Source: Zingiber officinale
Taxonomy: Eukaryota; Streptophyta; Magnoliopsida; Zingiberales; Zingiberaceae
DNA length: 64,000 nucleotides
Assembly: GCF_018446385.1 (NCBI RefSeq)
Contig: NC_056001.1
Coordinates: 109,346,436-109,410,435, forward strand
Reading direction: 5' to 3'
The position numbers and the translations under genes were made by a program. Shown here piece by piece: positions 1 to 64,000 of this stretch; within the stretch, counting starts at the first letter, position 1; the number at the start of each line of letters is the position of its first letter. A model generated the notes under the pieces. That model was not told the origin of the DNA, did no database searches, and was given only the letters and a program-made list of their open reading frames with translations.

Positions 1-1707
1 AGTTAGAACAAATGTTTGAAAATACATGGACTCAGCCAGAATATTAAAATATTAAAATGCTAATTGAAATTCAGAAATTGAAAGGGATGTTTCTACTAAT
101 AAATTTATAACGAATGATATGAACTATTCAATAAATCCACCAATGATATTGAATGAGTATAGTGATCTTGAAAAAATATTTTCATTAGCTAAAGATGATT
201 ATGTAATGAACCCACCCCTTATTGTGTCCTAAAGACAAAAACCAGACGAGAGTGATGGATTTTTTTATGGGTAAAGCAATGTAAAATTTAATATGTAATA
301 AGTAAATTTTATTTTTAAATAGTGGAATGAATTTTTATTTACTTTTCATAATATAATTTACATTCAATTGAAGGATGCAATTTATTTTTCTTTTATTTTC
401 ATATTTATAATATAATTTGCATTCACTTGAAATAGTAATGCAGTGCATTTTTTTTTAAATTTTCATATTCTTCATTCCACTCCATGACAGTAAGAGTAAA
501 TTAAAAAACTATCAATACTTATGTAGGTATTCTCAATCCAAAAATATTTTAAATATGCATTTGCTGAATATGCTATGAAAAGATGGGTGGACTTGAAAAA
601 AATCAGAATTAAAATAATTTATAATGAAGAAAATTGCACATCGACAATAATTAAAGGGAGAAATAGAATTGACTGTACATTTTAAAACACACAATGTCTT
701 CTATTTTGCAGGGAGTTCCTCTGACCAGTTCCTAAAATAAGTGCTTTGCAAGTCAAACAGAATGTAAAAAAGAAATTTGGAAAAAACTAGCACCCTCATG
801 TTTGAATTAGCAGTTAAATTTATAATTGACGCACTAGGAAATAATAAACAAACCATATGAAACTAGAACAGGAATGGTTCAATATCATTGCTTATTCAGA
901 AAAGAAACTCATACCCAAATAAACCCTTCAACTGTTGGATATTCCTCTCAAACTCAGCTACAACTCACAAGATTTCATGTCCTTTGGGTAATTTATCTTT
1001 GCAAGGGAACACATACTTCTGCAAAAATTTTGGACCAGACGATGAGAAAAATATATGTAGTTGATTTCAATATCTTCATCACACGAACCGGAGGAATCAA
1101 CCTCTTTTCCAAACTTAATCCTAAAAGGTAACGGGTGGTGAGCAATGTCTAAAGGCACAATCCCAACATCCTTGATAAAAAAATTCCATCTTCCTCTGCA
1201 ATGCCTATGTGGAACTCAATAAAAAAGTTGGATGTTTCTTGACTGCAATCAAATTAATTAGCTATCTTAAGAGACAAAAAAAACTAACATTGTGTCACAA
1301 GCTCTGCTAGTCTGCTGATTGGGCTAATGCCCGATCCCAGGGTGCCATCCATTTATAAGACTTGACAAAGAATCCCTTTGTGTCAGTATCGTCTTCACTC
1401 TTCTTTGTTATTTATTTATTTATCTATATATCTATTCTAATTTAGCCAGCTAGGAACACCTTGGTGTAAAAGCCCTTTTGAATTTGTAAAACATTGTCCC
1501 ATCCATTTCACTTACACAGCAATTGTAATTTCCCATCTCTTTTTATTTATGGCAATAAAAACCTTTCAAACGCTACTAACTGAAGATGTAGAGTCATAGT
1601 AATTATAGTTCTTGGTATTAACAATAGCTTTTCTGGTCTTTGATCAGATAGGTGACAAATCCCCATTTGAGACAGGAGCGATAGGGTTAAATCCCTCCAA
1701 ATACTGC
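1..1707. repeat. Duplicated mTERF spacer, copy A
   Basis: This AT-rich intergenic stretch matches 20530-22161 almost throughout, with small indels. It is the 3' spacer of mTERF copy 1 and holds a decayed mTERF 3' end at 965-1262. Copy A runs without interruption into mTERF copy 1, whereas the other copy is split by a Gypsy element. The left edge is cut by the window. I see no other gene in it; short open frames here are not conserved as proteins. Confidence 0.85.
965..1262 (-). pseudogene. mTERF C-terminal remnant
   Basis: On the minus strand this segment resembles the last part of the mTERF genes: a block like the KMEFFIKDVEI region, then the proline/leucine-rich stretch and the terminal YKDKLPKL-like end. 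It has frameshifts and no upstream coding region, so it is a relic of an older copy. The same relic sits at 21455-21735 in the duplicated spacer, so it decayed before that duplication. Confidence 0.75.
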
Positions 1708-1907
1708 TAATGCAAATCAGTTTGCAAAATGGAACTCGGAAAACCTAGCATGCTCATGTCTACAATAACAGTTATAAATAATAGAGCATGAAAACTACAA
1801 TAAAGATTAGCTCAATATCATTGCTTCTACATCATAAAATAACATACGCAAATAAATCCTTACATTCATTTGCAGTTTGGATCATTCACCTCTACCTCAG
1901 CTACAGC

Positions 1908-3032
1908 TCACACGACTTCAAGAAGTTTGGGGAGTTTATCTTTGTAAGGGAAGACAAAGCTCTGCAAGAATTTTGAACTCGGCAATGAGAAAAAGTTTTG
2001 TATCTTGATTTTCGAAGTCCATAACCCTTCAGATTTCAATATCTTCATCAATTGAAACCGAGGAATTGACCTCTTTTCCAAACTAAATGCTAAAACGATT
2101 GGGTGGTTAGCAATCTCAGAAGGTTTAATTTCAACATCCTTGATAAAAAATTCCATCTTCCTCTGCAATAGCTCTGTGGAATGCCATAAAAAGGTTGGGC
2201 GTTTCATGAATGCAGCAATGAAATCCGAGTTCGACCAACCAAAGCTGTGCATGAGCTTTACTTGGGCCTCAAATTTCTCCTTGCTGACCCCGTGCAGCAC
2301 ATCAAGGATCCTGAGGAACATCTTAGATTTCCGGGAAACTCCAATCCCCTCAGCTCTATCTACCAAAGCCCGGAGGGATTCAGGATTCTGCACTATGAAG
2401 CCGGGGTGCATTTTAAGGACAAGGGAAACCCTGTCTTCAGGAATTCCACATTCATCCCGTAAGAAGTTCAAGTTAGGGCGTACCACATTCTCAATGCTGG
2501 TGCTCATAAACCTATTACAGCTCCGGAGTTTCCTGAGGAGGATCTCCCTCGATCCAAATAAACTTTCCCAAACCTTCAATCTGGGGAGAAGCGTGTTCTG
2601 GACGTTGAGGGAAAGAATGATGGGGTGCAGCATAACGACATTGACGGCGTCGGACTCAGAGAACCCCATGTCGCGTAAAAAATTGAACTTATGAGCGAGG
2701 TTCGTCTGCACATCGCAGCCGAGCAATGTTGGTTTCCAAGTTATTAGCTTTCTGAGATTAGAGTCATCAAGGCCCTGGGATCTGAGAAATCCAAGAACGG
2801 CGTCAGCCTTCTCGGCGGACCGAATACGGGGGAGCGACTTGGAGACCTTGGAAGCATCGTCGGCGGAGAAGCCGCATGTATTCACGAGGTACTCAACAAG
2901 GAAGTGGGGATCGGTAGAAGCGGTGGTGGCGACTGAGGAGGAGGCGGAAGCGCCGGTGGAGAAGAAGAGACGACGGAGTCGGATCGATGGAAGGAGCGCA
3001 TGGCGGCGGACTAGGGAGTGCAGGTGAAGCAT
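1908..3032 (-). CDS. mTERF family protein, organelle-targeted (array copy 1)
   Basis: The predicted protein is 374 aa, single exon. mTERF proteins are helical-repeat nucleic-acid-binding proteins acting in organelle transcription, splicing or RNA stability. The N-terminus (MLHLHSLVRR, then RRLFFSTGAS) is basic and Ser-rich with no acidic residues, like a mitochondrial presequence. From about residue 45 to 345 come degenerate ~30-aa helical repeats with the typical spaced Leu/Pro pattern (for example FGSREILLR, RDECGIPEDRV, FLWHSTELLQRKMEFF). The reading frame stays open upstream, but only via a GTG; the ATG at 3032 matches the starts of the other two copies. By eye it differs from copy 3 at roughly 27 positions. 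Its promoter diverges from the other copies about 65 bp upstream of the ATG, where a Mutator-like element begins. Family assignment is firm; the individual target is unknown. Confidence 0.9.
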   Translation of the reverse strand: MLHLHSLVRRHALLPSIRLRRLFFSTGASASSSVATTASTDPHFLVEYLVNTCGFSADDASKVSKSLPRIRSAEKADAVLGFLRSQGLDDSNLRKLITWKPTLLGCDVQTNLAHKFNFLRDMGFSESDAVNVVMLHPIILSLNVQNTLLPRLKVWESLFGSREILLRKLRSCNRFMSTSIENVVRPNLNFLRDECGIPEDRVSLVLKMHPGFIVQNPESLRALVDRAEGIGVSRKSKMFLRILDVLHGVSKEKFEAQVKLMHSFGWSNSDFIAAFMKRPTFLWHSTELLQRKMEFFIKDVEIKPSEIANHPIVLAFSLEKRSIPRFQLMKILKSEGLWTSKIKIQNFFSLPSSKFLQSFVFPYKDKLPKLLEVV

Positions 3033-3086
3033 CACGACGGCCGACCAGGTAAGCTCGCCACGAATGTAGCGCACAGACCAAATCGC

Positions 3087-3095
3087 AAACCCTAA
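3087..3095 (-). promoter_or_regulatory. Telo-box upstream of mTERF copy 1
   Basis: AAACCCTAA on the plus strand (TTAGGGTTT in gene sense) lies 55 bp upstream of the start codon and is kept at the same place in all three intact copies. Telo-boxes are common in plant genes for organelle biogenesis. Homology to the other promoters ends just beyond it. Confidence 0.55.
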
Positions 3096-3104
3096 TTTTA
3101 AAAA

Positions 3105-3218
3105 GGGCGAATTATATTTTACCCCCTGAGGTTTGGCTAAAGTACGAAAATGATTCTCGTGATTTCAAAATTAACAAAAAATCCCTTGACTGATGGACAA
3201 TAGGTAAAAATAAGAAAA

Positions 3219-3257
<39 letters not shown>

Positions 3258-4741
3258 CTGCGTTTCAGGAGAAAAAAAAATAAAAAATTAACTGACGCAG
3301 CTGAATTTTTTTTTTTTTTTACAAAAATGGGCATCGATAACATTCATATCTCCCACTCTCATACACAAACTCCAACACTTCTCTTCATCGACTTATCTCG
3401 ATCAACTCTTGATTTCCCTCGACCAAATAATCAGCCGTATTCCATCCCAGAGAGAAGCTACAAAAATATTCCGAACGATCTAAACACGGAGGAGACCTAG
3501 AGAGAATCAAGGTTTGACACAACACACAAATATGGTAAGACATGCATGAAGATGTTGGTGAAATCAAAAAGTTGTAAAACTTTTGTATTTAATGTGTTTC
3601 AGTAAATGACTTGAACTATATGGCAGAGATAGGTACATCTAGCGCTTGAATAAACCAAAAATTGGGATTTTTGAAAATTATTATTTTGGTGATGATAATA
3701 CGAAAAGTTAATGATAGTTAGGACTTCTATTATTATGTTTTATTATGGAAATTTAATCATTTTTTTAGAATTTAGGGTTGTTGTTCATTGAGAATGTATT
3801 GGTACTACACTGTTGGTCTGTTTTTGTAGGCTGGGAATAAACCTGTATTCCAAATAATATTGCACTATGGTAGCCATGCAGTATCATATGTTGTGTTGCT
3901 CTCTGATATTACATAGTAGTTTTGGTGTGACCCTGAGGCTTGGAAAACCATGTTGTTGGTTGTTACTTGTGATGTGCCTTATAGCGAAACTAGGATGGTG
4001 TTGGACAGTGATCATAAAGTTGAAGAGATGTTTAGAGTTTATAATGGACAATATGTAATTAATGTGTATGTTGAAGAGTCAATTTCTGTTGATGATAACT
4101 TTATGTTTTCCTTTGATAAGAGAACATATTTGTTGTTGACTCTAATGCTGATGATAACCTTAATGCTGTGTTGAATGAAAATATTATTGATGATAAGACT
4201 AATGTTGTTAGTGTGATGAATAAGTGTTTCGATACCAGACCTGAAAATGCAGCAAAGCCTTCTAGAGGCAATGTGAAACGTAAGATAAGTGCAAGATTAG
4301 TTGCAAAAAATGGGCATGGTGAAAGGATTACAAACATAGGAGTAGAGAACAGTGATGATGTTGAATTAAGTGAAGAGGATGATATATTTGTGATAAGTGA
4401 TGATGAAAATGATCATGATTCTGTTGATGATAGTAGGTTTAACAAATATTGCATCCATGAAACCGAAAGTGATAATGGGAGTGAAATTTCCAATTATGAC
4501 TTTGAAAATGATTCCATTCCTGATTTTGATTCTGAAAGTGATGTTGAACCTGATTTGCTAGCCAAATGTTTGAATAGAGAAGAGTATAAGCTCATAGAGG
4601 GTGAAAAAAAATTAAATTAATGCAAGGAATGATTTTTGAGAATCGGGAAGTGTATAAGAAGGTGCTATGTGATTATTCTATTCAAATGGGGTTCGAGTTA
4701 GTGAAAATTAAAAATGACAGTAATAGGGTAATAGTTGGTTG
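3105..4741 (+). mobile_element. Truncated Mutator-like element (MULE), 5' part
   Basis: The left end has a sequence of the form ACCCCCTGAGGTTTGG, seen at the ends of many plant elements. The coding relic runs from about 3850: a decayed N-terminal domain with LHYGSHAVSY and a VYNGQYVINVYVEE stretch, a long acidic linker (open frame 4168-4620), and the start of the MuDR DNA-binding domain at 4620-4741 (FENREVYKKVL, then KNDSNRVIVGC). Linker and domain are in different frames, so there is an intron or a frameshift between them. The rest of the transposase is missing because a gag-only retroelement begins at about 4742. A (AT)n tract lies at 3221-3257. Assignment rests on the N-terminal domain pattern only. 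Confidence 0.65.
3221..3257. repeat. (AT)n microsatellite
   Basis: An uninterrupted AT dinucleotide run of about 18 units lies inside the MULE 5' region. Confidence 0.95.
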
Positions 4742-5747
4742 TGCTGGGATGTCTGCCCTTGGAGGTCTGGCAGATCGACGGGCTGACCTGACATCTTGTA
4801 CGAAGTCCAACTAGATTGACGGACTGACCTGATAGCTGACACGAAGTCCAGACGAGTCGAAGGGCTGACCTGACGTTTAGCACGAAGTCCAGCTAGGTTG
4901 ACGGGCTGACCTGATAGCTGACACGAAGTCCAGACGGGTCGAAGGGCTGACCGGACGTCTGACAGGTAAGTTGAGGTAAATCACTAGAGGGGAGTGACTG
5001 TCAGGACGCGTTCTCGAGAAGGGAACATTAGGCGTTGATCCAACTTAGATCTATTTCAGAAATCTAAGTTGAGATCGTGACTAGATTCCAGTCTTGATAA
5101 GATGGAATCTAGTTACTGCTTTTTATTACTCTTATAAACTTAACTGTGTTAACACTTTGTTTTGCAGGGTAGTTTTGCATTTTGCCTTGGACTAATGTTT
5201 TTTGCAGGTTCTGAAAAAACAAAGGTCCGGGCGCTTGGAAGGGATTCAGGCGCCCGGGATGCAAGTTTTATCCCCAACGTGCTTCGCCACGTTTAGCTTC
5301 ATGGTTGGACGGGCTACTTCACACTCCAAGCGCTCGGAAGCGATCTAGGCGCCCGGAGCCTCCTATATAAGGAGGATGCACCCTAGAGCAAAGAACAACG
5401 AACAACAAAGCCTTCCAAAGCTTGCTCTACCGTGTTGTGCTCCTGCGACGCCGCGAAGCGACTCCGACTACGTGCTGCCTTTATTTCTTTACTATTATCG
5501 GTATTTTTTTTAAAAAAAAGTTCTTGTACCTTAAATTTGTAATCGAATTTTCGAACTACTAGTGGATTGCCCAACGAAAGCACTCGACGAGTGCGAGCCT
5601 TGGAGTAGGAGTCGACTAAGACTCCGAACCAAGTAAAAAATTACTTGTGTTAACGCTATGTTTTTTCTTTTCCGCTCTGCACTCGATTTTCAACGAATTT
5701 CTAAATCGATATTCACCCCCCCCTCTATCGACTTTCACGATCCAATA
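4742..5747 (+). repeat. 5' LTR of gag-only element 1
   Basis: The left edge (TGCTGGGATG) is where MULE homology stops; the exact base is uncertain. The right edge is CCAATA just before the primer-binding site, in place of the usual CA end. The segment from 5186 is repeated at 8285-8858. It contains GGCGCC-type palindromic words at 5227-5360 and a TATA box at 5364-5370. Confidence 0.7.
5359..5375 (+). promoter_or_regulatory. TATA box inside a perfect inverted repeat
   Basis: TATATAA lies between CCTCCT and AGGAGG, so the core promoter motif is the loop of a perfect 6-bp inverted repeat. The same arrangement occurs in the 3' LTR copy near 8488-8504. Confidence 0.7.
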
Positions 5748-5749
5748 AG

Positions 5750-5761
5750 TGTTATCAGAGC
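5750..5761 (+). other. Primer-binding site, initiator-Met tRNA type
   Basis: TGTTATCAGAGC differs by one base from the common Copia primer-binding site TGGTATCAGAGC and begins two bases after the 5' LTR. Confidence 0.8.
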
Positions 5762-6009
5762 AGGTACTCTGATTTATTGCAACCACCAATCAGACAGGGG
5801 GTGAAATTTGTTTTTATTTTTTTCGTTTTTCAGTTTTACGCTATTATCCAAACTGGTATCATTGTCATTTTTGGAAATTTTTATCCATAGTAATTAAGCT
5901 GAATTGGTGTAACACCAATTTAGTTTTTCTTTAATTTTATTCCACACTGCTAATCCAAGACCAAGCCTTGGGATTTTTGTCTCTTTATTTATTTGTGTGC
6001 AGAATAAAA

Positions 6010-7386
6010 ATGTCTCAAGTTGAAGGCTTCGGCACAGTACATCCCCCCTATTCAACGGGGAGGGCTTCCCCTACTAGAAGAAGTAGATGGAGGTCTACCT
6101 GAAGACCGACTTCGACCAGTGGTTCAGCGTCACCAGAAGATACAAGGTACCGGTCAACAACTCCGGAAACCCACTAGACCCGGAACGGTGGACTCCGGAT
6201 ATGAGAAAGAAATCCTTAATGGACTACAAAGCTCTCAACACGCTGCAATGCGGACTGACAAAGGAAGAGCTGAACTGAGTGGGACCGCACCAAAACGCTA
6301 AAGAGTTATGGGACAAGTTGATCGAACTACATAAAGGAACAAGCGACCCAAAGGTAACTAAGCACGATCTTTTGTTAAACAAATTATTTAATATTAAAAT
6401 GCAGGAAGGAGAAACAGCGAGTCAACTCCATGCGATGATCAAAGACATACTCAACGGACTCCACGTGATAGGCTACCAAATGGAAAATCGTCATTTAATA
6501 AGGTACGCTTTAAATGCTTTTCCGCGTAATACATTGTGGGCATCTATCGTGGATGCCTACAAAATTTCTAAAAATGTATCTAAATTGAAACTAGACGAAC
6601 TTTTCTGTGTACTTGAATTACACGAGCAGACTAACACCAGGTCTGAGAAAGGTATTGCTTTGTTTGTAGGTCCCTCCAAGGAGAAGAAAAAGACCAAGCT
6701 TGATCCTGAAGATGAGTCCGACCAAGATTCTGAAGACGAAGAGTAACTGGTGAACCTGGTAAGAAAAATATTCACCAGGAGGAAGAAAAACTTCAACAAA
6801 AATGACCTGTAGGAGATCAACTCCCCATCTGAATCAAGGAACGTGACTTGCTTCGGGTGCAACAAGAAAGGTCACTACAAGAATGAGTGTTCGAGATTGA
6901 AGAGCAACAAGTTGAAGACATCCAAGAAGAAGGCTCTCAAAGTAACCTGGGGTGACTCTTCCTCAGAAGAATCAGAGGCCGAATATCAGAAGCACCAGAG
7001 TCACCTCGCGTTGATGGCCCGCGAAGAAGAATCGGAGGACGAATCGAAAGACGGGTCCGAACCCGAATCGAGCTATGAATCCATACTCGTTTCCGAAAGT
7101 TCCGAAGAGGTAACTTTTAATTTGAATAAGAAATTTTTAAAATTATTGCTTGTTTAAATAAAAAATTAACAGTAAAAGAAAATGAAAATAAATTGCTCCT
7201 TGAGGAAAACCAAAACCTCAAAGAACAAATCATAAATTCTAATCCAACTCAATACCTAACACTTGAGGAGGAAAATTTAATGCTAAAAACAGAAAATAAT
7301 AAATTAAAAAGTATGTTAGAAAAATTTACAACAAGATCTAAAATTTTAGATCTTATTTTAAACAGTCAAAAAAATAGTCTACAATA
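6010..7386 (+). pseudogene. Copia Gag (UBN2 type) with zinc knuckle, broken
   Basis: The start ATG is at 6010. A frameshift near 6070-6090 leads into the main frame, which carries the gag-polypeptide (UBN2) domain from YLKTDFDQWF to KLDELFCVLELHE. An in-frame TGA at 6276-6278 splits it. A Lys/Glu/Asp-rich linker and a stop at 6744-6746 follow, then in another frame a CCHC knuckle (CFGCNKKGHYKNEC) at about 6849-6890 and an acidic Ser/Glu tail to 7157. A coiled-coil-like Leu/Asn/Lys-rich frame runs 7193-7386. No pol follows. The gag must have been supplied in trans or is simply dead. Confidence 0.8.
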
Positions 7387-8284
7387 AAATCGGACTTGAC
7401 TACAAGTCAAGTTCAAATAAAACATTTAAATCATTAATAACTCAACACAAACAACAAAATAAAACTTGGGTTCCGAAAGCGTGCTTAACTACGCAAGTAG
7501 GAATTAACCAATATTACATACTTAAAGATAAAATATACTATATAAAATCTGATAACACAAATCAAAAATCAAAACACAAACATAGACCAACAAAATCAAA
7601 ATCGGAAAATTTTAGAACCCATCAAAAATAAGATCATCATCAAGTTAAATATAATTATAAAAATAACAGACACAAACCTAGAATTAAAAAACTTAAAATA
7701 ACAGACCAATAATTCAAGGGAGGCCTCAGAATAGCTGGTACCTCCAAAATTAACCTACCCAACAGGATAATCAAAACCAACCTACCCGACAGGGTAATTA
7801 GGACTAGTTCAAAGGGATACTAGTTTAACTTGACCAACGGTACTGGTGAAGTTTTGGATGATAGTACATTAGGGAAGCTTTATCTATGCATGTCTAGGAA
7901 GATATGACTTCGACCTGGTGCATTTGGCTTAGTTGAACTAACCGAAGCTACCCTTTACGGATCCTAACCAGTTATACCAAGGTTTTGTATTAAGTTCAGT
8001 GGATAGGACTATTTGAAAAACCTCGAAGGCATGATTACTCTAATGATGTCCAAGTGACTCACCATAGCCCAGAAGTTTATTCAAAAGAATGCCTATTTAT
8101 TGAGCTCAAAGCTAAACCTGAATCTAACACAAAGTTAAACCAAATCCTAAAACTGAACCTAATTCATCTCACAAAATTATAGGATTCTCTGATTAAAAAC
8201 ATAGATCGGGTGAGATGACTAAGGACTTAAATTAACTTAAATTAAAATTAAATTAAATTAAAATTAAATTAAAATTTATTTTAA
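7387..8284 (+). other. Noncoding interior of gag-only element 1
   Basis: About 900 bp of AT-rich sequence where pol would be expected. I see only short frames with stops and an imperfect ATTAAA-type low-complexity tract at 8228-8285. No reverse-transcriptase or integrase motif is visible in any frame. Confidence 0.6.
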
Positions 8285-8858
8285 ATTGCATTTTACCTCG
8301 GACTAATATTTTTTTCAGGTTTTGAAAAAACAAAGGTCCGGGCGCCCGGGGGTCTGGGCGTCCGGAAGGGATTCGGGCGCCTGGGATGCAAGTTTTATCC
8401 CCAACGCACTTCGCCACGTGGAGCTTCATGGTTGGACGGGCTACGTCACACTCCAGGCGGTTGGAAGGGATCCGAGCGCCCGAAGCTTCCTATATAAGGA
8501 GGATGCACCCTGGAGAAAAGAACAACGAACAACAAAGCCTTCCAAAGCTTGCTCTGTCGTGTTGTGCTCTTGCGACGCCGCGAAGCAACTCCGACAACGT
8601 GCTGCGTTTATTTCTTTACTATTGTCGGTATTTTTTTTTTTAAAAGTTCTTGTATCTTAAATTTGTAATCGAATTTTTAAACTGTTAGTGGATTGCCCAA
8701 CGAAAACACTCGACGAGTGCGGACCTTGGAGTAGGAGTCGACCAATGCTCCGAACCAAGTAAAAAATAACTTGTGTTAGCGCTGTGTTTTTTCTTTTCCG
8801 TTGTGCACTCGATTTTCAACGAATTTCTAAATCGATATTCACCCCACCTCTATCGACA
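8285..8858 (+). repeat. Partial 3' LTR of gag-only element 1
   Basis: It aligns with 5186 to about 5731, including GGGCGCCC words, TATA box and the GATATTCACC segment near the LTR end. It lacks the first part of the LTR and the terminal bases. Confidence 0.85.
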
Positions 8859-8861
8859 TTT

Positions 8862-9247
8862 GAGTCATACACCGTTCTATCAAACTCCAAGGCATTCAGG
8901 TTATATACCGTGCCCCCACTCTCCAAGACATTCAGGTCATACACCGTACCTCCACTCTTTAAGGCATTCGAGTCATATACCATGCATTCAAATTCTAAAG
9001 CATTCGAGTCATACATAATGCCTTCACTCTCCCTGGCATTTGGGTCATACACCGTGCCTCCACTCTCCAAGACATTCGGGGCATACACCATGCCTTCAAA
9101 CTCTAAGGTATTTAGGTCATGCACCATGCCTTCACTCTCTAAGGCATTCGGGTCATACATGGTGCCTCTACTCTCCAAGGCATTCAGCTCATACACCGTG
9201 CCTCCACTCTCCAAAGCATTCGGGCCATACACTGTGCCTTTACTCTC
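8862..9247. repeat. 36-bp minisatellite (class A of the giant LTR)
   Basis: About ten to eleven degenerate units of the form GGCATTCGGGTCATACACCG plus 16 more bases. Because 36 is a multiple of three, frames stay open on both strands and give 12-residue peptide repeats; these are not taken as genes. The class recurs at 47828-47985. Confidence 0.9.
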
Positions 9248-9254
9248 CAAATTT

Positions 9255-10715
9255 AAAGTCCAGACTCTTGTGTAGTATGACCGAGTTATAAGCGAGTCTG
9301 CTCTTATACTTGTCCAAGAGTTTCGTGTTTCTAGATCGAGTTATAAACCAATGTGCTCTCACGCCTGTCCTAGACTCTCGTACTGCCTGAACGAGTAATA
9401 AACGAGCCTGCTCTCTTGCCTGTCCCAGACTCTTGTGCTGCCTAGTCGAGTTATAAGTGAGTATACTCTCACGTTCCAAGTTCTAGACTCTTGTGTCGCT
9501 CAGTCGAGTTATAAGCGAGCCAGCTCTCCCCTCTATATTTCAAACTCTAGTGTCGCTCGACTAAGTTATAAGAGAGCATGTTCTCGCGCCTATGTCCCTG
9601 ACTCTCGTGTCGATTAGCCAAGTTATAAGTGAGTCTGCTCTCACGCTTATGTCCCAGACTCTCATGCCATTCGCCTGAGTTATAAGCAAGCATGCTCTCG
9701 CGCCTATATTCTAGACTCTCATGCCACTCGACAGAGTTATAAGCGAGTCTACTCTCGCTCCTATGTCCTAGACTCACATGTCGCTCGACCGAGTTATAAG
9801 CGAGCATGCTCTTGTGCCTATGTTCCAAACCCTTACCACAGCTGTGAGTTATAAGCGTGCACGACTCACGCACCAAACAACCATCCGACCAACTGTTCTA
9901 GACTCTCGCCACAGCTGCGAGTTATAAGCAAACATGACTTTCGCGCCCAATGACCATCCAGTCGATTGTTGTAGACTCTCACATCAGCTACAAGTTATAA
10001 GCGAGCAAGGCTCTCATGCCCAATGATCATCAGGTCAGCTATTCAAGACTCTCGCTTCAACTATGAATTATAATTGAGCATAGCTCTCATGCCCAACGAC
10101 CATCCAGTCAGTTGTTCTAGACTCTCGTCTTAGTTGCGAGTTATAAACGAGCATGACTCTCGGGCCCAACAACCATCCAGTCGGTTGTTCCAGAATCTTG
10201 CCTTAGCTACGAGTTATAAGTGAGCATGACTCTTGCGCCCAAGGATCATCCGGTCAGCTGTTTCAGACTCTCGCATCAGCTGTAAGTTATAAGCAAGTAT
10301 GGTCCTTGCGCCCAACAATCATCAGGTTGACTGTCCCAGACTCTCGCCATAACTTCAAGTTATAAGCGAGTATGCCTCTTGCACCCAATAACCATCCAGT
10401 CGGTTGTTCCAGACTCTCGCCTCAGCTGCAAGTTGTAAGCTAGTATGACTCACGCCCAACGACCATTTAGTCGGTTGTTCCTGACTCTCACCATAGCTGC
10501 GAGTTATAAGCGAGCATGACTCTCGCGCTCAACGACCATCTGGCGTACTGTCCCAGACTCTCGTCATAGTTGTGAGTTATAAATGAGCATGACTCTCACA
10601 CTCAACCACCATCCGGTCAACTGTTCCAGACTCTCGCCTCAGCTGCGAGTTATAAGTGTGCATGTCTCACGTGCCCAACGACCAGCCAGTCGATTTTTCT
10701 TGACTCTTGTAACTT
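9255..10715. repeat. 57-bp and 73-bp minisatellite (class B of the giant LTR)
   Basis: The core CGAGTTATAAGCGAGCATG recurs about every 57 bp in the first part (to about 9830) and then about every 73 bp, where each unit has gained a segment like CCAACGACCATCCAGTCGG. The longer unit thus looks derived from the shorter one by insertion followed by amplification. Confidence 0.85.
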
Positions 10716-10719
10716 ATTC

Positions 10720-11240
10720 ACTTGGACATTACTCCCAATATCAATTCACTTGGGCAGGGCTCTCAATAGCAATTCACATGGGCATAACTCCCACCTGCTC
10801 GACATCCCTTACATATCGCCGCCCGCTCGACACTTACAAATCACCGCTGGTTTGACACTTCTTACAAGTCATCACTAGATCGACACTTCTTACAAATCGT
10901 CATTGGTTCGACACTCCTTACAAATTGTCATTGGCTCGGCACTCCATACAAATTTCCAATGGTTCGACACTTCTGACAAATCATTGTTGACTCGCTACTC
11001 CTTACATATTGCCGCCCACTCGGTACTTAAATATCATTGCCCATTTGGCATCCCTTAAATATCGTCGCTCGCTCGACATCCCTTACATATCTCCACCCAC
11101 TTGGAACTTACATATCGCCACCAGCTCGACACTTCTCACAAATCGTTGCTGGATCGACACTTACATATTGCTGTCCGCTCGACATTTCTCGTATATCGCC
11201 TCTCGCTCGGCACTCCCAGCGTATGATAGCTTACTCTGCA
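10720..11240. repeat. ~28-bp repeats (class C of the giant LTR)
   Basis: Degenerate units of the type CGACACTTCTTACAAATCG recur, many with CTCGACA or TTCGACA. Copy boundaries are ragged. The 11240-11550 stretch that follows is unique sequence. Confidence 0.7.
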
Positions 11241-11554
11241 TTTTTTCTGTTGCTAGCTCGGCACCATCATGCGTCGCTCCATTTTCCTCGCCTCACTAGC
11301 CGCTAGCTCGATGTTATACGACAGACTTAGCAATCTGATTTAGTAGTCAAAAGTGATTTATCTTTTACGATAGGCTATCTAGTCCGGAGGTGTCAGTCGG
11401 GTTAGCGCCTCCTTCGACTAGACTGGAGGGGAGACTTGTGATATTGCGCGTTGTGGGTAGCTTCATAGGTAATGTGGGGGTGATAGTCAAGATGAAGTGA
11501 AAGTCTAAGTTAAGGTGAGGTGGTGGTCAAAATCAGAATGTACATATATGAACA

Positions 11555-12540
11555 AACCACTTCCCCTAGGCATGGCTCCCAGTCTACAGCCTATCGGACC
11601 CAGAGCCGGTTGGATGCCCAAGGCCCAATTTCCCACTTCTCCTAGGCAGGGCTCCCAGTTTACATCCGCCCGACCTCAATACCGGTCAGACCTCTATGAC
11701 TCATTGCCTCGAACCTCTTAGGCACGACTCCTAGCATACATCCGTCCGACCCCCAACACCAATTGGACCTCTAGGACTCAGTGTCTCACTCCTTCTGGGC
11801 ATAACTCCCAGAATACATCAGTTTGGCCTCCAGCGCCGATCGAACCTCCAGAACTCAATTTCTCGCTCCTCCTGGGCACAACTCCCAGGATACATCTGCC
11901 TGGCCCCCAGTGTTGGTCGGACCTCCAGGATTCAATTCCTTGCTCCTCATGAAAACGACTCCCAGTTTATATCTTCCTAGCCCCAGCGTCGGTCGGACCT
12001 CCAGACTCATTGCTTCGCTCCTCTTGGGCACGAGTCCCAACATATATCTGCCCAACCCTAGTGCTGGTCGGACCTCTTGGACTAAGTGACTCGATCCTCT
12101 TTGGCATAGCTCCCAACATACGTTCACCCGACCCCAACACCGATCGGACCTTCAGGACTCAGTTCCTCGCTCCTTGTGGGCATGACTCTCAGCATATATT
12201 TTGATTGGTCCCTAGTGCCTGTCAAACCTTCAAAACTCAGTTCCTCGCTCATCATGGGCACGATTCTCAACATACATCTGCTCGACCCCAATGCTAGTCG
12301 GACTTCTAAGGCTCAGTTCCCCACTTTTCATGTACATGACTCCCAGCACACATCCATCGGTCAGCCCCAGCATCAGTCGAACCTCCAGGACTTAGCTTCC
12401 CACTTCTCATGTGCAAAGCTCCTAGTCTACCGTCGGTCGTCCCCAGAGCCATTCGGAGATTCAAGACCCAATTCCCCACTTCTCATGTGCAAAGCTCCTA
12501 GTTTTCAATCGGTCAACCCCAGAACCGATTGGACTCCCCT
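11555..12540. repeat. ~76-bp repeats (class D of the giant LTR)
   Basis: Around thirteen degenerate units share GGGCACGACTCCCAGCATAC, then CCGACCCCAACGCCGGTCGG and a CTCCAGGACTCAGT-type join. The same class fills 44975-45720. Confidence 0.85.
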
Positions 12541-12977
12541 TGGGAGACAACACTATTAAGAAATCACAACAACCTGTCAAAGAATAACGATTACTCATTA
12601 GAGAATATTCTATTACTCAAGCATATACATGCAAAAGAACCTTCCTTCTCCTAAAGGGAGGTTGTTGTACACCCTCTACCATCTGACATATTCTGACATT
12701 CGACATATTCTGACGTCTTGTTACTGGGAGGTTATGAGAGATGGTATCAAAAGGGGGATCCTCTTCATTGACCAAGCACGCTAGGCTATGCACACTCACA
12801 CACACGCATCCACATTTATTATTTTACTATTCATTTAACGTTTTTGTTGGTTCTGCCTTGGTGTGCATAAGTCTACAGCTCCTAGCTGTAGGGTCGCAAC
12901 TCCCAGCTCGAAGTCCTTCCTCCATCAACATTCCTCCTCACTGGCCACCTATCTAACTCAGTTTTCGGACAGAATTA

Positions 12978-13168
12978 AATATCATTCCAAAAAAAAGTTC
13001 CAAATCTCAAGTACACAAGTGATTAGCAAATTTAACACACAATTAATAATTTCATATTGCTATAAAAAAGATATAGCACAATGACATATATATAAATAGT
13101 TTATTGAGCATTATAAATCCAATCAAACAACTTATAAATAAGAAAAAATAAAGAATTTAAACAATAAG
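12978..13168. other. Host spacer, matches 37010-37203
   Basis: Low-complexity host sequence whose right part is paralogous to 37030-37203. It ends at the target site of the outer solo LTR. No gene is seen. Confidence 0.7.
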
Positions 13169-13312
13169 TGTTGGGATGAAAATCTCTTCTCATGTCAATG
13201 AATATGAGTAACAAAAACTTGAATAGTATTCGACGCACTACAACATAAACAAGATCAATTTTACTTAGTTCATCACCTCTATAGACATCTACGTCCATGA
13301 TCTAGTCCTAAC

Positions 13313-14317
13313 TATTGGAGCAATCTGAGTACCCTAGGTTTTGATGTTTGAGCAAATGTTTAAGTTAAGCTTATTATTGTATTTGATATGTATTATGAGT
13401 GTGCAAGATACAAGTACAACAAGGAAAGTCCAAGGGTAATTTTAGCAAAGGAGGAAAATCTAAGGGTGAGTCTTGGCGGTGTAAATCTAAGTATGTAGTC
13501 TTAGCAATGTAAGTCCAAGTGTAACTTGACAAAGGATGAAGTCCCATAACGTGGCTCTTGGCAATGAAGACCCGACAATGAAGACAAGGCTAATGAAAGT
13601 TCCAGAAGACAAGGCGTGAAGGATATGGAGACATCCGAGGGACGTAAGGCTGATGAAGGAGGCTAGAAAGCTAGGTCTAGGTTTTGCGGGCAAGGACGAG
13701 TGCATGAGAGACTGTACTCAGGGTACGTAAAATCCTAGTGTGTACTATAGCGTTACTGTAATAGTATTATAGCAGAACTGTAGCATTACTGTAGTAGTCG
13801 ACTGATGTTTTCATCAGTCGACTGGTAGCCGATCATTAGTTTATAACGGTCGAATTTCACTTAGGAACAGTCGACTGGTGATTGTACCAGTCGACTGGTG
13901 GCGAAAAATACAGCTAGGTGTTTCCTCCCGAGCTCTATTAAAAAGAGCTCGGGGTGCTTGGCCATGGTTGATGAAAATAGAGGTGGTTAACCCCTATTAA
14001 AGTCTCCAAATTGCTCTTGTGTGCCTAGCATGCTTGTGCGAGTTTGTAGCGAGATTTCTCCACCCATAAGGAGCTACGTGAGCTAGCTAAAGATTTTCCG
14101 GGGAGTCATCCACTAACGGATCGGGATCATCTACCTTACGGGCAACCGTGGAGTATGAGTTTTATCTCCGAACCACGTTAAATTAATGTGTTAGGTTTAT
14201 TTTCTCTTGTTAGTATTTGTTTTTGTATTTTCGTTGTACATACTAACCGTTGTAGAAAGCAAACGTTTTGAGTAAGCAACTATTCATCCCCCTCTAGCGG
14301 ACGTCAATGTCACAACA
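13313..14317 (+). mobile_element. Inner solo LTR, Copia type, nested in the outer LTR
   Basis: About 1005 bp from TATTGGAGCAA to CACAACA, flanked by CTAAC (13308-13312) and CTAAT (14318-14322), a 5-bp target duplication with one change. Its end (TCCACCCATAAGGAG, then GGGGAGTCATCC and CCTCTAGCGG) parallels the LTR at 48670-50274, so the two are related families. It contains CAGTCGACTG palindromes (13797-13905) and a TATA-like motif inside a 10-bp inverted repeat. Confidence 0.85.
13927..13953 (+). promoter_or_regulatory. TATA-like motif in the loop of a 10-bp inverted repeat
   Basis: CCCGAGCTCT, then ATTAAAA, then AGAGCTCGGG: a perfect 10-bp stem with the A/T core as loop, in the expected core-promoter region of the inner solo LTR. 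Confidence 0.65.
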
Positions 14318-15417
14318 CTAATGACTACCACCATATCTTCTCATTCTCTGATACTCTTGAATGTACAACTTGTGTCTTATAAAGAAATACAATCAAATAC
14401 AAAAACAAAAATAAAATCAAAAGAAATCAAAACAAACACATTTACAAGAGTGAACTTTGATTTAGGTGTTTTTTATTATTTTGAATTTTCTTTTGTTGGT
14501 CCGAAAATATAGTAACACTTCATTAAAAGTTATTTTAGGCATATTTCCACCTAATAGTCTATTACCAAAAGCCATCAATCAATTGTTATTTGAGATTTCG
14601 ACTATTACCTTGAGCCAACGACTCTGTTTACTTGTGTATCAATCAATTGACATAAGTCATCAATCAATTGTTATGATGATAAGGCGATTGCTATCCAACA
14701 GAAATCAATTAGTAGCCCTATGTTTGCCTTTTGTTGAAGCTAAACTAGATTGTGCAACCGATTACTAATATTACGATATATATGACTACAATGTCATCTA
14801 TTAGTCGATTAATGCAGCTAACAATCGATTGATGAACCCTATCAATTGATTGATCGAGCAATATGCCCCTTTTTATTTTCTCAAACCTTGAATTTGGGGT
14901 TTATAATTTAATAGTCGATTGCTACTTTGTAGTGCAATCGATTGCTATTTTTATTTTAGTCTTTCCAAGATTGAAATCTTGTCTTATCTAATATCTGATC
15001 GACCTCAATCTGCTACGATTTTCTTTGCTCAACATCCTATTAACCTTAATCCATCGAAAATTTTTGATGCCCAACAACCAATCAACCTTATTATGTCGGA
15101 AATTTTTGACCTACTTAAACTTCCCTTCGCATGTCAAGTGTTCGGTTAACTGCGATCCACTTAGATTTCTTATCTCTTGTCAACTCCTTATTGAAATTTA
15201 GATTACCAAATGTTTGATCAACCACGACCGACTCAAACTTTTATCTTTCCAACTCCCAATTGGACTTCCTATCGTTGAATATTTGATCAAGCTTGAGCTA
15301 CTTGATATCTCACTCAACCAATTACATATGACTCACCATATTACCCAAACATTGAACCCTAAATTATAAACCATATTGCTCAAACATCGAAATGCAATTC
15401 GAATTTGGTTAACTACA

Positions 15418-16011
15418 ATAAGATGGTAAAAGAAGATAGAAAATAAATACCTCCTTGCAAAGAGGACGAACACTGAAGTTTGCAGTAACAAAAGAGGATA
15501 AATCTGTGAAGAGATCTACTTCGGACACTTGAGCCTATTTGATATGTATACTAAACCATTTAACCCGAGTAGATTAAACAGTTGAACATATCGAGTGGCC
15601 TGTCTAGATTGCTTTTAAAACACTAGCTTAAGGGGGCTGCTAAGTATGAGATGTCGTCACCTAACAAAGCTGCCTCGGCTACTTTTGAGAACCATAACAT
15701 CTTTATGATCACTTCACAATTAAAATTACTAGAGGTGGAAATAGGTCTTCAGGAGCAAAGCCTTTTACCTATTGCTATCTAAATTAAAGGAAGTAAGGTC
15801 CACTTTGCATTTCTTTCAACAATTATTTATGAATATAATTTATCAATTTATTGTTGATAAATGGACAAACTTTTTGACTTGAGCATATATGGATACATAC
15901 ACACACAGAAATGTAAATTATTGTACAGCAATTAGATAACTGATAATTGCTATCAAATTTTATCTTCTGCTCAAGTTGGTTGGGTAATCTTCTTCATCAT
16001 TGTGTAATCAG
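15418..16011. other. Host spacer, partly paralogous to 37204-37545
   Basis: The first ~340 bp continues the paralogy with 37204-37545 across the solo-LTR insertion. The remainder, AT-rich, ends in a splice-acceptor-like pyrimidine tract before the COP10-like exon. No other feature is visible. Confidence 0.65.
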
Positions 16012-16191
16012 GTGACATTTAAAACCCGGATTTATCACTGCAGGATTGTTGATACTGCCGGCGATCTAAATCTAGACATCCAAAAGAATGGATGGAGCTC
16101 AGCTTTAACAATTTACAAGGTTTTAATTGCCATCAGATCAATCATCAGTAATTATGATCCCTATTCTGCCCTATCCCCACAGGATGTCTAA
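16012..16191 (+). pseudogene. COP10-like ubiquitin E2-variant exon fragment
   Basis: After an intron-like CAG acceptor (16009-16011), the frame reads VTFKTRIYHC, then VDTAGDLNLDI, W-S-A-L-T, KVLIAIRSII and DPYSAL before a stop. This is the central part of a UBC fold. The normal catalytic Cys site (CLDI in active E2s) is Asn here, and the VDTAGDL phrase recalls COP10, a plant E2 variant that lacks the catalytic Cys and works with DET1 and DDB1 in light signalling. Upstream exons with the start and the downstream C-terminal helices are not found, so I call it a fragment of a captured or duplicated gene. A fragment of an active E2 that lost its Cys is the alternative. Confidence 0.6.
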
Positions 16192-17340
16192 TTGATTGAA
16201 GGATGACAAACTTACTACAATGGAGCAAAAGATTAATTCTAGACGAACGCATATTCTCAGGGAAAAAAAAAACTCACTGAGCCAAGAGAGTCTTTCTTTA
16301 CTCCTACCATTGACACGGGAGCGACTAACTTACTCTACAGGCAGAGTGGCCTGGCCCAATTGGATTGGACAAAGAAAAGAATTGTTAAGCTTGGACAAAG
16401 ATCAGAATGGTAGCCCAAGACACAAAGAAAGAAATGGGTAGCAATAGTTGGGGGCAAAACCCATGATAAGCAGATCCGATCAGTGAGTGTGGCTGCCCTT
16501 GTCCATCCGGAGTTAGATCTCTCCTATGAGTCACCATCCCCAGTACGGGGTCTCTCCGCCTAGTCCGACTCCCTTCTACGGGCAGGTATCCAAGGCCTAG
16601 GCCTTGCTAGTCAACCTCCTAATCACTTGACGATCGACTATAAACTGACCTGTGATTTACCTCCCGTCACATAATCTAGGAACAGACCAAGACATCTGGA
16701 ATGATCGTAATCATCTTTGCTACAACTAATCCTGATCTCTGTATGTGTATATCCTTTTCTCCACTTCAATTAGACCTGGAATCATATTTGTTTATCCTCT
16801 TAAACGCTGTTTTTACCCTATATCCTGATTGCAGATACTGGCCACAACTTAAGCATCATTTGTTTGAAAAATAATATACTTGAGATATTGAACAATGATC
16901 TTTGTGCCTTCAATAGTGTTCATCCTTGTAAGGATGCTTCACCAGAAAAAAATTAAACCAAATAAAATTGATGCTTCACCAGCTAATCCCTGTAAGTGTG
17001 CATCCTCACATATATCACCTAAATGTGCTCGATTGGTGAGCTATTTTCTTTCAGATCTTTTGGGGCAACAAAGAAAGATGTGTCCTTGTGTAAGCAGGTG
17101 ATAGACTCTTTCCTCATGGTAAGAATATCATTTCCATAAAGCTCAATGAAGGGAATTGCAATGTGAATTCTCTATGCTCCTTCAGCTTTCAAAGATATTA
17201 AAGCTTGAAGTTAAGATTAATTATAACCTCAGCAGATGGGCAGTGTAGCCTAGCATACATCTGACTCTGATCATGCTTAAATATCTTCTCATTTAGAGTT
17301 CACCTGACAATTCCTAAAACAAATCATCGACAACTTAATC
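16192..17340. other. Unassigned intergenic sequence
   Basis: About 1.1 kb with no recognisable coding region. Stretches at 16270-16700 are GC-richer than the surroundings and could be an old repeat, but I cannot name it. From about 17230 it is the 3' flank of mTERF copy 2 and matches the region near 42490-42700. Confidence 0.5.
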
Positions 17341-17418
17341 AGGTTGCAAAACAGAACGCCAAAAACTACAATAAAGATTGGTTCAATATCATTGCATGTA
17401 AGTAATAAAATAACATAC

Positions 17419-18567
17419 TCAAATAAATTTGCAGTTTGGATTATGCCCCTTCACTTCAGCAAGTTTGGGGAGTTTATCTTTGTAAGGGAGAACAAAGCTC
17501 TGCAAGAATTTTGGATCCGGCGATGAGAAAAAGTTGTGTAGCTTGATGTTTGAAGTCCATAACCCTTCAGATTTCAATATCTTCATCAATTGAAACCGAG
17601 GAATTAACCTCTTTTCCAAACTAAATGCTAAAACGATTGGGTGGTTAGCAATCTCAGAAGGTTTAATTTCAACATCCTTGATAAAAAATTCCATCTTCCT
17701 CTGCAATACTTCTGTGGAATGCCATAAAAAGGCTGGTCGTTTCTTGAATGCAGCAGTGAAATCCGAGTTTGACCAACCAAAGCTGTGCAAGAGCTTGACT
17801 TGGACCTCAAATTTTTCCCTGCTGACCCCGTGCAGCACATCAAGGATCCAAAGGAACATTTTAGATTCACGGGGAATTCCAATCCCCTCAGCTCTATCTA
17901 CCAAAGCCCGGAGGGATTCAGGATTCTGCACGATGAAGCCGGGGTGCCTTTTAATGACACGAGAAACCCGGTCTTCAGGAATACCACATTCATCCCGTAA
18001 GAAGTTCAAGTTAGGGCGTACCACATTCTCAATGCTGGTGCTCATAAACCTATTACAGCTCCGGAGATTCCTGAGGAGGATCTCCCTCGATCCAAATAAA
18101 CTTTCCCAAATCTTCAATCTGGGGAGAAGCGTGTTCTGGACGTTGAGGGAAAGAATGACGGGGTGCTGCATAACGACATTGACGGCGTCAGACTCAGATA
18201 ATCCCATTTCCTGCAAAATTTTAAACTTCTGAGCGAGGTTCGTCTCCACATCCCAGCAGAGGAATCCTGGTTTCCAAGTTATTATCTTTCTGAGATTAGC
18301 TCCATCAATGCCGTGAGATCTGAGAAATCCAAGAACGGCGTCGGCCTTCTCGGCGGACCGAAAACGAGGGAACGACTTGGAGACCTTGGAAGCATCGTCG
18401 GCGGAGAACCCGCATGCATTCATGAGGTACTCGACCAGGAAGTTGGGATCGGGAGAAGCGGTGGCGACTGAGGTGGTGGCGGAAGCGCCGGTGGAGAAGA
18501 AGACGCGACGGAGTTGGATCGATGGAAGGAGCGCCTGGCGGCGGACCAGGGAGTGAAGGTGAAGCAT
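17419..18567 (-). CDS. mTERF family protein, organelle-targeted (array copy 2)
   Basis: 382 aa, single exon, start ATG at 18567 in the same context as copies 1 and 3. The presequence (RRVFFSTGAS) and helical repeats match the family. It is the most divergent of the three intact copies, particularly around FKILQEMGLSESDAVNVVMQHP and the first repeats. The C-terminus is altered: where the others end LPKLLEV or LPELLEVL it reads LPKLAEVKGHNPNCKFI, consistent with a small deletion that shifted the frame and borrowed a new stop. This adds about nine residues beyond the family end and probably leaves the repeats intact. It likely functions in organelle gene expression; its specificity cannot be read from the sequence. 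Confidence 0.9.
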   Translation of the reverse strand: MLHLHSLVRRQALLPSIQLRRVFFSTGASATTSVATASPDPNFLVEYLMNACGFSADDASKVSKSFPRFRSAEKADAVLGFLRSHGIDGANLRKIITWKPGFLCWDVETNLAQKFKILQEMGLSESDAVNVVMQHPVILSLNVQNTLLPRLKIWESLFGSREILLRNLRSCNRFMSTSIENVVRPNLNFLRDECGIPEDRVSRVIKRHPGFIVQNPESLRALVDRAEGIGIPRESKMFLWILDVLHGVSREKFEVQVKLLHSFGWSNSDFTAAFKKRPAFLWHSTEVLQRKMEFFIKDVEIKPSEIANHPIVLAFSLEKRLIPRFQLMKILKSEGLWTSNIKLHNFFSSPDPKFLQSFVLPYKDKLPKLAEVKGHNPNCKFI

Positions 18568-18622
18568 CGCGACGGCCGACCAGGTAAGCTCGCCACGAAT
18601 GTAACGCAGAGACCAAATCGCA

Positions 18623-18631
18623 AAACCCTAA
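18623..18631 (-). promoter_or_regulatory. Telo-box upstream of mTERF copy 2
   Basis: AAACCCTAA (plus strand) lies 56 bp upstream of the ATG, as in the other copies. Confidence 0.55.
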
Positions 18632-18650
18632 TTGAAAAGCTCTTCACTTC

Positions 18651-18656
18651 TGGGCC
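18651..18656 (-). promoter_or_regulatory. Site II-type element, mTERF copy 2
   Basis: TGGGCC (GGCCCA in gene sense) about 84 bp upstream of the ATG. Site II elements paired with telo-boxes are typical of nuclear genes for organelle proteins. It is not kept in copies 1 or 3. Confidence 0.45.
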
Positions 18657-18659
18657 AAT

Positions 18660-21454
18660 TTCACATTTGTCCCCCTATATGTTCCGTATTTTCTTAAGGC
18701 TACCCATCAATTTCAGTTTTGCGTTACATACCAGAAAGAAAAAATAGCAAAAATTAAAAAAACCTGCTCCTTTAAATATTTAAGGTTCCATTTATTTTGC
18801 ATAAAGTTTTATACTCATATAAAATAGTCTGCAAAACTATTATTTTTTTTTTTTATATAAAATATCCTTTATTTTCCAAACCCCATAGCTCGTTATACGT
18901 TTTCCCTAAATTACATAGGTGTTTTGGGAATGTTCAATAGCATAGCTTCAGCTTCCTGTGGGTTCCTTTTTTATTTTACCCTTCTTAAAAATCGTTGGTG
19001 CTTCTCACGTGCGTTTGAAGCAAAGACCATTTCGAATTGTGCTAACACGTTCTCGGAGAAAGCGACTTTTAGCCTAACCAAAGGCAACGGTCAACGAACG
19101 GTGCATCTTATTTTTCGACAAACAGTGATCTTCTATTATGCAAAAACATATGAATATTTTTCGAAGAGCTGGCGGTGAATATTTTTTTGACGAATGGTGC
19201 AACTTCTTGTTAGACAAAACGAAGAACAAAACATTAGTTAAAATCGTTGCTCCGATGGAATTTCATATTTAGCAAACTTTTCAGTTTATTGTACGTGGAA
19301 AAGGTTATTGGAGAAAACCTAACAAACATAGCTATAGTGCAACCTTTTCTCCTCATAAGACAGCTGCTCTTGACCACACACGTCTCCCTCCTGACCATGA
19401 AGTTGAAAGGTTTGTCAGTTCTCTGTTATTGTATTAGGAAAGTGTACAAGTGAGAGGTTGGCCGCCAGGTGTAAGCAACTGTAACGCCAGATTAAAAAAT
19501 TTCAAGTACTCATTAAGTTCTGTCAATCAACATTTCAAATAATCTATAAACCGTGTAGGCGATGTTAACATCTCAAATAGCCCTTACTAATATTACAGTT
19601 GGGTACAACTTTGTTATATTCATCTAATGTTTTTTTTTATCATTATAGAAAAACTAATTACAATATTAGTGATAGTTGAAATCATAGTGTAAGAGAAGTT
19701 TTAAGCTCTGATAAATCTTGTGAACAATATATATATTTTCTTCTACTAATCCATAAATAAATTAATCCGATGTATAAATTAACATTATATGTAGCAAGTT
19801 GTAACAAAAGAGTGATTACGCTCAACTCATGCGCCTTTCATAGTTCATCCTCAGATTATATAAAAGGAGGTAAATTATGAGATCAACTTATAATTGACTG
19901 CCAAGTTGATTAGGGTGGAAGGAGTTTTTTTTTACGAGGACATATGCCTATTAAAAATTGATCTCTTATCCCATTATAATAAGTCTGTCACTCTTTAACC
20001 AACTGAACATCCCATGAAAATATACATTAATATTATATCAACCTCACCAATATGATTTAGTAAAATGTTAATTATCTTGTATTATTAATGCTATCTTGAC
20101 TTTATTGTCAATCTTTTTTGTATTAAAAAATTAATTTATAATACCTTGAATTAATCAATAAATCATATGGTTACGAGTTTAAAGTTGCTTGTTTGTAAAA
20201 TATTAAATTTTAAAATGTGTAACTACAAGTTTAGAAATATATGATGATCTATTGACTTCCTTCACTTGACTAATGTGCTATAGAAATATTATTGTTATTT
20301 ACAGTTACATCAATACATAAATTCATTTTATGATGAAGTGCGTTCACGTAAAATGAAATTGATTGATCCACAAAAACAAGACTGATTTGATGATGATACA
20401 CCAACCATAAATACCAATAGAAACAAAATGTCATCTTCCACTTCTCTTATTATGTTGAGTACTGAAGAGTATGAATTATATATACAATTTAATAAAAGAA
20501 ACTGTTAGTATTGAATATGTTATCGGCAAGAGTATCTAGAACAAATGTTTGAAAACACATGGACTCAGCTAGAATATTAAAATAATAAAATGCTAGTTGA
20601 AATTCAGAAATTGAAAGGGATGTATCTATTAATGAATTTATAGCGAATAATATAAACTATTCAATAAATCTACCAATGATATTGAATGAATATAATGATC
20701 TTGAAAAAATATTTTAATTAGCTAAAGATGATTATATAATAAACTCAACACTTATTGTGTCACAAAGGCAAGAACCAGACGAGAGTGATGGATTTTTTTA
20801 TTAGTAAAGCAATGTAAAATTTAATATGTAATAAGTAAATTTTATTTTTAAATAGTGGAATGAATTTTTATTTACTTTTCATAATATAATTTACATCCAA
20901 TTGAAGGATGTAATTTATTTTTCTTTAATTTTCAGATTTATAATATAATTTGCATTCACTTGAAATAGTAATGTAGTGCATTTTTACTATCAATACTTAT
21001 GTAGGTATGCTCAATCCAAAAATATTTTAAATATGCATTTACTATCCAAAAATATTTTAAATATGCATTTACTGAAATATGCTATGAAAAGATGGGTGGA
21101 CTTGAAAAAAAATCAGAATTAAAATAATTTATAATGAAGAAAATTGCACATCAACAATAATTAAAGGGAGAAATAGAATTGACTGTACATTTTAAAACAC
21201 ACAATGTCTTCTATTTTGCAAGGAGTTCCACTGACCAGTTCCTAAAATAAGTGCTTTGCAAGTCAAAAGCACCCTCATGTTTGAATTAGCAGTTAAATTT
21301 ATAATTGACGCACTAGGAAATAATAAACAAACCATATGAAACTAGAACAGGAATGGTTCAATATCATTGCTTATTCAGAAAAGAAACTCATACCCAAATA
21401 AACCCTTCAATTGTTGGATATTCCTCTCAAACTCAGCTACAACTCACAAGATTT
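18660..21454. repeat. Duplicated mTERF spacer, copy B
   Basis: 18660-20900 matches 34020-35735 with many substitutions and indels; 20530-21454 matches the first part of 1-1707. It is AT-rich and shows no gene. A short direct duplication (CCAAAAATATTTTAAATATG) lies at 21016-21070. Confidence 0.8.
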
Positions 21455-21735
21455 CATGTCCTTTGGGTAATTTATCTTTGCAAGGGAACACATACTTCTG
21501 CAAAAATTTTGGACCAGACGATGAGAAAAATATATGTAGTTGATTTCAATATCTTCATCACACGAAACGGAGGAATCAACCTCTTTTCCAAACTTAATCC
21601 TAAAGGCAACCGGTGGTACGCAATGTCTAAAGGCGCAATCCCAACATCCTTATAAAAAAATTCCATCTTCCTCTGCAATGCCTCTGTGGAACTCAATAAA
21701 ATAGTTGGATGTTTCTTGACTGCAATCAAATTAGC
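21455..21735 (-). pseudogene. mTERF C-terminal remnant, duplicated
   Basis: This is the same decayed mTERF 3' end as at 965-1262, with its own small indels. On the minus strand it reads as an mTERF-like block (ALQRKMEFF, then RLIPPFRVMKILKS) ending in the YKDK-like terminus. Confidence 0.75.
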
Positions 21736-22166
21736 TATCTTAAGGGGAAAAAAAAACACTAACATTGTGTCACAAGCTGTGCTGATTGGGCTAATGCCCC
21801 GATCCCAGAGTGCCATCCATTTATAAGACTTGACAAAGAATCCCTTTGTGTCAGTAGCGTCTTCACTCTTCTTTGTTGTTTATTTATTTATCTATATATC
21901 TATTCTAATTTAGCCAGCTAGGAACAGCTTGGTGTAAAAGCCCTTTTAAATTTGTAAAACATTGTCCCATCTATCTTCACTTACACAGCAATTGTAATTT
22001 CCCATCTCCTTTTATTTATGGCAATAAAAATCTTTCAAACGCGACTAACTGAAGATGTAGAGTCATAGTAATTATAGTTCTTAGTATTAGCAATAGCTTT
22101 TCTGGTATATGATCATAGCCTGTTGTCACACAGGAGCGATAGGGTTAAATCCCTCCAAATACTATT

Positions 22167-22938
22167 TGATCCTGTCCGAAAGCTGAATCAACGAACGCTG
22201 GGCACGTGGCGCTCTCCAAGCGGCTGACGTAGATCTGCTGACTATCCGCCCGGACCTTCGGTGAACCTGCACAGAAGTCGGGCCAGGAAGGGGTTCCCAA
22301 TGACGACCCTCCGACGCTCAAGTCAGGCAAAACTCAACAAGAAAGTGACTCCAAGAATCGTAGAATGCATACCTCCGGCGAAGGGTGAGGGCCTTTATAT
22401 AGGGCTGTGGAGGAGCGAGTGCACACATACCGAGGTGTACACGCGTCCTTCCCCATATCGTAGTATGAGCTTGTCAGAGGAGCTTACCTGACACCATACT
22501 GCTACAGTTTGAGCACGTCTCTGATGGGACAACAGATCCTTCTATCGTAAGATTTGGAGTATGGCCAGATTATAGAGCATGCATGCTGTCAGATGTCCTT
22601 TTCTACTTACTCCCTGCCGGGCGTCCGACCGGTCACATAGCATGGTCTACTTGGGAGATTTCCGATAAGGTGCTCTGTGGAGACCGTTAGCAGTATGCCA
22701 CCTTATGTCTTCGGTCGAACGTGTCATCCGCTCGGCCTTACAATCCTATTCAATGAGCGCCGGAACCCCGCCTCCTGCCGGGGCGCCTTTTGTCATCTGT
22801 TAGTCACCGGTCGGCCGGCCGGACGGTGGGCCGGCCGGACGGTCGGCCCATCCTTCTTCTATCGACCACCTGATCCTTTGACTTCCTCGTGGCGTTGACT
22901 CCCCAGAACGGGGGTCCCTTGTTCTTACCGCCGGATCA
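22167..22938 (-). repeat. 3' LTR of the Tat element
   Basis: 772 bp. It is preceded in element sense by a polypurine tract and carries an extra ~55 bp at about 22196-22250 that the other LTR lacks. The TATA box on the minus strand lies near 22396-22403. Confidence 0.92.
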
Positions 22939-22955
22939 CTTGCCTCCCCTTCAAG
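22939..22955 (-). other. Polypurine tract of the Tat element
   Basis: In element sense AAGGGGAGGCAAG lies immediately before the 3' LTR start TGATCCGG, the expected place for plus-strand priming. Confidence 0.8.
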
Positions 22956-23571
22956 TCTAGTCGAAGGAGGCACTTAGTCCGACTGACTGGACTGCAAATC
23001 TAGCCGGGCGACGCTTTCGTGCAATTATCCTCCGCTCGGTTTTCCGCGGGGATGGCCGTAAGGTTAGTCAACAGCAACATTCCTCGGATCTTCTCGTAAC
23101 CTGCGTCAATCCTTGACATTAAGGCTGAGAATGCGCTCATTAAATGCCTCGAATGGTTGAATGCCACGTGGCGCACTGTCGTCATCGTACGGCGGCGGCG
23201 TGGTTCTTTGATGGGATCGAGGCGGTTCGAAATGGACGGTACGATGTGCGCTTTAATTCCCGTGACCTGGATCCAATGGTGGAGGCCGCCCGACCCCCGC
23301 CTTATAAAAACTTCGCTTCCTCCTCCGTCGTTTCACTTCTTCTCTCGCGTGCCTTCGGTTACTCCTCGCGCTCCAAAGTTCAGGCGGTCGTATTCTTCTG
23401 CTTCCGGCGATCCTCGGTGTTCCTCCTTCGGTCCCCCTTTTTCTTGTAAAGTTCTCCTCTTTTCTTTCTGCTCCTTGTACTTTCTCCGCATTTCTTTCCC
23501 CAGTGTACTCTTTTAGCTTGTTGTCGTCTTTCTTCTGCCTTTTTGCCTTTTCGATTTCTTCCGATCGGATC
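22956..23571 (+). other. Leader region of the antisense extra gene
   Basis: About 600 bp between the 3' LTR and the extra-gene ATG. It includes a TTATAAAAA motif near 23301-23309 that could serve as the extra gene's TATA box, followed by a pyrimidine-rich leader. No protein gene is seen. Confidence 0.5.
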
Positions 23572-25811
23572 ATGGCTAGTTCTTCTCGTCCTGAAGACCA
23601 GTCCCTCGGCCCTTGGTACACCACCATGCAGTCACGATTCGATCAGCGTGACTTTGATATTCTGACCGATAATTTTGAAATCCCTGGTGATTTTGAACTT
23701 CTTTTAGCCGGTCCTTCCGCTCGGCCACACAGGCCGCCGCGCAGAGCTTTCTGTGTCTTCCGTGACCAATTTGCTGTCGGTCTGCGTTTCCCTATACATC
23801 CCTTCATTATAGATGTTTGTAACTTTTTTGGTGTTCCGCTCGGCAGTCTAGTACCCAACACCTTTCGCCTTCTCTGTGGCGTTGTCATTTTGTTCAAAAT
23901 CCACAACATCCCCCTCCGACCGGAGGTTTTTAATTATTTCTATTACCCCAAGCAGTCCGAGCCGGGCACCTTCATGTTCCAAGCTCGGCCCGGCTTAGTC
24001 TTCTTTAATAAACTGCCTTCTTCCAATAAACACTGGAAGGAGTATTTTTTCTATATTCGTATGCCCGATCAGGCCAATTTCCGGACCAAGTGGCAGGTCG
24101 ACCTGCCCCCCACTCCTGAGCTGAAGAAGTTCAAGACCCGACCGGACTACCTTCATGCTGCAAATATGCTAGCCGGTCTACGGCTTGACATCAATAAGCT
24201 TCTTCACGAAGGAGTGATGTACATCTTCGGTCTGAGTCCCATGCGGACTCCCCTTCCGAACAGCTTCGGTAAGAATTTAACTTGGGCATATACTTTGATT
24301 GCTAACTGATTTCTCTTCTTTTCTTTGCAGCGGACATCGTCATGGAGTCGGTAATGGCCGACATTTTGAAGAGAAAAGCGGCGGCGCTCGAAGCCGCGGC
24401 AGCCAAAGAAATGGAGACGCTCGGCATTCAACCGGTCGGCTCGCACGAAGGGGAAAGCGGGACTCAGGAAGAGTCGGTCGCTCAGGCTTCTCAACAGAAC
24501 GTGGCAAGCGGAGCCACCCCCAGCGGAGGACCAACTGTCCCAGAGGAAGTTTCCGTTCGGGAGGAGGAGCAACCTCGACAAAAGAGGCGTCGAGTGGAGA
24601 CTCCCCTACGATCGGCTACCTCCGCAGTCTAACCATCCGAGCGGATCACTGCTACTGCTCGAGGCAAGGCTCCAGAGGTCGAGGTCATTTCGTCCGACCG
24701 GACGCCTTCTGAATGGGACGAGTCGGCAACCCCTATTGAGGCTATTCTGGTCAGCACCCTTCCGCCCGCTCGTCAACCAGTCCCGCGTTCGACCATTCAT
24801 TCTCAATTTTCGGCGCCGACTTCTGATCCTCTTCCGACCGCCGGTCGGACGACCCCCGGTCATGGCCGCACAGTACGAGTCACTCTTCATCTCCCGACTG
24901 AAGAGCTGCTTCCAGAGGCCGACCGACCAACCTCGCCCGAGCACACCATTACCTTGAAAGGGCCCCTTACCGAGATGTGGGCCGACGCTCGGGCGCGCAT
25001 CGCGATGATCCCCCTTCGCAACTTGGCCAATAGCCACATGCAGGAGGCCACGGTGGCAAGTTCGTTTTTTCCGAAGTTCTGCATGCATTTTTTCCGATCG
25101 GCCATTAACAACTTCTCCTTTCTTTTGCATCAGAGATGGGTGGAGGAGATAGCAGTCTCCAACCGCTTGGCGATGGTGGACGAGGAGTTAAGGCAACTGA
25201 AAGCAGCAGGCGGTCCGTCCGGCTCTCACGGCCCGAAGTACTCTGAGCTGCAGAAAGAGCTCAAAAAGACTCAAAATTTGCTAGCGGCCGAACAGAAGAA
25301 GACGGCCGATCAGGCCCACGCCTTGGCCGAGTCCGAGCGACAAGTCAAGTCGCTTGACACAAAGATAACCCTGGCCACCACTCGGAAAAATACGGCCATC
25401 TCCGATCTGGAGAAAAAGAATGTTGAGGCTCGGGGATTGGAGCAGAAGGTCAAAGAGCTGATGGAGCAGCTCGACCAAGAGAAGGCGGGCCGCGCGGCCG
25501 ACGCAATCAAGCATAAGGACGAGCTGAAAACTCTACAGGAATCCCTCGATGCGTCTCAATTGGCTTTCAAAGAATACCAAGAGGCTGAGCCGAGCCGGGT
25601 CACCGCCCTAAGAAAGAATTACATCCGCTCGCCCGAATTTTCAGAGAAGGTTTGCGAGCGGATGTATACTGCCTTTGACCTCGCCATGACCGCCACCACC
25701 GCATATTTGAAGTCCAAGGGGCAACTTCCCGAGTCCTTCGCCCTCCCGGCTGCAGATCAAGTGGCGCTCCTTAACAATATCCCCACGGATCTTTATGATT
25801 ATTTAGAGTAG
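23572..25811 (+). pseudogene. Antisense extra gene (aORF) of the Tat element, one in-frame stop
   Basis: Runs opposite to gag-pol. Exon 1 is 23572-24268, an intron 24269-24330 (GT...TTTGCAG), exon 2 is 24331-25052, a likely intron 25053-25133 (GTGGCAAGT...CATCAG) and exon 3 is 25134-25811. Exon 1 encodes a globular domain (FDQRDFDILTDNF, PFIIDVCNFFGV, WKEYFFYIR) like Pfam Transposase_28, named putative gypsy type transposon. Exon 2 is low-complexity with a KKRRRVE-like basic patch; exon 3 is a long coiled coil rich in Lys/Glu/Ala/Gln. Frames join correctly across both introns. A TAA at 24630-24632 interrupts exon 2; the frame continues without other stops. I start at the ATG 23572 because the upstream extension begins with GTG. 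Function of these extra genes is unknown. Confidence 0.85.
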
Positions 25812-26159
25812 AGCTTAAATGTAATCTAGCCGTTCGGCTACAAACTACCCCCTTTTTGTTATTTGGCTGCTCAGCCTTATTTTCTTTAATGTAAATTTCC
25901 TTTTGCTTGCTGTTTCTTTGATATGATATCTCGAATGGAAGTTTATCTGTGTGCCGACCGCCCGCCTTTTATCACACTTGGATGCCGATCGTTCGTTAAA
26001 TATGTAACGTTCCCCTTAGCATAGATCGTTGGCTAGATACCAACAAGTACCTTTGTTTATAGAGCCGAGCGGATCGGATATAGGAGCGGTCGAATGATAT
26101 AGAGTCGAGCGGATCGGGTACTAACAATTCCTTGGACACTTGCCGTCTTTATTGTCCTC
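25812..26159 (+). other. 3' region of the extra gene
   Basis: T-rich noncoding sequence after the extra-gene stop, grading into the minisatellite. No gene is seen. Confidence 0.5.
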
Positions 26160-26549
26160 TTCCGCTCGGAGGGTTTATAGACGCCGGTTCGTCTCTCGAT
26201 TTTTAACGTCGGAGCTCGATGGTCTTCTGCTCGGAGGGTTTATAGACGCCGGCTCGTCTCTCGATTTTTAACGTCGGAGCTCGACGGTCTTTCGCTCGGA
26301 GGGTTTATAGACGCCGGCTCGTCTCTCGATTTTTAACGTCGGAGCTCGACGGTCTTCCGCTCGGAGGGTTTATAGACGTCGGCTCGTCTCTCGATTTTTA
26401 ACGTCGGAGCTCGACGGTCTTCCGCTCGGAGGGTTTATAGACGCCGGCTCGTCTCTCGATTTTTAACGTCGGAGCTCGACGGTCTTCCGCTCAGAGGGTT
26501 TATAGACGCCGGCTCGTCTCTCGATTTTTAACGTCGGAGCTCGACGGTC
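26160..26549. repeat. 65-bp minisatellite, six copies, in the Tat element
   Basis: Six nearly identical units beginning with TTCCGCTCGGAGGGTTTATA, between pol and the extra gene, hence in the element's 3' untranslated part. Tandem repeats at this place in Tat-lineage elements are known sources of plant satellites. Confidence 0.95.
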
Positions 26550-26672
26550 ATTAAGGCTAATTTTGCCACTGCCGTTCGGCGAAGCTATTTGTCATCCTTT
26601 AATTATTTCTGCTTCCTGCATTACAGGGACATAGGCGGCCAAAACATATATAAAATTACATCAGCGCACCTC

Positions 26673-27424
26673 TCACCCAGCTCGGTACGGCTGAAGATGA
26701 TTCGCGCTCCATGGTCGATCTAGCTGTCGCCCGTCTTCATCCTCCAAATAATAAGCACCTGAACGAAGCTTCTCGATGATTTTGAAGGGGCTTGCCCAAG
26801 GAGTTTCTAGCTTGCCGACGTCACCGACTGACTTTACTTTCTTCCAGACAAGGTCGCCGACCTGGAATGATCTAGGGATTACGCGCCGGTTGTAGTTTTG
26901 CTTCATCTGTTGCCGGTACGCCATTAGCCGGACGGACGCCTTGGCTCGCTCCTCATCAACCAAAACCAGCTCTATGTTCCTCCGCTCGGCGTTGCCATCA
27001 TCATAATTCTGGATCCGGACGGACTCAACGCCGACTTTGACAGGAATCACCGCTTCGCCGCCGTACACCAGATGGAAAGGTGTGACGTCCGTTCCTTCCT
27101 TTGGGGTCGTTCGGATGGCCCATAGGACGTCCGGCACTTCATCCATCCAACTTCCTCCTAGATGGTCGAGCCGAGCGCGCAAAATACGAAGAATTTCCCG
27201 ATTGGCTATTTCGGCTTGACCATTGCTTTGGGGGTATGCCACGAACGTGAAGTGTTGCTCAATGCCATAACTTTTGCACCAATCTTCGAGCAACTTTCCA
27301 GTGAATTGTCGTCCGTTGTCGGAAACAAGTCGGCGAGGGATGCCGAACCGGCAGATAATATGTTGCCAGATAAACTTCTTGACCATATGCTCGGTGATCT
27401 TGGCTAGCGGCTCGGCCTCCACCA
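26673..27424 (-). pseudogene. Integrase C-terminal part, Tat element pol
   Basis: This frame carries the second catalytic Asp (LVSDNGRQF) and the Glu-containing motif (NGQAEIANREIL) of the integrase core, then the C-terminal DNA-binding part (GDLVWKKV, then WASPFKIIEKL). It should be continuous with the upstream pol frame, but a one-base deletion at about 27422-27426, within the SKW/VEAEP junction, puts the two in different frames. Confidence 0.92.
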
Positions 27425-30400
27425 CTTAGAAAAATAATCGACCGCCACCAGTAGAAATTTCCGCTGCTCGGTCGCCATGGGAAACGGACCCACAATATCC
27501 ATTCCCCATTGGTCGAACGGACAGGACACAGTAGCTGCTTTCATTTCCTCAGCCGGTCGGTGTGAGAAATTATGATACTTTTGGCAAGAAAGGCACGTCG
27601 ACACGGTCCGAGCGGCGTCTGCTTGCAGGGTTGGCCAAAAGTATCCGGCCAGCAGGATCTTCTTAGCCAGCGATCGTCCACCCTGATGCCCCCCGCACGA
27701 TCCTTGATGCACTTCCTGGAGGATGTACACCGCGTCTTCCGAGCTCACACATTTCAATAGCGGGCGGGAGAAAGCCTTCTTGTAAAGTTGGTCTCCAATA
27801 AGCATGAACCGATCGGCTCTCCTCCTTAATTGCTGGGCTGCTTCCCGATCAGATGGTGTTGCCCCCGATCGAAGAAACTCCATGATGGCTGTTCTCCAGT
27901 CGCTCGGAAACTCGAGGCCCTCCATCCGATCGACGTGCGCTACCAGAGATACTTGCTCAATAGGCTGTTGGATGGCGACCGACGTTATTGAACTTGCGAG
28001 TTTAGCTAACTCATCTGCAACCTGGTTTTCCGCTCGGGGTATCTTTTGAATAATGACCTCTCTGAAATCGGCCTTAAGCTTTTCAAAGGCTTCGGCGTAG
28101 AGTTTGAGCCGAGCGTTGTTAATCTCAAAGGTACCAGAGAGCTGCTGAGCGGCCAACTGAGAGTCTGAATGCAGCATCACCCGTCCGGCCCCTACATGCC
28201 GAGCGGCCTGTAAGCCGGCTATAAGGGCTTCATACTCTGCTTCATTATTCGTAGCTCTATAATCAAGCCGGACGAATAGATACATCTTTTCTTCTTGGGG
28301 TGAAAACACTAATACACCAATACCGCTCCCGAGCCGAGTGGCCAATCCGTCCACAAATATCTTCCACATGGCTTCGGGTTCTGGCCTTTGTACTTCGGTG
28401 ACAAAATCCGCCAAGGACTGCGCCTTTATGGCCGATCGGGGCTGGTATTGGATGTCGAATTCGCTTAACTCCGTTGTCCATTTGATGAGCCGCCCGGACG
28501 CTTCGGGATTCAACAACACTTTTCCCAGTGGGCTGTTCGTTCGGACGATGATAGTGTGAGCCAAGAAATAGGGCCGGAGGCGCCGAGCGGCGAGGACCAA
28601 AGCGAAAGCCAGCGTCCCGAGCCCAGTGTAGCGAGATTCAGCATCTTTTAAAATATGGCTCAGAAAATACACAGGCTCTTCTCCGTTCGCCCTCACTAGT
28701 GCCGAGCCAACTGCTTGTTCAGTTGAAGATAAATAAATACAAAGTGGCTCACCCGTAGTTGGCTTGGCTAGCACAGGCAGAGAGTTCAGGTATGCCTTCA
28801 GATCTTCAAACGCCCGATCACATTCTTCGTCCCAGTGAAACTTAGTGGCTTTGCGCAAGATTTTGAAAAATGGGAGACTCCGATCGGCGGTCTTTGAGAT
28901 GAATCTGGACAATGCTGTTATCCGACAGGTCAAGCGCTGCACTTCCCTCAGATTTCTCGGGTGCGGCATATCTTGTAATGCTTTCACTTTGCTGGGATTT
29001 GCTTCGATGCCCCGCTCAGTCACTATATATCCCAAGAAACGCCCGCCTTTTGCTCCGAACAAGAACTTCTGAGGGTTTAGCTTGACTCCATATTTCCGTA
29101 GCGTTCGGAAAGTTTCCTCCATGTATTCGAAGAGATCGGCCGCTCGGACGGACTTGATGAGAATGTCGTCCACGTATACTTCCAGATTTCGCCCGATCTG
29201 CTCCTTGAACACTTTGTTCATCAAACGCTGATATGTGGCTCCCGCGTTCTTCAATCCGAACGGCATCACATTATAGCAATAGGTGCCGTCGGCTGTAACG
29301 AAACTGACTTTTTCTTGATTTTCTCGGGCGAGCGACACTTGATAATAGTTTTGGTAAGCGTCGAGCATACATATCAACTCGCAGCCAGCTGTGGAGTCCA
29401 CCAGTTGATCGATCCGAGGCAGAGGATAAAAGTCTTTCGGGCAAGCTTTGTTGAGATCCCGAAAATCTATGCATACTCTCCACTTGTTGCCTGGCTTGGA
29501 GATTAATACTACGTTCGCCAGCCAACTTGGGAACTGAACTTCGCGTATATGGCCGGCCTCCAGAAGCTTCTCAACCTCCGCCCGGATGACGACATTCTGT
29601 TCAGCGCTGAAATCCCTTTTTCTTTGCTTCACCTGCCGAGCGTCCGGTCGGACATGTAGCTCGTGCTGTGCTATACCCGGTGAAATTCTGGGCAGCTCAT
29701 GCGTTGACCAGACGAAGACATCACGGTTTCTCTGGAGGCATTTGATCACTTCCTCTTTCTGGTTGGTCTCCAGATCGGCCGCAATGAACGTTGTGGCCTC
29801 CGATCGGGTCGGGTGAATCTGCACTTTCTCTTTTTCTTCATAAACCAAGGAGGAAGGTTTTTCAGTTATAGCGTTCACCTCGATTCGTGGCGCCTTCCGA
29901 GCGGCATTGGCTTCAGCTCGGACCATCTCGACGTAGCATCGCCGAGCTGCCAGTTGATCTCCTCGTACTTCTCCCACCTTGTCTTCTACTGGGAACTTGA
30001 TTTTCTGGTGGAAGGTGGAGACGGCCGCTCGGAACTCACTTAGAGTCGGTCGTCCCAATATGACATTGTACGCCGACGGAGAGTCAACGATGACGAAGTT
30101 TGCCGTCCGCGTCCTTCTGAGTGGCGCCTCTCCCAGCGATATGGCCAGCCGGATCTGTTCGACCGGCTGAACTTCATTGCCCGTAAACCCGTAAAGGAGG
30201 GTTATCATGGGCAGCAGCTCGGCTCGGTCAATTTGTAGTTGATCGAAGGCCTTTTTGAACATGATGTTGACCGAGCTTCCCGTGTCAATAAAAACGCGAT
30301 GTATTGTGTAATTGGCTATTACCGCTTTGATGAGAAGAGCGTCTTCGTGGGGGACTTCAACTCCTTCCAAGTCCCTGGGCCCAAAACTGATTTCGGGTCC

Positions 30401-30799
30401 ACTTGCTCGTTCCTGGCTGCAACCGACCGCATGGATCTGGAGCTGCCGGACGCTCGCCTTCCTTGCTCGGTTAGAGTCACCCCCGGTCGGCCCACCAGCA
30501 ATAATGTTGATCTCGCCTCGGGAAGTATTACTTCTATTTTCTTCTTCCCGAGCGGACGATCGGGGTCGTTCCCTAGACATCCGGAGATTCTCCCGCCTAG
30601 GAGAGCGATGTCGCTCGGGAGTCTGTTGTTGTCGCCTGTCAACTATCGCCCGATCGGCTTCACGAGGCCTCTGTCGCCTGTCGGCTGATGGCGATCGATG
30701 ATCGCCACTCTTGGGGACGGGGTGGGCGATGAGAGGAAGACTCCGGCAATCCCTGGTGTTATGTGTGTCCGTCCGGTGGAAGGAGCAGAACATTGGGGT
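27404..30799 (-). pseudogene. Pol polyprotein of the Tat element: PR, RT, RNase H (two), integrase N-part
   Basis: 1129 codons from the first Met at 30793. In order: a zinc-knuckle-like CSFHRTDTHNTRDC (residues 3-16); protease with DTGSS (170-174); reverse transcriptase with FRDLNKACPKDFYPLP (about 444-459), PFGLKNAGATYQ and YVDD (540-543); a Gypsy RNase H; a second RNase H with VDG, NNEAEYEA, HSDSQ and NQVADELA; and the integrase HHCC zinc region (H-x-GGH then C-x2-C in CLSCQKY) with the first Asp in WGMDIVGPFP. The frame ends because of the one-base deletion near 27424. The frame is continuous with gag except for the TGA at 30800-30802, so gag and pol form one translational unit in this family. 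Confidence 0.93.
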
Positions 30800-30802
30800 T
30801 CA

Positions 30803-31817
30803 TTTCTTCTTTGGCTTGGGCCGAGCGGCAGCTACCTCTTGCACGTGGGACCTTGCATGGGGGGAGCGGATTGCTTCGGCTCTCGGTCCTCTGGGTGGCT
30901 GATGAGCAACGTGCGACTTCCGTTCAGTAGGAGGAGCCCGCTCGGTTGGAGTTTCTTTTTTCCGGGCCGCTTGGGCTTCCTCCACGTTGATGTATTCGTT
31001 GGCCCGGTGTAGCATGTGGTCGTAGTCCCGGGGCGGTTTCCGAATGAGTGATCGGAAGAAATTCCCATCCACGAGGCCTTGTGTGAAGGCATTCATCATG
31101 GTCTCCGAGGTGGCCGTTGGAATATCCATGGTCACTCTGTTGAACCGCTGGATGTAGGCTCGGAGCGATTCGCGGGCTTCCTGTTTGATGGCAAACAGAC
31201 TAACACTGATTTTTTGATAGCGTCGACTGCTTGCGAAATGGTGGAGGAAGGCCGTTCGGAAGTCTTTGAAACTCGAGATAGATCCATCCGGCAATCTCCG
31301 AAACCACCGTTGGGCTGATCCCGAAAGGGTGGTAAGAAAAACTCGACATTTCACTCCATCTGTGTACTGATGAAGAGTGGTCGTGTTGTCGAACTTACCC
31401 AAATGATCCTCCGGATCGGTGGTTCCGTTGTACTCACCGATCGCTGGAGGCACATAATGCTTGGGCAGGGGGTCCTGTAGAATAGCCTATGAAAATTGAC
31501 GGTTGATCCGCTCGGGAGAGGCGTCCGTTCGGGGGGCTTTCCCTTTTTTATCTCGTCTTGGCATTTCATCCAAAGAAGATCCCCGATCCCGATTAGTCGC
31601 TGCGGCTTCAGGAGTGCGGAATAGGGCCCGATGGAATGCAACTGTGGCCTGCGGTGCTTCCTCTCGACCGCCTGATGCTGATGTTGCTTGCTGCTCCGCC
31701 CCGCTCGGCTTGTGACTTTTGTCTCTGTTCCATAAGCTTGGCAGCTCTTGTCTCGATCAAAGCGTCGAGCTCCTCTATGGAGAGCATCACTGAATGCTGT
31801 CGTCCAGCCTCGTCCAT
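30803..31817 (-). pseudogene. Gag of the Tat element, broken
   Basis: A likely start is the ATG at 31817 (MDEAGRQHSVML, IEELDALIE coiled coil). The capsid-like Retrotrans_gag domain is clear (GVKCRVFLTTL, AQRWFRRLP, FRTAFLHHFASSRR, ESLRAYIQRFNRV). Breaks are a frameshift around 31590-31680, an in-frame TAG at 31487-31489 and an in-frame TGA at 30800-30802 just before the knuckle. Both stops are one C-to-T step (in coding sense) from a sense codon. Confidence 0.88.
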
Positions 31818-31844
31818 TGTTTCCGATCGGATGCAGGAGCGTTC

Positions 31845-31861
31845 CCACAAACGGCGCCAAA
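31845..31861 (-). other. Primer-binding site of the Tat element
   Basis: In element sense TTGGCGCCGTTTGTGGG begins two bases after the 5' LTR end. This is the GGCGCC-type primer site common in plant Tat and Athila elements. Confidence 0.85.
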
Positions 31862-31862
31862 T

Positions 31863-32612
31863 TGATCCTGTCCGAAAGCTGAATCAACGGACGCCCGGAC
31901 CTTCGGTGAACCTGCACAGAAGTCGGGCCAGGAAGGGGTTCCCGACGACGACCCTCCGACGCTCAAGTCAGGCAAAGCTCAACAAGAAAGTGGCTCCAAG
32001 AATCGTAGAATGCATACCTCCGGCGAAGGGTGAGGGCCTTTATATAGGGCTGTGGAGGAGCGAGTGCACACATACCGAGGTGTACACGTGTCCTTCCCCA
32101 TACCGTAGTATGGGCTTGTTAGAGGAGCTTACCTGACACCATACTGCTACAGTTTGAGCACGTCTCTGATGGGACAGCGGATCCTTCTGTCGTAAGATTT
32201 GGAGTATGGCCAGATTATAGAGCATGCCCGTTGTCAGATGTCCTTTTCTACTTACTCCCTGCCGAGCGTCCGGCCGGCCAGCACACGCCTTGCGTCCGGC
32301 CGGTCACATAGCGTGATCTACTTGGGAGATTTCCGGTAAGGTGCTCTGTGGAGACCGTTAGCAGTATGTCACCTTATGTCTTCGGCCGAACGTGTCATCC
32401 GCTCGGCCTTACAATCCTATTCAATGAGCGTCGGAACCCTGCCTCTTGCCGGGGCGCCTTTTGTCATCTGTTAGTCACCGGTCGGCCGGCCGGACGGTCG
32501 GCCCATCCTTCTCCGGTCGGCCCATCCTTCTTCTATCGACCACCTGATCCTTTGACTTTCTCGTGGTGTTGACTCCCCAGAACGGGGGTCCCTTGTTCTT
32601 ACCGCCGGATCA
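31863..32612 (-). repeat. 5' LTR of the Tat element
   Basis: 750 bp, TGATCC...GGATCA in plus orientation, with TATA box at 32039-32046 (TATATAAA on the minus strand). It lacks ~55 bp near its left end that the other LTR has, and has extra GGCCGG-rich segments near 32270-32300 and 32505-32520. Confidence 0.92.
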
Positions 32613-32816
32613 CTGCTAATGCAAATCAATTTGCAAAATGGAACTCGGAAAACCTAGCATTCTCATGTCTACAATAACAGTTATAAATAATAGAGCATGA
32701 AAACTACAATAAAGATTAGCTCAATATCATTGCTTCTACATCATAAAATAACATGCTCAAATAAATCCTTACATTCATTTGCAGTTTGGATTATTCACCT
32801 TTAACTCAGCTACAGC

Positions 32817-33938
32817 TCACAAGACTTCAAGAAGTTCGGGGAGTTTATCTTTGTAAGGGAGAACAAAGCTCTGCAAGAATTTTGGACCAGGCAATGAGAA
32901 AAAACTATGTAGCTTGATTTTTGAAGTCCATAACCCTTCAGATTTCAATATCTTCATCAATTGAAATCGAGGTATTAACCTCTTTTCCAAACTAAATGCT
33001 AAAACGATTGGGTGGTTAGCAATCTCAGAAGGTTTAATTTCAACATCCTTGATAAAAAATTCCATCTTCCTCTGCAATAGCTCTGTGGAATGCCATAAAA
33101 AGGTTGGACGTTTCTTGAATGCAGCAATGAAATCCGAGTTCGACCAACCAAAGCTGTGCAAGAGCTTGACTTGGACCTCAAATTTTTCCCTGCTGACCCC
33201 GTGCAGCACATCAAGGATCCAAAGGAACATTTTAGATTCACGGGAAATTCCAAACCCCTCAGCTCTATCTACCAAAGCCCGGAGGGATTCAGGATTCTGC
33301 ACTATGAAGCCGGGGTGCATTTTAAGGACAAGGGAAACCCTGTCTTCAGGAATACCACATTCATCCCGTAAGAAGATCAAGTTAGGGCGTACCACATTCT
33401 CAATGCTGGTGCTCATAAACCTATTACTGCTCCGGAGATTCCTGAGGAGGATCTCCCTCGATCCAAATAAACTTTCCCAAACCTTCAATCTGGGGAGAAG
33501 CGTCTTCTGGACGCTGAGGGAAAGAATGATGGGGTGCAGCATAACGACATTGACGGCGTCGGACTCAGAGAACCCCAAGTCGCGCAAAAAATTGAACTTA
33601 TGAGCGAGGTTCGTCTGCACATCGCAGCCGAGCAATGTTGGTTTCCAAGTTATTAGCTTTCTGAGATTAGCGTCATCAAGGCCCTGGGATCTGAGAAATC
33701 GAAGAACGGCGTCAGCCTTCTCGGCGGACCGAATACGGGGGAGCGACTTGGAGACCTTGGAAGCATCGTCGGCGGAGAAGCCGCATGTATTCACGAGGAA
33801 CTCGACAAGGAAGTGGGGATCGGTAGAAGCGGTGGCGACTGAGGAGGAGGCGGAAGCGCCGGTGGAAAAGAAGAGACGGCGGAGTTGGATCGATGGAAGG
33901 AGCGCATGGCGGCGGACTAGGGAGTGAAGGTGAAGCAT
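32817..33938 (-). CDS. mTERF family protein, organelle-targeted (array copy 3)
   Basis: 373 aa, single exon, start ATG at 33938. The layout matches copy 1: basic presequence with RRLFFSTGAS, then helical mTERF repeats to about residue 345 and the end LPELLEVL. It differs from copy 1 mostly by scattered substitutions. The differences are not confined to the presequence; several fall in repeats (LRDLGFSESD against LRDMGFSESD, FLWILDVLHGVSREKFEVQ against FLRILDVLHGVSKEKFEAQ). Its 3' flank contains the Tat insertion at 32612, about 200 bp beyond the stop, so the transcript end may now lie next to the element's 5' LTR. Confidence 0.9.
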   Translation of the reverse strand: MLHLHSLVRRHALLPSIQLRRLFFSTGASASSSVATASTDPHFLVEFLVNTCGFSADDASKVSKSLPRIRSAEKADAVLRFLRSQGLDDANLRKLITWKPTLLGCDVQTNLAHKFNFLRDLGFSESDAVNVVMLHPIILSLSVQKTLLPRLKVWESLFGSREILLRNLRSSNRFMSTSIENVVRPNLIFLRDECGIPEDRVSLVLKMHPGFIVQNPESLRALVDRAEGFGISRESKMFLWILDVLHGVSREKFEVQVKLLHSFGWSNSDFIAAFKKRPTFLWHSTELLQRKMEFFIKDVEIKPSEIANHPIVLAFSLEKRLIPRFQLMKILKSEGLWTSKIKLHSFFSLPGPKFLQSFVLPYKDKLPELLEVL

Positions 33939-33992
33939 CGCGACGGCCGACCACGTAAGCTCGCCACGAATGTAACGCAGAGACCAAATCGC

Positions 33993-34001
33993 AAACCCTA
34001 A
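33993..34001 (-). promoter_or_regulatory. Telo-box upstream of mTERF copy 3
   Basis: AAACCCTAA (plus strand), 55 bp upstream of the ATG, as in the other copies. Confidence 0.55.
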
Positions 34002-34019
34002 TTGAAAAAAGGCTTTTCA

Positions 34020-35734
34020 CTTCAGTTTTCACTTTTCACTTTTCAGGGCTATTTTCACATTTTCCTCGCTATATTGTTCTTATTTTCTTAAAGCTACCCA
34101 CAAATTTCACTTTTGCCTTACCTCCATAGAAAAAAGAATAGCAAAAAATTAAACCTGCTACTTTAAATATTTAAGGTTCCATTTGTTTTGCATAAAGTGT
34201 CATACTGATATAAAATAGTTTTCAAGAATATTAAGTTTTATAAAATGTACCTTATTTTTCACACTGCGTACCTCGTTTCCACATATTGTGTAGGTATTTT
34301 GGGATTATCCAAATACCGTAAGTTCATTTCTCATTTTATCTTTTCCAAAAATCGTTGGTACTTCTCACGTGCATCTAAAGCAAAGACCCCTTCGAACAAC
34401 GCTTGTGTGTTCTTAGAAAAAGCGACATTTGTCTGAACCAAAGCGACTATCGGCAAATGATGCAGCTTATTTTTCAACGAACGGAGATCATGAAGTTGAA
34501 AGTGACGAAACCTAATTCGAGACAGTGTCTTTGTCAGTCCTTTGTTATTTTATTAGAGCAGTATTCAAGCGAGGCATTGGTCGCCGAGTGTAAGCAACTG
34601 TAACGTCGAGTTAAAAAATTTCAAGTATTGGTTAAATTCTATCAACCAACATTCTAGATAATCTGTAAACCGCGTAGGCAACGTTTACGTCTCTAATTGT
34701 CCTTACCAATATTGTAGTTGGGGACATCTTCGTTATATTCATCTAATTTTTTTTTTGTTATTATAGGAAAATCAATTATGTGATTTAGTAAAAGTTGATT
34801 ATCTTGAATTGTTAATGCTATGCATTTAGACTCGTCTTTGTTATTAAAAGTTTAATTTATAATATCCTGAATTAATCAATAAATAGTAGAATTATGAGCT
34901 TAAAGTTACTTGTTTATAAAATGTTAAATTTTAAAATGTGTTACTATAAATTTACAAACATGTGATGATTCATTGGCTTCCTTCATTTGACTAGTGTGCT
35001 ATGAAATATTCAGATATTTAATAGATGTTATTGTTATTTACGGTTGCATCAATGTAGGGATTAATTTTCTAATGAAGTGTGCTCACGTAATATGGAATTG
35101 ATTGATTCACAAAAATAAGACCGACTCAATGATGTACACCAAACATAAATACCAATAATAACAAACATCATCTTCCACTTCTGTTAGTATTGTGGTAAGT
35201 ATTAGAGAGAACACAAATAGTATATACAATTTGAAAAAAAAAAAAAACTATTGGTATTGAGGATGTTGTAAGGCAGAGTTATTTGAAATAAATGTTTGAA
35301 GATACATGAACCCAACTAGAATATTACGATATTAGAATACTAGTAAAAATTAAAAGGGATGTCTCCATTGATAAATTTATAGTGAATGATTCATCAATGA
35401 TATTGAATGAGTATAGAGACCTTGAAGATACATTTCAATTAGTTGAAGATGACTATATAATGAATTCAATACTTGTTACGTCACAAAAGTAAGAATCATA
35501 CATGAGTGATGGATTTTTTAATTCATAAAGTAATGTAAAATTTAAACTTTTATTTATTTTAAATAGTAGTGGAATGATTTTTTTTTTACATTTCATACTA
35601 TAATTTGTATTCATTTAAAGTAGTGATGTAATGTACTTTTCTTTAACTTCATATTCTTCACTCCACTCAATGACATGGTAATAGTAATTTAAAAAACCTA
35701 TCAATTTTTGTGTAGGTATTCCCAATCTAAAAAT
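34020..35734. repeat. Duplicated mTERF spacer, copy C
   Basis: AT-rich sequence paralogous to 18660-20900, clearly older in divergence than the 1-1707/20530 pair. It includes a retained stretch around 34940-35100. No gene is seen. Confidence 0.75.
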
Positions 35735-36672
35735 ATTTTAAATATCTCCATCACATGAAATCGAGGAATCAATCTATTTTCCAAACTTAATCTTAAAGGC
35801 AACAGTGGTAAGCAATGTCTAGAGGTGCAATCCCAACATCCTTGATTAAAAAAATTCCATCTTCCTGTGCAATGCCTTTGTGGAACTCCATAAAAAAGTT
35901 GGATGTTTCTTGACTGCTCTAATGAAATCAGAGTTCGACCAACCAAAAGTGTTCATGAGCTTAATTTGGGCCTCAAAATTTCCTCTGCTGACCCGTGCAA
36001 CACAAAAAGGATCCAGAGGAACAACTCGGATCCTCTGAGAATTCCTATCCCGTCAGCTCTATCTACTAGGCATCGGAGGGCATCAGGGTTTTGCACGATG
36101 AAACTGGGGCAATACCACATTCATCCCACAAGAAGTTCATGTTGGGGTGCACTACATTCTCAATGTTGTTGCTAAAAAACCATCCACTCCTCCGGAGATT
36201 CTTGAGGAGGATCTCCCTCAATCCAAATAAATTTCCCCAAGTCTTCAATTTGAGGAGAAGCGTGTTCTAGCTCTTGAAGCCAATAACCATATAGGGTGCA
36301 TCTGAACGACATTGATGATGTCCGATTCAGATAATCCCATTTCTTGCAAAATTTTAAACTTTGGAGCGAGGTCCGTCTCCACATCCCAACCGAGCAATCC
36401 TGGTTTCCAAGCTAGTATCCTTCTCAGATTAGTCCAAGAACAGAGTCGGGATTCTCGATGGACTGAATATGAGGGAGCAACTTGAAGACCTTGGAAGCAT
36501 CATCGGTGGAGAAGCCACATGTATCCACAATCACAAGGTACTCGATCAATAAGTGGAGATCAAGAGAAGCGGTGACGCCTGAGGAGGAGACGGATGTGCT
36601 GGTGGAGAAGAAGACACGGTGGAGTTGGGACGAAGGAGGGAGGGATTAGCGGCGAACCAAGGATTGAAACAT
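35735..36672 (-). pseudogene. mTERF pseudogene 1
   Basis: The start region at 36672 and the presequence part (36540-36670) are recognisable, then blocks such as KTWGNLFGLREILLKNL and VHPNMNFLWDECGI. The repeats are interrupted by several frameshifts and by an internal deletion that removes the part after DECGI. The 3' end keeps RLIPRFHVMEI. It is decayed well beyond function. Confidence 0.85.
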
Positions 36673-38091
36673 CGCGTCAGCACATCGAGTAATGATGCAT
36701 CGTGTTACTTGACGCGTTGGATCATAGAGCCAACCGGATCTAATATTTCATAAGAAATGATTGACTATTTTTGAATACATATTTGTCTATATTATTTTCT
36801 TAATGATATATAATTTACCTTTCATTAAAAAAAAAAATAAAGATCCTGTAAAACCCACATCAATCACCTCTTCCAGGCTAACTTCACTTACGACCCCTAG
36901 CTTTATGTTTCATGTAGATCAGGTAAATGTAATGTGTTTTGGTTCTATTGATTTAGCTAATTGACACTGACTAATCCCAACAAATAGTTGACCTTCCTTG
37001 TATTCGACTTTGGATAAATTCAAAACTTGTGCATGTGATTAGCAAATTCAACGTGTAAGAAAGAGCTTACACAATTTATGATTTCATATTGCCATAAAAA
37101 ACAACATAACACAATAACATACATAAATAGATTATCAAGCATTATAAATCCAATCAAACAACTTATAAATGAGCACCTAAAATTAAAGAATTTAAGCAAT
37201 AAGATAGTAAAAGAAGATAGAAAATTGATACCTCGTTGCAAAAAGGATGAACACTGCAGTTTGCAACAGCAGAAGAGGATAAATCTGTGAAGAGATGGAT
37301 CTATCTGGGACACCTGAGCCTACTCGATATTTATAATAAACCGTTTGATCTGAGTAAGCAGTTGAATAGATTGAGTGGCCAGCCTAGATTGCTTTTAAAA
37401 CACCAACTCAAGGGGGCTACTAAGTCTGAGATGTAGTCACCAAACAAAGCTACCTTGGCGATTGCCCCGGCTACTTTGAGAACAACCATATAATATAGTA
37501 GTATAAGATCTTTATGATCACTTTACAATTCAAATTACTATACAAGAAGAAATCTCAAATAAATAGTGCTTTGAATATATGTAAGAATTTGTAATTGACA
37601 GCATTCAGAAATAGACTTGTAATTTGTGTTAAAATTTAGCTTGTTAACATTACTAAAATTTCCATGATCGAGTGAATTATTTGCATCTGCAATCATATTG
37701 ATTGAGATCATGATTTTGCACTTACAAATATCTGTTTCTGGTTGAGATCACTAGATTGTTATCTATGGGTTTGTAGTTTGATTATACCCTTACTACAATC
37801 ATGTAAACCTTTTTGTGGATTGGTTCAACATTCTTGTGAAATGTGTTAGTTTCTTAAGAAAGCTATCCCCTTCCATGATATTTGAGATGTTAAATAACTA
37901 TGTTGTTTCTGATCTACCCATAGAATATTCGCATCATGATTTTTTTGAGGAACGTAAATTGTTTATATATCAATGGAGGGTTTACATATTAGATGCCTGC
38001 AAAACAAAAAACATGTGTCTGAATCTTAAGAAACATCCTCTCAATGTTAGATACATCTCCCTCAACCGGATCATATAAGAGACACCTAGGT
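36673..38091. other. Intergenic, with a paralogue of the solo-LTR target site
   Basis: 37030-37545 is paralogous to 12995-13168 plus 15418-15760 and contains the unoccupied ATAAG target site at 37199-37203. The rest (36680-37010 and 37550-38090) is AT-rich and gives no recognisable gene; an 87-codon open frame at 37815-38078 resembles nothing I know. Confidence 0.6.
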
Positions 38092-38410
38092 GTCGTGCTC
38101 TAATCAACCGGCAATCCCCACGGTATCATTGGGCGAAGACCTCCAACATTCTTTTGAAGGTGCACATTTCATGTCGTAGGTGGAGCCATGTCTTCATCTT
38201 GTCCCAAAGGGCGTTGCTGATTAGACACGTGAAAAAAGAATGATCCAATTCATCCGCAAGCTTACATATCGAATAGATTTTGCACGGTACATATGAGAGC
38301 TGATCTTTGGTGCGTAGGCGTTCATTTGCAAGGAGCCAAAGAGCAAACTGATGCTTTGCCATAATGTAAGGCTTCCACACAACCTCCACCCAAGTTTTGG
38401 GCTCATTTCT
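38092..38410 (-). pseudogene. LINE-type reverse transcriptase zinc-binding fragment (zf-RVT)
   Basis: The minus-strand frame has H-x-FALWLL, RLRTKDQL, C-x3-C and a D-H-x-FFTC ending with ALWDKMKTWL, the pattern of the zinc-binding domain at the C-terminus of plant non-LTR retrotransposon proteins. No reverse transcriptase core is next to it, so it is a short relic. Confidence 0.65.
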
Positions 38411-38584
38411 TGGCCAATATTAGCATTATGATTAGCATTATGGTGAGTGGATGATTAGAACTTAGATCTTTCATTCTCATTGGTAGATTATCCATCCTAA
38501 GAAATCAAATCATGTCCTAAACCCTAAATCACAAGGTCAGCTATAAGCTAACTCCGTGATTTAACTCTCTTCTATAAGTACCCC

Positions 38585-39456
38585 ATGGGAGTTATGATGT
38601 GATTAACAAAGTCAAGTTAGGTCATGTTATAGTTTAATCCTTGTGTTTAAGTGCGCAGGAGCTTAGGAGCATAGGAAGTTGAGCAAAAGACGTAGCTAGT
38701 GAGAAGGACGACACAGGAGAGAGTCGACGGGCTAGGTGCGTTCGAGGGACGAGACGCTACAGAAGAGTACGCTAGCGGACGAGAAGGAAACGTGCGGCGG
38801 TTCCGAGGGACGAGAAGCCTGAACGGAAGGTTGCTCGAGAAGGTCAAAAAATGGATTCGAGTGAGCCCTATTTTAGATGGCCAAAATCACTCAAGCGAGC
38901 GGAGCCAGAGCCCAGACCGAAAAGTCAATAGGGAAGTTGACTTTGGTCCGGGTGTCTCGCCCAGCAGGGGCCGGATCAACATCGTCCGGGTGCCGAGAAA
39001 CCTTCCAGGCGCTTGGACCAAAAAGTTTATCAAAACTCAACATGTCGCAATCCGTTGCGATCTAGATAAAATTTTATCCACGTCCAAGTGCTTGAAACCC
39101 TTCCAGGTGTCCCGATCAGGGCTATAAATACAGTCCTGATCCCAATAGTTAAAAACCATCACTTGTAATTAATTTCTTTGTTTGTTCTACTACTGTGTGA
39201 GCTGTCAACGCTGTAAGAGGCTTCTCTGCCTGAAGAAGACATTTAGTGAGTTGTTTCAACGTCTTGGATTAGCAATCTTCTAATTGCAAACCAAGTAAAT
39301 TCTTCTGTGCCTCTACTATCTTCTTAATTAGTTTGTTAATTCTTTTTATACAAATGTTTATTTTAATCAAGCTGTAAAGTTCGAGAAAGATTTTGTTTGT
39401 TTTAATTTGTGTAGGATAATTCACCCCCCCCTTTGCCGGCTGCAAGGGACCAACAC
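38585..39456 (+). mobile_element. Copia-type LTR fragment
   Basis: It ends with TTCACCCCCCCCTTTGCCGG and CCAACA, the layout of the other Copia LTR ends in this window, and begins with a GGGAGTTATGATGTGATTAAC phrase like the early part of such LTRs. The true 5' end is missing or too changed to place, and no target duplication could be matched, so it is a truncated solo LTR. A GC-rich segment (38690-39060) precedes the ATAAATA-type promoter motif near 39124. Confidence 0.65.
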
Positions 39457-39578
39457 CTTCACATAACATGGGGACAAACTAGCACAATCACCTTTTGCTA
39501 TAATTTAAGTTGGATTGTCGAACAATTTTTAATGGACACTTTAGTTGTTAAGCAAGATTTGCTTTAAATATCCTTCCA

Positions 39579-40383
39579 TTTTTAGGCAAAAATCAAAAGC
39601 ATGTCCTAAATTGAGAGAGACATCAAGTGGGTATCCCATTTTTTTTTTTTGAAAAAAAAATAAATGACTGCCTCATCAATAATTTTATCCTGAAGATACC
39701 CCTTAATCCAACATTGTTGTAGCAGTTATGGGTACAATGTGTAAAAGCTACTGAATAGATACTACGTGTAGAAGTTTCCCTATAGTGGCTACAATGTGTA
39801 AAAGCTACCCAATAACTACTACAACGTGTTTATAGAGAGTTTAAGATTAAGCGTTTGGGGTTTACACCCGTGTAGAAGTTACCTAGTAGCTGCAACGTGT
39901 TTAGGATATGTTTAGGGTCTTGGATTATAGCTTCTACATAATAACTTTTACAACTTTTTTAAAGTGATTTTGATTAATTTAAAGTGATTTTAATATAATT
40001 TAAATAATTTTGACCAATTTGATAAATAATATTTTGATATAATAATCAAAGACCCTAAATCATAAATCTTAAATTCATTCTAACACATTGTAGCAGTTAT
40101 TGGATAACTTCTACACGTAATAGCTATTGATAGTTTCTACATGGTTTAAATCCTAAACTCTAAACTCCAAACTCATCTTAAACATATTGTAACATCTACT
40201 GAATAGCTAGCTTCTACATATTGTAGTAGTTATCAGTAGCTATTACAACAGGGCTAAGTCAAGGGATATTTTCAAAAAAAAAAAAATCATTGAAGGGACA
40301 CCCTTTTATTTTTTTTAAATAAAAGGGATGCCTTTTTTTATGATTTGTAACATTTGGGATGTCCTTTTAATTTTTAGCCAAAC
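39579..40383. mobile_element. Foldback-like element, copy 1
   Basis: The two ends are inverted: TTTTTAGGCAAAAATCAAAAG at the left against CTTTTAATTTTTAGCCAAA at the right, with A/T tracts and TCAATgATTTT and GATATCCCTT blocks also mirrored. The inside is full of TTGTAGCAG, CTACAACGTG and TTCTACA words in both orientations. It has no coding capacity. It probably belongs to a DNA-transposon-derived foldback family. Confidence 0.65.
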
Positions 40384-41222
40384 TTCTTCTGGTAACAAAC
40401 TCTCCATGAGTGAACACTTTTAGATGCCAAGCATTATGGAATTTGGCAGTCAAATTAGCATTCTTAAGGGGGGAAAAAAATCAAATGACCGCCCCATCAA
40501 TGATTTTATCCTCAAGATATCCCTTCTTCCAACATTGTTGTAGCAGCTATGGATAACATCCACAACGTCTAGAAGCTACTGAATAGCTACTACAACATGT
40601 AAAAGTTACTTTATAGCTGCTACAACGTGTTTAAAGTGAGCTTATAATTTAAAATTTAGAATTTACATCGTATCAAAACTACCAAGTAGTTGCTACAACA
40701 CATTTAGGATAAATTTAAGGTTTAGGATTATAGTAGCTACATAATAATTTCTACAACTATTTTAAAGTGGAGTTGATTAATTTAAAGTTATTTGCTAAAA
40801 TTTAAATAATTTGGTCAAATTGATAAATAATATTTTAATAGAATAATAAAATGCTAAACTCATCCTAAACACATTATAGCAATTACTAGATAACTTCTAC
40901 ATTTTGTAATAACTACTAGGTAGTTTCTACCTGATATTAATCCTAAACTTTAAACCCCAAACTCATCTTAAATATATTCCTAAACTCATCTTAAATATAT
41001 TGAAGTGACTACTGGATAACTTCTACATATTGTAACAGCTACTGAGTAGGTTTTACTTGTCATAATAGTTACTGGATAGTTTCTACATAGTATAGTATCT
41101 ATCGGTAGCTGAAATTACAGAACTAAGTCAAGGGGTATTTTTGAAAAAAAATCATTGAAGAGATCCCCTTTTAATTTTTTGAAAAAAAGACACTTGTGGG
41201 GTGCTCTTTAATTTTTGCCTAA
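40384..41222. mobile_element. Foldback-like element, copy 2 (tandem duplicate)
   Basis: The flank after copy 1 (TTCTTCTGGTAAC...GCATTATGGAATTTGGC) recurs after copy 2 at 41223, about 839 bp later. The whole unit, flank plus foldback, was thus duplicated in tandem. Copy 2 lacks the outermost left arm. Mirror blocks like those of copy 1 are at 40480-40540 and 41120-41170. Confidence 0.65.
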
Positions 41223-41544
41223 ATTTCTTCTTGCAACAAATTCTGCATGCGTGAACATTTTAGATGCAAAGCATTATGGAATTTGGCAAGTCAAATTAGC
41301 TTTCTTAAGAAAAGAAAAAAAAAAATGGCAAGCCAACATTGTGTCACCATAGTGCCCAGTTCCCAGGTGCCATCCATTTATAAGACCTGACCAAGAATCC
41401 CTTTGTGTCAGTGGCCGTCTTCACTGGAGCATGAAAACTACAATAAAGATTAGCTCAATATCATTGCTTCTACGTCATAAAATAACATACTCAAATAAAT
41501 CCTTGCATTCATTTGCAGTTTGGATTATTCACCTTTAACTCAGC

Positions 41545-42511
41545 TACAACTCACAAGGCTTCAAGAAGTTTAGGGTGTTTATCTTTGTAAGGGAGAACAA
41601 AGCTCTGTAAAAAAATTTGGACCAGTGATGTGAAAAATCTATGTAGCTTGATTTTTGAAGTCCATAACCCTTCAGATTTCAATATCTTCATCAATTGAAA
41701 TCGAGGAATCAACCTCTTTTCCAAACTAAATGCTAAAACGATTGGGTGGTTAGCAATCTCAGAAGGTTTAATTTCAACATTCTTGATAAAAAATTCCATC
41801 TTCCTCTGCAATGCCTCTGTGGAATGCCATAAAAAGGCTGGACGTTTCTTTATTGCAGCTGTGAAATCTGAGTTCGACCAATCAAACCAAAGCTGTGCAT
41901 CAGCACAGCTTGACCTGGGCCTCAAATTTATCCTTGCTGGTCGCGTGCAGCACATCAAGGACCCAGAGGAACATCTTAGATTTCCGGGGAATTCCAAGCT
42001 CGCCAGTTCTATCTGCCAGAGCCCGGAGGGCATCTAGGTTATGCACGATGAAGCTGGGGCGCCTTTTAAGGACAAGAGAAACTCGATGTTCAGGAATACC
42101 ACATTCATCCCGTAAGAAGTTCAAGTCAGGGTATACCACATTCTCAATGTTTGTGTTCATAAACCTGTTATACCTCTGGAGATTCTTGAGGAGGATCTCT
42201 CTGGATCCAAAAAGACTTTCCCAAACCTTCAATCAGGGGAGAAGTGTGTTGCGGATGTTGTAGGAAACAAAGATAAGGTGCAGCATAACGACATGGACAG
42301 CATCGGACTCAGAGAACCCCATGTCGTGCAAAAATTTAAACCTTGGAGCGAGGTTCATCTCCACATCACAGCCGAGCAATCCTGGTTTCCAAGCTATTAT
42401 CCTTCTCAGATTAGCTCCATCAAAGACCTGAGATCTAAAAAAAATCCAAGAATGGCGTTGGACTTCTCGGTGGGCTGAAAACGGATGAGCGACTTCTCGG
42501 TAGCCCAGCAT
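41545..42511 (-). pseudogene. mTERF pseudogene 2
   Basis: Three frames carry consecutive mTERF blocks: 42233-42511 (LRRIIAWKPGLLGCDVE), 41900-42232 (KVWESLFGSREILLKNL to FVHNL-like DALRALADR) and 41551-42033 (GWSNSDF equivalent to the end). The presequence is missing. A short duplication (CAATCAAACCAAAGCTGTGC region, 41877-41910) and frameshifts separate the frames. Confidence 0.85.
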
Positions 42512-43090
42512 ACATCTGACTTTGCTTGAAAACAGTGGGGAAAATCGCCTTCATAATTCTAATAGACAAATATCTTCTTATTAGGAATTCAACAAATCCT
42601 TTTTAACTCAATCAAGTTGCAAAATGGAACTCAGAAAGACTAACATTCTCATGTTTACAGTAGCAATGGCATGTATGATATAGAATATGAAAATTAATAA
42701 TGGTTTCTCTATAATCTTGGCAGATGGGTATTGTTTTCAGGCTTAAATCCAATTCTACTTGTCAAAGGGGACAAAAATCGACTTTGATGATTCTTAAAGA
42801 CAAATATCTTCTACTTGGAAGGAGTTCAATTGATAAGGTCCTACAAGAAATCCATTTCAACTCAATCAGATTGCAAAATGGAACTCAGAATACCTAGCAT
42901 CCTCATGCCTACAATAACAGTTACATTCATAGTATAGAATATGAAAACTGCAAGTAAACCATATAAAACTACGACAAGATTGGTTCAATATCATTGCTTA
43001 TGCCGTCTTAAAATCAAACCTATGTAAATCTTGCATTCATTAGCAGTTTGGATAATTCCCTTTGAACTCAGCTACAACTCACAAGACTTC
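42512..43090. other. mTERF spacer with repeated 3' flanks
   Basis: A phrase TTGCAAAATGGAACTCAGAA occurs twice (near 42615 and 42871), each followed by CTAACATTCTC or CTAGCATCCTC. These are two successive mTERF 3' flanks, indicating a further gene copy lost between pseudogenes 2 and 3. No gene remains. Confidence 0.6.
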
Positions 43091-44158
43091 ATGCAGTTTG
43101 GGTAATTTATCTTCGCAAGGGAGCACATACTGCTTCAAAATTTGGACCGGATGAAGAGAAAAATTCATGTAGCTTGTTTGTTAACTTCCCTAACCCTTCA
43201 GATTTCAATATCTCCATCACACTAAATTGAGGAATTAATCTCTCTTCCAAACTTAATATTAAAGGCATCGGGCAGTAAGCAATGTCTGACGGTAAAATTT
43301 CAATATCATTAATTAAAAATTCCATCTTTCTCTGCAATAACTATGGAAAGGCTTAAAAAAGTGTGGACATTTCTTGAGCGCAGTAAGGAAATCTAAATTC
43401 GACCAGCCAAAATTGTTCATGAGCTTGACTAGGGCCTAAAAATTTTCCCTGCTCAGCACAAAAAGGATCCAGAGGAACATTCAAGATCCTCAAGGAACTC
43501 TAAGCCCGTCAGTTCTATCTACCAGAGTCGGGAGGACATCTGGGTTCATCACGATGAAGCTCGGATGTCTTTTAATGGCAAGAGAAATCCTCTTTTCAGG
43601 ATTACCACATTCATACTCGATGTTGTTGCTCATAAACCTGTTAAAACCTGTTACACCTTCGGAAATTCTTGAGGAAGATCTCCTTGGATCCAAAAAGACT
43701 TTGCCAAACCTTCAATCTGGGGAGAAGCGTTTTCTGGGCATTGAGAGAAAGAATGATGGGGTGAAGCATAACACTATTGATGGCGTCAGACTCAGAGAAC
43801 CCCATGTCGCGCAAAAAATTGAACTTCGGAGCGAGGTTCATCGCCATATCATAGCCGAGCAATCTTGGTCTCCAAGTTATTAGCTTTCTGAGATTAGCGC
43901 CATCAAGCCCTGAGATATGAAGAATCCAAGAACGGCATCAGCCCTCTCGGTGGACTGAGAGAGGGGGAGCGACTTCGAGACCTGGGAAGCATCGGTGGCG
44001 GAGAACCGCGCATGTATCCACGAGGTACTCGACCAAGAAGTGTGGATCGGAGAAGGGGCGTGGCTTGAGGACGAGATGGAAGTGCCGGTGGAGAAGAAGA
44101 TGCGACGGAGTTGGGTCGAAGGAGGGAGGGCATAGCGGCGGAACAAGGAGTGAAACAT
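43091..44158 (-). pseudogene. mTERF pseudogene 3
   Basis: The start ATG at 44158 and a presequence with RRIFFSTGTS are kept, then mTERF blocks in shifted frames (KFNFLRDMGFSESDAINSVM, KVWQSLFGSKEIFLKNF). A deletion removes part of the middle (around 43440-43620) and the 3' end reads RKMEFLINDIEI in another frame. Several frameshifts make it non-functional. Confidence 0.87.
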
Positions 44159-44236
44159 CGCGCCAGCGAGACAAACGACGACGTACCGTACGAACGACCC
44201 AATAGATCCGGTAAAACCCTACCTCGATTAGAGTTC

Positions 44237-44389
44237 GGATCCTCTATCCCAAATATCCCGTGTCCTCGTATCTCCGTGTCCCCTCGTCGATCGGACGGGT
44301 CAGATCATATCTCAAGAATACAACCATCTCAAGGATGCCACGACTATCTGATCGGCGATGGGACACGGGATGTTTGGGACAGATGATTC
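44237..44389. mobile_element. MITE, ~150 bp with ~29-bp terminal inverted repeats
   Basis: ATCCCAAATATCCCGTGTCC (44246-44265) is mirrored by GGACACGGGATGTTTGGGAC (44361-44380) with two mismatches; the match extends weakly outward. The inside is noncoding. The family and target duplication cannot be set. Confidence 0.65.
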
Positions 44390-44974
44390 AAACTACTTCG
44401 ATCACATCTTCCGGGCTAACTTACGACCCCTTTATGTTTCGAGTTGATAGGTTACACACACACAGATATATCTATATATATATAGAGAGAGAGATATATG
44501 TGGAACATGGGCACTTGAATTGAATCTATGCGCCCGAGTTGAATCTAAGCACCTAGATTCAATCTAAGCACCCGGAATTCAATCAGAATATTTTTTTTAT
44601 TCTTTATTTATTTTTAGGGTATATTATATGTATTTAGGGTTCAAAATTTTAGGATTTAGGAGCTAGATTATAATAGTTTTAAGTCAATAAGATTTTTTCT
44701 CTAGGGTCAAAACTAAAAATTTTAGATACTCACGGGATATATTATATATATTTAGAGTTTAAGATTTAAGGATTTAAGGTTGAGTTTAATGAGTTTAAGC
44801 TAATAAGATTTTTCCCTTTAGAGTTCATGCTTCCCTCTTGGGTTATCGTGTTTAAGATTAAATTTTAGATGCATATAAGGTATAATATTTCTTTAAGGAA
44901 ATGTTAATTTAGAAAAAACAAATTGAATCTAGGCACCTGGATCGGAGGGTGCGCATAGGCGCACGGCGAAGCAT
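44390..44974. repeat. Microsatellite and short dispersed repeats
   Basis: A compound (AC)n/(AT)n/(AG)n tract at 44453-44496 is followed by three to four copies of a TTGAATCTAAGCACC-type phrase at 44518-44585 and a fourth at 44920-44938. No gene is seen; the left junction of the giant-LTR element lies about 44975. Confidence 0.7.
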
Positions 44975-46273
44975 CCGTCGAATGAACCACTTCCCTTGGG
45001 TATAACTCCTAGTCTATAGTCGGTCGGACGGAAAGTCGGTCGGATGCCCGGTTCCCCACTTCTCCCGGGCAAGTCTTCCAATTTACATCCACTTGGCCCT
45101 AGCGTCGATCGGACTTCCAGGACTCTGTGTCTCACTTCTCCTGAGCACGACTCCTAGCATACATCCGCCCGACCCCAACGACCCAATTTCTCGCACCTCA
45201 TGGGTACGACTCCCAATTTATATCTGCCCAACCCCAACGTCGGTCAGACCTCCATGACTCATTGCCTAGCTCCTCTTGGGCACGACTCCCAGCATATATC
45301 CAGCCCGTATACTAGTTGGACCTCTAGGACTCAGTGCCTTGCTCCTCTTGAGCACTACTCCTAGCATACATCCGCCTCGCCCCAACGCCAGTCAGACCTC
45401 CAGGACTAGTTCCTCGCTCCTTATGAGCATGACTCCGAATATACATTTGTCTGACCCCAACGTCAATCAGGCCTCCAAGATTCAGTTCCTCGCTCTTCAT
45501 AGACATGACTCCCAGTATACATTTGCTCTGCCCCAGTGCCAGTCGGACCTCAACAGTTTAGTTCCCCACTTCTCATGGACACAACTCAAGGCATACATCC
45601 GTCGGTCGCCCCCAGTGCCAGTTGGACCTCCAGGACTTAGCTTCCCACTTCTCATGTGCAAAGCTCCCAATTTACATCGGGTCGGGCCTAGAGCTGGTTG
45701 GACTCCCCGTGGGAGACAACACTATCAGAGAATTGCAATAACTTGTTAGAGAATAATAACTACTTATCAGAGAATATTCCATTATTCAGACATATACATG
45801 CAAGGGAACCTTCCTCCGTCTAGAGGGAGGCTATTTTACACCCTCCACCATCCGACAGATATTGACATTCAACATATTCTGACATCCAACATATTCTAAC
45901 ACCTAATTATTATGGAGGTTATAAGAGACGGTATAAAAGGGGGTGCTCTCCATTAGCCAGGTACGCTAGGCTATGCATACTCACACACACACACATCCAC
46001 ATTTAATGTTGTATTGTTCATCTCCTTCTCCATTTTTACTCGGCTACTATTCTGACTTGAGCGTCGAAGTGTCTATGACAGGGACCCCACCCCTGGTTCT
46101 CGATCTAATGTTCCTGTTGGCTTTGTCTATGGTGTGTGTAGGTTCGTAGCTCCTAGCTCCAGGAGTGCAGCTCCCAGCTCCAGGAGCACAGCTCCTAGCT
46201 CGAAGTCTTTCCTCAGTTAACATTCCCACCTCCTCATCGGTAGCCCATCTAACTCAATTTTCGAATGGAATCA
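44975..46273 (+). repeat. 5' LTR (3' part) of the decayed Gypsy element
   Basis: It aligns with about 11550-12977. It holds class D repeats (44975-45720), then a TATA box TATAAAAG at 45932-45939, (AC)n near 45981, and the LTR end AATCA. It lacks classes A-C, so the 5' part of the LTR is missing. Confidence 0.8.
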
Positions 46274-46276
46274 AAT

Positions 46277-46294
46277 TTGGTGTCATCTGTAGGA
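46277..46294 (+). other. Primer-binding site, Gypsy type
   Basis: TTGGTGTCATCTGTAGG resembles the TTGGCGCCGTCTGTGGG primer site of plant Gypsy elements with a few transitions, three bases after the LTR end. Confidence 0.7.
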
Positions 46295-46319
46295 ATCTTC
46301 ACCTATTCTAGAACGTATG

Positions 46320-47625
46320 GATGGATGCAGCCGATAAAATCAACATTGTCATGACACTAGAGGAATATGAGATTTTAATAAATGCTAAGGCATAAGCACT
46401 GTCTCGAGAACAAACTGCGGATTCTCACCCGCATCGGGCACTTGTAGCCTCTGTAGAAGAGTATCATGGATCAAAGAGAAGATCCAAGCAAAAACAACCG
46501 TTTGAGTTCCTTCAAGCATTTTTTTAAACACCCACTAAGGGTTGAGCCAAGATCGAGCGCTCACAAGCCTCCTCAACTAAGAATCCACCCCAAAGGGACT
46601 CAAGGCGAGGCAAGACTCCTACCGCTCGAGAATCACCTGATCAACCTAGTGTAACTTTCTCTCAAGAGGTAATAGATGAAAAGCCGCCTAAGCATTTCTG
46701 ACCTTTGTTAGTTGGAGATTACGGAGGCAATATTGATTCTAAAGATCACCTCTGAATATTTGAGAATGCCGCTCTACTGCACTAGTATAGCGACGCCATA
46801 AAATGCTGATTGTGTCTAACCATTCTATCAAGCTCGACACAGAGATGGTTTGACTGACTGTCGATTGAATTCATTACCTGTTTTAAGGAATTCATAAAGG
46901 TGTTCCTCCACTACTTCGCTAGTAGTCGGAGATACCACCAGACCTCGCTTAATCTATTTGCCCTTCGACAAAGGTCAAAGGAAATGCTAAAAGAATATAT
47001 TCAGTGCTTAAATCAAGTTACCTTAAATGTCCCCTCGACAACTATAGAAATACCGATGAGTGCTTTCTTGCAGGGCGTGTCTATTGGAGAATTCTTCAGT
47101 TCTCTAGTGAAGAAACTCTCAATAGATTTTGATAATCTATTAAGCCGATCGATCAGGTATGTCTGTGTAGAGGAAGCTTAATCCGCCAGACAAGAAAGCA
47201 ATACACAAACTCCTGCCATCACTCAGACAAAGTGTAAGGCTCCCCCTCAAATTAGCATATGAGCCGCCCACTTGAACCAAGAAGGGAGGAGAGGGCAGTG
47301 CAGGAGGTGGAAGACATCCCAAAATTGACTATCACGCCAAATCGGTCGCTTCCTTAAAAGCATAGATGTTTTTATGATTACAATCAATCCCATCATCATG
47401 CTACTAGTGAATGTCATCAGTACGCCAAGAGGCTCCGTCGAATGGTGCAGTAAGGAGAATCGAATAAAGGATCAACCTAGCTCCCCTTTCGAGGATCTCC
47501 TTCAAACATATAGTGGGAAGAGCCTAGCTGATGCTCAGACCAAACATTCGATCTGCAGATTATCCAAATTGACCAAAAGCACATCCGATTGGAATCTTCA
47601 CGAAACGTCCGATCAGCATCTCTAA
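46320..47625 (+). pseudogene. Gypsy Gag remnant
   Basis: After an ATG-like MDAADKINIVM start, several stops interrupt a Retrotrans_gag domain. Its best block is 46900-47181 (FLHYFASSRRYHQTSLNLFALRQ, then LKEYIQCLNQVTLNVP), which parallels the Tat-element gag (FLHHFASSRRYQKISV). A degenerate zinc-knuckle equivalent lies near 47365-47420 in another frame. No protease or reverse transcriptase is seen. Confidence 0.8.
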
Positions 47626-47773
47626 ATGAAAGCCGACCAGCAAAAATCAAAATGGACAACACGTCCAACTAGCAAGGTAAGCCTGATCGACAAAAGCCAA
47701 AATGAGCATCCAATCGGAAATACCAAAGGACCAAAATGTCAATCCGATCGATAGCTCCAAAATAGCTCTAATT

Positions 47774-47987
47774 GTAAGATTTTTAATTGAGGCAATTTCA
47801 TTCGGTATATCCGTTTGACAGCTCCAAGCCATTTAAGTCATACACCGTGCCTTCACTCTCCAAGGCATTCAGGTCAAACACTATGTCTTCAAACTCTAAG
47901 GCATTCGAGTCAAACACCGTGCCTTTACACTCCAAGGCATTTGAGTCATACACCGTGCCTCCACTCTCCAAAGCATTAGGGTCATAT
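47774..47987 (+). repeat. Start of the 3' LTR, decayed Gypsy element
   Basis: It begins TGTAAGATTTTTAATTG and soon enters about four units of the 36-bp minisatellite (47828-47985). This shows that class A repeats stand near the 5' end of the giant LTR. Confidence 0.65.
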
Positions 47988-48669
47988 TGTTGGTTGCTAC
48001 TCGGAATACCTTCATAGTTTCGCTGTACAAAAATTTGTACAAGCATAGAACTATCCTAGCTACGCTTGTACTCTACTAAAGTTAAATTTGGATTGCAAAC
48101 GATGTTTAACATTATTAATCCAAATTATCCTTCAGAAGTTAAACTTGGATTGGAAACGATACTTAACATTTTTACTCCAAGTTTAACTGATGTGATTTTC
48201 CTAAATTAAACCATATTACAGAAGTTATCAAATATCTATTTCAAAGATCGACTTCCAGGTTAACATGGCGAGGCACTAGGCCTTCTTGGGTATGAGATCA
48301 TCCATCACTTTCTAGACAAAGTCTCACAAAGAAATTGAATATTTAACTTCTTACAGTAAACTAGGTTTAACTATAGAGACCTCAATAGAAACACAATATC
48401 GAAACATGAAATCGAACAATAAAATCGATAACAAAAATGATAACTAAAAACCGATAACCTCTTGTGTTTGGTTTTTCAAGATCTATACAAAAAATGAACT
48501 AGTTATGATGCGGAAACTAATAACTAGTTATACTTTTTGTAGCTTATAGACCTCTAGATCTTCTGCTGTATTCCCTTCCTTCTTTTGGCCGTCGTGTGGG
48601 CGACAATCTTCCAAGATGAAATCCACTCAAGCTTCTTCCAAGGCTTCCAAGATCCAACCACCAACTAAC
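47988..48669 (-). repeat. Truncated LTR of the 2.6 kb LTR Copia family
   Basis: It starts TGTTGGTTGCTACTCGG, as do 53171 and 60194, and follows the same course for ~680 bp before the second gag-only element begins. Relative to the other copies it is quite diverged. No matching remainder follows on the right. Confidence 0.8.
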
Positions 48670-48987
48670 TGTTGGTGCAACCTTAGGTCAAGGTTGACCT
48701 GGGTGACCCGACTCGAGTTGACCTGACTCGAGGTATATTTTGATGTTTGACAAGAATGGAGAAGTTGTATTTTGATGTTTGACAAGAATAGGAACTTGGG
48801 GGATTGTGGGTGCAACCTTTGGTCAAGGTTGACCTGGTTGACCCGACTTGAGTTGACCTGATTCGGGAAAAGTCCAAGTATGGAGACTTGGCACGGGAAA
48901 AGTCCAAGCAGGAAGGTTGGCACGGGGAAAAGTCCAAGTATGGAGACTTGGCACGGAAAAGTCCAAGTATGGAAGCTTGGCATGGGA

Positions 48988-49290
48988 GGTCGGAGAGGGC
49001 TCGGTAGCTCGTTCTCTGGACCGGACGAAGTCGGAGAGGGCTCAGTAGCTCGTTCTCCGAGGTCCGAGAGGGCTCGGTAGCTCGTTCTCCGGACTAGGTC
49101 CGAGAGGGCTCGGTAGCTCGTTCTTTGGACCATACAGAGTTGGAGAGGGCTCGGTAGCTCGTTCTCCGGACTAGGTCAGAGAGGGCTCGGTAGCTCGTTC
49201 TCTGGACCGGATGAGGAAGTCGAAGAGGGCTCGGTAGCTCGTTCTCCGGACTAGGTCAGAGAGGGCTCGGTAGCTCATTCTCTAGACCGG
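48988..49290. repeat. ~36-bp minisatellite in the LTR
   Basis: Eight or so units with GAGGGCTCGGTAGCTCGTTC and alternating joins such as TCCGGACTAGGTC and TCTGGACCGGA. Confidence 0.9.
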
Positions 49291-49343
49291 AAAGGCTTTA
49301 GGGTTTAGGGCTGGGAAACTCTAAAACCTACATAGGCATTAGA

Positions 49344-49670
49344 TCGGTCTGTTGACCGATCCAGTGAGACTTTGGTTTATCTGATCGGTCTAGTGACCGA
49401 TCAGTAACCAAACAGAAGCTTACTGTGGGTTATCTGATCGGTCTGTAGACCGATCAGGAAGCGATGGACGATAGGAGGGGATCGGTCTGTGGACCGATCC
49501 ACCTATAGTCTGATCGGTCCACAGACCAATCAGGCTTGTGGAACCAACTCTCTGTGAGAGTTGGAGATCGGTCTGGGGACCGATCAGCCTAGGGCCTGAT
49601 CGGTCCACAGACCGATCAGATGTCTTGTGGACCGATCAGGGTGAAGCCTGATCGGTCCAGGTCTAGCCGT
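49344..49670. repeat. GATCGGTC...GACCGATC hairpin array
   Basis: About eight 20-bp imperfect palindromes such as GATCGGTCTGTGGACCGATC, with variable 10-35 bp joins. Further copies lie in the element's interior (52924-53020). Confidence 0.92.
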
Positions 49671-50276
49671 TGAGTCACAACGGCTAGATTTCTGTGTCTT
49701 ATGTTTCTTCTTCGCAGGTGCAGTTTATAAGCCTCTACAGTGAAGGTGGATAGCATAACTTCTTCCTCCTCAAGACTGCGACTAGAGCTTTGCTGAGCTC
49801 TTCATTTTCTGAAGCTTCGTGTGAGCTTCCATCGGCTAGTTTTCTAGCTGCTATTGTGAAGTTGTTGCTTCATCAACGGACTCCAGTCGACAACGAGAAG
49901 GCAAGCAAACCTGGTAGGGTGTCTTTACATTCATATTGTCCATTGTTTCTTGCTCTATTCTTTGTACTCCATTATTGCTGTTGCAAAAGGAATTGTGGTG
50001 AGGTTTCTCCACCCAGAAGGAGTTCTTATTAGTCGGTTTTCCGGGGTCTCATCCACCGACGGATTGATAGGATTCGTCCACCTTACGGACACGCCGAGGA
50101 GTAGGAGTATCATCTCCGAACCTCGTTATATCGTCGCGTTTGAGGTTTGATCTTCTCCATTTTCGTTTCTACTCTTTATTTCCGCTGCGCTAACTCAAAT
50201 TGTAGGAAGAAACGAGAATTTGGGGTCGGCTATTCACACCCCCCCTCTCTAGCCGCTATCCGAAGATTCTAACAAG

Positions 50277-50288
50277 TGGTATCAGAGC
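50277..50288 (+). other. Primer-binding site, initiator-Met tRNA type
   Basis: TGGTATCAGAGC is a perfect common Copia site, two bases after the LTR. Confidence 0.92.
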
Positions 50289-50336
50289 GAGGTCGCTCTT
50301 CGTCGGATTAACACCCGAGGGAGCACGAGCTAGAGA

Positions 50337-51812
50337 ATGGATCAACTTGGAGAAGACGTCACGATTCCACCCTTCTACGATCGCGACGATTTCGCGTTTT
50401 GGAAGGTAAGAATGAAGTATTTTCTTATGACTAACCTAGTAAATTGGAATTGTGTACAAGTAGGTTTTATTCATCCGGTGGATAAAGAAAGAGAACCTCT
50501 CGAGAAGAAGAAGTGGACGAAGGAACAAATCCACCAATCCATAATCAACGACGAGGTAACGAAAATCTTTGAATTTTCATTACCTAATGATATCTTGTGT
50601 AAGATAGGTAGATACAACAATGCCAAGGAGTTGTGGAACAACTTGGCTAAGTTCCATGAGGAGAGCTCCAATTCAAGTCATGAAGAGGAGTCAAGTGAGC
50701 CAAGTAGCTCACATCATGGAGGTATGGAATTAGAAGTTGAGGGCTACTCAACATCTAAGGAAGAAGAGGAGGAGAGTTCTTCTTCAAGACTGGAGCAAGA
50801 AGAAGAGGCATCTACCTCCGGAAGGGATGAAGGAGAGAGCTTATATCCATCCTCAACCCTTGGTAACTCAAGCAACTTAATTTCAAGTAAATTACATATA
50901 ATGTGCTTTGAGTGTAGGGAATATGGACATTACAAAAGTAAATGTCCAAAGAGGATTAGGAAGACTCCACCGGCACCAAAAGTCAAGGAAGCCGGAGTCC
51001 CGGTACGCAAGGGCAAGGAGCACGTGGTGTGCTTCCAATGCAAGCAAAGGGGACATTATAGGAGTCAATGTCCAAGGGGGAGGCAACCTCACAAGGAAAA
51101 GAGACCAAGCACATCTATGGGGGGAGCTAAGGCAAACCCTAAGGTATCCTTTAAGGCACATTCTTGCAATTCTAATAAGACACATGCTAGTAGTTTTATT
51201 GCAATTGTCAATAATGATAAGCATGATAACCATAGAAACCGATACATGTGCTTAGGTGCCAAACATGTTAGCCTAGATAAGGACAATGCTAGAAATGTCA
51301 ACCCTAGAGTTAACTCATCTAAGGTTAAGGAAAACCTAGATAGGAATCCCAAAACAACTAGACATATGCCTAGGAATACCTCAAAGAAAAATGGAAAATT
51401 AAAGCTTGAGGTATTAAAGAAGGAAAATCAAGTCTTGAGGTCAAGACTTGACACTTTAGAAAAGTCTCTTAAAAATTTGGAGAATTCAACTCTAGGGTCT
51501 AAGGGTCAAAAATCAAAGCCCAAGGACATGAGAGGTTTGGGTCACAAACCTAAGTCTCAAGTGGTCAAGCCCGCTTATCATAATGTTCCATTCGATTATG
51601 GAACAAGATCTAGGGCTAGGAAGACTATCACCAAGGTCACAAGGGGAGTCACCCCTAGAGTTGATCTTGATGAGTCCCAAATGACCAAGGCTTTAAAGCC
51701 TAGGAGGGTCATTAGGAGGGTTGCTAGGGAAGTCATCCCTAGTGAATATTTAGTGAACCCAATGAGCTCAAATAGGTATTGGGTTCCTAGGAGCGTGATT
51801 CCTTCACGCTAG
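50337..51812 (+). CDS. Copia-type Gag with two zinc knuckles, 491 aa
   Basis: Begins MDQLGEDVTIPPFYDRDDF with the short N-terminal Gag signature and FWKVRMKYFL. A UBN2-type start (to AKELWNNLAKFHEE, residue ~108) breaks off and is replaced by an acidic Ser/Glu-rich region, so most of the usual capsid domain is missing. Two CCHC knuckles follow: CFECREYGHYKSKC (190-203) and CFQCKQRGHYRSQC (232-245). A basic middle part, a short coiled coil (KLKLEVLKKENQVLRSRL, about 355-395) and a basic tail end the protein. The frame is uninterrupted despite lacking pol, unlike gag of element 1. It would bind nucleic acid; whether it can form particles is doubtful. Confidence 0.85.
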   Translation: MDQLGEDVTIPPFYDRDDFAFWKVRMKYFLMTNLVNWNCVQVGFIHPVDKEREPLEKKKWTKEQIHQSIINDEVTKIFEFSLPNDILCKIGRYNNAKELWNNLAKFHEESSNSSHEEESSEPSSSHHGGMELEVEGYSTSKEEEEESSSSRLEQEEEASTSGRDEGESLYPSSTLGNSSNLISSKLHIMCFECREYGHYKSKCPKRIRKTPPAPKVKEAGVPVRKGKEHVVCFQCKQRGHYRSQCPRGRQPHKEKRPSTSMGGAKANPKVSFKAHSCNSNKTHASSFIAIVNNDKHDNHRNRYMCLGAKHVSLDKDNARNVNPRVNSSKVKENLDRNPKTTRHMPRNTSKKNGKLKLEVLKKENQVLRSRLDTLEKSLKNLENSTLGSKGQKSKPKDMRGLGHKPKSQVVKPAYHNVPFDYGTRSRARKTITKVTRGVTPRVDLDESQMTKALKPRRVIRRVAREVIPSEYLVNPMSSNRYWVPRSVIPSR

Positions 51813-53170
51813 ATGGTTTAGGGTGTGCCAACCTTAATTGGATAGGTAGTTAACCTACTCATGGCAAAAGGTGGCATTTTAGGAATTTTTAGGGTTTAAT
51901 CAAGCCTTGAAAATGAAAGTTAAAATTCTTCCTAAGGTGATTAGGATGTGCCAACCACATTTGAGGAGTTTTCTAGGCTCAATCTAATTGGCACATAGTG
52001 ATCTAAAAATCTTTAGTATATGATTTTAGGTCTATTACACTTAGGAATATAGAATTTATGATAAAATGATCAAAATTATCAACAATGGTAACTAAGGCTA
52101 GAATTAGGTATTTTCTATACCTTTATATGTTATTTACCATACATTGTTTGTCATATGCCATGTCATGACATCATATTTATTTTATTATCATTTGAAATGT
52201 CATGAAAATGCTTAGGTTAGTTATATGTCATGCCTTATTTAAGTTTCATACTTTATGTCATGACATCATGACATTGGCACATATTTTCACTTATGATATT
52301 ATTTTATGCCATGTCATCATCTCTTGCATTTATGATCAATTAAATTGATTTAAGGATAGAAACACAATTTGATATGGAGATCAAATTGTTGTTTAGAAAA
52401 TGCATGAGAACTTAGCTTAAGATGACCTAAACCCATATCTCACATCAAAATTGACTTGGATGTGTTTGATACACCTTGGATGTGTGTGAGATATTAGGAT
52501 GGTGAGTTAGGATCAAGGTGCATAGTTTTTGTACCTAGATGAGCCTAATTCGAAATTGAGGATCATAGGGAAAACTTGTGTACAAGTCATGTACATTTAG
52601 TCCTAAGATTGTGGTCCTAAATTGAATGGTTTAAAATCATTTCAAAATTGATTTGAAAAACCTTGATGAAGCTTTTCTAGTGATAGCATTCATCATTGAG
52701 CAAGTTGATACAAAGATGGATTAACCTTGAGCTATTTCAAAGTCTTTCGAACTTTGTATCAAGATTTAAAAATGGGAGTTATTTTCATAGAAAACTATTT
52801 TTTCATGATAATATATGTCATGAGGAATGTATTCTCAAAATTTTACAATTTTTGGAATTTTCTGTGATTTTTTAGGGGTTTCTTAATTTCGGGAGAAAAA
52901 ACAGAAATCCTTATCATAGAGTTATGGACCGATCAGAGGGGGTCTTGATCGGTCCAGGGAAGTCTGGATCGGTCACTGGACCGATCCAGGGAAGTGTGGA
53001 TCGGTCTGGTGACCGATCAGAGCGTGCCAAAATGCTGATTTTCGACTGTTGTCTAAAATTTCAGCTATGGAAGTTGGTGCTTTAGATTTCTAAAGGGTTG
53101 AAACTCTCCAAGACATTGTTGGTGCAATGGTCAAGGAGGAGTTGACCTTTAGGGGGAGTTTTACCTGTAT
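51813..53170 (+). other. Noncoding interior of gag-only element 2
   Basis: AT-rich sequence rich in TCATGACAT words around 52140-52330, without pol motifs. The right part repeats the LTR's GATCGGTC hairpins (52924-53020), then a purine-rich tract just before the next LTR. Confidence 0.65.
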
Positions 53171-55788
53171 TGTTGGTTGCTACTCGGAAAACCTAGAGGT
53201 TCCACTGTACAAAAATTTTGTACAAAGGTCTAAACCTTTTCCTAGCTACCATGTGTTCTTTTAAATTAAATTTTGGATCGCCTGCGGAACTTAACACTTT
53301 TGATCCAAAACTTAATATATATGTTCTTTTAGGTTTAGACTTGGATCTCCTGCGGAACTTAACACGTTCGACCCAAATCACCTTAAGTTATTAATTCCAT
53401 TAAACATTAATTTCCATAATTGGTTCCCAGTACTGACGTGGCGAGGCACATGGCCTTCTTGGATATGGGAGCAACCACCACCGACTAGACAAAACCTTTT
53501 ATGGAAAACTAATATTTAATTTCCTAAAATAATTTTAGGTTAACCGAAAAAGAACAATCAAATCACAAGGAAAAGAAAAACAAAAGAATACTATATCGAA
53601 AACAAATTCGAAACACTAGAATCGTAAGCCTCTTGTATTTGGTATTATTTCCATAAATAACTAGTATGATGCGGAAAGAAAAATTACTAGTTATACCTTT
53701 TAGAAAGACCTCTTGATCTTCTACCGTATTCCTCTTCTAACGTTGTGTGGGCAACGATCTTCCGAGATGAGAACCACCAAGCACCTTCTTCTTCCTTGCA
53801 AGTTTCGCCATCAAAACATCTTCTAGGATGAAGAGGTTCGGCCACCACCACCATGCTCCAAGGGATGCTAGAAACGAGGCTTGCTTTCTTTCCTTCTTCT
53901 CCTTGATCCGCCACTAACAAAGCTCCACCAAGAGATAAGTTTCGCCAACAAGAGGAGAGGAGAGAAATAGGCGGCCACACCAAAGAAGAAAAGAGGAAGA
54001 AAAGAATAGAGTTGTTCACCATGAAGCCTCCTCTACCCCCTCTTTATAATCCTTGGTCTTGGCAAATAAGGAAAAATTAATAAAACCTTCCTTAATTTTT
54101 TGCCATGAAAAGAAAAATTAATTAATTAAAATTAATTTCCTTTTTCCAACTTATTTGGCCAACCACAATCCTTAAATCAAGGAAAGTTTTAATTAAAACA
54201 AAATTAAAACTTCCTAATTTATTTCTAGAAATTTATAAAAATTTCTCCAATAATTTTATCCCTTCATGATTGGTTAATAAAAGGAAATTTTATAAATTAA
54301 AATATTTCTTTTAAACATGTGGATAAAAAGAAAGTTATCTCTAAAAATTAAAATCTCTTTAATCTACAAATAAGGAAAGATATCAAATCTTTTCTTAATC
54401 TTTGTAGAAACTTATAAAAGAGAATATTTAATTTTAAACTCTTTTAAATCATGAACATGATTAAAATTGAAAGTTTTCTTAAAATTTAAAATCCTCCTTT
54501 AATCAACAAATAAGGAAAGATTTCAAATTTTAAACTCTCTTTAAACATGTAGATGATTTACAAATAAGGAAAGTTTTACCAAAAATTAAAACCATCCTTT
54601 TAAACTACAAATAAGGAAAGAGATTAATCTCTTCTCTTAATCTTTGTAGAAAGTTATAAAAGGAAATTTTTAATTTTTAAACTTTCTTTTAAAATCATGA
54701 TATCCACATAAGAAATAATTTTAATAAAAATCCTTTTTAATATTCTAGTGGTCGGCCACCTAAGCTTGGGACCCAAGCTTTGGCCGGCCACCTTCATGGC
54801 TCATCCATTTGGTCTTAGCCGGCCCTAGCTTGGGTTCCAAGCTAGCTTGGCCGACCCATTGGATGGGTAAGAATGTGGGTATGGGTATAAATCTTATATA
54901 CTAGAGGCTACGATAGGACCGAGGAGGAATTGGTTTTGTCTCCGATGAAATTACATCCGTGTTCGCCCGAACACAACTTAATTTCATCAATAATTCATTC
55001 CACTAAAGAACTATTATTGAACTATCGCACCAATCCCAAATTACATTTGGGCTCCTTCTTATTATGAGTGTGTTAGTCTCCCGTGTTTAAGATAACAATG
55101 TCCACTAATTAAGTAAGTTACGACAACTCACTTAATTAATATCTAGCTCCAAGAGTAGTACCACTCAACTTCATCGTCATGTCGGACTAAGTCCACCTGC
55201 AGGGTTTAACATGACAATCCTTATGAGCTCCTCTTGGGGACATTCTCAACCTAGATCACTAGGACACAGTTTCCTTCTATAATCAACAACACACACTATA
55301 AGTGATATCATTTCCCAACTTATCGGGCTTATTGATTCATCGAACTAAATCTCACCCATTGATAAATTAAAGAAATAAATATCAAATATATGTGCTTGTT
55401 ATTATATTAGGATTAAGAGCACACACTTCCATAATAACTGAGGTCTTTGTTTCTTTATAAAGTCAGTATAAAAGAAACGACCTCTAATGGTCCTACTCAA
55501 TACACTCTAAGTGTACTAGTGTAATTATATAGTTAAGATAAACTAATACCTAATTACACTACGATCTTCCAATGGTTTGTTCCTTTCCATTATGGTCGTG
55601 AGCTACCGTTTATAATTTATAAGACCGATAACATGATCCTCTGTGTGTGACACCACACACCATGTTATCTACAATATAAATTAATTGAACAACTATATTT
55701 ATCATAAATGTAGACATTTGACCAATGTGATTCTTATTTCTAGATAAATGTTTATACCAAAAGCTAGGCTTTTAGTATACACCTTACA
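53171..55788 (-). repeat. 3' LTR of the decayed Copia element
   Basis: 2618 bp, TGTTGGTTGC to CTTACA in plus orientation. The TATA box on the minus strand lies at about 54040-54050 (TATAAAGAGG). Upstream of it, in element sense, are five ACAAATAAGGAAAG-type repeats (54366-54620) and AAGCTTGGGACCCAAGCTT-type palindromes (54758-54835). Confidence 0.88.
54366..54620. repeat. Dispersed ACAAATAAGGAAAG repeats in the LTR
   Basis: Four or five copies at uneven spacing in an otherwise A/T-only region upstream of the LTR promoter. They recur in the inverted copy at 63480-63740. Confidence 0.75.
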
Positions 55789-58700
55789 ATCTCCCACTTA
55801 TACTAAAAGACTGTTGCCATATCTGCCATACATCTAATTTCCAACCCTTCAACATGTTCATCAAAAGCTCTCCTTAAGGACCTTAGTGAAAGATCTATAG
55901 GTCATCATCCGATGCATTCTAGGCAACAACAACTTCTCCTCGCTTATACGATTTCTCGTATTGGGTACTACGCTCTATTGTGTTTACTTGCCTTATAGAC
56001 TTATGGTTTCTTCGAGTTTGTTATGCACCAACATTATTACAATAAATTGTAATAATCTTTGGACACAAATCATATCTAAGTCTATCTTGAGGTTATTGAG
56101 TCATTCAACTTTATGGCTACCTTGAGGCTTGCCATATACTAAGCTTCTATGGTGGAGTTCAGAAAACACCTATGCTTATCACTCTTCCATAGTTATGACT
56201 TTACCTCCTAAAGTAAACACAAAACCCCGAGGTTGACTTATTATTGTCCCTTCCGATTGGAAGTCAAAATCCATGCAACCCACAAGGACCAAATTAACTA
56301 CTTGTAAGCTAGCATATATTCTCTAGTGCCTCTAAGGTACTTTAATATATGCTTTATCGCAATCAATGTCCTTGTCTAGGGTTACTTTGATATTCGCTAA
56401 CTATGCCTTTGGCAAAACAGATTTCTCGTGCATAGCATACATTAGGTTGTCTAACTATCGAAGCATAAAGAACTGCCTATATGTCCTCAATCTCCTTTGA
56501 TGTCATCGAGACATCTCTTTAGATAAAGGCACTCCATCCTTAAAAGGTAAGAAACCTTCTAGGAGTTTTGCATGCTTAAAACGAGCAAGGATTTTTCCGA
56601 TATATCAAGCTTGGGATAAGTAAAATATTCTCTTTTTATCCCTTATTACTTTGATCTCAAGAATATATACATTCTCCCAAGTCCTTTATATCAAATTATT
56701 TGACAACCATACCTTACTTTCGACAACATTTTGATATTGTTTCAACTACCAAAATGTTATCTACGATAGTACAAGAAATACCACCACACTTCCATCACAC
56801 CTTTGTATACACAAGACTTATCCGTTACTAAATCCATAGACTTTGATAAACCGGATGCTCTAAGACCTTGAAGCTTTGCCTCAGTCCATAGATCGATTGA
56901 GCTTACAAGATGCTCTTAGCCTTTGCAATGAACCCTTCGGTTGCTTTATATGGATGTTTTCTTCAAGACTTCCATTAAGGAATGTTGTTTGACATCCACT
57001 TGCCAAATAGATAAAAGAATCCGATAGACTTAAGCATGGCTACCAGTGAAAAAGTTTCTTTTCATCAAGCCTTGCTTTGAAAGTTACTACCTGCTCATCC
57101 CTCTTTCCTATTATAGACCTTTTAACACCCAACGCTTTTACACCATTTGGTGATTCTACAAGCTTCCATTTTATTAGAATACATATATTCTAATTCTTTA
57201 TTCATTACTTTGCCAAGATGCCGCATCTTTATCTTAGAGTGCTTCATCATATGACCGGAGATCAGGTTCATGTCCTCCAGGGATCGAGTCCAAAAACTCT
57301 CCCAAAACATGAACCTATTTAGGTTGCTTAACAACCCTCCCACTACGACAAGACACTTTCTGTAATTGTGTATCAATTTGTGATACGTGTTGCAGTTTTC
57401 TTGTGGTATCTCATCTTGTACAGTTGGTACTAGGTTAGACATGTCCTTTATTATTTCCTTAAGAACAAATTTACTTATGAGCACGTGGTTCATTATATAG
57501 TCCTTTTCTAAAAATCAGTCATTGATGCTAACAATGACCTTCTGATTTTTAAGACTATAAACCTACTTTTGTTTATCTAGGATAACTTACAAACAAGTGA
57601 ACTCCTATCCAACTTATCATTGTCTCTCTTTAACATATGTGCTGGATTACCCGAATCCGAATATGCTTCAAAATAGGTTTTCACCTATTCAGCAATTCTA
57701 TATGAGTAGAGAGTTCTAACTTGGAAGGTACTATGTTCACTTTCGTTAGAGTTTATCCTTAAAACAAATTTGGTAATTTTCTGAATAACTCATCATCTAT
57801 CTAATTATTTCATAAGAGTCCTTTACCTTCTTCTACTACACCATTCTTGGGGTGTACCAGATGCAGTTGGGATTGAAATCCAACTTCCGATAAGTGACCC
57901 TAAAATCTCTCAAGAGGTACTTGCCACTACGATCTTCCATAGTGACTTTTACTTTAACATTTCTCCGCATCAGCCTTGTACTTTGAACTAATCAAAGCAC
58001 TTAGTCTCCGGCACATTAAGTAAATGTATTTGTATCTTGAATAGTTGTCTATAAAATAGACGAAATATTCGATACTACCGCTTGTCTGGATTGTCATAGG
58101 ATCACACAAAACAGAATGAACCAATTCCAATATATCTTTGACTCCATTCCCTTAGACTTAAAAGCTTCTTGGTTATTTTCCTTTCAAGTAAGACTCGTAG
58201 GTGAAAGATTTCCACTACTAATGAACACAAAAGTTCATCACCTACCAATGAATCCTACTTAAGTTAATATAACCTAGCTTTAGATGCCAAAGATATAATT
58301 GGTTCATTTCAGAGGTTTTTTCTTAAAATTAGAAGATGTGTTACTATTCCATTTGTTGCATCGCGGGAGTTATTGGATTATAAATTGTCAACCATCATAC
58401 CATAATAGATAACTTTCCTATTTTTCTTGATAACAACTTTGTTATCAAAATAGACACAATATCTATAATAGTTTAGAAACTGAAATCAGGTTCTTTCTAA
58501 ACTTGGTACGTAAAGACAATTACTTAAAATCCATATTTTATTCTTATCAAAGGATAAACATCTCCCACTGCAACAGCTACCACTTTTACAGTAGTGCCCA
58601 TGTGGACGGTGATTTACCTTTCATTTAGTTGTCGGGTTTCCTGGAACCCTGCAATGAATTGCAGACATGATTAATGACATCTTGTATCTACACTCCAGGT

Positions 58701-60181
58701 TCTGGTAGATAACACCACTAGACATGTTTCAACTAATGAATTAAATACACCTAAATTGTTCTTAGTTCTAAGAAGACAATCTACCTTAATGTCCAAGTCC
58801 TATTTCCAATCATTACAATTGGAACTACTAAGTCTTTTCTATAGTATGACTACTAGGATTGACAAACATCCTAAGAATCACAAAATATTTGGTCAAGATC
58901 AACTCCTTAAAATCTCCATGAATTTTGTATATACAAAATCAAGAGGAGATTTTATTCATTAATTTTATTATCTCGTCAACTTTACTTTATGACTAATAAA
59001 ATTAATAGTTGATCTGTCTTTGATCAAATATTTGGTCAAAACTTTGAATTTAAAATAACATTGATTCCTCAAACAATATTATTTAAATTCACCAACACCT
59101 CAAACACCGTGAATTTTGCATGCCACGTTAGTGTGGACGTATACAAAATTTAAACATTTGTAAGAGGAGGGTTTTACCACTTAATTATCTTGTCAATAAA
59201 TCTTTATGACAAATAAAATTACCTCAAACACCGTAAATTTTGTATGCCACGTTAGTGTGGACGTATACAAAATCAAACATTTGTAAGAGGGGTTTTAATT
59301 TTATTATCTTGTCAACCTTTTCATTTGACAAATTAATAGTTGGTTTTCTTGGTCACACAATGACTCCGACGGGGAGGATACTATTAGACATGCCTAAGTG
59401 TATACCATTACTTGACACTAAGTCCATTAATAAGATTATGCCCCTTCCGCTGGGGAAGATCACACGCCTTAATTAACTTCCTATAGTCATCCAAAATGGA
59501 AGTCTGCTCCAGTGATCCACAAACAAGCTCATCCGCTATGGAGGAAGGCACTCGAGCCAACGCAAGCTTGTTTGCATCACTTACAAACCAAGAATGGAGA
59601 CCATGGGATTTATTTAAAATCCCTCTCCCACTTAGTTATTTATAAACGAGGAATTTTAACTATACTAGTCTATGTATACTAACATGCACAGACAGGACAA
59701 TATAAAGCAATAAATAGAAAATCTAATTTTCAACTATTATGGCTTTTATCTATTGTTGTCCTCCGTGTGTCACCAACCCTAGCCGCCATCTTTGGCCACC
59801 GCCACCGGGTCTAGTTGTCGATCCATCTTGCTCCTTGTTCCGCCGCTGGTCCTCAAAAGTTCCACGCTTGCAAGATTCAATTCGGACATATATAGAATTT
59901 TACATTTTTCGATCCTATATTCCTAAAAGATGTACATGTATCTAGATCAAAAATAAAACCTAATAAAACTAGCTCCTGCAGTATTTTATAATACAATCAC
60001 ACACACAATAAAATGCCCTTGACATGTCCAAGGGTCCAATCACACACATAATAACTATAAGCCATAATAGTTGGATCCTGCATCCACAAAGAGTTAGCAC
60101 ATCCTACTATTATCCCGCCTAAATTATGTATGGCATGTGCATAATTAAACTAATACCAAATACACAGAGGCAAATCCCTAG
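55789..60181 (-). pseudogene. Copia gag-pol remnants
   Basis: On the minus strand near the 3' LTR a block reads FDEHVEGLEIRCMADM, like the Copia polyprotein C-terminus. Near 57000 are QVDV and FKARL, matching the QMDVKTAFLNG and YKARLVAKG motifs of the reverse transcriptase; 57122-57493 has a stretch ending EYMYSNKMEACR, like the linker before the RT domain. Many frameshifts and stops occur. A 125-bp local tandem duplication lies at 59097-59280. I cannot delimit protease, integrase or gag. Confidence 0.7.
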
Positions 60182-60193
60182 CTCGATACCAAT
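60182..60193 (-). other. Primer-binding site of the decayed Copia element
   Basis: In element sense TTGGTATCGAGC, close to the initiator-Met site TGGTATCAGAGC with a base missing, directly after the 5' LTR. Confidence 0.75.
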
Positions 60194-62336
60194 TGTTGGT
60201 TGCTACTCGAAAACCTAGAGGTTCCACTGTACAAAATTTTGTACAAAGGTCTAAACCTTTTCCTAGCTACCATGTGTTCTTTTAAATTAAATTTTGGATC
60301 GCTGCGGAACTTAACACTTTGATCCAAAACTTAATATATATGTTCTTTAGGTTTAGACTTGATCTCCTGCGTAACACGCTCGACCAAATCACCTTAAGTT
60401 ATTAATTCCATTAAACATTAATTTCCATAATTGGTTCCCAGTACTGCGAGGCACATGGCCTTCTTGGATACGGGAGCAACCACCATCGACTAGACAAAAC
60501 CTTTTATGGAAAACTAATATTTAATTTCCTAAAATAACTTTAGGTTAACCGAAAAGAACAATCAAATCACAAGGAAAAGAAAACAAAAGAACACTATATC
60601 GAAAACAAATTCAAACACTAGAATCGTAAGCCTCTTGTATTTGGTATTATTTCCATAAATAACTAGTATGATGCGGAAAGAAAATTACTAGTTATACCTT
60701 TAGAAAGACCTCTGATCTTCACCAGATTCCTCTTCTAACCTCGGACGCAGTGTGGCAACGATCTTCCCGAGATGAGAACCACCAAGCACCTTCTTCTTCC
60801 TTGCAAGTTTCGCCATCAAAACATCTTCTAGGATGAAGAGGTTCGCCACCACCACCATGATCCAAGGGATGCTAGAAACGAGGCTTTCTTTCTCTCCTTC
60901 CTTGATCCGCCACTAACAAAAGCTCCACCAAGAGATAAGTTTCGCAACAAGAGGAGAGGAGAGAAATAGTCCACACCAAAGAAGAAAAGAGAGGAAGAAA
61001 AGAATAGAGTTGTTCACTATGAAGCCTCCTCTACCCTCTCTTTTGTAAATAAGGAAAAATTAATAAAACTTCCTTAATTCTTTTGCCATGAAAGAAAAAT
61101 TAATTAATTAAAAATTTCCTTTTCCAACTTATTTGGCCGGCCACCACAATCCATAAATCAAGGAAAGTTTTAATTAAACAAAAATTAAAACTTCCTAATT
61201 TATTTCTAGAAATTTATAAAATTTCTCCAATTATCCTTCATGATTTGAAAAAGGAATTTTATAAAATTAAATATTTTCTTAAACATAAAAAAAAAGTTAT
61301 CTCTAAAATTAAAATCTTCATTTCTAATAAGGAAAGATATCAAATCTTTTCTTCTTTTGTAGAAACTTATAAAGAGAATATTTAATTTAAACTCTTTAAA
61401 TCATGAACATGATTAAAATTGAAAGTTTTTAATTTGAATCCTCCTTAATCAACAAATGAAAGATTTCAATTTAAACTCTTTTAAACATGTAGATGATGAA
61501 AACATGAAAGCTACTGTTCGAAACCATCCTTTAAACACAACATGAAAGAGATCTCTTCTTTTTGCAGAAAGAGTAAAGGAAATTTTAATTTTAAACTTTT
61601 AAACATGATATCCACATAAGAAACAATTTAATAAAACCTTTTAATATTCAGTGGTCGGCCACCCAAGCTTGGGACCCAAGTCCGCCGCCACCACACGGCT
61701 CATCCATTTACGCTGTCTCCGTTAGCTGGTCGTTCCCATCGACGGGTAAGAACACGGTATAAACTTATATTAGAGGTTGAGGATAGATCGAGAGGATTGG
61801 TCTCCCGACGAATATATCTCGGTTCGCCTGAACACAACCCCATCATCATCAACACCATTCACCAGAACCATTATTGTCACACATCATCCCAACATTTGGC
61901 CCTTCACAAGTGAAGCCTCCGCAGCCATTAACAATGTCCACCACTGCAGACGACACTCACCGTCAGCCTGAGAAACACCGTTCATCGTCGCCCGGTCAAA
62001 CCACGCGCACCATCATCCCATGAGCCCTTCGGACAGTCTCAACCCACGCCTTCAGATCACTTCTATAATCAACACACCACACTAAGCGATTGCCCATTAT
62101 CAGCTTGATTCATCGAACTAAATTCACCCATCGATAAATAGACATATGTACCTGTTATTACAGATTAAGAGCACACTTCCATAATAATCGAGGTCTTGTT
62201 TCATAAATCAAGATAAAGAAACGTTTAAGTAAATACACTCTAAGTGTACCAGTGTAATTATATAGTTAGATAAACTAATACACTACCACCTTCAATGGTT
62301 TGTTCCTTTCCATTACGGTCGTGAGCTACTTAATTT
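60194..62336 (-). repeat. 5' LTR of the decayed Copia element, indel-rich
   Basis: It aligns with 53171 to about 55610 but is roughly 300 bp shorter over that range, through dozens of one-base and short deletions, many in homopolymers, and a poorly matching part at 61640-62060. It stops without reaching the LTR terminus and is met by an opposite-orientation LTR. Confidence 0.75.
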
Positions 62337-62344
62337 ATATCATA

Positions 62345-64000
62345 GAGTGTATACTAAAAGTCTAGCTTTTCGCATAAACATTTATCTAGAAATAAGAATC
62401 ACATCGTCAAATAACTACATTTATGATAAAAGTAGTTGTTCAATTAATTTATATCAGATAATACGTGTGGTGTCACACGTAAGATCATGTTATCGACTTT
62501 ATAAATTATAAATGAGCTCACACCAAATGGAAAGGAACAAACCATTAGAAGGTCGTAGTGTAATTAGGTATCAGCTTATCTTGACTAGATAATTACACTA
62601 GTACACTTAGAGTGTATTGAGTAGACCATTTGAGGTCGCTTTTATACCGATTTTATAAAGAAACAAAGACCCTTATTATGGAAGTGTGTACTCTTAATCC
62701 TAATATAATAACAAGCACATATATTTGATATTGATTTCTTTAATTTATCAACGGGTGAGATTTAGTTCATGAATCAATAAGCTCGATAAGTTGGGAAATG
62801 ATATCACTTATAGTGTGTGTTGTTGATTATAGAAGGAAACGTGTCCTAGTAATCTAGGTTGAGAATGTCCCCAAGAGGAGCTCATAGGATTGTCATGTTA
62901 AACCCCGCAGTGGACTTAGTCCGATATGACGTAAGGTTGAGTGGTACTACTTGAGCTAGATATTAATTAAGTGAGTTGTCAAGAACTTACTTAATTAGTG
63001 GACATTTGTTATCTTAAACACAGTGGAGACTAACACACTATAATAAGAAGGAGCCCAAAATGTAATTTGGGATGGTGCGTAGTTCAATAATAGTTCTCTA
63101 GTGGAATGAATTATTATTGATAAATTAAGTTGTGTGTTCTGGGCAACACCGGATGCTTAATTTTATCGAGACCAAACCAATTCCTCCTCCCTGGTCCCTA
63201 TCGTAGCCTCTAGTATATAGAGATTTATACCCACCGATACCCACCTTCTTACCCATCTAACGGCCGCCAAGCCAGCTTGGAACCCAAGCTAGGCGGCCAA
63301 GACCAAGTGGATGAGTTAGTTGGTGGTCGCCAAAGCTTGGGTCCCAAGCTTAGGTGGCCACTAGAATATTAAAAGGATTTTATTAAAATTATTTCTTATG
63401 TGGATATAATGATTTTAAAGAGAGTTTAAAATTAAAATTTCTTATAACTTTCTACAAAAGATTAAGAGAAGAGATTAATCTCTTTCCTTATTTGTAGTTT
63501 AAAAGGATGGTTTTAATTTTGGTGAAAACTTTCCTTATTTGTAAATCATCTACATGTTTAAAGAGAGTTTAAAATTTGAAATCTTTCCTTATTTGTTGAT
63601 TAAAGGAGGATTTTAAATTTTAAGAAAACTTTCCTTTTTAATCATGTTCATAATTTAAAAGAAAGTTTAAAAATTAAATATTCTCTTTTATAAGTTTCTA
63701 CAAGAGATTAAGAAAAGATTTGATATCTTTCCTTATTTGTAGATTAAAAGAGATTTTAATTTTTAGAGATAACTTTCTTTTTATCCACATGTTTAAAAGA
63801 AAGATTTTAATTTATTAAATTTCCTTTTTATAAACCAATCATGAAGGGATAAAAATTATTGAGAAATTTTTAGAAGCAAATAAGGAAGTTTTAATTGGTG
63901 TTTAAAATTTTATTTGCTTGGAAATTCTATGGTGTGGCCGGCCAAATAAATTGGAGAAGAAAAATTATTTTTAATTAAATAATTTTTTCCTTTTCATGGC
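62345..64000 (+). repeat. Inverted LTR of the same Copia family, cut by window end
   Basis: GTGTATACTAAAAG at 62347 is the reverse complement of the 55774-55788 region. From there the sequence follows the LTR in the opposite orientation to 60194-62336, including the palindromic CCAAGCTTGGG motifs near 63330 and ACAAATAAGG-type repeats. It has far fewer small deletions than its mirror. The rest lies outside the window. Confidence 0.85.

Follow-up and report, generated by a model that had tools for sequence, protein, structure and literature searches.

A megabase tandem array of mTERF genes in ginger with diversifying selection at proline-phased repeat positions

A run of mTERF genes on one strand of a ginger (Zingiber officinale) chromosome raises the question of what kind of locus it belongs to and what drives its copies apart. 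The window analysed, 64,000 nucleotides at C16:109346436-109410435 (C15 is the homologous chromosome), holds eight mTERF copies, three intact and five degraded, all on the minus strand (Table 1). The initial annotation had placed all eight within 1908-44158; the total and the single strand hold, and seven of the eight lie inside that range, with one relic before its start. The three intact copies pass the cut-off of Pfam PF02536 (23.1 bits), copies 1, 2 and 3 scoring 119.7, 144.7 and 119.9 bits, respectively.

The first 39 residues of copy 3 abound in R, S and L and include no acidic residue, a composition that suggests an N-terminal organelle presequence on the array proteins, which are probably mitochondrial. 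The presequences had been described as near-identical, which is true of copies 1 and 3 (residues 1-40 differ by a single substitution and an indel of one residue) and not of copy 2, which has 5 differences from copy 3 over the 40 residues, about the overall rate of copy 2. Given this difference and a mean omega of 1.01 across the first 20 aligned codons, special conservation of the presequences was rejected.

The duplicated spacers reported initially are real, as three segments of 4-3106 are repeated within 20537-34012, and the two units share 90-96% identity. The spacer at 4-757 recurs at 20537-21267 (89.8% identity), segment 789-1705 at 21268-22163 (93.6%), and segment 1703-3106 at 32612-34012 (95.7%). 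The insertion that splits the second unit is read as an LTR-type retroelement, and the homologous C15 site lacks it, being empty at 134306091-134306093.

Table 1. mTERF copies, duplicated units and insertion in the window, numbered from its first nucleotide.
Feature	Position	Strand	Description
Duplicated unit A	4-3106		Spacer, relic and copy 1
mTERF relic	968-1252	-	C-terminal piece with stops, within duplicated spacer 789-1705
Intact mTERF copy 1	1908-3032	-	374 aa counted from ATG (mechanically listed ORF begins upstream at GTG); single exon, intronless
Intact mTERF copy 2	17419-18567	-	382 aa, intronless
Duplicated unit B	20537-34012		Spacer, relic and copy 3, split by insert 22164-32611
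mTERF relic	21447-21993	-	Two frames, within duplicated spacer 21268-22163
10.4-kb insertion	22164-32611		Terminal direct repeats 91.4% alike; reverse transcriptase and integrase domains
Intact mTERF copy 3	32817-33938	-	373 aa, intronless
Broken mTERF copy	35737-36666	-	Pieces in two frames, stops
Broken mTERF copy	41554-42442	-	Two-frame pieces, one stop; first 80 residues without match
Broken mTERF copy	43082-44155	-	Two frames, many stops

A count of mTERF genes in adjoining sequence, proposed as a check by the initial annotation, showed that the array runs on far past the window: about 1 Mb of intronless mTERF genes in tandem, with the window at one end. With copy 3 as query, at least 110 matches were obtained genome-wide, including at least 35 at C15:134.277-135.257 Mb and at least 33 at C16:109.343-110.314 Mb, and all 68 of these lie on the minus strand by hand count. 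A hand count of the listed matches gave at least 30 near-full-length copies (covering 360 or more of the 373 residues and free of stops) on C15 and at least 31 on C16; match counts are lower bounds, and the window's own degraded copies are absent from the match list. Fifty-four of the 61 near-full-length copies were read, and all 54 have open frames.

Nineteen pairs of C15 and C16 copies are reciprocal best partners, and the remaining copies, among them the identical pair at 134397026 and 134432583 on C15, have no such partner. Large clusters with copy-number variation, a trait of RFL-mTERF genes, are therefore found here as well (about 1 Mb, with at least 30 and 31 near-full-length copies and with partnerless copies). 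Four non-array mTERF pairs on homologous chromosomes have a dS of 0.014-0.022 and a dN/dS of about 0.09-0.39, consistent with two haplotypes. Clusters of more distant mTERFs, some large and some small, also occur on C3/C4, C9/C10, C11/C12, C13/C14, and C19/C20. Among the listed matches of a PPR search (150 of 5313 candidates scored), there are no PPR clusters beside the array, and the nearest PPR_2 matches, at C15:137.05 and C16:111.36 Mb, are more than 1 Mb off.

Genes of the array are born and die, and its paralogues exchange sequence. When the coding alignment was divided into thirds, the tree of each third rejected both the other two and the whole-gene tree (AU test), and 8, 13, and 12 pairs of splits with strong support were in conflict. 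As the segment trees conflict, paralogues swap segments, and site tests of selection need care.

The test proposed initially, dN/dS among copies 1-3, would miss selection on the array: pairwise values in the window are 0.43-0.60, with no sign of positive selection among these three copies, and the 12-copy clade at the window end reaches a 2dlnL of only 7.5. Site models were instead fitted to 53 distinct array sequences (370 codons) with an in-house script, the sole check on which is that its M0 likelihood equals that of IQ-TREE (-12705.59); branch lengths were fixed from M0, and site posteriors are naive empirical Bayes. Omega under M0 is 0.745 across the array. Comparison of M2a with M1a on one tree gave a 2dlnL of 120.6, with 11% of sites at an omega of 2.7, and the value was 146.0 with three segment trees and 144.6 with six; sites with an M2a posterior above 0.95 numbered 18, 17, and 21, respectively. 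As a null, 20 data sets were simulated on the three segment trees, with exchange and zero positive selection, and analysed with one tree. These replicates gave a 2dlnL of 0.9-30.6 and 0-5 called sites (mean 1.05), so exchange inflates the site test, yet not up to the observed size. The array is under strong diversifying selection that is robust to separate segment trees and to this recombination-aware null.

Selection also follows the phase of the repeat. Six repeat prolines of copy 3 (P67, P100, P136, P209, P278, and P310) served as anchors, five of which reach 80% conservation in the array, P67 being below that level. With six trees, mean omega is 2.21 at offset -2, 2.36 at -1, 2.30 at +1, and 2.37 at +4, and none of the remaining offsets between -14 and +15 exceeds 1.24; with three trees, the four means are 2.0-2.4. 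The 18 positions at -2, -1, and +1 hold 9 of the 18 called sites with one tree, 8 of 17 with three, and 10 of 21 with six (p 1e-7 to 1e-9), and on the main array this offset set has rank 1 among the 373 circular shifts. Rank 1 is likewise obtained with the 41 copies that remain when the window-end clade is set aside (2dlnL 125.6); that clade alone is weak (rank 6 of 373).

These offsets, with +4, were chosen post hoc from main-array data and human MTERF1 was looked up later, so that only the tests on the C19/C20 and C11/C12 arrays are independent. The C19/C20 array has 10 copies, which share about 60% identity with copy 3; there, 2dlnL is 25.5 and the same offsets rank first of 373. In the C11/C12 array (6 copies, whose first anchor proline is replaced by K), the four offsets rank second of 373 and the other two offset sets third; the six copies gave a 2dlnL of 3.1, which is not significant, and zero called sites.

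The 24 positions at -2, -1, +1, and +4 do not contain all of the selection, since a 2dlnL of 66.6 remains of 146.0 when they are dropped. M0 on these positions only gave an omega of 2.5, 0.57, and 2.25 in the three segments (eight codons each), above 1 in two of the three. Between haplotypes, the 19 pairs show 20 amino-acid differences in 456 comparisons at the 24 positions vs 102 in 4769 elsewhere, a modest excess (p 0.004), and the corresponding nonsynonymous to synonymous counts, 20:4 vs 102:45, do not differ significantly (p 0.12). The 54 copies carry 43 distinct sets of 24 residues. Within the window, copies 1 and 3 carry the same residue at each of the 24 putative base-reading positions, against 26 differences at the 310 other positions counted from residue 40, and copy 2 departs from the two of them at 7 of the 24; copies 1 and 3 may thus share one specificity and copy 2 have another.

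As members of the mTERF family, the array proteins are expected to form an mTERF-repeat superhelix that binds nucleic acid. The best structural matches of the array protein in Foldseek are MTERF1-DNA complexes (3MVA and relatives), and the AlphaFold model is poor (pLDDT 51.5). A sequence search of solved structures with the array profile found MTERF3 (E 3.5e-6) and did not find MTERF1, which surfaced through Foldseek and with a non-array ginger mTERF as query. Human MTERF1 is about 16% identical to the ginger proteins and binds duplex DNA, whereas the ginger target may be RNA. In the MTERF1-DNA complex, bases are read by the arginines R162, R202, R251, R350, and R387 (PMC4705650). Counted by eye on alignments, these arginines fall at P-2, P+1, P+9, P+1, and W383+4, W383 being taken from the MTERF1 paper (PMC4705650), which puts four of the five on selected offsets and the fifth at +9. 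The MTERF1 contact offsets (-2, +1, +4, and +9) also rank first of 373 on the main array. Offsets -2, -1, +1, and +4 are therefore put forward as a candidate mTERF recognition surface, and because the selected positions match most base contacts of the MTERF1 crystal structure, an mTERF recognition code becomes directly testable.

The most likely explanation, favoured as a whole with somewhat better than even confidence, is an RFL-mTERF-type array that is diversifying in target specificity under nuclear-mitochondrial conflict. Unequal exchange would create and break mTERF copies among paralogues that trade segments, and selection favours residue change at the putative base-facing positions around the conserved proline, which would set target specificity. 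The targets may be mitochondrial transcripts or DNA. As has been proposed for restorer-like PPR and RFL-mTERF genes, the array would be driven by repeated conflict with mitochondrial ORFs that keep changing and are probably selfish or of the sterility type. Since cultivated ginger is a sterile cultigen (PMC8342452), the array cannot serve fertility restoration today, and the signal would come from sexual ancestors.

An account without sterility genes or any selfish ORF is considered unlikely, although it comes closest. The proteins would process or stabilise ordinary mitochondrial transcripts, with specificities that chase fast-changing intergenic and UTR sequences; other plant mTERFs work in splicing, RNA stabilisation, and tRNA maturation (PMC4005652, PMC10226603), and the selection pattern is compatible with any target change. 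The size of the array, the copy differences between haplotypes, and the likeness to RFL-mTERF loci that overlap restorers nevertheless suit an arms race better. Ordinary birth and death, in which tandem duplicates under relaxed constraint often become pseudogenes with no adaptive change, would agree with the degradation of five of eight window copies and with the omega of 0.745 overall and 0.43-0.60 among the three window copies. It is highly improbable, as relaxation does not produce omega values of 2-3 at structural positions that recur from repeat to repeat, a pattern also seen in a second array, and at least 61 near-full-length frames have been kept without stops. Hardly credible is an artefact in which paralogue exchange misleads the tree and so mimics positive selection: exchange is strong, as each segment rejects the other trees, and on its own raises the simulated 2dlnL to as much as 30.6, but the observed 120.6 and 18 sites beat all 20 replicates (maximum 30.6 and 5 sites), the signal survives separate segment trees, and exchange has no cause to follow repeat phase, which ranks first of 373 in both the main and C19/C20 arrays.

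A wider proposal is given slightly less than even confidence. The mTERF repeats would hold a modular recognition surface at -2, -1, +1, and +4, similar to the PPR code, and RFL-mTERF arrays would be specificity libraries left by long mitochondrial conflict, beyond grasses and even in a sterile clonal crop. The ginger arrays yield, from sequence alone, a short list of selected repeat positions that bears on how mTERFs choose their targets, and would carry RFL-mTERF-type arrays outside the cereals. The many natural variants in the array could also serve as material for designable organelle binding proteins.

The locus had been put forward as an undescribed system, a status it loses to the RFL-mTERF clade, which has already been named (PMC10226603; PMC7759465) and whose expanded, clustered genes have an evolution likened to that of restorer-like PPRs (PMC7759465; PMC10226603). 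RFL-mTERF loci overlap mapped restorers in wheat and rye, and their role in restoration is described under that name as remaining to be elucidated (PMC10226603). The earlier description of a rapidly diversifying, restorer-like cluster stands on the side of evolution only, with a large array, birth and death, paralogue exchange, and strong diversifying selection. A literature search, with subscription papers and supplements outside its scope, found no report of selection at mTERF base-reading positions or of the ginger array; as far as found, the array is of a known kind and the proline-phased, position-specific selection is new. Elsewhere in plants, maize has 31 mTERFs (PMC3981765), and Arabidopsis has nine in a 70-kb tandem region (PMC3471360).

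The ginger array is likely an RFL-mTERF-type array outside the grasses. Like the RFL-mTERF clade of wheat, rye, and barley, it consists of clustered, expanded mTERF genes; that clade is known mainly from cereals, whereas ginger is a non-grass monocot, and the two are likened by clustering and selection, not by phylogeny. In ginger, selection has been mapped to base-reading repeat positions, which is absent from the passages on the clade in PMC7759465 and PMC10226603. RFL-PPR arrays differ in their repeat, mTERF and PPR proteins being without sequence similarity (PMC10226603). They are likewise clustered, and the organelle repeat proteins they encode stand in conflict with genes of the mitochondrion. 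A 2011 study by Fujii et al. reportedly found diversifying selection at certain motif positions of RFL-PPR proteins, and diversifying selection of that kind was found in the ginger array. Linked mTERF genes also mark barley Rfm3, with two (PMC7154926), and rye Rfp, with four nearby (PMC8035072). These two loci are tied to fertility by genetic association, whereas the ginger array is known from its DNA, and their few genes compare with about 30 near-full-length copies per haplotype in ginger.

An LTR-type retroelement at window positions 22164-32611 is carried by only one of the two haplotypes. Between its two terminal repeats, 33 of 723 compared columns are mismatched, with gaps in addition, a divergence that exceeds the dS of about 0.02 seen in allelic coding DNA elsewhere in the genome and falls within the regional range of between-haplotype identity, about 93-98% among the listed matches of at least 93%. 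The element contains a tandem repeat at 26158-26549, built of 65-base units that are about 97% alike, and short-period repeat blocks are common to two places in the window, 8842-12834 and 45111-47987.

All three intact mTERF genes have an antisense open frame of the same length at the same position within the gene, probably as a by-product of codon use.

Antisense open frames opposite the intact mTERF genes
Length	Window position	Strand	Gene opposite
184 aa	2140-2694	+	1908-3032
184 aa	17678-18232	+	17419-18567
184 aa	33049-33603	+	32817-33938

Two array genes on C15, at 134397026 and 134432583, show no difference across 370 aligned codons; either the gene was duplicated very recently or the second copy was created by the assembly.

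Many high-scoring PPR_2 matches, among those listed, are clustered at C3:11.2-15.4 Mb and C4:9.4-12.8 Mb, and each of these chromosomes also has an array of mTERF genes, located at about 3-4.7 Mb. The PPR_2 clusters are possible restorer-of-fertility-like (RFL) PPR arrays.
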